A stretch of 64,000 nucleotides of DNA from Nereocystis luetkeana (Eukaryota > Sar > Phaeophyceae > Laminariales > Laminariaceae): assembly GCA_031213475.1 (NCBI GenBank), contig JARUPZ010000025.1, positions 496,001 to 560,000 on the forward strand. Direction: 5' to 3'. The translations under genes were made by a program, and so were the position numbers. Positions 1-64,000 of the stretch are shown piece by piece. Within the stretch, counting starts at the first letter, position 1; the number at the start of each line of letters is the position of its first letter. Under the pieces are notes generated by a model. The model saw nothing but the letters and a program-made list of their open reading frames with translations, made no database searches and was not told the DNA's origin.

Positions 1-209
1 TAACTGAGACGACCTTCTTTCACGACGTTTTTTAAAATTTTACGGGGAAACCCTATACTATACTTTTTTTTTTTTTCTTTTTTTTTTTATCCCATTCATT
101 ATCTTCGCACATCTTCTTCTCTCTCTCCTTCCAACTCGTAACTCAGATTCGGGGTCACATAGCAGGCTCTTCTCCCCCCTTCCCGCTACGGTACGCGTGC
201 CTTCATTTT
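1..209. repeat. Direct repeat identical to the last 209 bases of the window
   Basis: Bases 1-209 equal bases 63792-64000, including the homopolymer lengths (13 T, C, 11 T). The match covers 63-64 bases outside the SINE plus the start of the SINE, so it is a copy of the same locus and not just two SINE insertions. It runs to both window edges, so its true length is unknown. Confidence 0.97.
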
Positions 210-414
210 TTATCGCGAGAAGATTTCAGCCTTTTCTTCCCTCGTCGACTCGCATCGAATTGTACCTACCCACGCTGCAAGGCGCTCTCAACAATTGAAT
301 CCCTTTTTTTATTTTCGCAAATAAAGTCAAAGTCCGACGTCCGACCCTCCTGGGGCTCGAACCCAGGACTCAAACAAGTAGAATTCGAGGTTAACCACTT
401 GAACCACCGGGGCG
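65..414 (-). mobile_element. tRNA-derived SINE, copy 1
   Basis: Reading on the minus strand, the element starts with a tRNA-like head (about 414-341). It has an A-box-like TGGTTCAAGTGG and a perfect pol III B box GGTTCGAGCCC (353-363 on plus). It ends in an A-rich tail, seen here as T13-C-T11. Flanking ATACT at 60-64 and 415-419 is the likely target duplication. It is nearly identical to the copies at 30.3 kb and 63.86 kb. The head resembles a tRNA but is fused to an unrelated body, so it is a SINE promoter and not a tRNA gene. Confidence 0.88.
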
Positions 415-419
415 ATACT

Positions 420-1955
420 GGCTGTAGTGTAGGCCTGCTTTTTTTCGTAGATCTATCATGTCATTAAATTACCATACTGCAGGTATAGTCAGCGGCTGTC
501 GTTGAGTTTTTGTTTCGTCCCAGGTACTTACTCTTTTTTATAGTACAGCAGGAACATATACCAGGTACAAGTCGGGACATACATTATTTTTCCACATTAT
601 TTTCAACTTGACGTTTTTAAAGAGTTGTATACTTTTTCGAAAACCTCGCACGGATGACGCTCATCATCACGCGCTTCTCTCAGCCAAACTCAGGAGGCGG
701 AGCCAATAGCCAATCGAAACCGCGTCTGGGGCGAAGTCGAAAAAAAAACAGAGGCGGGATTAGACAGCGAGACCGCGTGGGAAGGAGGCTCACGATAGCA
801 CGCGGACGAGAAGGCGGTAGCAACAGCGAGCTTGTTGAGAAGGATTGCCGTTATTTCTCCGTGAACAGAAGGCGAGTACTCGTACCAGGTATGATACACG
901 TGAAATATGTTCTACGTAGAGCGCCAATGTAAGGACCGTTTGGGGAAAAATATCAATATCAAACGGTCTTTACATTGCCGCCCATATTTGACTGTGTACA
1001 CAGGACGGCTGTCTTTCGCAAGGCGGGGAGTTTAACGTACGTACGGAAAACGAGCTGATTTACGCACTGCGCATGTATCTGGTCAGATCTGGTACCTGGT
1101 ATTGTGGCATATCATACCGCCACACGCACACATTGCCCTTTGTCCACACAAACCCTTAGCATGAGAGGAGGCCCATTGCTGTTACCATACGACAGCTGTT
1201 ATGCCTTGCTATGTATGTAGTGAGAGGAGTTGCTATAAATAAATGCTGCTGTAGGTCCGTATGGTAATTCCTGAGGACTGATGAGGATCGACGGAGGCCA
1301 GTTGGTGGTGGAAGATCCAACAAGATTTATTCGATTCTTGATGCCTTTTCCCGTATTTGTCCATGATTGTAAGAAACGTAACGTTTCCTCACTAAACAGT
1401 ACAGGACAACCATGAAGGACTAAACGATCTTACAATTTCGGACGAAGGTGACGCTGCGGAGGAATTGCACTGAAAAATTCATCCAAACTTGATTGTATCC
1501 CTACATACATACAAACAACAAACAGCAGCAGAGGTCTACAGGTACTCCTGTGTGTAACATTCGACACCACCCTATGTACGACTTGTACACAGCAGCGCGA
1601 TGTTGTGCGCCCACGCGCCCACACACTCAAAACTAATACAACAGCACAGGTAAAGGGAAGATTTAAAATGCATACGTACTGCTGTAAGATACCATGCATC
1701 TTGCTTGCCAAGCAGGCGCATTCGGGACGGCGAGGCGAGTCTATTTCACGCACGCACAATCAACACGGCAGCAGCAGCAGCAGGAGTCGCTGTCCACAGC
1801 ACGAAAGGAACGGTTGCTGTGATGACGATGGAGTCCCATACATACTCAGGGCTCAAATGCACAGGGCATAGAGTGTATGAGTTTGTTTTGTCCAGCTTCG
1901 TGTTTGGTCTCTGTTTCTGGGCTGTCGGTGTTGGCCATACCTGATACTGCTCGTA
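420..1955. other. Gene-poor stretch with one stem-loop
   Basis: Only short overlapping open frames occur and none resembles a known protein. A near-perfect 17-18-base inverted repeat (about 924-941 and 961-978, one mismatch) frames an AT-rich loop and looks like the remains of a small hairpin element. TACCWGGTA palindromes occur at 559, 883 and 1093. Confidence 0.5.
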
Positions 1956-2053
1956 TTAACCCCTTTAGAACCGCAGTCCCGTTTTGGGGACAAACTACTT
2001 GAAATTTGAGTGCTTTGTCCCCACATATGGGACTGCGGTTCTAAAAGGGTTAA
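1956..2053. mobile_element. TTAA-flanked hairpin MITE (family M1), copy 1
   Basis: Two long inverted arms beginning CCCCTTTAGAACCGCAGTCC enclose a short spacer with GGGGACAAACTACT-type sequence. TTAA flanks both ends. TTAA duplication with a CCC/GGG terminus is the pattern of piggyBac-like non-autonomous elements. Other copies are at 6056, 9745, 16207 and 22657, with half copies near 14858 and 17099. Confidence 0.85.
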
Positions 2054-4028
2054 TAGTACGGTGCTGCACCATTTATTTCTTATTTATCTCTCGTTGGATA
2101 ATGGATGGTGGCAAACAGTTGAAGTGTACTACTCGTACAGCAGTGTAGTACAGGTGTAATAATGGTGCCGTACATCAGATCGTTTGCTACTCCGGAGATA
2201 CCCCGAAGATATAATTTCTGTACCCACACAACAGCCTGCCAGCAGTGTTGGTATCCACACAAAAAAATCCACACGATAGCATCATCATCATCAGACGATA
2301 CGCCCCACGACAACAACAAACAGCAGACGACGGACACAAAACCAAAGCCACAGCAGTGACTGGTGCTGTAGACCTTTTAGGCGGATTTCGCCACGACTAC
2401 AGCCTCGGGCCTTCGCGAGCAGAGCAGCAGCCGGCATGCATCAAACATGACGAGAGGACCACAGCCGTCCATGCACACTCACATCCTCCCCTCCACTCAC
2501 ACCACACCATGAATGACAAATAAATGCTTGTAGGGCGCACTTCTGTACGTACATGCTTTCTCGTTCTTGTCATATCAGAAGAGCCTGCGGTAAATTTATT
2601 TGCCGTGTATGTATGTTCGAGTTCCGGTGAAACTGCTACAACTACTGCTGTAGTACAGCAGCACCATTAATCGTAGTAAGTAGTAACAACAGTTAGTTGC
2701 TGCCGCTGTAGTAAGCACCATTAATCGTACCAGGTACACGATACCCACAGCGGCAGCACCGGTTGCCGGTGCGTGGCCGGATGTTGCTTATTAGTATCCA
2801 CCATCACCATGATATTTTTCTCATCCCACGTCTCCAGCGAAGCCAAGTGGTGACCGCCTTCTTCGCACTCCCTTGCTGGCCGTTTCTAAGCTCTTGGTAG
2901 CGATCCCACACCTACCTGCGACGTACGAGTATGATATGATATGAACATTACAGCAGTAACTACGAAATAACTGCGACTCAAGTTTTAAAGTAATTTGCCC
3001 CCAGACGGTGAATTTGTGTCATACAGGAGGCTAACTACAGCACAGTAAGTAGTGCTTGACCGCACCGCCGCCACGAACAACGGCAGCAAGCAGTAGAAGT
3101 TTACCAAGATAGTTTCGACCCAACCGTATTGCGGTATGGCATGCAGCCGCTATATTTATAATAGTGCGAACGTTGACTACTTTTTTCATCGCGTCTATTG
3201 TCCTGTGGCCTTTGGTATTTTGTATACATTGGCGGCGACTCACTCCAAACACGACACACTCCCTCCCAAACTATCTGGTACTACTGCTGAACGTACCACG
3301 TGCTGGCTTTACGGCAGTACAGTAGTGGGCGCCCGCAGTTAGTTAAGAAACGATGCACGAGTAATAAAAATATTGATTTAAGGAACGCAGGTCAACAATC
3401 CTATACCAGGGTATACAAAAGAGTAAGGTCGAGAAAAAAAAAGCATTTCGCCTGAACACCATATCGACGCTTCTTGACACCTACCTGGCGCCCACTGTAT
3501 TCCGCGCAGGAAACCTACAGCACAGTGATGTACCAGGCTCGTACTACTACCTACCGTTCTTACAGCAACAAATCGGTGGGGTCGGGTCGAGTCAAGTAGG
3601 TTTCCGATATCTCGCGGGTCGGGTAGGGTTGAGGGGTCTTCGAAATCTTTTAAAATCGCGCGGGTCGATTTGGGTCAGATATCGACTGCTCGTATTTTTG
3701 ACGGGTCAGCTCGCGTCAGCCGCTTGCCGGTTCAGTCTGCTGAATATAGTTTTTAAAAACGGCGTGTTGTGCACAGATCATCTTAAGTTCAGGCTGATTT
3801 CGAAAAAAGGTGTTGGGATTATTCATTCCCATTTATTTATTTCAAGACTCAGTTTGGCTATCTCGGCTTTCTCGGGCACCCCCTCCACCCCTTCTTCTAT
3901 TTTTCGCGTGGCGCTACGTAGCCGCGCACTGGCCCCTGACGTCACCCTCATGTCCATTGCCCGTTTGTTTGTCTTCAAGGAAATCCGTGAACGCTATTCC
4001 ACGGCTCGGATATATGACGATCTATCTA
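2054..4028. other. Intergenic DNA without a recognisable gene
   Basis: I see scattered CAGCAGTA-type trinucleotide runs and a TACCAGGTA at 2728. The short open frames overlap on both strands with no family resemblance. The 139-codon frame at 3629-4048 runs into a MITE and is unlikely to be a gene. Confidence 0.45.
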
Positions 4029-4137
4029 TTACGGGGGACCATGGTTAATAGGACCTATCTATGGTACAGATAAAAACCCATATATTTAACCATTTTTACT
4101 AACAATATTTGGTCCTATTAACTATGGTCCCCCGTAA
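4029..4137. mobile_element. TA-flanked mariner-like MITE (family M2), copy 1
   Basis: Ends TTACGGGGGACCATGG and CTATGGTCCCCCGTAA form inverted repeats around an AT-rich core. TA flanks both ends (4027-4028 and 4138-4139). The family's TA duplication is proved by the copies at 18848 and 21248, each of which has an unoccupied counterpart in this window. Confidence 0.9.
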
Positions 4138-4139
4138 TA

Positions 4140-6055
4140 ATAGTAGATCACCTGCCTGTAGTTCCTCACCTGCCGTCATGAGAGGTTGTGCAGGATATGC
4201 ATACTGCCAGATGCAACCCAGGAAACATGTGCTATGCTATTTTTAGACCGTACCTGGTACAGTTTTTTTCTTGCATAAAAAGTTGAGAAGTGGAAAACGT
4301 GAGAGCGTGAGTTAGCTAAATTCGATGAACATCGACGAGCAGTGGGAATGCTGAACCCTACGATGCGCGACGAAAAAAAAAAAGCACGCACCGGGGGGCG
4401 GAAATACCCGACACCTGTGACCACGGCTTGTCCAGAAGTAGAACGCTGAGGATAACACCTCCTACGAGCCATGTGGTAGGCTGGAGAGTAAAAGTGATAA
4501 ATACAATGAAAAAATAGGTACACGAGGTCCCACCCGGCAACATGAGCTACCTGGTACTACTGTAGATGATCACACACTATCGGGAGTATGTCTGCTTGAA
4601 AATAGGTAGGTGCTGGAGTGGGGGGAGCTGAGCTGTCGAAGGTGGGCACTGTTCTCCGTCCGGCAAGCTCTTTGCCCACATCCGTTGGGAGACATGCCTC
4701 GAGAAGAGCGCCGCCCTGAGACGAAAGAGACCGTCGAGCCTCTTTTCCCGCTGTTTAATAGGCGATGCCCCGAAAGGCACACAGGGGTTGGTGCATCAAT
4801 TGCTTCGGTTTGTTTTTGAGCGAGTCCTGGGGATGCGTCGCAAACTCGGGGACCCGTGGACTTACCGCAGCCTGCCGAAGCGAGAGCCTCGGTCCCGACC
4901 GTACGCCAACCCCCGATGCAGCAGGGCCTCGAGTGCCTACGGCTTGCAGCACCCGCATCTTAGTTTTCTGCAAGCGAACAGTCCACAAATCGGACAGATA
5001 ATTCCCACTTCAAAATCTAAAATATTTCAGGGCATATCTGTTCCCGATATATATTGTATTAATTACAGTAGTAGTAGCTCACGGTGCCGGGTAGGACCCG
5101 TACAATGCACATGATACATGACGTGTTTCCCGGGTTGGATCTGTGCTGTATGCAGCCCCTACCCAACTGCTTATAACGGCAGGATGTACGGAGTCTACGG
5201 GTGATCGAGATCGAGATCTATCCGACGTGTGAAACGTTCCTGACAGGCAGACCTCTATAATAATACCTCACGCACGTTTTGACTGGAGAGATTCTGGACG
5301 CGGAACTCGATGAGCGTTCCTCGTCACGAACTGGTAGCCGATTCCCGTTTCATGACCTTGGTATTCCAAAGCAGACATGCTCTCGCTGATAGTTACGATA
5401 CAACTCAAGTTGCCGAGCGTCATCCGTACAATCTGCATTTTCTACTACAACACGTTTCCTCCGCTAGATATTCACCATTTTAGAGCCTGCACCAACATAT
5501 CATAAAGGCAGGTTAGAATCGCCATGGTCTAGATCGTGGTGACGTGTGCCTGGTTGCTATAAGCAGGTGGTATAGTGATATGTTACGGTTCGGTTGACCG
5601 TTTCAGGAGTTATGATGACATAGAGGCGTTTTCATATTGTAGCTCCGTTCCGGACGGAAGGTTTCATCCCCCTTCCGTCTCACTCAGTTCCCGCGACCAT
5701 CACCACGGTCACGGAACAAGCAATCACTTACCATCTAGCCATCTCCAGTTGGAGCCTCTTCACAGAAGAACCACAAGCTCGCCCTACTCTCCTGGAGACC
5801 TAGGAGCGCACCTCTCGACTCGGTCGGACTCAAGCTCTGCTCTGTCACTGAGGTCGGTCATTCATGTCTCGTCTTTGTGTGCCCCTCTTGGGTTATGCGT
5901 CTCTGAGTGGTAACCTGGGGTCCCCAGCTGCCACTCCTACCAACTATTGCAGAACCCTACATGTGTTGCCTTGTGACAATGACGTAAGACCTCAGCCCAG
6001 GCAGCCAGCTTTCCGTTTCAGATACACCAGCGTATTGGGTATGTATCCCCTTAGT
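4140..6055. other. Intergenic DNA with a dispersed repeat (family R3)
   Basis: About 4180-4250 and 4530-4570 carry phrases (GTTGTGCAGGAT, CAACCCAGGAAACATG, CCCGGCAACATGAGC) shared with 6233-6380 and 9536-9690, so R3 is a dispersed repeat with at least three diverged copies. No supportable gene was found. Confidence 0.5.
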
Positions 6056-6152
6056 TTAACGCTTTAAGGACTGCAGTCCCGTTCGGGGGGCAAACTATTC
6101 AGAATTTGAGTGTATTGTCCCCAAAACGGGACTGCAGTCCTAGAAAGGTTAA
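6056..6152. mobile_element. M1 MITE, copy 2
   Basis: TTAA (6056-6059) and TTAA (6149-6152) flank inverted arms containing GGACTGCAGTCCCG and CGGGACTGCAGTCC. It is diverged from copy 1 but shares the GTCCCC/GGGGC core. Confidence 0.82.
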
Positions 6153-6232
6153 GAGAGCCCCGTCGGATATGAACAGTTCAGACATCGTGGGGCAGATCAC
6201 GATTTACTGTGTAGACAATCTACTATAGATTG

Positions 6233-6380
6233 TTATGCTGTTGTGCAGGATCTGAGAAACACAAATCCAACCCAGAAAACGTGCGCTAAGACACGCAGAT
6301 TATATTGCTTTTGCCCGGCAACATGAGCCACATCATACAACTCTACGTCCAGTAGATTTCGTAGACGTTCCCTGAAATAT
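6233..6380. repeat. Dispersed repeat R3, copy 2
   Basis: It shares an ordered series of short blocks with 4180-4570 and 9536-9690: TGTTGTGCAGGATC, CAACCCAGAAAACG and CCCGGCAACATGAGCC, then GTAGA-rich and CCTGAAATAT segments. No coding signal was seen. Confidence 0.6.
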
Positions 6381-6499
6381 CTACATCATTAAGTGGAGAT
6401 CGATGACCTTTGTATGGTGTCTTCTAATAGAGGAAACACAATATTTTCTTGGCTAGAATACACAGATGGCAGACCCCCCCCCCCATATTATATACCGGT

Positions 6500-7990
6500 A
6501 CCTTTTTGTGTCAGACAGTCCAGGAAGAGATGGCGATCGTTGATATTCGTGTGGTAGTAAGGTTCGATTGCTCCTTTTTTCACTGCATATCCGCGAGTCT
6601 TCACTCTGATAGCACTCCAGATAGCAGGCAGGTAGGTGTGTTCCTCTTTCGTTTTCACGACTACCGTGCGTTTCGTACGGTGCAGGCAGCACTTCAGACA
6701 GCATCCGCTGTAGTCAGCAGCCACGAGTTGGTTAGTGGTGGGAACGGGGGTACTCTTCTATATTATAGTCGAGAGGATATACCCGCGGCCATGTTAGTTG
6801 AGTTTTGCACATTGGTTTTATCTTGAGTGCTTTTTCCGTCTCGTGTATTTTGAGGCAGCCGAATTTTCGTTTTTTTTTTGTTTTTCGGATCTTCCTAGGG
6901 CTCCAGCACCTTTGTGTGACCACGGACTCCTTCGTCAGAGAGTTAATGTGAGAACAACAGCAACAACAACAACAATTATATACCAGGTACCTGGTTTCTG
7001 GTATGTTTATACGTTGGGTTGGCGTCGGTTGGCGACGACGCTGTGAAATACGCCTCTCACTGCGCGGGCTAGACAACCAAGGTACCGTTGTTTTGTTTTG
7101 TTTTGGCGGCCACGACGGCTGGCGTTCGAGCTCGGTCGTTTTTATGCGGGAAAACATTTACTCCGCACAAAGGGGATAATCATAGCATGTATTGTGTAAA
7201 TGGACAGGTGCCCACGAGGCAGTTACATACTAAAGCCATTGCTGACTCTGGATCCACACCAAAAAACGTATCTATTCATTGACGCTGTCATCCATATATA
7301 TGCAAGAAAACCCGCCTCGAAAGCGGTTTTTAGTAGGATGCAGGTCATCCTTCATGCGATTCGTCCAACATGTCACGGTGCTTCGCGCTTGGTTCTATTG
7401 AATAGTAATGTCTGCCTGGTCGGTGAAAACCCGACTTGCTCCGTCCGGGCAATGTAGGGATGCGAGGGTCTATGTGTGTGTGTTCTTCACATTAAACCGT
7501 TCTTTCTACCCGTCGACATCCAGCACAACCAGTGTCCGTGCCGATTATTTAATCCTAGAAGAGATACAAGATCTGTGGTCACAAAGCTACGCCACAGAGA
7601 TACTACGTTGCCACGTGTGCAGTATGCACTGCAGTGGGCAATGCAAAGCCATGTCATCATACTAGATACGACAGGCACGACATACGCAATCTATGAAATA
7701 GTGAAACGAAAAGAAACAATCAAAGAGAAAACAAAAACAAGGTAGACATATCGAAAGAGAAAAAGAAAAAAATGAAAGCAAATTCTAGGAGAAACAATCT
7801 GTCGTGCCCCCCCCCCCCCAGGCGAGGTGGCCAACACTTGAAAAAGAACGAGCTGGAAAAAAGAAAGAAAAAAAAATAAGAAAAAACACCACTGCTTGTA
7901 AACAGAGTGAGACAAAGAACCAAGGAAAAAAGTAACATGGAAAAATATTAATAGCAAAGAAAGGGGAAATCTATGACCACACAACTACGT
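6500..7990. repeat. Repeat X, copy 1 (holds the unoccupied E2 target site)
   Basis: The sequence from 6502 is repeated at 22850-23853 and continues at 59341, beyond E2. Around 7818-7845 it reads GAGGTGGCCAACACTTG uninterrupted; in the second copy E2 sits exactly after GGCCAA. Bases ~6957-7660 are absent from the second copy, so copy 1 holds a ~700-bp extra segment. Diverged or inverted pieces of that segment recur at 8.5, 12.9, 13.3-13.9 and 47.6 kb. A C14 tract lies at 7807-7821. There is no convincing protein, so the element class is unknown. Confidence 0.85.
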
Positions 7991-8463
7991 CCATGCATGG
8001 TACTGAGTACATGCCACTCCTCTCCCTCACCTGCACCATGTGGGCGTTAAATTTCGTTGTGGCGACATCAAACGATGAAGAGCATCATGATGTGTATCGA
8101 GTTGAAAAGTTGTCGACATTTCGTGGGGCTTCCCACATTGTCGGACGAGTCCAGAGTTGGGTGATTGCGCTGACATTGTGCAAGAGCGGAGCTCTTGACC
8201 ACCTGTGTTGCAGTCGGTGCTAGTTGCGATTTAGGAACGCGCCCGAATCATGAGATCCTTTTCAATGGATAATGCTCATTTTTCATGTATTAACGCCCCT
8301 CTCCATATATTATATATGAACTCCCCCTTGAAAATATAAAATGGTGGCTCCAAAGGTCAAGGATACAGAGTAGTGGGCTAAAAATGTTCACGTTATAGAT
8401 GGGAAATAACGCAATCAACGCCAAACTGTTGGAGGTGTCTTTGCTAGATAGTGGAACTGTGCT

Positions 8464-8700
8464 CCGTCCCTAGATGGATGCGTGGTCAATGGGCAAGTGC
8501 CCTAAGCAAGAACGCTTGGGTACGCTCCCCCCCCCGCGCCGATTCGATGTGGGGAAATATGTGAAAGGGAGTCCATACTCCGGGCGGCGGGGGGGGTGTA
8601 CTCATGTTATGCACGGCCGTAGTCGTACTACCATAGACCCTTGCACCCCTGCAATGCCGGGACAAAGTTGCGCCGCACCCCAACACCCGGTTGTGGAAAA
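8464..8700. repeat. Fragment of the X-associated repeat
   Basis: The blocks GGCCGTAGTCGTACTACC, GACCCTTGCACCCCTGCAAT and GCCGGGAC match the inverted copy at 13.37-13.46 kb. An adjacent G-rich tract follows the same pattern seen at the other copies. Confidence 0.6.
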
Positions 8701-9744
8701 AATGTGCTGTGGTGTTGGGTATTGTAGCGTAGTCCGACTAATATCTAGCTCGTGACTCTAGTCGTACGGACCCGCGACTCTAGCACCAGCAGTCGAAACG
8801 ACTGGTTCCTCGTTACTCTGTAGGGTACGAGGAGTGGAAACCACTGGTTCTTCACCAGTCTTAACGGTTCCAGTAGAGCTGAAGGGACTGAGGCCTCACC
8901 AGTCCCAAAGACCCGTTTTAGCTCTCCCTTTCGCAAGAGAAATTTCTGCTCAGACCCCCAGTCCACTCGACGTGTCCGATACGGCCAGGCCAGGTCGTTT
9001 TCCGCCGCAATCAAGCGGGCTGAATAAATCGGCGGTCCCAGCGTGGATAGGCCGACCGGACTGCTAAGATGGTATGAGCGCCCCTATCTATGCAGGTCGC
9101 CTCACCCCCCCCCCCCCCCCGCCCCTGCACACCACAGGAGTGAAAATGTCCTTGTGCTGGTTTAAAACAAGGTAGCAAACCACAACGTTTCGGTGAGCTT
9201 AGTGGTGTGCTATATTGGTCAAAGCCTCAACAAGGCTTCCTTCACGCCCCCCTTATGCCGGGGCGGGGTCCGGGCTACCTGCTTACGTAGCCTTTTCTGA
9301 AATACCTCTGACTCCCGGTGATCTACACCCCATCACACTGCCCGCGCGTGTGCCGTACCTCCGGTTGGTTTTCGCTTTTATTGTGTGGTCGCATTATCCG
9401 CCCGTCAGACCAAGCTGTGCTTCTTGACGCCGATCCTGTAATCGTCGCCTGATTTTAATTCAACCCTGTTATTATTTTTCTCTGAGGTCGGACAAATCAT
9501 GATCCCCTACATCCTATCCCCCTCCTTCTGTTTTGATGTGTTGTGCGGGATCCCTATGGCGCAACTCCAACCCGGGAAGCATGCCCTGGATAATGAAGAT
9601 TTTACCCCTCTCGCCCGGCAACATGGGCTACTACTACTCCAGACGTTACACTCCAGGAGCCTGTTTGGCCTGAAATATTTATACCACGAAGCGAGAATCG
9701 GCTGTCTATCTGACCGAGGTGTCCGCAAGGAGTCGAATTTTAGG
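8701..9744. other. Repeat-derived intergenic DNA
   Basis: It contains a C15-16 tract near 9107 and R3 copy 3 at 9536-9690. No gene-like frame stands out. Confidence 0.45.
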
Positions 9745-9838
9745 ACTGAACCCTTTTAGGACTGCGGTCCCGTGTGGGAGGAAATCACTCAAATTCTGAG
9801 TAGTTCGTCCCCAACACGGGGCTGCTGCTATCCTAAAC
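9745..9838. mobile_element. M1 MITE, degenerate copy
   Basis: It starts CCCTTTTAGGACTGCGGTCC and ends with an imperfect complementary arm ending CTATCCTAAACG. The TTAA flanks are lost. Confidence 0.65.
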
Positions 9839-9915
9839 GAGTCAAGACACATCTGGTACCTTGGGGGCAACGCCACGGCAGGGGTGTTGCTGTATTGTAC
9901 GAGCTCCCCACACTA

Positions 9916-10026
9916 TCACGGGGGGCCATATTAAAGAAGACCTTCTGTACGTACAAAAACCTACCAGATATATATTTCGCTATTTTTACTAACAATATTG
10001 GGTCCTATTCACAATGGTCCACCGTA
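9916..10026. mobile_element. M2 MITE, degenerate copy
   Basis: The left end is TCACGGGGGGCCAT, the right end is AATGGTCCACCGTA, and the core TTTTTACTAACAATATTGGG is shared with the other M2 copies. A TA precedes it. Confidence 0.75.
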
Positions 10027-10727
10027 TTAGGTGCTCAACATGTTACCCGAAGCACTACTCGAACCAAAACCTTGTGCCGCGCAACCCGGCCATACAAAAT
10101 TGCCCATTAAGCCCTAAAACGAATACCTGGTGTACTTGAAAAATGTGTGGTACTAACCTGCACGTTAATAGTCGCTCCATTGAGGAGCTTAACCGGTAAT
10201 AAACGTTGCCTCGAAAGAAAAAAAAAAACATGCAACCCCCACCTACCGGGGGAAGCGTGTTTGGTGCTGTTCATACCTGGTAACATACTCGAGACACGTT
10301 CTACGATGAGGGTAGAACTTTCTGACCATTTTGTTCCTGAACGACGGACCTCCTGCTTAACTCAGAACCGTCGCAACTCCATTCCTGTTTTTTGCAACAT
10401 GGTTGTTTTTCACATCAACCGAAAGGCCACGGGGCCGTTCGTCACGTTGCTTTTGCAACTTTCTCAAAATCATTTTTTGGATGACCCAGTAACAGTATAC
10501 ATGTACAGTAGAGCTTCACACGTGAGGAACCTCAGAATAGAACTTGGGTGGACCTCTGCCGTGGCATGTATGTGTCTTCGCGACCCCTTTTCTGCCGCTC
10601 GCTGTCCTTTCTTCTTCCTCCCTCGTTTTGATGTGTTTCGGCGCGAACACATCTCTTCTCATAGAAGACAGAGGCTCAACATGCATTATTCCTTCAGATC
10701 ATGACCCTCGAGGTTATGAGCCTTCCT

Positions 10728-11787
10728 TCACTCCTCTCCCGCCATGTTGAACATCCCCGTTGCCCCGGCCAGCCAGTCGGGAGCAACGAGGGCGTGTCCC
10801 GTCCCAGTCCTCTCCCCCTCCTCCCTCGCCATCTCCATCTCGCCATGAGCGCTGAGCACCACATCTTCAAGGACTTTGCGAGTCAACTCTGCGTTCGTGA
10901 GCAAAATGCCCTTTTGCACTCCGAAGGCGGATGAAAGGTTACGGGAAAAATGTTGGTTAGCATCTACATCAGAGAATACTACCCCATGAAAAGCAAGCCA
11001 GCTCCTAAGGACACTAGCTCTCGCAAAGTACTCGCTGGGGGGTTCGTTCTCGTTCATTCTCAGGCTGTACCACGCTTGTGTCAGCCTGGCCTTCTCGGCA
11101 GCAGATTGAGGAGCACAAAAATTCGTGAAGATTTTCCATCCCTCACCTGGGCTACCGGCTGCCAAAATCAGGTTCAGTATGGGCAAGTATGAAATCTGGT
11201 TGATCAGTATCCTCCATGCTACGCGTGCCCTGGCTACCGCCTCCGCCCCAAACTCTCAATTGAGGGCCTCACTGTTGCCCCCCTTTAATCCTATTTTAAT
11301 AGGAACATCCGTGCTGATGGCTTCCAGGCAACACTCCTCCCCAAAAAGTGCTATCATCCGACCCTCAAACACCATACCTCTCTGCTGTACCTCTTTCCCG
11401 TTCTTGAAAATACCATCAAACACTTTAGGACTACTGCTGCTGCTAATACGAAACGTGCCTGACGGGGGGGCCTGTAGCCCATCCCTGCTGCTGACCTCGA
11501 GCGTAGTCCTGCGGGAATTGGTCTGTGGACTGGACGGTGCTGCTCCTAGGCTTGTTCTCCTGGGCTTGCTCTCGTTCACCGTCTCTTCTTGCTTTTTCCT
11601 CGTGATTGGCGGCACAGTCCTCTTCCTGGGCTTTGATCAGTCCTGCGGCGTAACTAGCAAAATTGGCTTCAATCGCATTCCGAGTTTCCTCGGGGAGGTC
11701 CGCGATGATCGACGGGTCCATCTTGCAACCCCTACACGAGTTATCTTTGATATATGTATTATCAATTGTGCTAGTATAATCGATCAC
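10728..11787 (-). pseudogene. Copia-type Gag pseudogene
   Basis: On the minus strand an open frame begins near 11787, with a likely ATG at about 11721. It continues in a shifted frame (11615-11256) and again in a third segment (11186-10728). The middle part has the phrase SSPKVFDGIF, resembling the start of retroviral-type Gag (UBN2-like) domains. The last part has the pattern AWYSLRMNENEPPSEYFARA...RSWLAFHGV...ANQHFSRNLS, typical of the Gag helical core. At least two frame breaks and a stop separate these pieces, and no zinc knuckle, protease, integrase or reverse transcriptase follows downstream. It is not the Gag of the E2 Copia, which differs in sequence. It is read as a truncated, decayed retrotransposon; no LTR was identified. 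Confidence 0.72.
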
Positions 11788-11789
11788 CT

Positions 11790-13299
11790 CGTGTAATAAT
11801 GGGTTGCCTCGTTAAAGAGGGGCAGTGTGTGAACACCCGGGAGTTTGCCATGAGGCCAGAGAGAAGATAGATGTTGAACTAGGTGTATATTAGAAACCAC
11901 CAAAGATCAAGTGAACGAAAGGGGGCTATCCCTTCGTCCCAGGATACCATAAAAAGATATCCAGATGATGTTTATACCAAAACCCATTCGGGAAATCATA
12001 AATCCCGCCGCATTGTTCCAGTTAGTTACACAAATCACACGTATCCGCACGATTAGACACATACATCAGCCTGGCGGAATATCCACAATATTATACAAAT
12101 CACACGTATCCACGATCAGACATATCAGACATGTGTGCGACTTATGACGAACGGTTATGACCAACATGGGCGTCGTTGGTCGGCTCGACAATATTAGTAC
12201 TCAGACTGCGCACCTCTCTGTTTCAATTTTAACAGTGGTCGCAAAGATAAGCACCGCTTGAATGTTTTCTTGCAATCACGAGCGACCGGTAAATACTCGT
12301 ACGTACTCTTATCAAATATCACAAATGGAGGCCAGACAGCGCCCTTTCATGCATCTCTCGTGTCTCGAGGCACACGCAACGCCTAGGCGCGAAAGCGGCG
12401 GCCGAGCTCCTTGCAACCCCCCCCTCTACCTCCCAGCACCCGCTGACACCCGCGACGGCGCCGGGTTCGCCCACAGTGTCGTGCTCGAGTACACGCACGC
12501 ACACGAAACGAAAGGAGAAAAAAAACGGACCAAAAACGGACCGAAAGTGCCAAGAGAGATTGAGAAAACGAACAACCCCTGGAAAGGTCCGGCAAGTAAT
12601 CAAGGAAGGCGGTTTGCAAGGGGGAGCGCTGAGAGGCCAGGGATGTGACAACCAAGCACGCTCAGGGAGTGAGATCAAAGTAAATGGTTCTATGGTCTTG
12701 CGAGGGTACGCAGTGGTCTCTTGATCGTTTGACCGACAAGTACGAAAGTCGGGTTTACGACCGCCCCTCTCGCGTTTGGTTGCCAGTATTTTGTTCGTTT
12801 CGTTCAGTGATGATGTTGGTGGCGTCATCTATCTACTACTTACTGTAGTCACATGCGGGGTCATACGACTACGGCCATACATGAGATCGAGTACAATCCC
12901 CCGCCCATTGCGGGAGATGATTTTCGGGAAACGCACGTGTATCCTACGATGGAGTCTGAGCATTTGTTTTTGCCAAAATATTTTATGATTCACCTCGTTC
13001 AAATACCATGCGTGTTACACTCTAATATTCATCGGGGTGCACGTTGAGCGTGTCCCGAAAGCAGTTCCGGGTGAGGTATCGAGCTCTTCAGGGGGGAAGC
13101 CTCATGGGTGCTAATATTTACCCCTGCTGTGGGACTCGTCCGCTCGAGGCATGCTACGATATAGGGGCAGGCCTTTGTGGCAACTGTGGTTTTAACTGAC
13201 CGGGCTCCTTAGCCCAAAATCATTCGAATACGTAGCACAGTTCCTGGTAGGTGTTTTTGGGGTATTTTTCGTGTTAGGCCTAGGCTTCGGGATAGGTCA
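11790..13299. other. Intergenic DNA without a supported gene
   Basis: A GC-rich block at 12360-12500 has a long frame on each strand but no domain. An X-associated fragment (CGACTACGGCCATACATGAG) lies at about 12866-12885. Confidence 0.4.
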
Positions 13300-13885
13300 A
13301 TAAATGGGACTGCACTTTTGCGTTTGTCAAAACAAGGTATTTTGCTCGGGGAGAGGGGGGGGGGGGGGGGGTGTACTCGGTAGGAGAGATGTACTCGATC
13401 TCGTGCATGGCCGTAGTCGTATGACCAGAGACCCTCGCATCCCTACAATGCCGGGACGGAGCATGTCGGGTTTTCACCGACCAGGCAGACATTGCTTGCA
13501 CCAAGCGCGAAGCGCCGTGAGGTGTCTGGCGAGTCGCATGAAGGGTGAGCTGCATCCTACTAAGAACCGCTTTTGAGGCGGACTTGCATATAATATGGAC
13601 GACAGCTTCAATGAGTTGATTTAATTTCCGGCGTAGGCATTTCCAGAGACAGCAATAATGGGAGTACTATGTAAGTAACTGCCTCTTGGGTGCCTTACCG
13701 TGAACACCACGTGATACGATCATTCCCAATTGTGCGGAGTAAATGTTCTTCACATCGCACAAATGATCTAACTCGACAACCAGCTGTGAGCGACCGCCGA
13801 AAAAAAAAAAAAAAAACGGTACCCTGGTTGTCTAGCTCACGTAGTGAGCAGCATGTGTTACAGTGTCGTTGCCAACCGACGCCAA
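13300..13885. repeat. Inverted, diverged copy of the 7.0-7.5 kb segment of X
   Basis: Read in reverse it follows the order of 7004-7490: GTTGGGTTGGCG with the GACAACCAaGGTACC block, the ACATTTACTCCGCACAA block, the AAAACCCGACtTGCTCCGTCC block and the GATGCGAGGGTCT block. A G-run of about 18 at 13350-13369 marks one edge. Confidence 0.72.
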
Positions 13886-16206
13886 CCCAACCTATAAAAA
13901 ATAGGGGAGGGGGGGGGGAGAGGGGGGGGGGGTCAAATCTCCCCGGGTGGGCGTGCTATATACCCCGATTGTGGCACGGGTGCGCTCATAACCATCAACT
14001 AGGCTACTTCGTCGGGTGGGGGTCACGGCACGCGTTCTAAGATGATAGGGGTAGCACATTTTTTCCTTTTTTTGAGGCAATTTTGCTGACGCACGGGGCT
14101 GTTTCTCAACGACACAGACGAAGTACCTATTATATATAATATAGCACGGCATGCCTTATCGTGAGTTTTCGCGATACCCTTTTTCGTTACAGGCCCACGT
14201 ACAGACCATAGGATTGATTGACTCATCATCGGGATAGGTAATTTTCGCGTTTTTTTTTTCTCGGCAGCTACTTTTGGGGTAATACATAGAGCGGGACCTC
14301 AATGAGGAAGGATCCTCAGAAAATCGAAATGGCGGTGTTCACCCCACCTCCACCGTATGATGCGTCTGACGCTTAAGGAAGCTCCTTATTTACGAGGGTT
14401 GGGAGCCATTCGGGCGAGTGACCCCCTCTGTTCCTTTTCAGTCTCCTTTAAAAGCTGGTTTGCTACACGGCAGGGGGGGTCGGTTTTAGGCACAAAGTTT
14501 GTCAGACGCTCGGAGCCACTCGGCCGTGTGACTTCCTTATTTCTTTGCAGTCAATATTGAGCTTGTAAGGCTTTTTTTTTCGCGATGTACACCGACCGTC
14601 ATGGGGTTGTTTCGTTGCTCTGCACCAACAAAAAATATACCTGGTATAATTTAGAAACGTTCGCCGTGAGGCTTCGACCCACTCACCCGAGTTTGGCGAA
14701 AACTCGAAAGCGAAAATGGTGGCATCGTACGCCCCTCCCCCCATACCGTAGCGCCAGTTTTTTTGTACAAAGTGGGACATTATTTCGTGTTTCGGTCTCA
14801 AGACATGATGACCGGGCATCCATGGAAGCATTAAATAAGCTGCGCCGATAATAACATGTTTTGACCCTTTTGGGGTCGCAGCCCCGTTTTAGGGACAAAC
14901 TACTCACTCACTCACCTGGTAGAAGTTGTGTGGTACGTCCCCCAAGAAAAATTGCTGTCTTGAAAGGATTGAGCCCCGTTTTTGAGAGAAGAAGTACAGA
15001 TCCGCTCGTTCGTGCGAGTGGCGCAAAGTCGGTGTCGTGAAAGCAAGAGTCCCTTCCCCCCTCCCAGGAAAGGTGCTCCACTTCGAAAGGGATGCGCGGT
15101 CAATGAATGGTCAAATGACTAAGGCAAGGAAGAAAAGAGTACCCCCCACTCCCCTCTGCCGTGGGCTCGTTGTCCAATTCTGAGACACAGCAGGAGGCGT
15201 GTGTTTTTTATATGCACAGCGTATACGCATGCTGTGGAAGTGTGGTGCTTAATACCCTTGCGCCAGAAAGAGTAACATATCATTTTGTTTTCATTTCCGT
15301 CGATACATCAGTAATAATAATAAAACTCTTTGTCGGCCACGCCCCGCCGAACGATTTGACGGGGTAACCTTTCTTTGTGGTTTGGTGTTTTTCCGACCTA
15401 CTTCCGGGTGCTTACTTGTCGTAGTTGGTGTTATTTATGTCCTCACCGCTGTTTAGTTACTTCAGGATATATATACGGTAGCCTCGTCGTTGTCCCAGAA
15501 GTAGGTCTCGTTAGGGGTGCAGATATAATCGTCATGAGGCTTCTTCCTTGAAGAGCTTTCATGGTCCACCCGAAAAACAAGCCCACGAAAAAAATGTCCC
15601 ACGCTGTTAACCGTACGACGGGCAAATAACCCCATGGCCTGGGTTTAATAAACAACTAAAAAAAGCAAGTCAGCTGTGAGTTTAACCGATCGGTCGATAC
15701 TCAACTTTGCAACATACATGAGTGAAACGTTCGCGCATTTTCCATGATTTTTCCCGCGAGTGACTACTGGCCTGTGACTCCCCTGGATGCTACCACGGTC
15801 GACGAGACGGTAATACTTGCAGCAGGCTCGATTTCCGATTGATTTCGGCCAGCACCATTTATTTCGTGCACTAAAACAGTGGATCGACACGTACGTACGT
15901 ACGTGAGGGCCGGGGTACACAAGAAAAACGGAAGTTGGTTTGCAGCAGTTCAAACGTGACAGGTACACCAAGATACCCTTTTTTTATAATAATTATTCTC
16001 GCTGTGAATGTTGCAGCAGATCTTGACGTACAAGAAGTACGTACGTGTTTGGGTTTACCTTGAAAAGAAGCGCGAAAATCAAGGATGACATTCGGCCGTT
16101 CCTCCGTCGAGGAGCCCAAGCAGCCAGACATATTTTGTCCAAAACGTGCTTCCTCTATCGTGGTTACTGTACTGTGAAGGCCATCGGTTTGCTCATCGAG
16201 TTGTAT
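13886..16206. other. Intergenic DNA with MITE fragments
   Basis: A half M1 MITE (GACCCTTTTGGGGTCGCAG) lies near 14858-14905. G- and T-homopolymers are frequent. The segment 15690-15830 shares short blocks such as GTGACTCCCCTGGATGCT with 60090-60115. No gene-like frame can be supported. Confidence 0.4.
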
Positions 16207-16308
16207 AAACATTTTAGGACTGCAGTCCCGTTATTATGAGGACAAACGACGTATAATTTGAGGGTTTTCCCCAAAAAAAACGGGACTGCAGTTTGTTCTA
16301 AAAGGGCT
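16207..16308. mobile_element. M1 MITE, copy at 16.2 kb
   Basis: The arms TTTTAGGACTGCAGTCCCG and CGGGACTGCAGT with trailing TTCTAAAAGGG are complementary around a degenerate core. The TTAA flanks are not preserved. Confidence 0.75.
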
Positions 16309-17276
16309 GAGCTTTCTTGTTTCTTCAATAATAGCTTCGTTGGGGTGGGGTGCAAATTTCCTACACTATAATCAAGTGATTTCCCCCTCCAAAGAAATAG
16401 GTGCAGGCACATACATGGTAGCAGGCATCTCATTGGGTGATGTGGCAAATCACACCCGATGTCGGGGACCCTCCATTTTGTTCACGCCACTTGAAATTAT
16501 TGCGTCACCCATATATGCATTCGCTACCTACCTCTGGCATGAGCCCACCCGATGGAGCACCTAATTAGTAAGCGGGCCGCTGTATACACGCGGTTTCTCC
16601 AGGCAGGCTTTGGGGCGAGGGTATAGTTTGGAAACACATTCAACCAAAGCATCTCTTCAATTTTCTGCGGGTGAACGCGTCTAGCACATACATATATATC
16701 TCTCGTCGAGTACTGTGCGACCTTTTGTCTCATTAATACCAGGTATCTTCTATGATACAACCCTACGCCATATATATATACTGACGTACCCTTGATATAG
16801 CCCCCTACGTATCCGGGGTGTGTGCCATGAACTTGGCGCGGCGGTGGCCTGAAACAGGAACGACGGCACCTATGTCGCAATTAGCCGTACACCGAGAGTA
16901 TTCGGTGTGTTGAGAACGCCAGAGACTAGGTAGATATGCGCTGTCGATATCCCCTCTACCCTCTTCACCGTTTTATCCGTACTAAATAAACAAGGAGCTC
17001 GTAGCGCGTTTCGCCAAGGACCTTAACTTTGTGTTGCACGACATGGTTAATTTTTTTTTGTTAAATTCTCCGCCGGATTGATTGGCAAACACACTTTTTA
17101 ACCCCTGCAAGACTGCACTCCCGATGTGAAGGAAGTATTCTAATAATATCTAGGTTTCTGTGCAGAGCGACGGGTAGCACAAGAGTTGAGCTCGCCACAT
17201 TTCTACCTTCAAGTACGCGACGTACATCAACTTCACTCGTCGCTCCCATTATTATTTACAAGACATAGCTGGGCAA

Positions 17277-18117
17277 TATTAAAGCTTATGGCGCAGAACC
17301 TACTAGGTATGGCGATTGGCGTGTGTACCAGCTCGTAGCTGGTGTGTACGCCTAGACTCGATTGCCGATGGCCGGCAATACACAGTCAAAATGTTCGAGG
17401 CAAACACGTAGCCACTGTCAGGTGACTTGTACGTGAAGCTTCAACATAGAAGAGAAGAAGATGGTGTGGTGACCCCAAGCCACATTGTTGATTGATTGCT
17501 CAGCTGGAAGCTGATGATGGTGAGCAAAAGTAGAGCAAAAGTAGAGTGAGCTCAAAGGGGAGGGCGGTGCGCGTGTCCGCTCGCAGCTCGCAACAAAGGA
17601 CGACCCTTGCACTTCGGTCAAACAAAAACAAAATGAGGGAATACCCTCGTATTCCGTTCAAAATAAAACAACGAAGAGAACCCCCAGATTTACTGTAAAG
17701 AACAATATATCTTGGGGTACATATCCATGACCCCAGTGTAGCCTATGTTGTTCCTCCAACCAGAACTACATTGTAAAAGTAAAACTATGCTACCGGTCTC
17801 GAAGGGATACTGAAGATATCCTTTCCATTATGCACCAATGATAGCACGTACTAAATGTGCTGTCTACCGTAGATCATGTACGTACGTACCACAACAACAG
17901 TAGATCCATGGCACTACTCGTCATTGGGACTTTATTTTGTGCGTACGGGTGCACAGCAGTATAATATGTTATGTGTAAAAAGACAGCTGCTGCTGTCCTA
18001 CTATAACTCAGACTGGAAAACTGTCTGTTGTACATAGAATGCGTATATGTATACCAGATGACGTAAGTGTAATCGAGTAACGAATATGATGGTTACTGAC
18101 AAGTATCATCTCTAATA
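17277..18117 (-). repeat. E1 left LTR (3' LTR in element orientation)
   Basis: This is the 841-bp A-type LTR. On the minus strand it begins TATTAGAGATGATAC and ends TTTAATA, giving the short inverted TATTA/TAATA termini. It is essentially identical to the right LTR apart from a few substitutions, a 3-bp difference and the MITE. Confidence 0.92.
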
Positions 18118-18129
18118 CCTCCTCCCGTT
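18118..18129 (-). promoter_or_regulatory. Polypurine tract of E1
   Basis: The minus-strand sequence AACGGGAGGAGG lies directly against the 3' LTR, the expected position of the plus-strand primer for reverse transcription. The same tract adjoins the LTR at 29072-29083. Confidence 0.8.
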
Positions 18130-20523
18130 AAGCGTACACTTTCTTACTCTGCGTTACATGCTAAAACTTCTTAAAAAGAAACACACATGCAACATCAAGG
18201 AGTGATGTTGTTTTGGGAACACTTACGTGTACATAATGTACCTATATGATGGTTCCAAGGATATTCAGTTGTACATGATGTACCTACCGGATGAGATCCA
18301 AGGAGTGAATTCAACACATAAAAGGGCAATAAAATAACCGAACATAGAAGAATCGTTCTGTCCTATTTAATACTACTGCAACACCTGCTTGTATGAGGTG
18401 GGTGTGTATACCTAAACTACATACAAGGGTTGCTACAGGAGTACCTGGTAGTCTTTATAAAGTGAAAATGGTTTGTCCATCCGCTACAATCACAGGAAAT
18501 AATAAATATGGTCGAAAGTTCCTGCCGCCCCGAAAACAAACAAAGGAACAATGTGGACGATCACTGCAAGTGGTTTACTGCTTGCTCAAAAGACTACCAG
18601 ATACAGTAAGTAGGACATTACCAGAGTTCCCTGCTGTATCCCCCAGGTGCGTCCCCGGGTAAAAAAGAAGATGCACACGATGATACATCCTGATGATGAT
18701 GACACTCCAGCTTGTGGCGGTGGTAGTGTTCCATTCTCTGATGATGACGTTCCGGTCCATGATGAGGAATCTTTTGTTAAATATTGTAGTTCTTGGTGAT
18801 GTGGTGTTTCCCGGCCCCTGGCGAGGATACTCCAGCTCCCTATAATATCACGGGGGATCATAGTTAGTAGGACCTATGGTAGACATAAAAAACTATATAT
18901 TTAACCATTTTTACTAACAATATTTGGTCTTATTAACTATGGTCCCCCGTAGTAGATTTTGCTCGTGATTCACGAGGCTGACAAATCTACAGTAGTGGAT
19001 GGCGCCTAGCAATGCCTCTAATCTACAGGAGTACTGTGATTGTCTTTGGAGTAGCTATTAAAACAACACCAAGCTACGTAAGTACTCGACGCGATGCACT
19101 ATCGAGATCTGAGTTATTTCCAGGGGCCTCTCCTTGATGATCCCGCGGGGAGGTCCCTGTTGGAAATTTGTGAAGTCAGAGTCCCTTTTTACAGACGGTG
19201 GTACCGCTGGGAGTTACTTCTATACAACTGCAGCTCGGATTGCCCGAGGCTGACGATCCACGATGTGGACTACACTAGGCAGAGCTCCTTAACCCCAGCG
19301 GTGCTGTGAGTTGTGGCGAAGTTGTCCTTGACAGCGTACACACAGCAGTATTATAATACTCGACGTTGAGTCAAGATTTTTCGAGTCCACACTTCGTATG
19401 AGACATATATATGGCCGGAGGTGAGATGCACACAGTAGATAGCAGTACTGCTCTGTGCTGTGTGATCGAAACACGAAACTAAACTGTTGTCGTACGTATC
19501 CTCCTCGGAGAAACTATTTGCTATTATTATAGTTCTTGTTTCAACGGTCGTGTGGGGTCACGGATCCACGTGGAGTCCAATGACGACTGTCGAAACAAAA
19601 TCTCTCTGGGGCCGATGGCCCTCTTGGAGAAAACAAAATCTCTCTGGGGCCGAAGGCCCTCTTGGAAATGTATCGAAATAAGTTCAGAGACAGCAAACGC
19701 TTGTCGGGAGATAACTTCAATGTCGCTGTTGCTCAGAGTAACTGAGGCTTACGATCCACGAGATGGACTACGCTCAGCAGAGCTCCTAACCTTCAGATTT
19801 ACTGGGTTGTAATGTGGAGTTGCTGTTTGGCAGCGTACAGCGGGTTAATTTATTTATCAAAGTTCAGCGCTCCTTTAACAGACAGCAGAAATGCTTGTCG
19901 GGAGTTGACTTTAATGTCGCTGTTGCTCAGAGTAACCGAGGCTTACGATCCACGAGATGGACTACGCTCAGCAGAGCTCCTAACCTCAGGTTTGCTGGGT
20001 TGGTTGTAAAGTGGAGTTGCTGTTGTTCAGCGTACAGCAGCAGGTACACTCAAGGTTTTCTCGAGATTATTGGTCCTCGTCTATGGAAAGACAAAGCGGA
20101 GAAGGTGAGATTGTCACAACTCCTACGCGGTGGTACTCTGTAGGTGTCTCTATCGTAGTTACAGCAACTAGACTACAGCAGCAGTGAACTACAGCAGTAC
20201 AGCAGTAGTGAACTACAGCAGTAATATAATGCCCTACGCAGGACCCTCGTACAAGCACGCGGTATATGTACCACGTGTCACTCACGTTTTAACGAAGTAG
20301 TCACTCACGTTTTAACGAAGTACGTGGACCTTCGATGTTTCGTTCCTCTCGTCGCAGAAGAAGCTTCCTTTTCGTCGTACGTAGCAGCAGGTTTCTTGAT
20401 ATTGAAAAAGTCCAGTCCTCCTCCTGCTGTATGTATAGCGAGCCAGTAGCAGTCCAGGGTGGCAGTCTTAGGCCACCGCTGCTAGTAGCTTGCCGCGTTT
20501 ACGCGTTTCGAGGCTACTTAACC
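18130..20523 (-). other. Non-coding interior of E1
   Basis: It has no long coding frame and no retroelement domain. It carries an M2 MITE at 18848. A tandemly repeated block is centred on GGCTTACGATCCACGAGATG (about 19740-19800 and 19930-19990, with a more distant copy near 19245). CAGCAGT-rich runs lie near the right end. The same interior recurs at 29072-31887. The 5' leader of the Copia frame (27.6-28.2 kb) is a diverged relative. Confidence 0.8.
18848..18952. mobile_element. M2 MITE inside the E1 interior
   Basis: TA duplications lie at 18846-18847 and 18953-18954. The homologous interior at about 30036 reads CCTATAATAGATT without the element, an unoccupied site that proves the boundaries and the TA target. 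Confidence 0.95.
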
Positions 20524-21468
20524 TATTCAAGCTTATGGCGCAGAACCTACTAGGTATGGCGATTGGCGTGTGTACCAGCTCGTAGCTGGTGTGTACGCCT
20601 AGACTCGATTGCCGATGGCCGGCAATACACAGTCAAAATGTTCGAGGCAAACACGTAGCCACTGTCAGGTGACTTGTACGTGAAGCTTCAACATAGAAGA
20701 GAAGAAGATGGTGTGGTGACCCCAAGCCACATTGTTGATTGATTGCTCAGCTGGAAGCTGATGATGGTGAGCAAAAGTAGAGCAAAAGTAGAGTGAGCTC
20801 AAAGGGGAGGGCGGTGCGCGTGTCCGCTCGCAGCTCGCAACAAAGGACGACCCTTGCACTTCGGTCAAACAAAAACAAAATGAGGGAATACCCTCGTATT
20901 CCGTTCAAAATAAAACAACGAAGAGAACCCCCAGATTTACTGTAAAGAACAATATATCTTGGGGTACATATCCATGACCCCAGTGTAGCCTATGTTGTTC
21001 CTCCAACCAGAACTACATTGTAACAGTAAAACTATGCTACCGGTCTCGGAGGGATACTGAAGATATCCTTTCCATTATGCACCAATGATAGCACGTACTA
21101 AATGTGCTGTCTACCGTAGATCATGTACGTACGTACCACAACAGTAGATCCATGGCACTACTCGTCATTGGGACTTTATTTTGTGCGTACGGGTGCACAG
21201 CAGTATAATATGTTATGTGTAAAAAGACAGGTGCTGCTATCCTACTATTACGGTGGACCATAGTTGATGGAACCGATGGTATACATAAAAACCTCTATAT
21301 TTAACCATTTTTACTAACAATAGTGGGTCCTATTAACTATGGTCCCCCGTAATATAACTCAGACTGGAAAACTGTCTGTTGTACATAGAATGCGTAAATG
21401 TATACCAGATGACGTAAGTGTAATCGAGTAACGAATATGATGGTTACTGACAAGTATCATCTCTAACA
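20524..21468 (-). repeat. E1 right LTR (5' LTR in element orientation)
   Basis: It matches 17277-18117 with an inserted M2 MITE at 21248-21352. After removing the 105-bp MITE and 2-bp duplication it is 838 bp. The flank is GGCAA. Confidence 0.92.
21248..21352. mobile_element. M2 MITE inside the E1 right LTR
   Basis: TA lies at 21246-21247 and 21353-21354. The same LTR site reads CCTACTATAACTCAG uninterrupted in the left LTR near 17998 and in the B-type LTRs near 28955 and 59220. Confidence 0.96.
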
Positions 21469-21473
21469 GGCAA

Positions 21474-22656
21474 TGGGATTGGTAATCGGGTTAGACCTAC
21501 ATAGCATACCTGGTACATCTTCTCAACAAAGTAGGTCGTCAGTTTTGGGTGAAATTTCAATATCTATAGTAGGGAGACTCTCAGGGAAACAAGGTGCTGT
21601 CTCTATCGAATCACCCATCTTCCATACCGGAGACCAGGTACATTTTAGTGGATTTCTTCTCGAAATCTCGCCCAGTTCTTCCTCGCACTTTCCGCGCTCT
21701 GGTCATATAAATCACCCGCCTATTAGTATGGTGGGGCACAACAATATATATATATGGGCTTTTCTCCCTCGTCGTTATGGTATGCACCCCCCCCCCCCCC
21801 CCCCTACTTTCACCCCCGGCGAAAACCTGTGCCGAGGCCTCCCAAGGTGGCGTATCCGTGAGACCACTCTATATTTATGATAGTAACTAAAGAGGCGCAA
21901 TTCGATAAGGGTGGGTGGCACTTTTAAGCTATTTTTCCCTTGACCGGCGGGGCTCCTTTGGGGCCCAGACAACATTGCACTACCCAATGTCACTACTTGC
22001 ATGTCACTTGAATACCATTAATTTTTGTGTCCCGTCCTATGTCATACATACCTACGCAGGCCTTGGGGTTCGTCCATCGGGGTTGCACTTGCATTTTTGT
22101 TTTCCAACGATACTTCTTTTTTAGTGAGGTCTTGGTGGGGTAAATGACATTATTATTATGAGGAGGAAGGAGCCTTCGGGAAAAACGTGCTCCTTTGTCG
22201 CAGCATATATATAATATGCGTCAGTACCGCTATCGTATGTGTAGTGAGTATACTGCTGATGATGTTGATGAGGTCCAAATAATTCTTCACCTAATCATAC
22301 ATGTTTCAGTACGCCCTGCGGAACACCAGCTCTCCCCAAACGCCAGTCGACCACACGCGGCCGCCGCGTGACCGCACTGCGCCCGCCCCACGCAGTAGCC
22401 CTCAGCGCCCCGCGCGAAAGAATGGGCGCCGTCGTTCAACTCGGCGAGCGGGAACAACAGGTATACTTATTGTAGGTATGTACTGTATGTGTATATATAT
22501 GTAGACGAATACCACCCCTCTACCCCCAACTACCGGCTAGAAATAGCCTCTTTCTGCGCGAGGTAATCACTGTATCTATTCTATATCGTTGTACTAGTAA
22601 GGTATACCGCAAGGTACGCGGTGTGTGCTGATTGTGAGACCGGTGCTTACTTGTTA
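21474..22656. other. Intergenic DNA, no supported gene
   Basis: It contains a C18 tract at about 21787-21804 and a GC-rich patch at 22320-22460. The patch shares short blocks such as CGCGAAAGAA and GGCGCCG with 33.87-33.99 kb. Confidence 0.4.
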
Positions 22657-22753
22657 TTAACCCCTTCAGAACCGCAGTCCCGTTTTGGGGGCAAACTACC
22701 AGAAATTGGAGTGGTTTGTCCCCAAAACGGGACTGCGGTTCTAGAAGGGTTAA
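22657..22753. mobile_element. M1 MITE, well preserved copy
   Basis: TTAA flanks both ends (22657-22660 and 22750-22753). The near-perfect arms carry CAGAACCGCAGTCCCG and CGGGACTGCGGTTCT. It is the best-conserved family member besides 1956-2053. Confidence 0.88.
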
Positions 22754-22849
22754 CGTCGTCACTGGTCTTTGTAGTTTCACGAGTTGTATACCCTTCATGC
22801 GGAATAACCTACGCAATTTTCAGGGACGTGGTATCATAACTGTGCTGCA

Positions 22850-23858
22850 CCTTTTTGTGTCAGACAGTCCAGGGAGAGATGGCGATCGTTGATATTCGTG
22901 TGGATGTAAGGTTCGATTGCTCCGTTTTTCACTGCATATCCGCGAGTCTTCACTCTGACAGCACTCCAGATAGCAGGCAGTTGTGTTCTTCTTTCGCTTT
23001 CACCACTACCGTGCGTTTCGTTCGGTGCAGGCAGCTCTTCAGACAGCATCCGCTGTAGTCAGCAGCCACGAGTTGGTTAGTGGTGGGAACGGGGGTACTC
23101 TATGTTATAGTTGCGAGGATATACCCGCATCCATGTTAGTTCAGTTTGCACATTGGTTAGACAAAACGGAAAAATGGGAACGAAACAAAAAATGGGAACG
23201 GACGGTTTTTTTTAGAAAGCAAACCAATTGTGTACAACTCCAAGAAAAAAAGTTGACAGTCCTGTGGGGCTGTACAGCAGCCTTCGAATGAGCTGTCGCT
23301 CAGGCTGGAAGTCCTCGGCATCGCCGCGGTAGCCAGCATCTAGAGAAATCACAATAGAGCCAGCGTATATCGCTTTTTGCGCCCACCCGAAGGCACGAGA
23401 TGGAGCATGACCGTTCTGACGAGCTCCTCTCACAGGGCTGGCCAAGGGGTTTCGCAGGATCATTTGGGTTCTCTGATACACCACATGGTTCTGAAGATAC
23501 GGCTTGGTTCTCATTTTAGGCTTCGTTCCCATTTTTCAGATTTGTCTGTTGGTGTGCGCTTTCTTCGTCTCGTGTATTTTGAGGCAGCCGAATTTTCGAT
23601 TTTCTTGTTTTTCGGATCTTCCAAGGGCTCCAGCACCTTTGTGTGACCACGGACTCCTTCGTCAGAGAGTTAATGTGAGAACACTAACTAGATACGACAG
23701 GCACTACATACACAATCTATGAAAAAGAAAAACGGAAAAAAAGCAATCAAAGAGGAAACAAAAACAAAGTAGACAAATCGAAAGAGAAAAAAAAAAATGA
23801 AAGCAAAAACTAGGAGAAACAATCTGTCGTGCCCCCCCCCCGAAGGCGAGGTGGCCAA
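22850..23858. repeat. Repeat X, copy 2 (left part, target of E2)
   Basis: It is homologous to 6502-6836 and 6836-7830, lacks the ~700-bp segment of copy 1, and carries a 395-bp M3 element. It ends in GGCCAA against E2; the continuation GCCAACACTT lies at 59341. Confidence 0.9.
23156..23550 (-). mobile_element. M3: 395-bp inverted-repeat element, copy 1
   Basis: Terminal inverted repeats carry AGACAAAACGGAAAAATGGG and CCCATTTTTCAGATTTGTCT. It is almost identical, in reverse orientation, to 26863-27257. Relative to X copy 1 it is an insertion between GCACATTGG and the CGTCTCGTGTATTTTG block. A 106-codon frame (23532-23212, minus) spans most of it and is conserved in the other copy. Confidence 0.88.
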
Positions 23859-24121
23859 TATTAAAGGTTTATGGCGCATAACCTACTAGGTATGGCGATT
23901 TTGGCGTGTGTACCAGCTCGTAGCTGGTGTGTACGCCTAGACTCGATTGCCGATGGCCGGCAATGTTCGAGGCAAACACGTAGTCACTGTCAGGTGACTT
24001 GTACGTGAAGCTTCAACATAGAAGAGAAGAAGAAGATGGTGTGGTGACCCCAAGCCACATTGTTGATTGATTGCTCAGCTGGAAGCTGATGATGGTGAGC
24101 AAAAGTAGAGCAAAAGTAGAG
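23859..24121 (-). repeat. Truncated A-type 3' LTR of E2
   Basis: It matches the first ~265 bp of the E1 LTR. It breaks after GAGCAAAAGTAGAG and joins directly to integrase C-terminal coding sequence. The polypurine tract and the rest of the LTR are missing. Confidence 0.92.
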
Positions 24122-27100
24122 GAGTTGGTTGGGAGTGAGTGAGCTGTCGAAAGTGTCATCCGTGTTCGGATTAGACCTCGTACTAGCACGAGTTACTCGA
24201 GGCTGCTGTGCAGCCGGTTCTCCAGTTGATGCTGCAGGTACGACCCCCGACGATGCTCCAGACTCTTGTGACGTTCCCTCCTCCGGAGATGGCGCCGTTT
24301 GTATTGATTTATTAGCATTCTCCTGTAGCATGCCCCGTATCTTTGTCCGAAGGTGTTCCAGCTCCTTCTCTGGTGAGTCCAAAATTGTGAAATCCAGGAA
24401 GGAAGTGAGATCGATGACATCATTTTCGTAGTCCTCATCGTCGACAGAGTAGTCTGTTCCAACGGGTGGCATGGAGTATGGCGGCGTCTCCAGGAAGGTG
24501 ACATTGCGGCTCTCCACAACAGTCCCTTTAGCCGGATTGTAGATCCTGTAAGCCCTGCTGTCTTGGCTGAAGCCACAGAGTTTACCCTCCCATGCTTTGT
24601 CACCGAGTTTCGTTGTGTGGGTCTCGATATGCACGAAGGCCCTTCAACCAATAGCTCGCAACCCCGATAGATCCGCCTCTTTGCCATGCATCTTCAAGAA
24701 GGGTGTTGCTCCCCCCAATGCTGAGTGTGGTGCCCTGTTGCACAGGTGGACTGCTGTAAAGAATAGTTCGCCCCACATGTTGCGCGGAAAGTTGCCGTCC
24801 TTAAGAAGGCACCTTGTCATTGTCGCCAGTGTCCGTCCGTCACGCTCCGATACCCCGTTCTGTTGGGGAGTTGCTGTGGCGGTGTACTCCATAGTAATGC
24901 CGAAGTTGATGCAGAGCTGCTTGAACTCCTTGGAAGTGTACTCGCCTCCTTTGTCGCACCTCAGTCGTTGGATGCGCAGTCCCAAGGGAACAGCCACCGT
25001 CATGTTGTAGAGGTGGAGTGAGTTGACAGCCTCCGCCTTGGATTTGAGGAGGAAAATTTCCTTCATGCGGGAAAAGCCATCAGTAAACTTACTGACGTAC
25101 TTGTATCCTCCCCTTGCTGCTGGTGTGATTGGCCCCATTAGGTCCGTATATACCAGTTCCATTGGTCCATCGGTCGTGTGCTTGTCCTTCTTCGGGTGCG
25201 CCTTTTGCGTGTTTTTTCCTACTGCGCAGATATCACAACCTGACACAGTGCCGGTGTATTCAACACCGTTGCCTTCCACCTTGCGAATAAGTTCCATGTT
25301 GCAAGGGTTCATGTGTCCCAGTCGCCTGTGCCAGGTGTCAGCGCTTACTTGCGCCGGGAGAGCCACCGAGGGTGTTGATGGTTTCTCGGATCTCCCATAG
25401 GTCACGCCGTCAAGGGCGCACAGTGACACGTCAAACGGGCACATACCCGCGTCCTTTTGGTGTTGGTTCAAAAGGGGAGAAGTCTTGTTGTCGAACTGGA
25501 GGTGGGGGTTCCCTGTTTCGAGGATGGTGCTCACTCCTGATTTCATTGCTCGTGCAGAAGAGAAGAGGTGGCGTCCCATCCCGGGAACTATCATGACGAA
25601 GATGCGGACAGGGATAGGCGGACCTGATTTGTTGATGATGTGTCCGCAGATTTTTCCCGTTGCCGTCGCGAATACCTGCTTGTTGCCTGCGGTCTCGATG
25701 GGCTTCGGCTGTTCCAGTTTTCGGTACTCCACCATGCCTTGTTGCAGCCCTCTGAACAACTCGCTATCCACAAAGTGGTCCGAGGCACCGCTGTCCACCA
25801 GCATGGTGAACACGTCCGGGTTGGATACTGTGATCCCTCCGTCATTTCGTGTCGTCAATCCTGAAAATGCGAATCCCTTGTCAAAATCATCATCGGAATT
25901 GAGGGATGGGTTCTCAGCGTCGTTGACTGGAGGGGATCCTGCACTTAGTACAGCAGTGGCGAGGTGAGCACCCTTGTGTTCCGGACGCTGTGCGCCCTGT
26001 GCATAGCACCCCCCATCACTGTGAGAAGTAGTCTTATGGACGGAGCACCACTTCTGCCCAGAGGCTCCCTTGCTTCCTGCCGTGGATCCAGCCCTCCCCC
26101 CGAAATATTTTTTCGTCTTTAGCTTCTTGTCGTAGGCTCCACCACCAGTAGAGTTGTGCGCTTCGTTCCTCTTTTGCCGGCAGTTGCGGACGAGGTGACC
26201 CACTTTTCCACAATTTCTGCAGGTGGATGTCTCCGCGGTCATGGCGACACCTCGTCCAGCAATCTTCCCTTTTGCGCTGCTGCTGCGAGATAAGTCGTCA
26301 AGATAGAGATGTTGCATGGTAGTTTGCATCTGGTCGATATCAAACGTAGGGTCGCGGTACATCATCATCTTGATGTCCTTGTAATCTTCTGTGAAGCCTT
26401 GTACACAGATGTCCTTGAAGCGGCGGTCGGTGATCGGCTCACCCATCTTGACCAGTTCCGCGCGTGCGAGGGTCTTCTCCATGAAGAAATCATCAGGGTC
26501 TTGGCCTTGCTTCATGCGGGTGTTGACCAATTTCTCCATCGTTGCGCGGACAACCTCGTCAGTGACCTTGTTATACTTTTCGACTAGGGCCTCGAGCGCC
26601 AATTGCCCGTTGCCGCTCATGCCGTCATCCTCGTCATTTTCGTGTTTGTGCACGATCAGCGAGGCTGGCTTCTCGGTGAGGAGGTAGAGGATTGCGTAGA
26701 GGTCTTCGTTCGCGCGGTCAAACGAGGCAATTTCTTGCTCGAGTGCTTCTTGTGTCCCAGGTGTGCCTGCCGTTTCTTCGGTTGGCCGGGCACGACCTTT
26801 GATTAGGCTTGCAATATCGCGCCGCGTAACACCAAGTACCACAGCTAGCTTCTTTCTCCACTAACAGACAAATCGGAAAAATGGGAACGAAGCCTAAAAT
26901 GAGAACCAAGCCGTATCTCCAGAACCATGTGGCGTATCAGAGAACCAAAATGATCCTGCGAAACCCCTTGGCCAGCCCTGTGAGAGGAGCTCGTCAGAAC
27001 GGTCATGCTCCATCTCGTGCCTTCGGGTGGGCGCAAAAAGCGATATACGCTGGCTCTATTGTGATTTCTCTAGATGCTGGCTACCGCGGCGATGCCGAGG

Positions 27101-27343
27101 ACTTCCAGCCTGAGCGACAGCTCATTCGAAGGCTGCTGTACAGCCCCACAGGACTGTCAACTTTTTTTCTTGGAGTTGTACACAATTGGTTTGCTTTCTA
27201 AAAAAAACCGTCCGTTCCCATTTTTTGTTTCGTTCCCATTTTTCCGTTTTGTCTGTTCACTCCCGAAAGAGACCAGGGTCCCTGCCATCAAACTTCTTCA
27301 ATGCTTTGATTGTGTTGGCCAAGCTGCTGGTGTTGTCGCTCAT
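24122..27343 (-). pseudogene. Copia-type gag-protease-integrase, RT-RNase H deleted
   Basis: The frame starts at ATG 27343 (minus), is interrupted after the phrase DGRDPGLFRE by an M3 element (26863-27257), and resumes as WRKKLAVVLGV. Visible parts, in order: the Gag core; a zinc knuckle CRNCGKVGHLVRNC; the aspartic protease motif VDSGASDHF; the integrase HHCC region (WHRRLGHMN...CDIC); and the catalytic core with VYTDLMGP, RCDKGGEY and NGVSERDGRT, the expected D, D, E of a Ty1/Copia integrase. A UGA at 24644-24646 stops the frame just after DLSGLRAIG, where the family reads through, and the same frame continues into the GKLCGFSQDSRAYRIYN segment. It then fuses to LTR sequence at 24121. Reverse transcriptase and RNase H are absent, so this copy cannot be autonomous. 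Gag-protease-integrase order without RT points to an internal deletion. Confidence 0.93.
26863..27257 (+). mobile_element. M3: 395-bp element, copy 2, inside gag
   Basis: It starts AACAGACAAATCGG and ends CCGTTTTGTCTGTT, with CACT at 26859-26862 and 27258-27261 as a 4-bp duplication. Removing it plus one CACT rejoins the Gag frame (FRE followed by WRKK). A 106-codon frame, 26881-27201, is conserved with copy 1 (two residue differences). No function is recognisable from that peptide. Confidence 0.93.
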
Positions 27344-28233
27344 GATGTTGTCGTTGGTACAGTAGTAGTAGGCCACCACAGGAGACGGCAGCAGTACTAC
27401 GTCCTCAAACAGCTGCTTGCTACTCGTAGGTACAGCAGAGGCAAGTACCACACACCGTGTGTTATACGTGCAGCACTGTTGTACAGGTACTGCTGTGTGG
27501 CGAGACTGTCAGGCCAGGTCAAAAGTATTCTATAAAATAGAACTGTTCGTATGAACGGCCTCTTGGGGTCTCAGATTCTTCGCAGATTATATGTTTTCCG
27601 AAAAAAAACTTGATGAAACTTCCGATCGACCTGCCTCCGTAGGGTGGTCGGGTGAATAGACAGCGCGTTTTGCTGTCGGAAGTGGATTACACAGCTAGCT
27701 GTTGCTCGGACGTCTTCCGAGACTTATGATCCAGAGCGTGGACTACGTCAAGCTAGAGCTCCCAACAGCAGTTCGACTGCGTTGTGGTGGAGATGGCTGT
27801 CTTAATGACGTACAGCAGCAGTGTGTACCTCGAGTATGGTCGAGGGTGTCAAAAATAAAAATAAATTTGACCTGACGCGGTGAAATTATATTCAACCAAC
27901 GTTCTGCGTGGTGGTTCTCTGGGTGTCGTTGTCACAGTTTTCGCAATTCTAATGACTGCTATCTGCGTACGACCCTCTTAGACCCACTCACTTTGATATA
28001 GTAGACCGCCTACGCACTCGTAGCCCGTAGACCTTGGAAGGCGGCAGTACTCCTTGTAGAGGAAGCAGCAGCAAGCGATCTTGATCGCTTCTTGAAACCC
28101 TGAAATTCCGTAGAGCTGATGTCAGAAGGAGTAGTTGTGAACTCGTAGCTCTTGGAGCGGCCCGTCGTGGCGGCCGTGGTGCCCCGTGGCTTGTAAGTCG
28201 CGTTTGCTTAGTGTTCGAGGCTCAAACCTTTTT
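27344..28233 (-). other. 5' leader of the Copia element
   Basis: It is non-coding, between the middle LTR and gag. About 27690-27830 is a diverged relative of the repeated E1 interior (compare the CGAGATGGACTACG and GCGTACAGCAGCAG blocks). Next to the LTR the minus strand reads GGTTTGAGCCTCGAACAC. In the E1-like interiors the same place reads GGTTAAGTAGCCTCGAA. A primer-binding site should lie here, but there is no TGG start. Confidence 0.7.
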
Positions 28234-29071
28234 TTTAAACAATGTGGTTTGCGTGTGTCAGCTCGAAGCTGGTATACGCGTAGCGTGTGTCAGCTCGTGG
28301 CTGGTATACGCTCAGATCCGCTTATCGATGGCCGATAAGACACAATCTGGAGAGGACAAACGCTTAAGCTGCCGTTAAGCAAACTTGTATGTGTAAGCTT
28401 CTCTTGTAAGATAAAGAGATGTTGTTGGCGACTCCTGGCCAGTGTTGATTGATTGCTCAGCTGGAAGCTGATGATGGTGAGCAAAATTAGAGCAAAAGTA
28501 GAGTGAGCTCAAAGGGGAGGGCGGTGCGCGTGTGCGCTCGCAGCTCGCAACAAAGGACGACCCTTGCACTTCGGTCAAACAAAAACAAAATGAGGGAATA
28601 CCCTCGTATTCCGTTCAAAATAAAACAACGAAGAGAACCCCCAGATTTACTGTAAAGAACAATATATCTTGGGGTACATACCCATGACCCCAGTGTAGCC
28701 TATGTTGTTTCTCCAACCTGAACTACATTGTAACAGTAAAACTATGCTACCGGTCTCGGAGGGATACTGAAGATATCCTTTCCATTATGCACCAATGATA
28801 GCACGTACTAAATAAATGTGCTGTCTACCGTAGATCATGTACGTACGTACCACAACAGTAGATCCATGGCACTACTCGTCATTGGGACTTTATTCTGTGC
28901 GTACGGGTGCACAGCAGTATATGCGTAAAAAGACAGCTAGCTGCTGCTATCCTACTATAACTCAGACTGGAAAACTGTCTGTCGTACATAGAATGCGTAT
29001 ATGTATACCAGATGACGTAAGTGTAATCGAGTAACGAATATGATGGTTACTGACAAGTATCATCTCTAATA
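28234..29071 (-). repeat. Middle LTR of E2 (B-type)
   Basis: This 838-bp LTR is nearly identical to 31888-32170 plus 58781-59340. Against the A-type LTR it is diverged over the first ~250 bp (GTGTGTCAGCTCG motif tandemly repeated) and almost identical after GATTGATTGCTCAGCTGG. Confidence 0.9.
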
Positions 29072-31887
29072 CCTCCTCCCGTTAAGCGTACACTTTCTTT
29101 CTCTGCGTTACATGCTAAAACTTCTTAAAAAGAAACACTCATGCAACACCAAGGAGTGATATTGTTTTGGGAACACTTACTTGTACATAATGTACCTGTA
29201 TGATGGTTCCAAGGATATTCAGTTGTACATGATGTACCTACCGGATGAGATCCAAGGAGTGAATTCAACACATAAAAGGGCAATAAAATAACCGAACATA
29301 GAATAATCGTTCTGTTCTATTTAATACTACTGCAACACCTGCTTGTATGAGGTGGGTGTGTATACCTAAACTACATACGAGGGTTGCTACAGAGGAGTAC
29401 CTAGTACCTGGTAGTCTTTATAAAGTGAAAATGGTTTGTCGATCCGCTACAATCACAGGAAAGAATAAACCTGGTCGAAAGTTCCTGCCGCCCCAAAAAC
29501 AAACAAAGGAACAATGTGGACGATCACTGCAAGTGGTTTACTGCTTGCTCAAAAGACTACCAGATACAGTAAGTAGTACATTAATTACCAGAGTTCCCTG
29601 CTGTATCCCCTAGGTACGTCCCCGGGTAAAAAAGAAGATGCACACGATGATACATCCTGATGATGATGACACTCCAGCTTGTTGCGGTGGTAGTGTTCCA
29701 TTCTCTGAATCAGATGATGACGTTCCGGTCCCTGATGAGGAATCTTTTGTTAAATATTGTAGTTCTTCTTGGTGAGGTGATCTCGTACGATACTACAACA
29801 ACACCAGTAGTACCGTATACCTGGTATACAGCAGTATTTCTTGGAGTAGCTGCCGCACGATGCTAGGGGATCCCGAGGCTTTATATTTGTCGTATGTATA
29901 TTACAGCAGTCGACAGTGTACTGCTGTAGTATCATCCAGATGAAGGTGATGATACAACACTACACGGGTTCCTTCTTGATGATACAAGAAGCAGAGCTCA
30001 GTCACCACAGGCAGCGATGGCCGGGAGATGCTTCCTATAATAGATTCTGCTCGTGACTCACGAGGCTGACAAATCCACACCAGTAGTGGATGGCGCCTAG
30101 CAATGCCTCTAATCTACAGGAGTACTGTGATTGTCTTTGGGGTAGCTATTGAAACAGCACCAAGCTACGTAAGTAGTCGACGCGATGCACTATCGAGATT
30201 TGAGTTATTTCCAGGGGCTTCTCCTTGATGATCCCGCGGGGAGGTCCCTGTTGGAAATTTGTGAAGTCAGAGTCCCTTTTTACAGACGGTGGTACCGCTG
30301 GGAGTTACTTTTTTTTTTTTTTTTTTCCATCCCATTCATTATCTTCGCACATCTTCTTCTCTCTCTCCTTCCAACTCGTAACTCAGATCCGGGGTCACAT
30401 AGCAGGCTCTTCTCCCCCCTTCCCGCTACGGTACGTGCCTTCTTTTTTATCGCGAGAAGATCTCAGCCTTTTTCTTCCCTCGTCGACTCGCATCGAATTG
30501 TGCCTACCCACGCTGCAAGGCGCTCTCAACAATTGAATCCCTTTTTTTATTTTTGCAAATAAAGTCAAAGTCCGACCCTTCTAGGGCTCGAACCCAGGAC
30601 TCAAACAAGTAGAATTCGAGGTTAACCACTTGAACCACCGGGGCGACCGGCTTACTTCTATACAACTGCAGCTCGGATTGCCCGAGGCTGACGATCCACG
30701 ATGTGGACTACACTAGGCAGAGGTCCTTAACCCCAGCGGTGCTGTGAGTTGTGGCGAAGTTGTCCTTGACAGCGTACAGCAGTATAATAATACTCGACGT
30801 TGAGTCAAGATTTTTCGAGTCCACACTTCGTATGAGACATATGGCCGGAGGTGAGATGCACACAGTAGATAGCAGTACTGCTCTGTGCTGTGTGATCAAG
30901 ACACGAAACTAAACTGTTGTCGTACGTATCCTCCTCGGAAAAACTATTTGCTATTATAGTTCTTGTTTCAACGGTCGTGTGGGGTCACGGATCCACGTGG
31001 AGTCCAATTGACGACTGTCGAAACAAAATCTCTCTGGGGCCGAAGGCCCCCTTGGAAATGTATCGAAATAAGTTCAGAGACAGCAGAACGCTTGTCGGGA
31101 GATAACTTCAATGTCGCTGTTGCTCAGAGTAACTGAGGCTTACGATCCACGAGATGGACTACGCTCAGCAGAGCTCCTAACCTTCAGATTTACTGGGTTG
31201 TAATTTGGAGTTGCTGTTGGGCAGCGTACAGCGGGTTAATTTATTTATCGAAGTTCAGCGCTCCTTTAACAGACAGCAGAAATGCTTGTCGGGAGTTGAC
31301 TTAAATGTCGCTGTGGCTCAGAGTAACCGAGGCTTACGATCCACGAGATGGACTACGCTCAGCAGAGCTCCTAACCTCAGGTTTGCTGGGTTGTAAAGTG
31401 GAGTTGCTGTTGTTCAGCGTACAGCAGCAGATACACTCAAGGTTTTCTCGAGATTATTGGTCCTCGTCTATGGAAAGACAAAGTGGAGAAGGTGAGATTG
31501 TCACAACTCCTACGCGGTGGTACTCTGTAGGTGTCTCTATCGTAGTTACAGCAACTAGACTGCAGCAGCAGTGAACTACAGCAGTACAGCAGTAGTGAAC
31601 TACAGCAGTAATATAATGCCCTACGCAGGACCCTCGTACAAGCACGCGGTATATGTACCACGTATCACTCACGTTTCAACGAAGTACGTGGACCTTCGAT
31701 GTTTCGTTCCTCTCGTCGCAGAAGAAGCTTCCTTTTCGTCGTACGTAGCAGCAGGTTTCTTGATCTTGAAAAAGTCCAGTCCTCCTCCTGCTGTATGTAT
31801 AGCGAGCCAGTAGCAGTCCAGGGTGGCAGTCTTGGGCCACCTCTGCTAGTAGCTTGCCGCGTTTACGCGTTTCGAGGCTACTTAACC
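29072..31887 (-). other. Non-coding interior between the B-type LTRs
   Basis: It starts with the polypurine tract (29072-29083) and matches the E1 interior throughout. It carries a SINE at 30311-30651 and lacks the M2 MITE of E1. No coding frame was found. Confidence 0.85.
30311..30651 (-). mobile_element. tRNA-derived SINE, copy 2 (with unoccupied site)
   Basis: The duplication TTACTT lies at 30305-30310 and 30652-30657. E1 at about 19216 reads GGGAGTTACTTCTATAC without the element. The tail is T18 on the plus strand. The tRNA-like head is at the right end, with a B box GGTTCGAGCCC on the minus strand. It is a few per cent diverged from copies 1 and 3 and has a 4-bp deletion near GGTACGTGCC. 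Confidence 0.96.
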
Positions 31888-32170
31888 TATTAAACAATGT
31901 GGTTTGCGTGTGTCAGCTCGAACCTGGTATACGCGTAGCGTGTGTCAGCTCGTGGCTGGTATACGCTCAGATCCGCTTATCGATGGCCGATAAGACACAA
32001 TCTGGAGAGGGCAAACGCTTAAGCTGCCGTTAAGCAAACTTGTATGTGTAAGCTTCTCTTGTAAGATAAAGAGATGTTGTTGGCGACTCCTGGCCAGTGT
32101 TGATTGATTGCTCAGCTGGAAGCTGATGATGGTGAGCAAAAGTAGAGCAAAAGTAGAGTGAGCTCAAAGG
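31888..32170 (-). repeat. B-type 5' LTR of E2, inner part
   Basis: It starts TATTAAACAATGTGG and is cut at GAGCTCAAAGG by the giant transposon. The rest of the LTR resumes at 58781. Confidence 0.93.
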
Positions 32171-32478
32171 AACAAAGAATTATCGGACTTCCTGCTCGAT
32201 AACGACATCAGGCTCATTTTTTTTATGAAACCGTCAAAACGAACGCCTCGCAACTCTGTAAGCGGAATCAAAAGAGGTGTTTTTCATAGCAAAAAACACA
32301 AAAGTCTCTCACAACAACGCCGCCAGCTTGGTCTCCAAACAGCCACAGGTGAGCCCCTACAGCCGTGTGCGGGTGTCCCGACACAAGGTAGAGGTAAAAC
32401 TGTAGCTGTCTTGCCCGGCGAGGCTCCACATGGTCCGCTTTCAGTAGTGCAAGTAAAAAGTTTGGCGTGTGTTTTTTT
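32171..32478 (+). repeat. Left terminal inverted repeat of the giant transposon
   Basis: It pairs with 58474-58780. The two differ by a handful of substitutions, a 4-base indel near GAGGCTCCACATGG and a short insertion near CAGTACGTAGTGC. High similarity suggests a recent insertion or conversion. Confidence 0.95.
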
Positions 32479-34839
32479 GCCCTCATCATCACACCTGTCA
32501 CAGGTTTATGTCCCGAACGGCACGAAGCAACAAGCAGCACAGAACAGTCTACAGTACGGCACCCACCTGCGGCAAACGCAAGGTGGCAGGCAGGGCAGCA
32601 CCACCCCAAAAAACGCTTAGCTCGTTTTTACATCTGCATGGCTGCCCGTCGTCAATAGCTGGTGTCTGTGACCCACCGCGACCTCTCTCCTTCTTCTTGT
32701 CCTGATGTAAGTTACCGTTTTTTTGTTGTTTCATTTTTTTTTTTTCGCGCCGCGCGAGGTACTTTGGGTTGGGCGTCAGTACTGCTACTACAGCAGTTCG
32801 TAGTATATACTCGTATTAATAGTAGTAATGACACGAGGTAGCACTATTCATAGTCGTACTTGGCAACAAGCAGTCCTACGGCAGTACCCCAACGCAAAGC
32901 TGATTCCTGGCGAGTTATAGTAGGGGGCGAAACTATTATGAGCTCGTCGTGCACGACCATCCAGGTAAGAATAATTGAACGGGGAGAGAAGAATATCCAT
33001 GATGATTACGTTATGTTGCTACACATTTACATTTGTACAGCAGTACATACATACATCCAGTACTCGTACGAGTATACCTGGTACCAAATACGATGTTTTT
33101 TTTTATTTGTGAGAACGTAACAACAGCAACGAAAGCAAGGAGCAACAGCGGCAACCGCAGCAGCTTCGTGAAGTCCTATGATACGTACTTGTAACCCGTT
33201 GAACTCTGTAACAATTACCGCCCGTTGTACCAAGCAGTAGTATAGTTGCCCCTGTAAAACGTAGTAAATAATGTCATAGCGCAACCAGCGCATCTCTGTG
33301 AGAGCTCATCGAGGAATTCAGCACTACTAGACTGTATACTGTAGGCAAGTGGTTAATGCGCTGCGCTCACAGGGCTCCAAATGCAGCAAAGTTGAAATGT
33401 TGAAATTGTGCTGTCAAACCGGCCAAGAATGGCTCCCCGTTCGTTTAAGTGATAAGAACTCTAATACAATTATTTTGAACGCAGAACAACAGAAGCTGCG
33501 TTGCCGTGTTTTTCCCTACTTTTTTTTTTACGTACGGTATAATTATTGAGTTCGAGTCGTGGGTTTAAATGGTAATTCTCCACCCTACGCGTACGTATAT
33601 AAGTTTCCATTCTTTTTGTGGTCTGTTGTTTTTCTTCGATTTATCCTCTGGTGCTCCTTCTGCTTATGCCGCTACTGCTGCAACTGCTGCTGCTGCTTTC
33701 GCTGTTGGCGCTAGAAGCATGTATGCGATATCCTTTACTGGGTAAGTCAGGACGACGGTCCCCTTCTATCCTAATATTATACGAAGTATACTCTTGCGTA
33801 GTAGAATCGTTTATGTACTCCAAAACTAAGTATTTTTTACTAATAGAATCCCCGCTAAATAGCTTTAGCTCTCCCGAACGCCACCCGACCCCCTGCGGCC
33901 ACGCGATCAAGCCACGCCCGTCCCACACCACAACCCTCGGTTCTCCCGGCGAAAGAACCGGCGCCGCGGCCGAACTCGGACAGGGGGGTGCGTCTATAAT
34001 AGGAGCCCTTCTGAGGGACGGGATGTTCTCTCTCCGGGATGGCCGGGGGTCATACATTGGGTGGTAATCTCTGTATTTGATGACAACAAATTGGGTCTAC
34101 TCACTTACGGTCAACTTAAAGTACTGTGTCCATGAAGTTACACCCTTGATACATACTTGTACGTAGCACGAACGCTCACACAACATCCCTTTATTGCGTG
34201 TATTTCTTTGTCGTTGGCAGCGTATCTCACAGTCTACGAGTGGGACCACGGCAAGATTAATTTCCAAGCATTGAGCTCTTTTGGACCCGACGATATCCAA
34301 CGCCAGACCAAGGACGGGGTTTGAGACCACAGCGTGCCGATGCATGGAGTACGAAGCGTTGGCTTTGAATATTATGATCGACTCTCCTATTTACTAGGAA
34401 GCGAGTGCGTGCTGTGGAACTCCTCGCTTTATATGGCCTGTGCGCATGTTAGCGAAAACGGTGGTGTGGAAGAAATGACAGCTAGTATAGTGGCGTTACC
34501 GGTGGGACCGTGACGACGTTTGTAAGTCCGTCTGTAGCTTCGCACATATATACTGAGGGGAGGTTGTTGGAATAGGTGTATTTCGTCATCCCTCCTCCCA
34601 CAGGAATCTTCCTGTGGCATAATTCTTGGCTAGCTTGTTCACGCGTAGCCGATGAAGGCAAAGTTTTTTGTGAAGTAGACGGTTCATTAAATCGGTCTGT
34701 GTTGGATTCCGTTGACCCGTCAATTGCTGGTGTCCCCATTAGGAACATCCGGCAGTTGAAGAGCCAACTGGGAGACGGGAACCGCGAGTATTGTGGCCCC
34801 GACTATCGCGTTCAGAATGTGGGTTGAGATCCCCCTTCC
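32479..34839. other. Left subterminal region of the giant transposon
   Basis: No confident gene. On the minus strand 34748-34482 is an 88-codon frame with coding-like composition but no recognisable family. 33860-33990 is GC-rich and shares short blocks with 22.32-22.46 kb. Confidence 0.4.
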
Positions 34840-35190
34840 TCCCCTGTTTAATTGTTTTTTGCATGGTTAGTGTGGGCCGAATGTGTCTGTGGTTCCGCTT
34901 GCTTGCTGGTGGGTTGGGATCGTAGATTGGTTGTGGGCCAGCGTTGGCTTCACCCCCACTTCTTCTGGGTTTGAAGTCATATTTTTGGGTGTGGGGTGGG
35001 TCGTGGGTAGGTGTGATTGTTGTTTGTTAGCGTTGATAGCGTGGTTTCAAACCCCAATTCCTCTTGTTTTCATGTTTCCCCTATATTTTGGCGGATGGAA
35101 TATTAAGTTAGTTGCGTAACACTACTACTTTTGTGTTTTTAGTCGCGGGTAGCTGGATGGGTAGTGGGTAAGCGTGGGCAGGTGGGTGTA
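34840..35190. repeat. G/T-rich subterminal repeats, left side
   Basis: The plus strand is strongly G/T-biased, with repeated GTGGG, GGTTTGAAG and AGCGTTGGCTTCACCCCC phrases. These are the reverse complement of the A/C-rich repeats at 54.86-55.66 kb. For example TGTGGGCCAGCGTTGG matches the complement of the ACGCTGACCCACTAC motif there. Confidence 0.65.
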
Positions 35191-35503
35191 GGCTGCGTTA
35201 CGCATACATGATACCTGGGACGTAACAATACACAGTTAGTTTAGGGTTTTCCGCTTGTGTCGCAGCCGGCTGGTGTAGCAGCGTGCCACGTGCACATGTC
35301 GTACATAATACTGCATTTTTAGATGTGTTCTGAGCGCCGTGTTCCTGTCTTGTCGAAATGTATTTCAGGGCCAAAGCCAAAGACAGGTACTACACCTGTT
35401 GTGTTTTAGCCAAAATATAATTCATATTTAAGCCAAGGAAAAATAATACGCCACGAACTGTGTTTTCGGTCATGAGAAGTCATAAATGTTTCATTGTTCG
35501 CGT

Positions 35504-35686
35504 CTAAACAGTGAGTGTACGGCCTACAAAATCTGAATACTTTAGTTTCCATGGGGGTGTAGGCACCATGCGCTCCACTCGGACCTGCGTTAGTCCACCA
35601 GGCTTTGATTTTTCAACCACGGCGGGCGCGTCAAGAGTACGTTTGCTGTGCCCCCCCGTCGCCAGTTTTGAAAGCCTCTTGGCCAT
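35504..35686 (-). CDS. Possible small exon or 60-codon gene, unknown
   Basis: The minus-strand frame runs ATG to TAG with a basic N-terminus (MAKRLSKLATGGHSKR) and hydrophilic, coding-like codon use. The opposite strand is also open between a good acceptor (TCTAAACAG, 35511) and a good donor (GTAAGTAC, 35710), so the true strand is undecided. I recognise no family. It could be an exon of an undetected gene between the left TIR and the DUF7869 gene. Confidence 0.25.
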   Translation of the reverse strand: MAKRLSKLATGGHSKRTLDAPAVVEKSKPGGLTQVRVERMVPTPPWKLKYSDFVGRTLTV

Positions 35687-36006
35687 CAGTAAGCTTCCTG
35701 TAGCGAAGTAAGTACTACCAATTGTTTACTACCGGTATTATTGTGTTAGCTTGTACAACATTGGGCACGGAATGACTCCAACGCCAATGATCACAACCAA
35801 AGTTCCAAGTAATGGGTATCATCGTATGCTATACCGATTGTTTATTATGTAGTATACTCAGAGCCTCGCTGCTGGTGACCTTTATACGTCGTACCAAGGA
35901 GTCTTAATGTATATGAAGATTGGTTGTGTTTCTCGTGATATGTTTTAAACTGTCGTAAGGAATCAGTGCACTGGTGAACACCACTACACAACGGAAATCT
36001 GTGTCG

Positions 36007-36860
36007 CTATTCTACAGCACATCTTGTTTTAGTCATCTGATAGTTGCGCGCTAAACTACCTTGCTTGGTGTTCGAAAACTGTAACAATGACAAGTTCCTC
36101 AATATTTTTGCAGGCGAACCACCTGCGTACCATTTTTCATTTTTGAAACCGTGGTCGTCGCACTCAGTCGCGTCACCCAATACACGGGGGAAAACGTAAA
36201 TTGCCATCCATTGCGAGTGAGGCGGCGGGCGAGCGGCACAACTACAAACCTCAGACCACAGGTATATCAGGTGATCTCGACTGCTGGCGTATCTCCCGGA
36301 TTGAGACGTGTCAGACTTATCATCACCCAAACAAAAAAAAAAAAAAACGGCGTATGGAATACGTGTACGTATACATGTAATACGTTTTTGTGGAAAACAC
36401 ATCATGAGCGCCAACATTATAAAGGAGTTGCTACTAATAATAGTAGGAACGGTGCTCCATCTCGAAAGGGTTGCGTGGTCAAGGTAAAAACGAAGACACA
36501 ACTCACAAAAGAGTGCGCCCCCCCCCCCCCGCCTTCCCTCCTCAAGCCGTCTCCTTACACTTCCCCTTTCCATCCTCCTCCTCCTTGCACCTCCTATAAC
36601 TATGCACTACTACCTGGTATTGAACAAGCTATCACATACCACCGCTCAATCACTCACCTGGGTGCCGCGACACACCCCGGCTCTTTCCGACCCAGCCCAC
36701 GCAGGTGTCACGGCAACGACCTACCATTCAAGGTTCAGACCACAACTTCTTCGGTCTGTGTCCCCGACTGCTAAGACGACTCCTAGCCTGAGAAGTTTCG
36801 GATTTATCGTTACCTCCCCCCCCACCCCGCCTGCCGGAAGCCGCCTCCCCACACCCTGGT
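36007..36860. other. Spacer with duplicated remnants downstream of the DUF7869 gene
   Basis: On the minus strand two related stretches occur, one near 36330-36260 (phrase DKSDTSQSGRYASSRDH) and one near 36815-36750 (DKSETSQARSRLSSRGH). A further phrase FPRVLGDATECDDHG lies near 36200-36150 and resembles ARLLGDATNFEDHG on the plus strand at 54.18 kb. These look like remnants of one duplicated exon. C-homopolymers lie at 36520 and 36878. Confidence 0.5.
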
Positions 36861-39800
36861 CTAATATCGCCGTCGACCCCCCCCCCCCCCCCCCTCCCCC
36901 TCGTCGCCCTTCCGCTTTTCTTCTTCTTCTTCTTCCGCTTGCTCGTCGTCGTCCTCGTCCTCGTCGTCCTCGTCTTCATCCTCGTCGTCCTCGTCGTCCT
37001 CGTCGTCCTCGTTGTTCTCCTCGCCCTCCCCGTCCTCCCCGTCCTCCTCGTCCTCCTCGTCCTCCTCGTCCTCCTCGTCCTCCTCCTCCTTGTCATCGTT
37101 GAGTGGAGATCGTGCCCTCCTTCTCCGCCCTTCACCTCTGTCACCCCTGTCATCGTCTCCTCCTCCGGATTGGGGTTGGCTTTCCATGGCATCCTTGAGG
37201 GTTTGTTTGACCTGGGCAGGGACCTTTTTTCCACCCCCGATCAAAGCGGGACACGTAGCTACGATTCCGCACACGGGCTCCCATGAGACGTCTTTCAGAT
37301 ACACTTTTTGACGCGATCCCGGACGGCTCCCGCCTTGGGGAGCCACCTCGATTTCGTACGCCGCATTGAACGTCGCCTTTGCATAAGCTTCAAATGAAGT
37401 AGTCGCCGCGTCGTCGATCAACGCCTTACTAGGGGTGTACCAGTGAAGAGATACCTCCTTCTGCCCGTCTGTGCCTACCCGTGTGTCTTGCACTTTCCCC
37501 ATCAGGAATGGTGCGTCTACCGGCATAAAAAAGGCGAAACTGCCTACTGCGCCATGCTCGCAGTCCTCTGCATCCTTCTGCTGGCGCACTCGGCTGGCGC
37601 CAGGGGCTTGTCGCTGCTGCTGCAGGTTTTTGTCGCCATCGAAACATTCTTCGTCCGAGCTGTTGTGTTCGTCGCTAGGGTGTCCTTTCCCTCTAGTGTC
37701 GTCTCCGCTGTCACTGCTGTCGGAGTCGCCTTCGTCGTCCCCTATTAAGTTGTGGTCTACAGGCAGCCATGTGGTGTCCAGGTCGAACATGCGGTCACCT
37801 GTCGAGTTTAGAATTCGCAAGCTGTCGGCGTGCTCGTCCTTGACTCTGTGTTGCCTCTCCTCGTCTGTTACGGGTACGTAGGCAAACGGATGATGTATTG
37901 GTTGAAAAAACACAAACTATGAAGTGGTCGTCTCATGCCTAAACTATATACGCAAGCATCACCATCATAACCTGCTAAACACCGGCAAAAGTTGCTGTAG
38001 CCACTACTAGTCAGCAGGTATGTGCAACGTGCATCGACAAGAGGGCATGGACAAAACAAGGACAATATTCATTATGCAACCATTGGGCCGTGATGACATG
38101 TGACACGACCATATCACCATCGGCGATATCGTCAGTACTCAGCTATGACGCCATCGTCAGTACTCAGCTATGACGCCCTTCCTCGGTACTCACCACCAGG
38201 AAATGCGGCGGCGAGTTTCCTCCATGATGCACGTTGTCGCTGTTCGATAAGGTGGATGACATTAGGGTGGACCACCTTGAGGGAATACGGCGGCGCACCT
38301 TCCAGGCGCACGGAACCAGCACGCATGATGCGCCAGCCTTTGAAGCCTTCTCCGGCCCCCACCGTCTTTCCGTCCGCACTAAAGCCTAGCCAGTTGGAAT
38401 CGTGCATTTTTACCTTCACCTTGACCAACATGTTAGACCCCTCCTTGTATATTTGGAATGCCTGGAACTTGGTGATGTTGGGAACCCGGTGTGTGACGGG
38501 AGATACGAGGTCCTTGAAGTTCCCAAGATTTTCCAGCGTGCGGCACTTCACTGAAAGCGTTAAGTACGCACTCGCGAAGATCTCGGCAAGGTGCTCTCGT
38601 GAAAAGACGTTGCGCCCGCTCACTGCTCTTGCAAAACTTCGGGGATAAAGATAAAAGCAAATAATGCAAGGAAGGTCGTTGTCGAGGGCAGAGGCTTCAA
38701 CTACATACATGTATGTGTATTCCATGAAGACGTCAGAGTGAATAAACCACCCCAAAAAGCAATGCGTGGAAGCAAGCAACTTATGATGGCCATCTGTCGT
38801 CTTTTATTTTGTACACTATGAAACTGAAACTGCGATTCTGAATCGTTCTTTCTGATGCCTTCCATGTCTGCAGATTCTGACACGTACATAATGTGTATGG
38901 GTTGATTGACGTCACCACAGCAAACAATACTCGCGATTCGTGTCTGCTACTTACTACGTGGGGAAAGAGTAGCACAGGATATGTTTTTTAATGTATTGCT
39001 CAGAACCTAAGGCATGTAACGTCATTGGCTATTTTCTACGTACTAACCCCTGTTCCACGCAGTGAACATTGTTTTTACAATCGCAGCCCGTCGCTACCCT
39101 GATTGACGAAACAATGGCGAGACTATCAACTAGCGCCTACCTGCCGACTTCGATATACATGAAGACAAATCATGGGCATGCAAACAGCTTCTTCTACTGG
39201 TATGTACTCGTTTGCAGTGTTCATAGGGCAATGCTCACCAGGAGAAGATCTGGTCGATCAGGATGTGAGTGTGGCCGACCATCATGAAGCAGAGGGTGAC
39301 TGTCCTCATGGTCCCCCTAGCAACCATCGCGGCCAAGAAGCCCATGATGTGGTTGTTCTTGTTCTCTGACACGGTATTGTCCATCTGGATGAACACATCC
39401 CCAAGGGGGCTGTTCCACTGCAAGCAGAGCTCCATGAACTGCATGTACAGCGCCGTGCACACTAGGTTGCTGCCTGGAAACATGAACACCAAGTAAGTGC
39501 AGGAACTATAAATAACTGAGTGAGTCTAGGTGGGCTGATTGACGCATTAAACGCTTGCACGAGCGGGACTCGCAAGTCATTGCGTCATATATAACAAAGT
39601 AAAACATGTACTGGTGTGCCATTTTGAGGGGAAGAAGTGCACCCCGCTAGAGGAATGCGCGCACTGACATTACTGCATACATACCACGCACTGACATAAA
39701 AATAACCCTTAATTAAGCAAAAAAACGCACAGTGAGCACGCATTCGTTAACTGGCTGCCCGCTCGCCTATCTGCCCCCTAATTGACGAAACCTCAGCAAG

Positions 39801-42800
39801 GACAACTACACATTCCTATGAACCGATATTGTACGTACAGCAGTAGTGCTGTGACCGTGGGCAGTCGGCCGCACGTCATGCTGAAGCATGGACGGTCACT
39901 CGTGATACAATGGACATCATCATGAATTGATACTCGGCGACGAACGACTGGCGTCGCACCTGTGCCAAGTATCTGAGGGGTCATGAAAATGTTCATCATC
40001 ACGCCTGTCACAAGCACGCCGTAGATCTTCTGTCGCTCAGCGTAGCCCCTGGAACGCCGGTGGACAGGGTGCACGACAGACGACGTGTGTGTGTGGTATA
40101 TAATAGGTGCGTCCTGATCAAATAGCATTGAGGGGTGTCATAATGATGAAGTCGCGCGTCATACAATACAATCAACAGTGAGCTTACTGTTGTTGTAGTG
40201 TCTGGAGCAGTAGTACCATACATATCGTGGAGCAATCGGTTGTTACTTACTTGTCATCAATGCCGTGAGCATTGTGGGCAGACAGAGGGGTCGCAAAGTT
40301 GCTCTGGTTCGCAGCATCGACCATGATATATACCAGCTTCTCCGGTTCACCGTTCGCCCTGGCGTTCTCCGCGTTCGCTTTGATTCGGGCGATGCAGTCA
40401 CGGTCGTTGGAAACATCCTGCCGCAGACGACAGGGACAATACGGATAAGTGGTTCGGGTAGAGAACGATATCCACAGCAAATTAAAATAAAGCATGGCTC
40501 TCGCCTATTTTCAAGCTCATGGCACTATTTCGTTTGTAACGCCCGAACATCAATGTCCATACATACAATCGCCTTTGACCATATAAGTCCGAAACTGCGA
40601 ATTAATGTTACACGCTAAAAAACATAACAGATCGAAATTGTTGTAAAACATGGGCTACACGACTACGGGGAGTATCAGGCTACATCCAGAAAAGCTGGGC
40701 AGCTTACCTCAATGTGGGCATTGTACTCTCGCCAGATCTGTTCCCTCTCCACTTCGTTCTGTGTGCCCCTGGAACCGGCCTGTCCGTGGAGTTTTTCCTT
40801 CAAGAGCGTGCAGGTCTGACAGAGCATGAAATCGCCGTGTGGCTTCAACTTCAGGTGCGGGAAGCGGGACCTCCACACCTTGTTGAAGTAGTCGGACGTA
40901 GCCAGAGCTTCGGTTAGACCGGCTGGGTCTTTGGCGAAGACTCGGCGTTGCTCTTTGTGGTATTCGTCGTACAGCTCCTGCGGCAGTTAAGATGAAACAT
41001 ACAAGCAAGGTACAACGAGACCTTTATTATTTTATTACGAAGATTCGGCGCATATTGCATATCAGGATGCAAGAGGGGTGATAATAGTAGTATGGAGGTT
41101 GATTCGTCAGCTACCTGGGATACTACGTAGTGCCGCGTTGTCAAATCAAGCAGATAGGAGGGGTGCGGTGGCAACAAGGGGGCCGTATATGTTTGGGTTG
41201 ATATTATACAACCTGGGTGGTGGACCGCGTGGCACCTACGGCTCGCATGCAACGCGCTACAGTCCGAGGTTGAGGTGCAGGTGATGGTGCAGAAAAGGAC
41301 ATAAGTAAGGTTCTTTGAGGACGGGCGACTATATGCGATCGTGGTTCCATTAATAATTATACTTGTTGTGTTGGCTACACTACGAATTGATTTTAACTTC
41401 GCCGATAATAAAGCAAACGAAACAAATCACCAACCAAAAAGTACAGGTCCACCACTCACAGGCACGGAAGCAGTCACCCACGTATCAACCGACCGACCCA
41501 CCCACCAACACTCACCTACGCACCAACCGACCCACACACTCTTTCACCCACCCACCCAAACACCATCGATCACCACCACCATCACTACTACGTACAGTAC
41601 CGAGCAACAACAATTAAATAGGATGGTGTACTGTGTGTATCATCATCATACGTACGGCGTGTATGTCGAGTTGTATCCTTACTGTAGTGAGTTCTATGAA
41701 CACACGTCGTACACATATATATATATATATGCCCAGGATGTACATAAGTATCAACACAGCAATTTCAGCTACGTACCCACATATTTCTTGTTTGTTGTAG
41801 GTAGCATGCAATAACGCCGTAATTCTGAGTATTTCAACCGTCAATGTGTAGTATCCGGCATCAGGTATCAAATACAGCAGTAATTTAGTTGCTTGCTGTA
41901 GTATGGGCTCACGTTCTTCTTGTGGAGATATAGGCAGCTGTCGCCCGAGTTCGGCATTTTCTGCGCAAAAACATCCTCAAAGCGAGCGAGGAAGCCGACG
42001 ATGCGGTCCAACTTTGGATGGTCTCGTGTCGCACGAACCTTCATCCTTAGAAAACAACACAAGACAGGACGGAGCAGCACCATAACAGTAGTAAGTAGCA
42101 TGTTTTACATCCCTTTCATCGATAGGTGTGACTGGTCTATCCATATAAATACATTCAGCAGTTTATAAGCCAGCTACAACAGGTATCTCTATAAATTTGT
42201 ACGTGCTCGTTCGTACCAGTATTTAATTTATAACAAGTACGAGTACGTATCATACGTATATACCAGGTATCCGAAAGGGTATGTACGCCAATAATAGCAA
42301 TCTAATGGACACGATCAATAAAAAATACTCGAATCATCGTGGCTGACCGATGGTTGTCGTACCTGCTATCCGACGAGTTAGATGCCTTGCACTTGCTGAT
42401 GAGGCTCTCGGACACCCCGAATAACCCTCGGAATGCTATGTTGCATACAGGCGTGTTCGCGGCCAGCATGCTACCCTTCCCGAGCTTCGCCAAAGGGACG
42501 TGGTCGTTCACAAAACGTCGTCGATCCTTTTCCGTCAAAAACCCGCGAAAGATCTCTTGCTCCCTTCTCAGTAACTCTGGGTTGTGCAGAGGGCTATCAT
42601 CGCCTGTCGAGCAGAACAGGGACGCGCAGTTAAGCCCACAGCACCGCGCTTCCTTTCCTTTCTTCTTCCCAGTCCCCTTTCCCACCTCTTCGTTGTGTAG
42701 CTTCTCCGCCTTGAGCTTCTCTTCCAGGCGCGCCGCGGGTAAAGGAGGGGGCCAATTACGTTTGGAGCGCTTCGGCGCGGTCGGGAGGTCGTTGTTGTTG

Positions 42801-43075
42801 TTGTTGCCTCCCGGTTTGAATAGTGGGGACCGCTTCTTCCCCCTCCTCTCCTCCTCCCTTCGACGCTGCTGTTGTTCCTGTTTTGCTTCTTTCTCGGGCG
42901 TGGGTGGGCCAAATAAGTACTTCGCCCACGCCGCCAGCGGCATCCTTGGAGCTGGGTTTTTTTGCTGCTGGCTCCCTTGTTGTTGTTGTTGTTGTTGTTG
43001 TGGTTGTGTTGCTGCGAAGTTGGTGCATAGCCACGAGCGTTCGTTCATGGAAAGAGCACTGAGCACACACGACAT
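36861..43075 (-). CDS. DUF7869-type protein, candidate DDE transposase of the giant transposon
   Basis: Nine exons join in frame with GT..AG introns: 43075-42363, 42045-41913, 40977-40708, 40417-40251, 40048-39960, 39473-39239, 39196-39141, 38622-38194, 37864-36861, giving 1031 aa. Residues about 24-45 are a glutamine tract. A Cys cluster (CCGLNCASLFC) precedes an N-terminal helical region. The central part has YIMVDAANQSN (D406), FIQMDNTVSENKNN (D489, E494) and MVGHTHILIDQIFS (H525, H527, D531). This is the signature of the DUF7869 family (usual form VGHTHEDIDQ.FS), whose fold is thought to be RNase H-like, so D406-D489-D531 may be the metal-binding triad. The C-terminus (about 870-1025) is a long Asp/Glu tract encoded by a TCCTCG-type microsatellite, ending beside a C20 run where the frame is least certain. 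The start could instead be the Met ten codons downstream. Transposase function is inferred from being the only recombinase-like gene in the element. Confidence 0.87.
36935..37090 (-). repeat. Coding microsatellite for an acidic tract
   Basis: Imperfect TCCTCG/TCCTCC triplet-hexamer repeats encode runs of Glu and Asp in the last exon of the DUF7869-type gene. A poly-C run adjoins at 36878-36897. Confidence 0.8.
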
Positions 43076-43977
43076 ACATACATATATATGTCAACATACA
43101 TACTGGTACTAAATAATGATGTTCGGTACCCTGTACTTTTGTTGTCTTTCGATTCGAAAACACACCAGTGCGATTTCTAATTGTATCGTCGGCGAAGAGG
43201 ATGTAGATCTCGTCGGAGATATAGCGGAGGGTCGTAGGTGTCCGGTAAAACATTTATTAATTCAACTGAAACTACAAAAAGAGGGAGATATTTTCGGCCG
43301 GTTTAAAGTAATCCGTGGTGGTGGCACAACACGCAAAGATTCAGGAAAATTCCCCGCGTGATATCCTGTTCAACTACGATGGTGTATGTTCAAGATGGCC
43401 TCTCAACAACCTGTTTTATTTTCCCGCGTGCATCGATGCGTTGTTTAATTGAAGCCGGCCTAAACAAGGTAGGAGTAGATTATCGAATCGGGGCAGAGGT
43501 GAGAAATGCAACCGTGGTCTACCATTGCAGTATTGAGAAGGCGGGCCTGAAAGGGCGATCTGATTAGGCTGCACACTGTTGGTCGGCATTCCAGAGAGGC
43601 GGCCGGGATGGCGATGACGTGGTTTTCGCTCATTTTTAGTCTTCTTATTTGTAAACAAAAAAAAACACAATGACATACACACGCTCGTACTGACTTCCCT
43701 TCCTTCTCCTCCAACCAACCGAACAGAGTACTACCACTGCAGCACTCCTACTACTACTACTTCTACTACTACTGGCTGGCGCTGCAGGTGGTTGTGGTTC
43801 GCGGTGCTGGTGCTGGTGCTAGTCTGTGCTGGTGGTGGTGGTGGTGGGGGGGGGTCTTGTTGTGGTGGTGTTGGTACTGTGTGTAGTAGTAGTCCTGGAC
43901 AGGAAGGACCGGGTTCTTCTGGCGGTGGTTCACGTGGTGGCTGTTCGTTTCTCCCCGAGCGTTGTGTTCAGCCCCTC
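43076..43977. promoter_or_regulatory. Divergent intergenic region between the two large genes
   Basis: About 900 bp separates the start of the DUF7869-type gene (minus) from the ATG of the ParB/methyltransferase-like gene (plus), so it should hold both promoters. TATATATATG lies just upstream of the minus gene (about 43081-43090). Upstream of the plus gene is a CTACTAC and GGTGGT-rich tract. The plus frame is open back to 43792, so the translation start could be 62 codons earlier. Confidence 0.5.
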
Positions 43978-46900
43978 ATGGCCGCCCGCAATGACACGAG
44001 GACGCGGGCCAGGAAGGGCGTGGGTTCTTCGGCCTCTCGGGGTGGCTCTCCACCTGTTGTCGTTGACGCTGTTGCAGATGCTCTCCGTAATCGTGGACTC
44101 CACGAGTGGGCTATACCCCTGAAGAACATCACGTGCACCGAGCACTGCAGGCCAACGAATCCCGGCTCTGTACAAGATCTCGTGGCCCGAATCGGTCAAG
44201 TCGGCTGGATGCCGACAGCTTTGCCGCAGGTAACAGTTCCTGGCGTCCCCGAAGGTGAAGAAATGACCGACGAGCTCGCAGCAACGCTGGAAGTCTTCGT
44301 GTTGGACGGTAACCATCGTGTCAAGGCGGCACAGCAGGTCTATGCCAACGACCCGGACAAGACCATCCGGTGCTCGTGCTATCGTGATATCGACTGCACT
44401 TTCACGAAGAAAATCATCTCGGATGGTGAGAAAAATCCCATACATGCATACATCATGTTGAAATATATAATGGTGGCACACAGCAGTAGTAGAAAGCAGT
44501 AGTCGGGGTATTGTAGTACAACAACAGCAGTAGTAGTAGTACAACAACAGCAGTAGTAGTACTGTAGTAGTAGTATTAATAGTACTGCTGTAGTAGTACG
44601 TACTACTGCTGTATGTAGTACCTCGATATGATGTGACGTATCATTCGTACGTCGTACATATATATATTATAACACAAACAAGAAGCTGCTATTAATACGT
44701 ACGTATCACGAGTATATTGAGCAGACCGATAGTATATTGCTAATAATAGTAATAATGGTGGATGTGCAACCGCCTGCCTGGTCGTCCACGGAAGACGCCC
44801 CAGTCAACCAACAACAACAACCACCACAGCAGAACGTGTTGTTGTCGTTTCCCATCACTCGGAGAATTTATTTACAGTAGTAGTACTGTAGTAGCACCAT
44901 ACCTGGGGCGTATCGCACCAGTTACATATACCCAGTAGTCAGGGAGTGCTGCAACAACACAGTACAACAACTAACTGTTTAGCAGCAGCTGGAGTACTAC
45001 AGGCAGTATCTGTAGTAAGTACTGTAGTAAACTAGAACAAAACTTCTGGTACGTATTTCCTTTCGATGCAAGGGGGCTTGTCTCCCGCGTGCAAGATTGA
45101 ACGTAACGTGGATAATGTAGGAAATCTGGAGTACCTCGAGAACGATACTTACTTGTTTGTCTGTATGCAAGGCGTATTTGTATGAGTACAACAGTGAATG
45201 AAAATAGAGTTATGTTCGTATGCAAGGCGCTTCGCCCGGGGGACGGTGCTATCTCGCTAAAAGAAAAAAAAACAAAGTGAGAAAACCTAAACGATGAGAC
45301 ATGCTGGGGTAGATGTAACGAGGTCTGCGGTAGAGGCGTGGACGGCGCCTGTTAGCTGTGTCATATGCTCATTTTGTTTCGTACAAAAATCTTCGCCTCG
45401 TATACGTATGAAATATACGTGGCTGACACACGTTTTCGTTTTTTGTTTTTTTTTGTGTTCCACAGCATGCAACCTTGTACAGGAGACGCACGCGAAGCGC
45501 ACAACCTACGATCAGGTGTTCTTCTTCTCAACCATGATTACGGAGGTCGAGCGGCAGTGGAGCGCGGACTCCCGCCGCAAGAAAGAGGTTAAATGCGCGG
45601 ATTTAAAAGCCTGCTGGAAGCGGGTGAGCGTGTATGGTTGTTGCCTGCTGTGCGTTAACAGACAGGCATATATACATGTTATCGTGTTGTCTGTGTCTGC
45701 CTAGTTAATACGGAGAGGGTGTACATATATCTCATTATTATGCGTGGTGGGTAGGGTGCTAGTAGTACGGCGCCTTGCCGTCAGGCATACGTAAACTTAC
45801 ATGCGGATATATTAATAAACGTCAAAGGCATGTGTACCAGTATGTTGAATACAGTCAGTACATGTCTCCTACGAAGAACTTCCTTCTGCATATTACTGTT
45901 TGGTTGACGAAATGAGATAAGGGCGTGTACAACGTGTATTGTTCTGTTTTGTTGGTGGTGATTCGGATATCGATCCGGATCCGTTGTAGACTTCTGGGGA
46001 GTGACATATTATGGATGGTGGCTTTTATGTTGCCGACGTCGGATTGAGTGGCGGGGATTCTATTCCGCCGCTTAGCTTTCTGGTATAATATGATGTGGCG
46101 CAAGCGGAAGCATCTTATCGTTGTACATTATAATCGATATTTGTGTGTCCTTCCTGTAAGCTTGTGTGCTCTCCTCTTGACCGTCCTCGACTGATACCTG
46201 CCCGAGCCTAGACACTTCCAACATTTTATATTCAGATTGTCTGACAACTTCGTCAAATTCGGAAAAGAGCGACCGAACGATAATGCGAGCGGGCGACCTA
46301 ACCACACAGTGAACGGGCACTACAGTAGCTTCAGCCCGACAGCCCAAACCCGACTTTTAAATGGTAGAAGAGGTGCCATATTCCGCGCTCGAGCCTCGAC
46401 AAGCGCGGGCCGAATCGGCGCGAGAAAGCGGCGCCCCCCGTACGATCCCCGCCCCACCCGCCCAGCCGCCTGACCCACATCGAACACCGTGGCCGAAATG
46501 CAACAGGACGGGCATGTTTTCGTGTCCACACCGTTTGAAGTAAGCCTCTGGCATACAACCCATGGCCAACAAGAAAGACAACGACGATTTTCGCTTTTTT
46601 TCGTATATTGTTTTTACCATTACTACGATTACTATAATACTATATATATGCAGTAGATGTCTTTCAAAATGAGGGAGCCCATCCTTAGTATATTCCCTGT
46701 CAACCAATGATGTTGGTATTTGTCCATAAAACACTGACATGTATTCTTTCAATATTTCAGGTAGGATCACCGCCAAGCGACTCTTCGCTGCGCCAATGGC
46801 TTGAAGTTATCCGATCGTGCAGCTCGGAAGCTCTGCTGTCGCTAAGGACCATGACAGAAAAAGCGGTACCCGGGTTCGATCGCATCACCAAGAACTTTCT

Positions 46901-49900
46901 GCACGACTCTTTGTTCCGACAGCTGACGCCAGAGCCACGGAAGCAAGCGCTGGTTCTCGAAATTGTGGCCAGGTAAGTTTGAGCTACCCACCCTCACAAC
47001 GCCCGTTGTGGTACGAGTAGATGCATTCGAAGCAGATAACTGGTATAATAAACTGTTGGCGCAATACACATATTTTGGAGTCAGTCTTGACCGCCGTCTT
47101 CTACCGCTAATTAGCAAATGTAAGACTGGCTGGAATCACATTAAAACATAGTTTAGTTAACATACAGGTAGTGGTTTGTCGTACGCCATCAACTTTATCC
47201 CATAGGTACACAAATGTATGGCGATGCCGTCAAACACGTAACGTTCTAGTAAACACTAATCGAACGAAGTCTGCTCGTCGTATGATGTTATGTTTTTTAC
47301 AGGTACCCCAAGAGTGGCGCGGGCAAGGTCGATCTCAAGCCAGTTTTGCGACAGGCGGAGGACGTAGCGAAGTGGATCCGGGGCATCGAGCTCATCGTGC
47401 CTAGGGAACAGTGGTCGACAGGCCTGACGGAGTAAGTGTGCGTGTATGTATGTATCCTAGTATACTATTTGTAAAGGATGTATCGCGCATTGTCATCCCG
47501 TTCAGGCAGCGGATCGGATGGCGTTTGCTTTCCCTTTTCCATTTATGTGTAATACGCCCTGCTAGATTATAAGGTATATCGTACCCACCCCACACGCCCT
47601 CCTTAGGTTAATAGTGCAGATTGAGTGGGCGTCGGTGCTTCGCGCTTGGTGCAAGCAATGCCTACCTGGTGGATGAAAACCCAACGTGAAACCCAACGTG
47701 CTCTGGCCCGGTTTTGTAGGAATGCGAGGGTCTATGGCCATACAACTACGGCCGTGTACGGCATGAGTACACCCCCCGCCCTCCCTGCCCCACCCCCCCC
47801 GCCCTCTTCTGCGTATTACCTTCCTGAATGTCCCGGTGCGAAACACACAACTTTCTCACATTGTTTCCTGGACCATGCTCGCTCCGCACCAGTGCGGTCA
47901 ACAAATTTGCAATTGACGAGCCCGGCCACTACGCGAACTACATCAAACCTCACCAGCAGCACGTGGACACTGACCTGCAAAAACTGCAGAAAGGGCTTCC
48001 GGCGCACGCACCAGAACTCGACGATGCTGACGCCGACATCATTCGAGCGGATCCACTTCCACAGATCCGTACAGTGAGTCCGCGCTCCAGCTATCTCACG
48101 TTCGAACGCAGTAGTAGCGTTAGGTTGAGGAGGAAATACTCGGCACGATGATGTTGGGCATGCATGCAGAATGTTAAAATCAATCACACGTGAAGTCTCT
48201 TCGAGTACGCCTCCAAATGACCACATCTTGTTCAGTCGCTCTAACACCTGGCCCATAATATTTTCGCCGTTCTGTTTATTATGGTGTCTTCCTGCGGGTA
48301 TCAGGCGCTTCGGAGTGATGCCAGCCTAAGACCGTTTCTGGACGCGTACGACAAGAGATACGAGGACACCAAGAACACCGTCAACGCCCTCAAGCTTCAA
48401 ATAGTCCCCCCTGCCCTCCCTCGCGCTGCGAAGGGTAAGAGGGGCGGCGAAGGCAAAGGCAAAGGCAAGGGCGATGACGTGGGCGACGACGACAAGGGCG
48501 ACGACAAGGACGACCACAATAGCGACGATGATGACGACGACACCTATGTTCCGTGTGCTTTTTGCCGAGTGCCCGATACTACGAGGTAACACGAAACGTC
48601 CGAACTGGAGGTACTTTCGCAACCTAGCTGTACATTAGTGCCAACAACACCTGAGGCTTACTCTTAAGCTTGTTTATCGTCTGATTTACGTAAAACAGGT
48701 ACATGCACCCTTCGGTCTACAGCACCTCCGGTGTTCGTGCTGCGCTTGTCTCCTACTACGATAGAGAAACACGAGCTTCGTGGTCATAAACAAGGAGACA
48801 GATTTATTTGCGAATCCAAGCTATAACGAGAATGTTCGTTCGATTATTGTCTTACCGACGTAATGGACCCGAAACGATACCAACCAACATCCCAGTTTTT
48901 TTCTGTGTAGCCTTCTTCACGTTTGTATGGTTGCCCCCTCCGAACGACCTTACACCCCCTCCGCTATCCCCGAGCCTCTCAAACAGACGCACACAACGTG
49001 GGCAGCGCGTAATATCGGCAACAAAAATACATGAATGAGTGTACGTCATATCCCTGGATTATGTGCTTGACCCGCACTCGTGGACGTACAGGTATAAATG
49101 CGTGAATTGCAACGCACACCACGCCGGCGATTGCAAGGGCGCCACTATCGTCGGTGAAGATGAACGAGATCCTAGACGGCAATGCATTGACTGCAGTAAG
49201 ACCAGGGGCAAAACTTCCAACAAACGAAAAGGTAAAAGTACGGGCGATGACGACGAAGCTGGACTTTCCAGTTCTTCGGGGAAGGGGGCGGGAAAGGAGA
49301 GGGGGAAGCGGAGCAAGACTGGCGCTACACCCGGGTCTCCGAAAAAGATTCCCAAACTGCCGTCGGCAACTGGATTGGAGGGCGACCTCAAAATCGAGCG
49401 CAGGTACGTGAATACTACAAACAGGAGGTAGTGGTAGTGCGCTGCTTACGCCGTACCAGGTATATACGTCCTGGCCGCTATGAGTGCGGCGTAGTAAACC
49501 TTGCGTTTGCGTGAAACAACTGTTGTTTCTAGTTTCCCCTTGTGTTCGTTGTGTACAGTATCTGTTCTATGTACAGAACAACAACGTGTTTCCTTTGCTA
49601 GCCATTACTTACTGACTGAAACAGACATTGTTTTGTTGTGGTAGTGATTGTATATATATAGACGTGCGTCCCAACTACGCCCTTGGTTTGCACAGGTCGG
49701 AGAACACGTGCCTACACGAGCTCACGCCGCTGAGTGCGGACTTCCCGGAAAAAGACATGTTCAACATCAAGGTCCGGAGGCATGCCATGTTGATGTTCGT
49801 CTCCCTCAGCCACAACAACCAGGAACATCTTCTTCAGGACAACACTGCCTCCTCAAGCCACCTGAAGAGGCTTCTGTACCACGTCTGCAAGGAGCTCTTG

Positions 49901-52900
49901 CACCCCAAGGGGACCGTCATCGTGTCTTTGCCCGTCCCGTACTACAAGCACGTAGGCCGCATTGCCGGTGAGCTCGCGTGATCTGTACACTATGATGGTT
50001 GCTAATTGCCTGAGACGGTTGCCTGTTTTTTTCTGTATGCGTTAGCATCATTGTTTTGGTTGGTTATTGCTTTCGCTGTTCGTAGTTCCACCGAGAGGGA
50101 TGCCGATTTATTTACTTCGGCGTGGGTTACGTATCCCCCTGATATTGCGGCCCGCGGTACACTCACCGATTTTATGTGGTTCTTGTATATTTCCCGCGTG
50201 CAGAGTATCTCAAGCAGTCCGGACTCGGGCTTGTGGTAGAGGACAACGGGTTGGTGGTGGAGTACGGTTCGAGGGGAGGGGGGCTCACCGCTGAATACAA
50301 GAAGAAGCACCTCGCTGGTTCCCTCGACTTCTACCTCGTCGCTCACCACAGTACCACGAACAAGGACGGTCAATCGGAATTCAAGTGCAACACGCAGGTG
50401 ACGCCGCAGAACTTCCCTGGCAGAGCGACTGCAACACAGCCTGGGAGTTCAGCGTCTGGTACACCACGTTCTACACAGGCGTTGATGTATGATGTGCCAT
50501 ACCGGGGGTCAACACGCGCTTTCCACAACAACGTGGCAAGCTTCGGAATACAGCGGTATGTTAGCAATACTACAAACGCAATACCCCGTGACGCGGGGGG
50601 AGGGTTGTATTAATGGTGAAGTTCTGTGTGACAGGAGCGCGTCGTGGCAACTCTGACCCGGCGTACCTCTCATACACTTTTGTAGTTACAGGTCGGGGTT
50701 GAATATTAGCCATTATTTGTCAACCGGTCCGGCTGATAAGGACTCAGGTCAATATTTGCATGTAGTATCCGTGCGAACCTATACCGTTCGAGCCCCCGTC
50801 GCACCGTCGTGTGTTCTCCTCGCAACCTTTAGTTTCACTTCTCAGGGGGATACCGTCGTGACGTTCAGCGCGGAAACGGATGGCGTGATCGAATGTGCGC
50901 TGCACTACGGGAGGAAGTTAGAGGTTTTCGTTGCAGTTGGCGACAAAGTGGAAGAGGTGGCAAACAGGATGGAGGAAGCATGGGAAGCGCCATGGAGGGA
51001 GGGGAAGTTTACTGTGAGTACGACTGAATAGATACATTGTTTTTCATGGTATTTAAATGCAAGGTTCTTCTGTCTACGTAATGCCTTTTCTTATCTGATA
51101 TCTAGCTCCTCGCCCAAGTTAACCATACGTATGGGTGAGGGGGGGGGGGTGTTTTGTGTGAGTTTCGAGTACACCCTAGCGACGAAATTGTACGTGAATA
51201 TTAAAGTAGCATATATATGCTCGAGAGGCAGTTGCGTGTGAATATTTTCTTACCATATGTATTCCCATTCGTCTTGACGCGCGCAGCGGAACGCGTCGAA
51301 CAGCAGTTTCAAATACATCGCCCCTGGCTCTCTCCCGGAGGGTATCCCGCTTGACACGACGCCAAGACGAGTTGCCTCCGGTGCTGGCGCTGATAAGTCC
51401 CCCGAACATCTGCTGGAATATGCCAAAGAGCTTGCTTCTTCCTTTGGATGGGAAATCAAGGTGTGTTCACCGGTGGATAATAGCGCAGACTGCGGTTTAT
51501 CGCTGTTTCTGAGGCTTGACGCGAAAATACGACCCATCATATCGGAATCTGTTTGTGTGCAAAATAAAAATAATTGGCAGTTATATACCAGCCTGAGTTC
51601 GATCGGCATGATCCCTTGAACCGTGTCCCATTGTTAATAGGCCCGGCGAATTTGCTTTTATTTATATCGTCCCATTTGCTTTTTTGTGGCTATTTCTTTC
51701 GTTTTTTAATGAAATAAACCACAAGTACATCATCATAATCTGGACGAATAAGCAAACAGACGCAAACAGGTGCCCAAAAACCCTCGGTTGGGTTCCACGG
51801 ATAGCTGTCCACTCCATCTGTCCAACGATGCCACATGAAGCCGGAAGTATGGGGTTGCAAACGAGGTACCAGATTAACGCGGGGGGTTGGTGTACCGCTC
51901 TTGGGGGCGCTGGTATTTCATGAACAAAGTATATTAATTGTCGCAAAAGTTAAATCAGACTTTCACAGCCCGAAAGGTGAGCTTCCCAGTGATGCCAAAT
52001 ACGCATATTTCCTAGCAGGTTGTGGGTCGGAACGCGCTCCCCCGTGCTCAATGGAATGTTTTTAAGGAAAAGAGTTTACCCACCTAGTCCTCTCTTACAA
52101 CCTCATTATTTCGGCAATACGCGGGATCGTTTCAAAGCTAAAGTCGTTAGGTTGCTGTTATCGAACCTGCCCACCTGGTTTTCGTATCCCCAAATGTGTA
52201 GGTGTGGCGATTTATCCGCTCAGCTGCAAGTACGTTCCTGAAAAAAACATAGTGGACATAGTAGGACAAAAATAACGATCCCGACGCCAATAAATTCACG
52301 TATCAGGGCTTATTAACAATGGGCCACCGTCATAATAGTACGCGAAGCACCAGGCGTTATTAAAAACGCTGACGGGATTATTTATTATTAGTTCTTCAAC
52401 GCCAGATGCTGTAGGCTCCCTGACGTTATAGTGATGGTGTACCACTTCGGCGACGCATTGGTCACTCTCCGAAACTCCCTCCCTTTTGCCGTTCTCGGAA
52501 CTGTGGGACAGACGAGCGCCGATGACAACTTGGTCTGCCTGCACACAGCCGACGGCGTCCACTACAAGATTGGCAGCATGGATATTCCCATTTGGGGTAG
52601 CACGGTCATCTTTAACACACCCCAGGATGCCCTCCAGTCACTTGACCCCGACAAGGACGACTTGTCCCTTCAGTTCGTGCGGCTCGTACTGGTCGCAGAC
52701 TACCATCTACTGCAGAGTTTGTGCGTCCACGGCAAGGAAGGTGTGCGGTCCACCGAAGCCGGGCTCTACATTAAAGTGTCGCCGACCTGCCCGGCGTACT
52801 ACGCCATGTGGGACGACTCGACAGAAAAAACATCACACGAGGTTGCCAGCTATCTCGGGCGAAGCGAGAAACGCGCCGCGTGGATGGACTCCTTCAACGA

Positions 52901-53117
52901 CTCATCTGGGAAGACACCAGCTCCCGTTAAGCTCAAGGTCTGCAACACCATTCAAGTATGTGAGAATGGAACACCGGTCAAGGTCAGGCCTGGTGTGAGT
53001 GTCGTCCGTAGTGGGTGGTGCGTTGAAGGCGGCGCCGGCGCTCTGCTTGAAGGTGTGGGGACTGGGGGAGCCCAACAAGTGGATATCCCGGAGGGCGCTG
53101 TCTCGGCGGTGGAATAA
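43978..53117 (+). CDS. ParB/Srx-like + Cys/His cluster + degenerate beta-class DNA methyltransferase-like protein
   Basis: Twelve exons join in frame (43978-44425, 45466-45623, 46761-46972, 47303-47431, 47893-48073, 48305-48585, 49092-49403, 49696-49967, 50204-50555, 50692-51013, 51287-51460, 52392-53117), giving 1188 aa. Residues 45-135 resemble a ParB/sulfiredoxin fold, with ARIGQVGWMP and FVLDGNHRVKAA (DGNHR at 110-114). Residues 410-450 are a Lys/Gly/Asp-rich linker. Residues 460-505 carry CAFC, CVNC, NAHHAGDC and CIDC, probably a zinc site. About 590-890 follow the permuted methyltransferase order: a motif-IV position reading FVSLSHNN instead of DPPY, then HPKGTVIVSLPVPYY, then GDTVVTFSAETDG where active enzymes have GDxVLDPFAGSG, then HYGRKLEV. 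Key catalytic residues are lost, so it may bind rather than methylate DNA. ParB plus methyltransferase pairing is known from phage and bacterial proteins. The last ~240 residues match nothing I know. Confidence 0.82.
44426..45465 (+). other. Intron 1 with simple-sequence runs
   Basis: A 1040-bp intron (GTGAG...CACAG) rich in CAGCAGTAGTAG-type triplets at 44520-44620 and near 44870-45030. No nested gene was seen. Confidence 0.75.
47610..47790. repeat. X-associated repeat inside an intron of the ParB/methyltransferase-like gene
   Basis: GGTGCTTCGCGCTTGGTGCA, GATGAAAACCCAACGTG, ATGCGAGGGTCTATGGCC and ACAACTACGGCCGT match the segments at 7380-7480 and 13400-13530. It lies wholly within the intron 47432-47892, so the insertion does not disrupt coding. 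Confidence 0.75.
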
Positions 53118-53420
53118 GCGCGGGAGGGGCTGTGGGTCGACAAACTGGTCAGCTCCATCAGCGACGTGGCCTGTGGGGAAACCGGCTCCCGTGAAGCTGG
53201 ACGTCTGCAATAAACATTATTCAAGCGAAGCGAATATGGTGCAGTGGTCAAGGTCAACCCTGGCGTGAGTGGCGACCACCGTGGGGGTGTGACCACGCCG
53301 ACGCCGGCACCCTAAAGTGCTGGGGGCGGGGGGAGGATAACATGAGGGCGCCGTGGATAACGTCTCGGCGGCGGAATAAGCGCGCGGGGGGTAATGCGGT
53401 GATGGGGAGGTGGCGCTGAT
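52905..53420 (+). repeat. Degenerate tandem duplication over the 3' end of the gene
   Basis: The block beginning GGGAAGACACCAGCTCCCGT (coding TPAPVKLKVCN) is repeated about 255 bp later from 53167 as GGGGAAACCGGCTCCCGTGA (PAPVKLDVCN). It continues through GGTCAAGGTCAACCCTGGCG and GCGCCGTGG-type blocks. The stop codon of the gene lies in the first unit, and the second is frame-broken, so it is a 3' remnant. Confidence 0.8.
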
Positions 53421-54859
53421 GGACAACCGTAAGTAGTACCTTGTCCCCTTTTCACATAGATTACATACACGACAGATCCGTGTGTCCGTGTTCTTTGATT
53501 AATTTTTAGTTTCCTATTGAGACTTCTTGGACGATGAATTTGTGAAGACACAACGGGTGTGCATGCTTGATTTGATGTTGCGTGCACATCAGGAGCGATT
53601 CATGTAGGTGTAAACTTTATTTGATCCGAAAATGGCTTCTCGATTAGTTGGCGTAGAAATAACACTGTTGTGAGAAACATATTTAGCGGAGTGCCCTCCT
53701 GAACGTAAGCTTTTACTTGTAAGTCATACTCGTACATGTATGTGAATGCAACACGTGACAGCTAATTTGAAGGGACAACCTACTGTTTCGCTTCGCATTA
53801 CGTCGTCTTGTTTCTGGAGGAATAATAGCAAACAGCAGCAAAGTGCTGCTTTATTTGGTCTTGGTACCGCCGTGTACGTTTGTTTGCCGTGGTAGGCGAT
53901 AGGTTATTAAATAATGAACAATACAAGGTGGAGGAGGATGTCAGGGGAGGAAGCGCGGGAGCGAGAAACACCCGATCGAAAAGGTGCGGTGTGTGTGTGG
54001 GGGGGGCTGTTAACGACATGCGTTGCCTGAGAGAGTCGTGCCAACGGGCGAGGGCACCAACACAACAAGGTCCCGTGTGTGATCTGAGGCATCATCGAGG
54101 GGGGTAGTTCGTCGAGGAAACTGCAGGGTTTGTCGCGCCTGAACGACTAGGGTTGTGTCGCACGCCAGTCATCTCTCTCGCAGCACTTGCCCGTCTTTTG
54201 GGTGACGCGACAAACTTTGAGGACCACGGCCTTTCTTAATACATACCTCGTACATACATCAATGGTGGGTTTTTTAAAAAATCAATACATACATGCATGT
54301 GAATGAAATATCCTTGTTCTTTTTCGGTCGTCAAGGTAGTCTTACGCGCAACTTCCAGCTCCAACAGCACGTTATATAAATATATTATGTACTGTTGAGC
54401 AGCGACAGCGACAATAGTCGCCATGATGTAGCCCAGTGTACTGCTTCATTTTTAGAGTTCAACATATACCACGAGGAAGCCCAACCGATCCTTACATTTA
54501 CTTCTGTACTAAGCGCGTAGAAAACCAGGTTCTACTGCGAACATTACGATACGAGTACACCGGAAGCAAGGCTCTGAGCATAGTACATACGGTATGTTGC
54601 TGCTATTCGCTTGTCGAGTTGTTTTATGTGGTATTTAGAGTCTGCAACTTTAAGGCCATTCGGTGTTCAATATATTCTTCAAGTCGCAAATCGGTCACGA
54701 ACTCTACTATTAATTCAACAAAAAAACAAAAGTGAAAGCCAACACGACAACAAAGAAAGGGGCACGCCAGTCACAACAATCCTCAAACTTGCTGTAGTGC
54801 ATACTAGCCATACGCAACAGCACCCGCGGCCTAAACGAAACAGTAATTATAGGAAATAC
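53421..54859. other. Spacer with an exon remnant
   Basis: At about 54177-54238 the plus strand reads, after a CTCTCGCAG acceptor, ALARLLGDATNFEDHGLS then a stop. This resembles the minus-strand phrase near 36.2 kb. The rest has no supportable gene. Confidence 0.45.
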
Positions 54860-55660
54860 GCAACGTAGCACCAACACCAAGCCGCTCAATCATGCTGATC
54901 CACCACCAATTCACCAACAATCGGCGAAAAACAAAGCGTTTTATAACCCTACACCACCAGGTGCTGCACACACGAAACCACTCCCCCACTACGAATAATC
55001 CACGTAGCCACCCGATGCAACAAAAATAAATTAGAGGGAGCGGGGTTCGAACCAAAGGTCACTCTTAACTGTGGAATAACGTAAGCCAAGGGAACGTTCA
55101 CTCAAACACCCAACTACTCTGCCACTACCAATCCACTTCCTACCCACCTACCCATTAACACACACTACACTAACAAAAAATCAAAAGCACGAAAAACGAC
55201 AGGAAGCGGGGGTTGACCTCACGCTGACCCACTACCGATCAACCTACCCCCCCACCCAGCCGACAAGCCCTCGGGAAAAAAAGGAAGGAAGGGGGACTTG
55301 AACCCACGCTGACCCACTACAGTTCCAACTACACTCAAACAAAATTGATACGTAATGTTTCCCCTAAATCCCCACACACGACCAACCACTCATTCTCTAC
55401 CACCTTAACGAACCCCAACCCACCCACTGACGCCACCGAAAAAAATAAAAAAATAAAAATAACGAAACAAAATATGAAAGGAAGGGGGCTTGGAACACAC
55501 ACGGACCCACTCCCAATCCACCCACCCAGGAGCCAGACTGTACGTGTCACACCAACTATCAACGAGCCACCCACTTACACCACCCAAAAAGGAAACAAAA
55601 AAACAACAAAAAAAGACTACAGAGAAAAAATGGGATTCGAACCCACGAGTACCCTCTAAC
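54860..55660. repeat. A/C-rich subterminal repeats, right side
   Basis: The plus strand is strongly A/C-biased. The unit GGGGGACTTGAACCCACGCT followed by GACCCACTAC recurs with variation at about 55200, 55290 and 55485. GGGTTCGAACC and GGGATTCGAACCC cores lie at 55040 and 55633. These are inverted relative to 34.84-35.19 kb. The cores resemble a tRNA T-arm, but there is no cloverleaf. Confidence 0.68.
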
Positions 55661-55794
55661 AATAAAAAACCTCAGTCCAGACACGGAATTAAACCACGCA
55701 CGCGCTCACCCCGATCGAAAATAGGACAGAAAACAAAAGCAGGGGAGCAAGGGGGGTCTTGGCTCACTTTTCAACCCACAGAGTCGAGGCCCAT

Positions 55795-56966
55795 CTAATC
55801 GCAGTTCCCGTCTTCCCGTTTGCGCTTCGAAGGACGGCTCTGGTAAAGCTCTGCGGTTTCGCCTACGTTTCTCTCTGATTCTCCACACAAAAGCTTCAAC
55901 TGTTGAGTACTCGCAACACGAAGGAGTCGAACGAACTCCGCGGCATGACCTTTACCCACACTGTCAAGATAGCCCCTGTAGGCGCGTGCCGCATCGCTTG
56001 CTGTCGCTTCTTCGCGGCTGTTGAACACGAGCAGCGAACCCTAAATTGGGACAACGCCAGGGCTCGACGCCTGACCCTTCATCGTGCGCAGTGTGTCGCA
56101 GCTTTGACCCTGCAGAATAATCGGTGGTGCGAAACATAACGGAGTGGTCGTAGTTATGAATGGCTTCCTGCATCAGTATACTTACAACAGTGGAGACCGA
56201 AGCCGCACTGCAGACATTACAAAAACAGTTAAACGCACATACTAAGTGCCAATACATAAATAGATACCTGGTAAAGACAGACGATCTATACCTACCAGCA
56301 GAGATATGCCATGTAGAGTACATTTTGCACCACTTACTTGCAGCTATTGTATTCTTTATATGGTCATCACATACATGGTCATGTACCCAACTCACCTCAA
56401 ATTACTGCAATGATACGTTTCGGGTCCATTCGTCAGCCTACCATACAGTGTGCTACTACTAAAAAACCAAACACGTTGATCAGCTGCACCTGTAGACGGT
56501 CGATGGCGTACCCGATGTCACGCGCGAAGTCTTTCGCGACCCTTAAAGCTGCAGATCCCCGAGGTTGGGGATCGTCTGAAATTGCGCGGTACTTCCGGTG
56601 CACGCTGTACTTCAAAAGAATGATCGGCGGGGTGATATCGGAGATGGGTACACCCCGCTTGCTATTTGGGCAGGACGTGGTGACCATCTTTGACTCGTCG
56701 TACCAAGGATAATTAGTCCACTGCAGTACATCGTGTTCACCGCCGTCATGCCCTTGGTGTCGTATGGTGACGCGTCCGTCCTTTTCCCTCAACCTTCTCC
56801 ACTTCACCCCATCCGTGTCGTAAGGTACTACTACCTTGCCTTTGGCGCTGTTGATGCCCTCCAGTGGACGCGCGACTACATCGATGCATCTCACACCCCG
56901 TTCACGAAAGGTAAAGTGCAGCAAAGCATTATCCCCCTCCTGTTGTATCCGGGCGGCAGACGCCAT
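55795..56966 (-). CDS. Two-exon orphan protein, 240 aa
   Basis: Exon 1 (56966-56490) starts at ATG and ends CGTCTACAG before GTGCAG. Exon 2 (56040-55795) follows the acceptor CCCAATTTAG. Both are phase 0 and join to 240 aa ending SRPSKRKREDGNCD, a basic patch like a nuclear localisation signal. Exon 1 is hydrophilic (DDPQPRGSAALRVAKDFARD near its end). I recognise no domain. The frame is open upstream of the ATG, so an additional 5' exon is possible. It lies between the subterminal repeats and the right TIR of the giant transposon and reads toward the ParB/methyltransferase-like gene, so it is probable cargo or an accessory protein. The opposite strand also has open frames here, but they lack a consistent splice structure. 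Confidence 0.62.
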
Positions 56967-57645
56967 TTCGTCTGCAGCATCAATGCTACCGCACCGATCG
57001 CCTGTAGTTTGTTGTGCTTGGCGCTTGATGCGTTGCGGTAGAAGAAAAATGGAGTTTTACAACCGATGGAAAATGCTTCTTCTATTGAGCACCTTAGAGA
57101 GAAAGAACGACAGAGAGACAGCAAACACAAGTTGAACGGGTTACCATCAGGACATACTATGTGTCACACACAGCTTGCAAAGATGAGCATCAGGATCATT
57201 TAGATCTAACAGCTGATGCTTTATTATTTTGTTCATACCAGGTGCAATGTAAATAGATAGAAATGTAGCGGGAGCAAGTAGCAACCAGCTAATGATGGGC
57301 AAACTACAGCAGTACTATTAATAGGTAGTATTTATCCTGACGGAGAATTGGGGTGCTGTTTTGTTCAAAAAAACATATACGTGCAAACACTCTTCAAACG
57401 ATAACAAGGCTGGTGGCTGCAAAGCCTTGATAACTGCACGGAGCTGAACAATTTTTTCGGGGACATACATTTTGGGGACACACTACGTTCTTGGAATGTG
57501 AATGGCACCTGGTACTTATTTGAAGCAAGAAAAGGGCTGTACGAGAAATATATACATGCACGCAAACAGAGCCTGTGATGGGTGTACAATTCAATAATGC
57601 TGTGGGATCAGGACGACAAGAGTCAATGAAAAATTTTTGTCGTAG

Positions 57646-57806
57646 ACACGCTACCGCCGCATTCACGAAACAAGGGAAGGCGTCACATTCATGCACTTCT
57701 TGGACGTCCTGCACCGCGGCCAAATGACGCCAACAACAAACTTCAAAGTTGTCACTGCCGCCATTTCTATCCTGGTGGACACCGTGTGTAATGGTTTTCT
57801 GCCGAT
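57646..57806 (+). CDS. Possible isolated exon, unknown
   Basis: Between an acceptor TTTGTCGTAG and a donor GTAAGAGG the plus strand encodes a coherent stretch (TRYRRIHETREGVTFMHFLD onward, about 54 residues, ending NGFLPM). No partner exon or family was recognised. If read without the donor, a stop follows at once. It may be an exon of a further gene near the right TIR or a decayed copy. Confidence 0.3.
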
Positions 57807-58473
57807 GTAAGAGGCATATCTCTTACGTCGGTCATCCAACTATTAATAGAGGAACAGGGTACATATATGCGAGTATAACAGAAAGGTGGAAGTAGAGTGA
57901 CACACCCCTCTGTTGTACCCGTATGTCGGTGCACCACTGCTGTACGATGTACAGCAGTGTACTATGTACATGATATTGGTATCTGTGAGGGTAGGTTCCC
58001 CGGTTCGACTCGACATCTATGGCACTCTCCCTGGCAGCGTGTAGCACACGCAAGGTTTTGGTATATATATATAGGATCGGTATCATACGGACGATCCCAC
58101 GACGTACATGACTTACTCGATAATTAGTCCGCCTGGGTAAAGAGGGGAAACAACAACAAAAAGACAGCGCGGGCGGCAAAACAAATCGGTAGTACTCACA
58201 GCAGCTGTGACGAATTTTGTTTTTATAAAAATACTTGGACAAGTCGTCATCGTCTGGTGATGATCAGGGCTGAGGACAACTGCAATGAGATATATATAGA
58301 GGTTAAACAGATCCAATACGAAGCTGGGCAAGGGGCTGAGTGTGCTGCCCTGGCTTCGGGGTGTCGATGCCCTGACTGCCTTCGTGCGTTCCAATGGTCC
58401 CGCGCGATCGATTTTGCTTCTTGATCATTAGCAAGGGACACACCACGAGAAGAAAGAAGGAAGCCGAAAACAG

Positions 58474-58780
58474 AAAAAAAAGCACACCAACTTTTTATTT
58501 GCACTACGTACTGAAAGCGGACCAGAGCCTCGCTGGGCAAGACAGCTACAGTTTTACTTCTACCTTGTGTCGGGACACCCGCACACGGCTGTAGGGGCTC
58601 ACCTGTGGCTGTTTGGAGACCAAGCTGGCGGTGTTGTTGTGAGAGACTTTTGTGTTTTTAGCTATGAAAAACACCTCTTTTGATTCCGCTTACAGAGTTG
58701 CGAGGCGTTCGTTTTGACGGTTTCATAGAAAAAATGAGCCTGATGTCGTTATCGAGCAGGAAGTCCGATAATTCTTTGTT
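58474..58780 (-). repeat. Right terminal inverted repeat of the giant transposon
   Basis: It is complementary to 32171-32478 and ends AATTCTTTGTT against the AAGG duplication. Confidence 0.95.
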
Positions 58781-59340
58781 AAGGGGAGGGCGGTGCGCGT
58801 GTGCGCTCGCAGCTCGCAACAAAGGACGACCCTTGCACTTCGGTCAAACAAAAACAAAATGAGGGAATACCCTCGTATTCCGTTCAAAATAAAACAACGA
58901 AGAGAACCCCCAGATTTACTGTAAAGAACAATATATCTTGGGGTACATACCCATGACCCCAGTGTAGCCTATGTTGTTTCTCCAACCTGAACTACATTGT
59001 AACAGTAAAACTATGCTACCGGTCTCGGAGGGATACTGAAGATATCCTTTCCATTATGCACCAATGATAGCACGTACTAAATAAATGTGCTGTCTACCGT
59101 AGATCATGTACGTACGTACCACAACAGTAGATCCATGGCACTACTCGTCATTGGGACTTTATTCTGTGCGTACGGGTGCACAGCAGTATATGCGTAAAAA
59201 GACAGCTAGCTGCTGCTATCCTACTATAACTCAGACTGGAAAACTGTCTGTCGTACATAGAATGCGTATATGTATACCAGATGACGTAAGTGTAATCGAG
59301 TAACGAATATGATGGTTACTGACAAGTATCATCTCTAATA
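58781..59340 (-). repeat. B-type 5' LTR of E2, outer part
   Basis: It continues the LTR broken at 32170 and matches 28512-29071 throughout, including the B-specific TAAATAAATGTG. It ends CTCTAATA against the GCCAA duplication. Confidence 0.94.
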
Positions 59341-59440
59341 GCCAACACTTAAAAAAAAACGAGCTGGAAAAAACATAAAAAAAAAAAAAAAAAAACACCA
59401 CTCAGTTGTAAACAGAGTAAAAAGGGTCATTCTTATCGAA
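59341..59440. repeat. Repeat X, copy 2 (right part)
   Basis: GCCAACACTT, ACGAGCTGG and ACACCACT...TTGTAAACAGAGT follow the order of 7827-7912, with expanded A-runs. Together with 22850-23858 it forms the occupied allele of the E2 target. Confidence 0.88.
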
Positions 59441-60540
59441 GAGCTTTTCTTTCCAATTTTTCGACATTTTTTTCGCGCAATTTTTCAGTCTTACATGTTT
59501 TCCTGGTTTTTTTTTTCCAAATATTGGAATGTTTAACGGAGTTGATATTTTTGCTTCTGGAGAATTTCACGAATAGTGACTGAACGCCTTCGTATATCGA
59601 TACATATCTCCAATCATTTCCAAACTTCGGAAATTATAGAAAGAACGCTCTCCGATAAGAATGAGCCTGATAACACAAAAAATCAAGGAAAAAAAATAAC
59701 AAAAAGTTGAAATAACAGGCAGACCAAAGCCCACAGCACCTTCCAGGTGGCGGCAGCAGTTTGTGGTACGAGTAGTACAGCCAGGTTCCCCCTGCTCATC
59801 CGCCTGGTACCTTGCTACCCAGACTGCCGTCTCCGCCCGCCTGCGTTCGTCAACTGTGCCCAGCCCCTTGGCGTCAGACAATACGAAACGAGCAGGGCAG
59901 GTTCTTCTCCCCCCTTCCCGCTACGGTACGTGTTCGACTGACTACATAGATAGTTGATACCCTGGTACTCAACTTTGCAAGCTGCGTAATATGTCTCGTC
60001 TATATCCCATTTTTTTTAATATCCAAATTATATGATAATAAGCCGTTCGCGCGTATTCTATACCAGGGATGTATTCCCTTGTCAAGGATTTGGGCCGCAG
60101 TGACTCCCCTGGATGCTGCCCGCGGGTCAACAGGACAATATACATGATTATTCTGCGCACTGACATACTTGCTATATAACCCAGATAATAAGGGAATTTT
60201 TTTGGCTCCTAGTTCGCGCCAAATCCTCATCACGTATCGTTGCCCCGAGCCTCGGGGCTCACACCCAGCAGTTCCAAGTTCCTATTGCGATACGTGCCTA
60301 AACAAAGTGCTACCTGGTTTGTGTTGTACAGCAAGCGGTACAGCACACAACAACAGAAGATATTTTTGTTTTTTCGAGGGCTACCTTCTTTATTTCCGCA
60401 CGAGTAATTACTTCAGGTTTTCTCTTTCCCTTTGGAATACATTTATTTATAAGCCTTTTTTTACTCGATTAACCAAGGAAAAAAAAGCCTCTTCATAACG
60501 GCTCGGGTACGAGGGTAGGGTGCCTGTTTTGTTTTTTCCT
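59441..60540. other. Intergenic DNA with a SINE fragment
   Basis: 59890-59932 carries GCAGG-TTCTTCTCCCCCCTTC and CGCTACGGTACGTG, a ~40-bp piece of the SINE body. No gene is supported. Confidence 0.55.
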
Positions 60541-60550
60541 GTACCAGGTA

Positions 60551-60724
<174 letters not shown>

Positions 60725-60798
60725 TAATTCAACATGTTTTTGGTCCACCTTTCACCACCGCGCTCGACGCACACGCCACCAAATCCAGTCCCGGCGAC

Positions 60799-61004
60799 TG
60801 TGCCTGTCCACAGCATGCACACTGTGCCTGCCCACAGCAGGCAGACTATGCTTGTCCACATCCGGCAGACTGGGCCTGTCCACATCCGGCAGTCTGGGCC
60901 TGTCCACAGCAGGCAGACTGGGCCTATCCACAGCACGAAGATTGAGCCTGTCCGCAGCACTCAACAGCAGGCAGACTGGGCCTGTCCACAGCAGGGAGAC
61001 GACT
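60799..61004. repeat. 24-bp minisatellite, about eight units
   Basis: The unit GCCTGTCCACAGCAGGCAGA plus CTGG repeats with variants (CATCCGGCAG). The 24-base period keeps three frames open, but no protein is supported. Confidence 0.9.
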
Positions 61005-61204
61005 TTGTTTTTTTAGCTCTTTCTTCTGGCTACGTACCTGGTAATAACTAACGAAACCCAACTACGAACAGTCATAGGCAGACTTCGCCTGTCTGTCCAC
61101 AGCAACGTTCGGGCCATGTGCTGCAGGTGATATTGTCAGGCCTACCCTCCTACTGACGAGGGGACGGAGAAACAGGAGAAGATCTGCTGTAGTTGTACAG
61201 CAGT

Positions 61205-61790
61205 CAGTAGTTGTGGTGGCACCCGCTACGAGAACCTCATTGGATACATGTATGTCGTATCAGAGGTTGAAGATATTTCGTCTTCAAATTATGAGGGTGG
61301 AATCAGGAACCACACACACAACATCGAGTACGGTGTACAAAGGGCAGAAGCCGAGCGTACTGCGACGCCGACCCTGGCCTCGTGGATCCTACTGCTACTG
61401 CTGCTGCTGTTTTGCTGCTGGAGAAGCTCTGATGTAGATGTGCACAGCTGCAGTAGTTGTGGCACCTGCTACGAGAAGCTCTTTTGGGCATGCTATGTTC
61501 GTGTTGTCGTCTCGAAAATATTATGCCGACTCTCGAGGTGGGAAGCAGGAAACATAAAAAAACGAGTGCAGGGTACGTACTACAGTACATGTGTGTATAT
61601 GTACGCGTACAAAGGGTGCAAGGGTTAGACCGACAAGCCGAGCGTACGGCGACGCTGACCCTGGCCTCGTGTGTCCTACTGCTACTGCTGCTGCTGCTGC
61701 TGCTGCTGCTGTTATGGTGCGGGAGGCGCACTGCTGCTGTAGATGTCGTACATCAGTCCAAGTAAAGTTGTGGTGACACCTGTTGCGAAA
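61205..61790. repeat. Tandem ~260-bp repeat, two units and a partial third
   Basis: The order GTAGTTGTGG..ACC..GCTACGAGAA, GTACAAAGGG, CCGAGCGTACGGCGACGC and a CTGCTACTGCTGCTG run occurs at 61205-61455 and 61455-61760. A third start is at 61766. Confidence 0.8.
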
Positions 61791-61879
61791 AAGAAGCTCT
61801 TTCTGTTGGACAAAACATGTGAGATGCAGATTTTTATTGTGCTGAATTTCAAACAAAAAAACTCCGAGTAGGTTTAGCA

Positions 61880-62172
61880 GTTTGGGAGAAGGGATCTTTA
61901 GGGATGTTTTTTACTTGAAAAATGTGTAGCGTGGTCTGCACTTCGGAATCGTCGTCCGCAACTGAGAAATTTCCTGGTTCATGCAAACTCGGCGTAGCCG
62001 CGTTTATCGCGAGTTTTGGCCCGTTTTGGGTGCGGTTTGGGGTCAGGATTAGGGTTAGGGTTAGGGTTAGAGTCAGGGGTTGGGTTGGGTCTTCGCCCGT
62101 ACCTTGATCCCAACAGGAGCCAAAACATCCGAACAGCCTACCAACCTAAAGATCCCTTCTCCCAGATTGTCC
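61880..62172. repeat. Inverted-repeat segment enclosing a telomere-like TTAGGG tract
   Basis: GGGAGAAGGGATCTTTAGG (about 61888) and CCTAAAGATCCCTTCTCCC (about 62146) are inverted. Between them 62047-62070 reads GATTAGGG then TTAGGGTTAGGGTTAG. CTGYTGGRCAAAACATGT lies directly repeated outside the arms (about 61807 and 62188). Confidence 0.8.
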
Positions 62173-62289
62173 TCAAAAACACTCTGCTGGGCAAAACATG
62201 TCGAGTGGTGTGTGTTCTTGACTCTTTTTTCCCTGTCGACATCCAGCACCACAACAGTGTCGAGGACCTTTAACAATCTTGACTCGGAG

Positions 62290-62578
62290 GGATTTTTTCG
62301 TCGTGGTAAAATTTCTAGGTTTCTGAATTTTTACGTATAATTTAGCGACGACTTTCTCTTGGCGAGACGACGATCTTCACGACTTTCTTTTTTTACGGGG
62401 ACGACGATCTTCACGACTTTCTTTTTTTACGGGGAAACCCTACGGTAGGGTTTCCCCGTAAAAAAAGAAAGTCGTGAAGATCGTCGTCTCGCCAAAAGAA
62501 AGTCGTCTCGAGGTTACGCCGCTAAATTATACGTAAAAATTCAAAAACCTAGAAATTTTACCACGACGAAAAAATCTG
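62290..62578. mobile_element. Long palindrome / foldback element
   Basis: Arms of ~125-145 bp from GATTTTTTCGTCGTGGTAAA to its complement meet at CCCTACGGTAGGG. The left arm contains a 34-bp tandem duplication (ACGACGATCTTCACGACTTT plus CTTTTTTTACGGGG) that the right arm lacks. Bases 1-58 and 63792-63850 resemble one arm (ACGGGGAAACCCTA), so related copies exist. The class is unknown and no clear target duplication was seen. Confidence 0.85.
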
Positions 62579-62833
62579 ACGAGAGGTACTTCTACGGCAT
62601 ATTTTTTTTCGTCGTGAGGGTGAACAGCTGCGAACAGACCGCAGCCAGGCCATCCCCATCTCCCAGCCTTGGCACCCCTCATCTCGTGCGCTGTAAGTTA
62701 TCCACAGCAGCAGCAGCAGCAGTGCACCACGACGACATATACCGCTTCAACGTGTGGCCGGCCGGCACCGCAGGAGATAGATGCTGCTTTCTGCTTGTTG
62801 CGTGAAACCCATCTACAGCTCTGCGCTGATCGC

Positions 62834-63406
62834 ATGTTGATCAATGAGTTCCTTGTCGACGAGAGGAAACATGTCCTCGGGTGCACGCAGCAAGGGGCAT
62901 GCAACCACACCAACAGCGAGCGCAAAAGACATTCCCTTTGCACTGGCACCCCGCCGAGCCGAGACCATCGCCAAGGCTGTGGAGAGCCACAGCATGCCGG
63001 ACTGGGGGTCAAGGGGGGTGGCGTTGGGTCTCTGAGGGCGACCGGGAGCAACAGCTCTCCAGTGCGTCTGGATGATAGCTTTGTTGGCTCGCTGGGACGC
63101 TCACCGGAGTTGGAATTTTTGGGCACTAGAGGTGGGGGAGCTGCTGCTGCTGTGGTTGGAGGTCCGAGCGGGGTGGAGGAGGCAGATGAAAAGGACGAGG
63201 ATGATGAGCAGGGGGGGGGAATAACGCAGGCGGCGGTACCGCAGCAGGTTGTGCTTGAGGTTGTATGTAGCGGGTCATCGGGGCATATATTTGGCGTTCG
63301 TACGAGTATGATGTACGAAGAAGCAGGACGGAGGATCGCTCCATATGGTTTTGCGTTTTTGAAGCTTGCTGTCCAGATACGAGTGTTTATACCACTACAG
63401 CAGTAG
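62834..63406 (+). CDS. Open frame, 190 codons, doubtful
   Basis: From ATG 62834 a frame runs to 63406 and is open upstream to about 62669. It contains a Ser/Gly-rich segment and an acidic stretch (EEADEKDEDDEQ). No domain was recognised and no promoter or introns could be assigned. CAG- and GCTGCTG-type triplet runs contribute to its openness. It may be an exon or chance. Confidence 0.25.
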   Translation: MLINEFLVDERKHVLGCTQQGACNHTNSERKRHSLCTGTPPSRDHRQGCGEPQHAGLGVKGGGVGSLRATGSNSSPVRLDDSFVGSLGRSPELEFLGTRGGGAAAAVVGGPSGVEEADEKDEDDEQGGGITQAAVPQQVVLEVVCSGSSGHIFGVRTSMMYEEAGRRIAPYGFAFLKLAVQIRVFIPLQQ

Positions 63407-63791
63407 TAGTAGTAAACCAGGTATGACCCCTGATGGTGTGTTTGCTGTATGTACTCGTACGTCCGGCAACTGCTGCTGTACGAGCTTCAGGGATACATAC
63501 AGTAATCAACACACACGTGATTGGACCCACGAATGGAAGGGGAGTACAACGGCAGTAGCGCCAGTTGATAAACCGGAGGTTTTAGTTCTTGCGGGTTCAT
63601 GCTTTGTATCTGGTAGGTGATGAGAGTATGAGGAATGCGCAATCGGCACAGGAAATTAAATATAGTACCAGGTACCTGGTAGATGAAAAAGCGGGCCGAA
63701 CGTCGAGATCTACATCATTTTTGCAGACTACTCGCCAAACTGTGGTTCAAACGTCACGGCGAACTTCGCGACGATTTATTTTGCCGGAAAA

Positions 63792-64000
63792 TAACTGAGA
63801 CGACCTTCTTTCACGACGTTTTTTAAAATTTTACGGGGAAACCCTATACTATACTTTTTTTTTTTTTCTTTTTTTTTTTATCCCATTCATTATCTTCGCA
63901 CATCTTCTTCTCTCTCTCCTTCCAACTCGTAACTCAGATTCGGGGTCACATAGCAGGCTCTTCTCCCCCCTTCCCGCTACGGTACGCGTGCCTTCATTTT
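63792..64000. repeat. Terminal copy of bases 1-209, including SINE copy 3 (truncated by the window end)
   Basis: Identical to 1-209. The SINE part starts at about 63856 with T13-C-T11 and is cut by the window edge. Confidence 0.97.

Follow-up and report, generated by a model that had tools for sequence, protein, structure and literature searches.

Does the 26.6-kb interval bounded by long inverted repeats in the Nereocystis luetkeana genome represent a giant DNA transposon, and if so, which of its genes moves it? We analysed a window of 64,000 nucleotides containing this interval, for which an earlier note had proposed such an element from the sequence alone. The transposon is real. Its features are collected in Table 1.

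The earlier note had described inverted ends of ~307 bp with AAGG on both sides. Alignment of the two ends (32171-32478 against 58780-58474) gives repeats of ~308 bp with 94.2% identity over 312 alignment columns, and the AAGG copies lie immediately outside them. One mononucleotide-shuffled window contained no inverted pair at E 1e-3, which rules out a chance inverted repeat. The real window holds three further inverted pairs (at least 150 bp and at least 75% identity), so the ends alone are insufficient proof of a transposon.

Further evidence comes from the insertion site. The element interrupts a long terminal repeat (LTR) of the host, and taking out the element and one AAGG makes this LTR intact, as had been claimed: the rejoined sequence (31890-32170 plus 58785-59340) is identical to a sister LTR at 834 of 837 positions. 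An unoccupied copy of the insertion site had been suggested as something to seek in other strains, and was found within the same genome, at a distance of ~37 kb on contig C25, which also carries the window; its flanks are 99.85-99.95% identical. The left flank matches C25:486001-490891 (99.90%) and the right flank matches 490888-506649 (99.95% and 99.86%). The two matches overlap by 4 bp, AAGG, with no element between them. The right junction of the element is also present on a redundant contig, C1005.

Further copies were found by searching the source genome with the left 330 bp, which gave 12 matches (5 left-type, 5 right-type and 2 weak). Three two-ended copies, including that in the window, lie on three contigs, have terminal inverted repeats in common and are all flanked by exact 4-bp duplications: AAGG in the window, AAGT on contig C15 and TTAT on contig C27. 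The C15 and C27 copies are mostly 99.5-99.9% identical, which indicates recent movement. The 5' part of gene A is absent from the C15 copy. When the flanks of the C27 copy were rejoined, an unbroken match over the junction (81-91% identical) was seen in 38 of the 42 places listed; these 42 include the copy's own two flanks and two short matches, and 40 of 1075 candidates were scored.

Table 1. Coordinates of the element, its genes and the interrupted LTR, in positions of the window.
Feature	Position	Strand	Remarks
Whole transposon	32171..58780	.	26,610 bp; supported by terminal repeats, target-site duplication, unoccupied sites and other copies
Left terminal inverted repeat	32171..32478	+	94.2% identical to right end
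Right terminal inverted repeat	58474..58780	-	pairs with left end
Target-site duplication AAGG, left	32167..32170	.	
Target-site duplication AAGG, right	58781..58784	.	
Interrupted host LTR, left part	31890..32170	.	98.9% identical to 28235-28515
Interrupted host LTR, right part	58781..59340	.	560/560 identical to 28512-29071
Intact sister LTR, reference	28235..29071	.	834/837 identical to rejoined LTR
Gene A, DUF7869 putative transposase	36861..43048	-	1008 aa, 8 exons; gene model, PF25273, brown-algal protein alignment
Gene A exons	43048-42363, 42045-41913, 40977-40708, 40417-40251, 40048-39960, 39473-39239, 38636-38194, 37864-36861	-	
Gene A exon 6	39239..39473	-	second and third aspartates of proposed triad (D480, D522)
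Gene B	43978..53117	+	1090 aa, 12 exons; gene model, brown-algal protein alignment; ParB-like start and methyltransferase-like later part by eye
Gene B exons 1-6	43978-44425, 45466-45623, 46761-46972, 47303-47431, 47893-48073, 48305-48552	+	
Gene B exons 7-12	49092-49403, 49696-49967, 50204-50555, 50833-51013, 51287-51460, 52512-53117	+	
Gene B exon 1	43978..44425	+	ParB-like by eye (VLDGNHR); relatives on contigs C1 and C29
Gene C	55795..56966	-	245 aa, 2 exons (56966-56475, 56040-55795); gene model

The element carries three predicted multi-exon genes on both strands, in agreement with the earlier reading; the models of A, B and C have 8, 12 and 2 exons, respectively, with introns of GT-AG type. 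The exon joins of A and B, and of these two only, are backed by alignment with brown-algal proteins; the borders of gene B exons 9, 10 and 12 were adjusted to the Ectocarpus homologue, and the second exon of gene C was ended at the next stop. Several gene-finder predictions were dropped as antisense to better models or as low-complexity sequence, namely a first exon for gene A (44445-43934), minus-strand exons of gene C past the second, and plus-strand models at 33666-37748 and 39284-39496.

Gene A encodes a protein with a DUF7869 domain, which Pfam lists as a domain of unknown function under no transposase name. The open frame around exon 6 matches PF25273 (DUF7869) at 3.4e-22, and another scan gave 1.3e-33 for the domain. 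The predicted fold of a brown-algal homologue, P0001, has an RNase-H-like core with three aspartates, and the 50 matches listed for this model among solved structures comprise 40 retroviral integrases and 10 transposases. On the strength of the modelled core and these structural matches, DUF7869 is very probably the transposase, and the proposal that a DUF7869-type enzyme moves the element appears likely. The putative catalytic triad of gene A, D397 (exon 4), D480 and D522, matches the homologue's aspartates.

The ParB-like region of gene B gave weak library matches only: a ParB-like partition protein as the best PHROG entry (E 0.086, below any cut-off), NCBIfam MzaC (0.024) and DGQHR_dnd_1 (0.049), and Pfam DUF1015 (0.037), with no match in the PDB. 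Its methyltransferase-like region had no match in Pfam, PHROG or NCBIfam and no meaningful one in the PDB, and the motif [DNS]PP[YFW] is absent from gene B and from the proteins P0004 and P0005. The Ectocarpus relatives found for gene B share 38-41% identity across 45% of the query. The pairing of A with B is kept in two of three diverged relatives examined, in which the transposase pieces are 24-48% identical. Gene C has no Pfam match; its frame is open in the window copy and has no stops in the C27 and C15 copies.

We consider it probable that this is a recently active giant cut-and-paste transposon of Sola1 type, with A as transposase, B as accessory gene and C as cargo or helper. The gene A protein, with its modelled RNase-H-like fold and D-D-D active site, would bind the ~308-bp ends, cut the element out and join it at a staggered 4-bp target, whose repair would give the 4-bp duplications. 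The product of the opposite-strand ParB-like gene B may be a conserved helper protein, binding or marking the DNA of the element itself, and gene C could be cargo or an additional helper. A bolder version, which we hold to be doubtful, is a two-component system in which the DUF7869 transposase has a ParB-like protein as its obligate partner, which by spreading on the element or bridging it would bring together ends lying 26 kb apart; the methyltransferase-like half, lacking the usual catalytic motif, would then be a DNA-binding or structural module.

It is scarcely conceivable that an assembly join or haplotype artefact imitates the insertion. The flanking segment does occur twice on C25 at 99.85-99.95% identity, possibly as two haplotypes in tandem, and C1005 is a redundant contig, but even a haplotypic origin would leave the empty copy a genuine unoccupied site. 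Together with the three two-ended copies on three contigs, all with exact 4-bp duplications, and the second filled/empty comparison on C27, it rules out an assembly join. We also find it very improbable that the DUF7869 protein is cargo and that another enzyme, encoded elsewhere, moved the element. The C15 copy did move despite its incomplete gene A, unless the loss postdates insertion, but the modelled fold of P0001 is of DDE/D type, and no other known transposase was matched in the 10 ORFs and three gene models scanned.

A separate, undescribed DUF7869 superfamily, which would resemble the Ectocarpus element Sola1-1_Ec32 only by having acquired a comparable accessory gene on its own, is unlikely. 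In its favour are the Pfam naming and the term "DUF7869" not being met in the literature searched, as well as a Sola1 likeness drawn from description rather than comparison with curated Sola1 transposases and a ParB reading made by eye. Against it stand the opposite-strand layout and similar protein length (1090 versus 1104 aa) shared with Sola1-1_Ec32 as far as the available text describes it (PMC12477816), the 4-bp duplication, the presence of both DUF7869 and gene B homologues in Ectocarpus, and the 4-bp duplications given for Sola2 in the available part of PMC3627910.

A Sola1-type transposon here would give another brown alga a giant element bearing a ParB-like accessory gene, in copies recent enough, and with coding regions intact enough, for testing. 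Tying a Pfam family of unassigned function to a DDE/D-type fold would aid the naming of unassigned algal proteins. The pairing of transposase and gene B in relatives at 24-48% transposase identity makes a ParB-like role in eukaryotic transposons directly testable.

Among giant eukaryotic mobile elements are Polinton/Maverick, Starship and Teratorn; Polinton duplications are 6 bp and those of piggyBac/Teratorn are TTAA. The earlier note had stated that their hallmark genes are absent. This holds for the 10 ORFs and three gene models scanned, a part of the ORFs present, in which no protein-primed polymerase, captain (DUF3435 tyrosine recombinase), retroviral-type integrase or piggyBac domain was seen. 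On the ORFs and models scanned, and with duplications that also differ (AAGG, AAGT and TTAT here, none of them TTAA), all three were rejected. Sola1 makes 4-bp target-site duplications, whereas the duplication lengths of KDZ and EnSpm differ from 4 bp. The gene models scanned showed no KDZ or EnSpm domain.

Giant KDZ, EnSpm and Sola-1 transposons have been reported in Ectocarpus (Dinatale et al. 2025, PMC12477816). In the available text of that source, the KDZ and EnSpm algal giants are DNA transposons of >10 kb, up to ~30 kb, and resemble the present element in size class and in having accessory genes. The Sola superfamily (Sola1, 2 and 3) shares terminal inverted repeats with it and, as described for Sola2 in part of PMC3627910, 4-bp duplications, but the Sola2 elements of that source have inverted repeats of 12-21 bp compared with ~308 bp here. 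The closest likeness is to Sola1-1_Ec32, and with this element already described, the claim of an undescribed class is not supported. As portrayed in the available text (PMC12477816), Sola1-1_Ec32 is a giant brown-algal DNA transposon of similar size class (21.5 kb, against 26.6 kb here) with a ~1100-aa second gene opposite the transposase, just as gene B lies on the plus strand and gene A on the minus. The present element is 5 kb longer and, compared with that description, has the 245-aa gene C as a further gene beside the A/B pair. ParB and methyltransferase domains are reported for the 1104-aa Ectocarpus protein, whereas the resemblance of gene B was seen by eye without library support, and the Ectocarpus relatives of gene B need not be the Sola1-1_Ec32 protein itself. 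Layout, protein length and duplication, rather than alignment to curated Sola1 transposases, suggest that the Nereocystis element is a new Sola1-type member.

The element, a giant DNA transposon interrupting a host LTR, is bounded by the inverted ends that the earlier note had described. Aligned with one another, these terminal inverted repeats extend over ~308 bp and are 94.2% identical, and the AAGG proposed as a target duplication lies directly beside each of them. Removal of the element and rejoining of the flanks with one AAGG restores an LTR, as had been claimed, and this LTR is identical to its sister (window 28235-29071) at 834 of 837 positions. The window corresponds to C25:496001-560000 in the 465-Mb genome, and the same contig holds an empty site: 486001-490891 matches the left flank at 99.90%, 490888-506649 matches the right flank at 99.86-99.95%, and the two matches overlap by exactly AAGG. 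The near-identical segment holding this site may stem from a true and recent duplication, or from the assembly of two haplotypes in tandem; under either origin, C25:486001-506649 is an element-free version of the site. Further inverted pairs are present in the window, so the inverted ends carry weight only when combined with the empty site and the duplicated AAGG. One such pair, at 7006-7474 and 13426-13898, is possibly an older DNA element. The 396-bp pair marks an odd rearranged element, since LTRs should be direct and this pair is inverted. The runs encoded across the tandem array indicate a CA/GT-type repeat.

Locations of the element, its predicted genes, a deleted copy and other features of the window and its contig
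Feature	Location	Strand	Details
Element	window 32171-58780		ends, AAGG duplication, empty site
Gene A		minus	8 exons, 1008 aa
Gene B		plus	12 exons, 1090 aa
Gene C		minus	2 exons, 245 aa
Internally deleted copy	G000:C15:3604175-3625423		both ends, own 4-bp duplication
Near-identical segment	C25:486001-506649 vs 523275-528170 + 554781-570440		99.85-99.95%; in window as 1-10649 (part)
Redundant contig G000:C1005 (25 kb)	C25:542697-568043		99.996% identical
Inverted 396-bp pair	window 23159-23554 + 26859-27254		98.7% identical; around the long open frame
Long open frame	window 24644-26860	minus	Copia Gag-Pol likeness by eye
Inverted pair	window 7006-7474 + 13426-13898		~490 columns, 78% identity
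Simple tandem array	window 60548-60725		open frames across it are Thr-His and Cys-Val runs
Imperfect palindrome	window 62291-62576		286 bp, 81%

The left 330 bp of the element has 12 matches in the genome, comprising five left-type ends, five right-type ends and two weak relics. The search for other copies that the earlier note had proposed yielded two more with both ends, and 4-bp duplications are exact in all three two-ended copies. The C27 copy (26,658 bp; duplication TTAT) shows 99.5% identity across 25.4 kb, with 98.3% across the first 1.28 kb. When its flanks are rejoined, 38 of the 42 rows listed show other copies of the target repeat running unbroken through the junction, with identities of 81-91%; the 42 include two rows from C27's own flanks and two short ones. 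The C15 copy (21.2 kb, 99.9% identical, duplication AAGT) lacks element positions 8730-14078, and with them the 5' portions of genes A and B, and is probably a natural non-autonomous derivative. Copies on C17 and C23 are ~97% identical, and each has a stop in gene A and in gene B relative to the frame of the window copy; 5 kb of flank is common to both at 98.6%, which implies a single insertion that was later duplicated, or else a pair of haplotypes. On C9, a right end stands alone within the 4 kb examined.

Gene models were obtained with a codon-based finder, whose training set was open stretches chosen by hand, and then corrected against homologues. They agree with the multi-exon genes on both strands noted earlier, and their introns have GT-AG borders. 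Gene A, the DUF7869 transposase candidate, matches three proteins at 60-65% identity, including one from Ectocarpus and one from Undaria by its name, in an alignment that spans its exon joins. A profile search with gene A listed 39 relatives among 7999 scored candidates, those with a named source coming from Pylaiella, Ectocarpus, Ascophyllum, Choristocarpus and Undaria (the last by its code); these sources suggest that the host is a brown alga. Gene C has no match in Pfam. The start of gene B resembles ParB by eye (VLDGNHR), and every match to it in the libraries is weak (PHROG ParB-like, E 0.086; NCBIfam MzaC, 0.024, and DGQHR, 0.049; Pfam DUF1015, 0.037). Farther along, the protein looks by eye like a DNA methyltransferase of the beta class, a likeness found in none of the domain libraries searched; the usual motif of such enzymes, [DNS]PP[YFW], was not found in gene B or its Ectocarpus relatives P0004 and P0005. 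DUF7869 and a B protein lie on opposite strands in two of the three diverged relatives inspected in this genome (C1 and C29), where reversed-protein controls gave no matches. Around the third, on C21, no B lies within ~9 kb, and B-like pieces stand about 26-29 kb away; C24 has such pieces some 3-5 kb from one degenerate end of the element's type.

Between the window and C27 copies, genes A, B and C pooled differ at 9 synonymous and 6 non-synonymous positions (binomial p 0.002), a sequence pattern consistent with selection on protein function. Gene B points the same way against C17 and C23 (p 0.012 and 0.009). Gene A gives no such signal in those comparisons (p 0.41 and 0.42), and exon 1 of gene A is 5 bases longer in C27, which speaks against selection of this kind. 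The comparison for gene C by itself is uninformative.

Most likely, the protein from gene A attaches to the long ends, cuts the element out and integrates it at a staggered 4-bp break, whose repair would leave the 4-bp duplications. The C15 copy suggests mobilization in trans, unless its deletion postdates insertion. The data demonstrate the insertion, its ends, the copies, the duplications and the pairing of genes; we infer the catalysis, as we do the roles of genes B and C. The gene B product is likely to bind the element, which it may also mark or bridge.

The earlier note had proposed an undescribed or little-described class of transposon; a type already described now fits better. PMC12477816 reports that Ectocarpus harbours giant KDZ, EnSpm and Sola-1 transposons. 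In one of these, the 21.5-kb Sola1-1_Ec32, the gene opposite the transposase specifies a protein of 1104 aa in which ParB-like and DNA methyltransferase domains are combined; the authors suggest that proteins of this kind may attach to the transposon that encodes them and modify it. Four-base duplications are described for Sola2 in PMC3627910. Our element closely fits the published description of Sola1-1_Ec32, and we therefore file it provisionally, on the strength of that description, as a new member of the Sola1 type.
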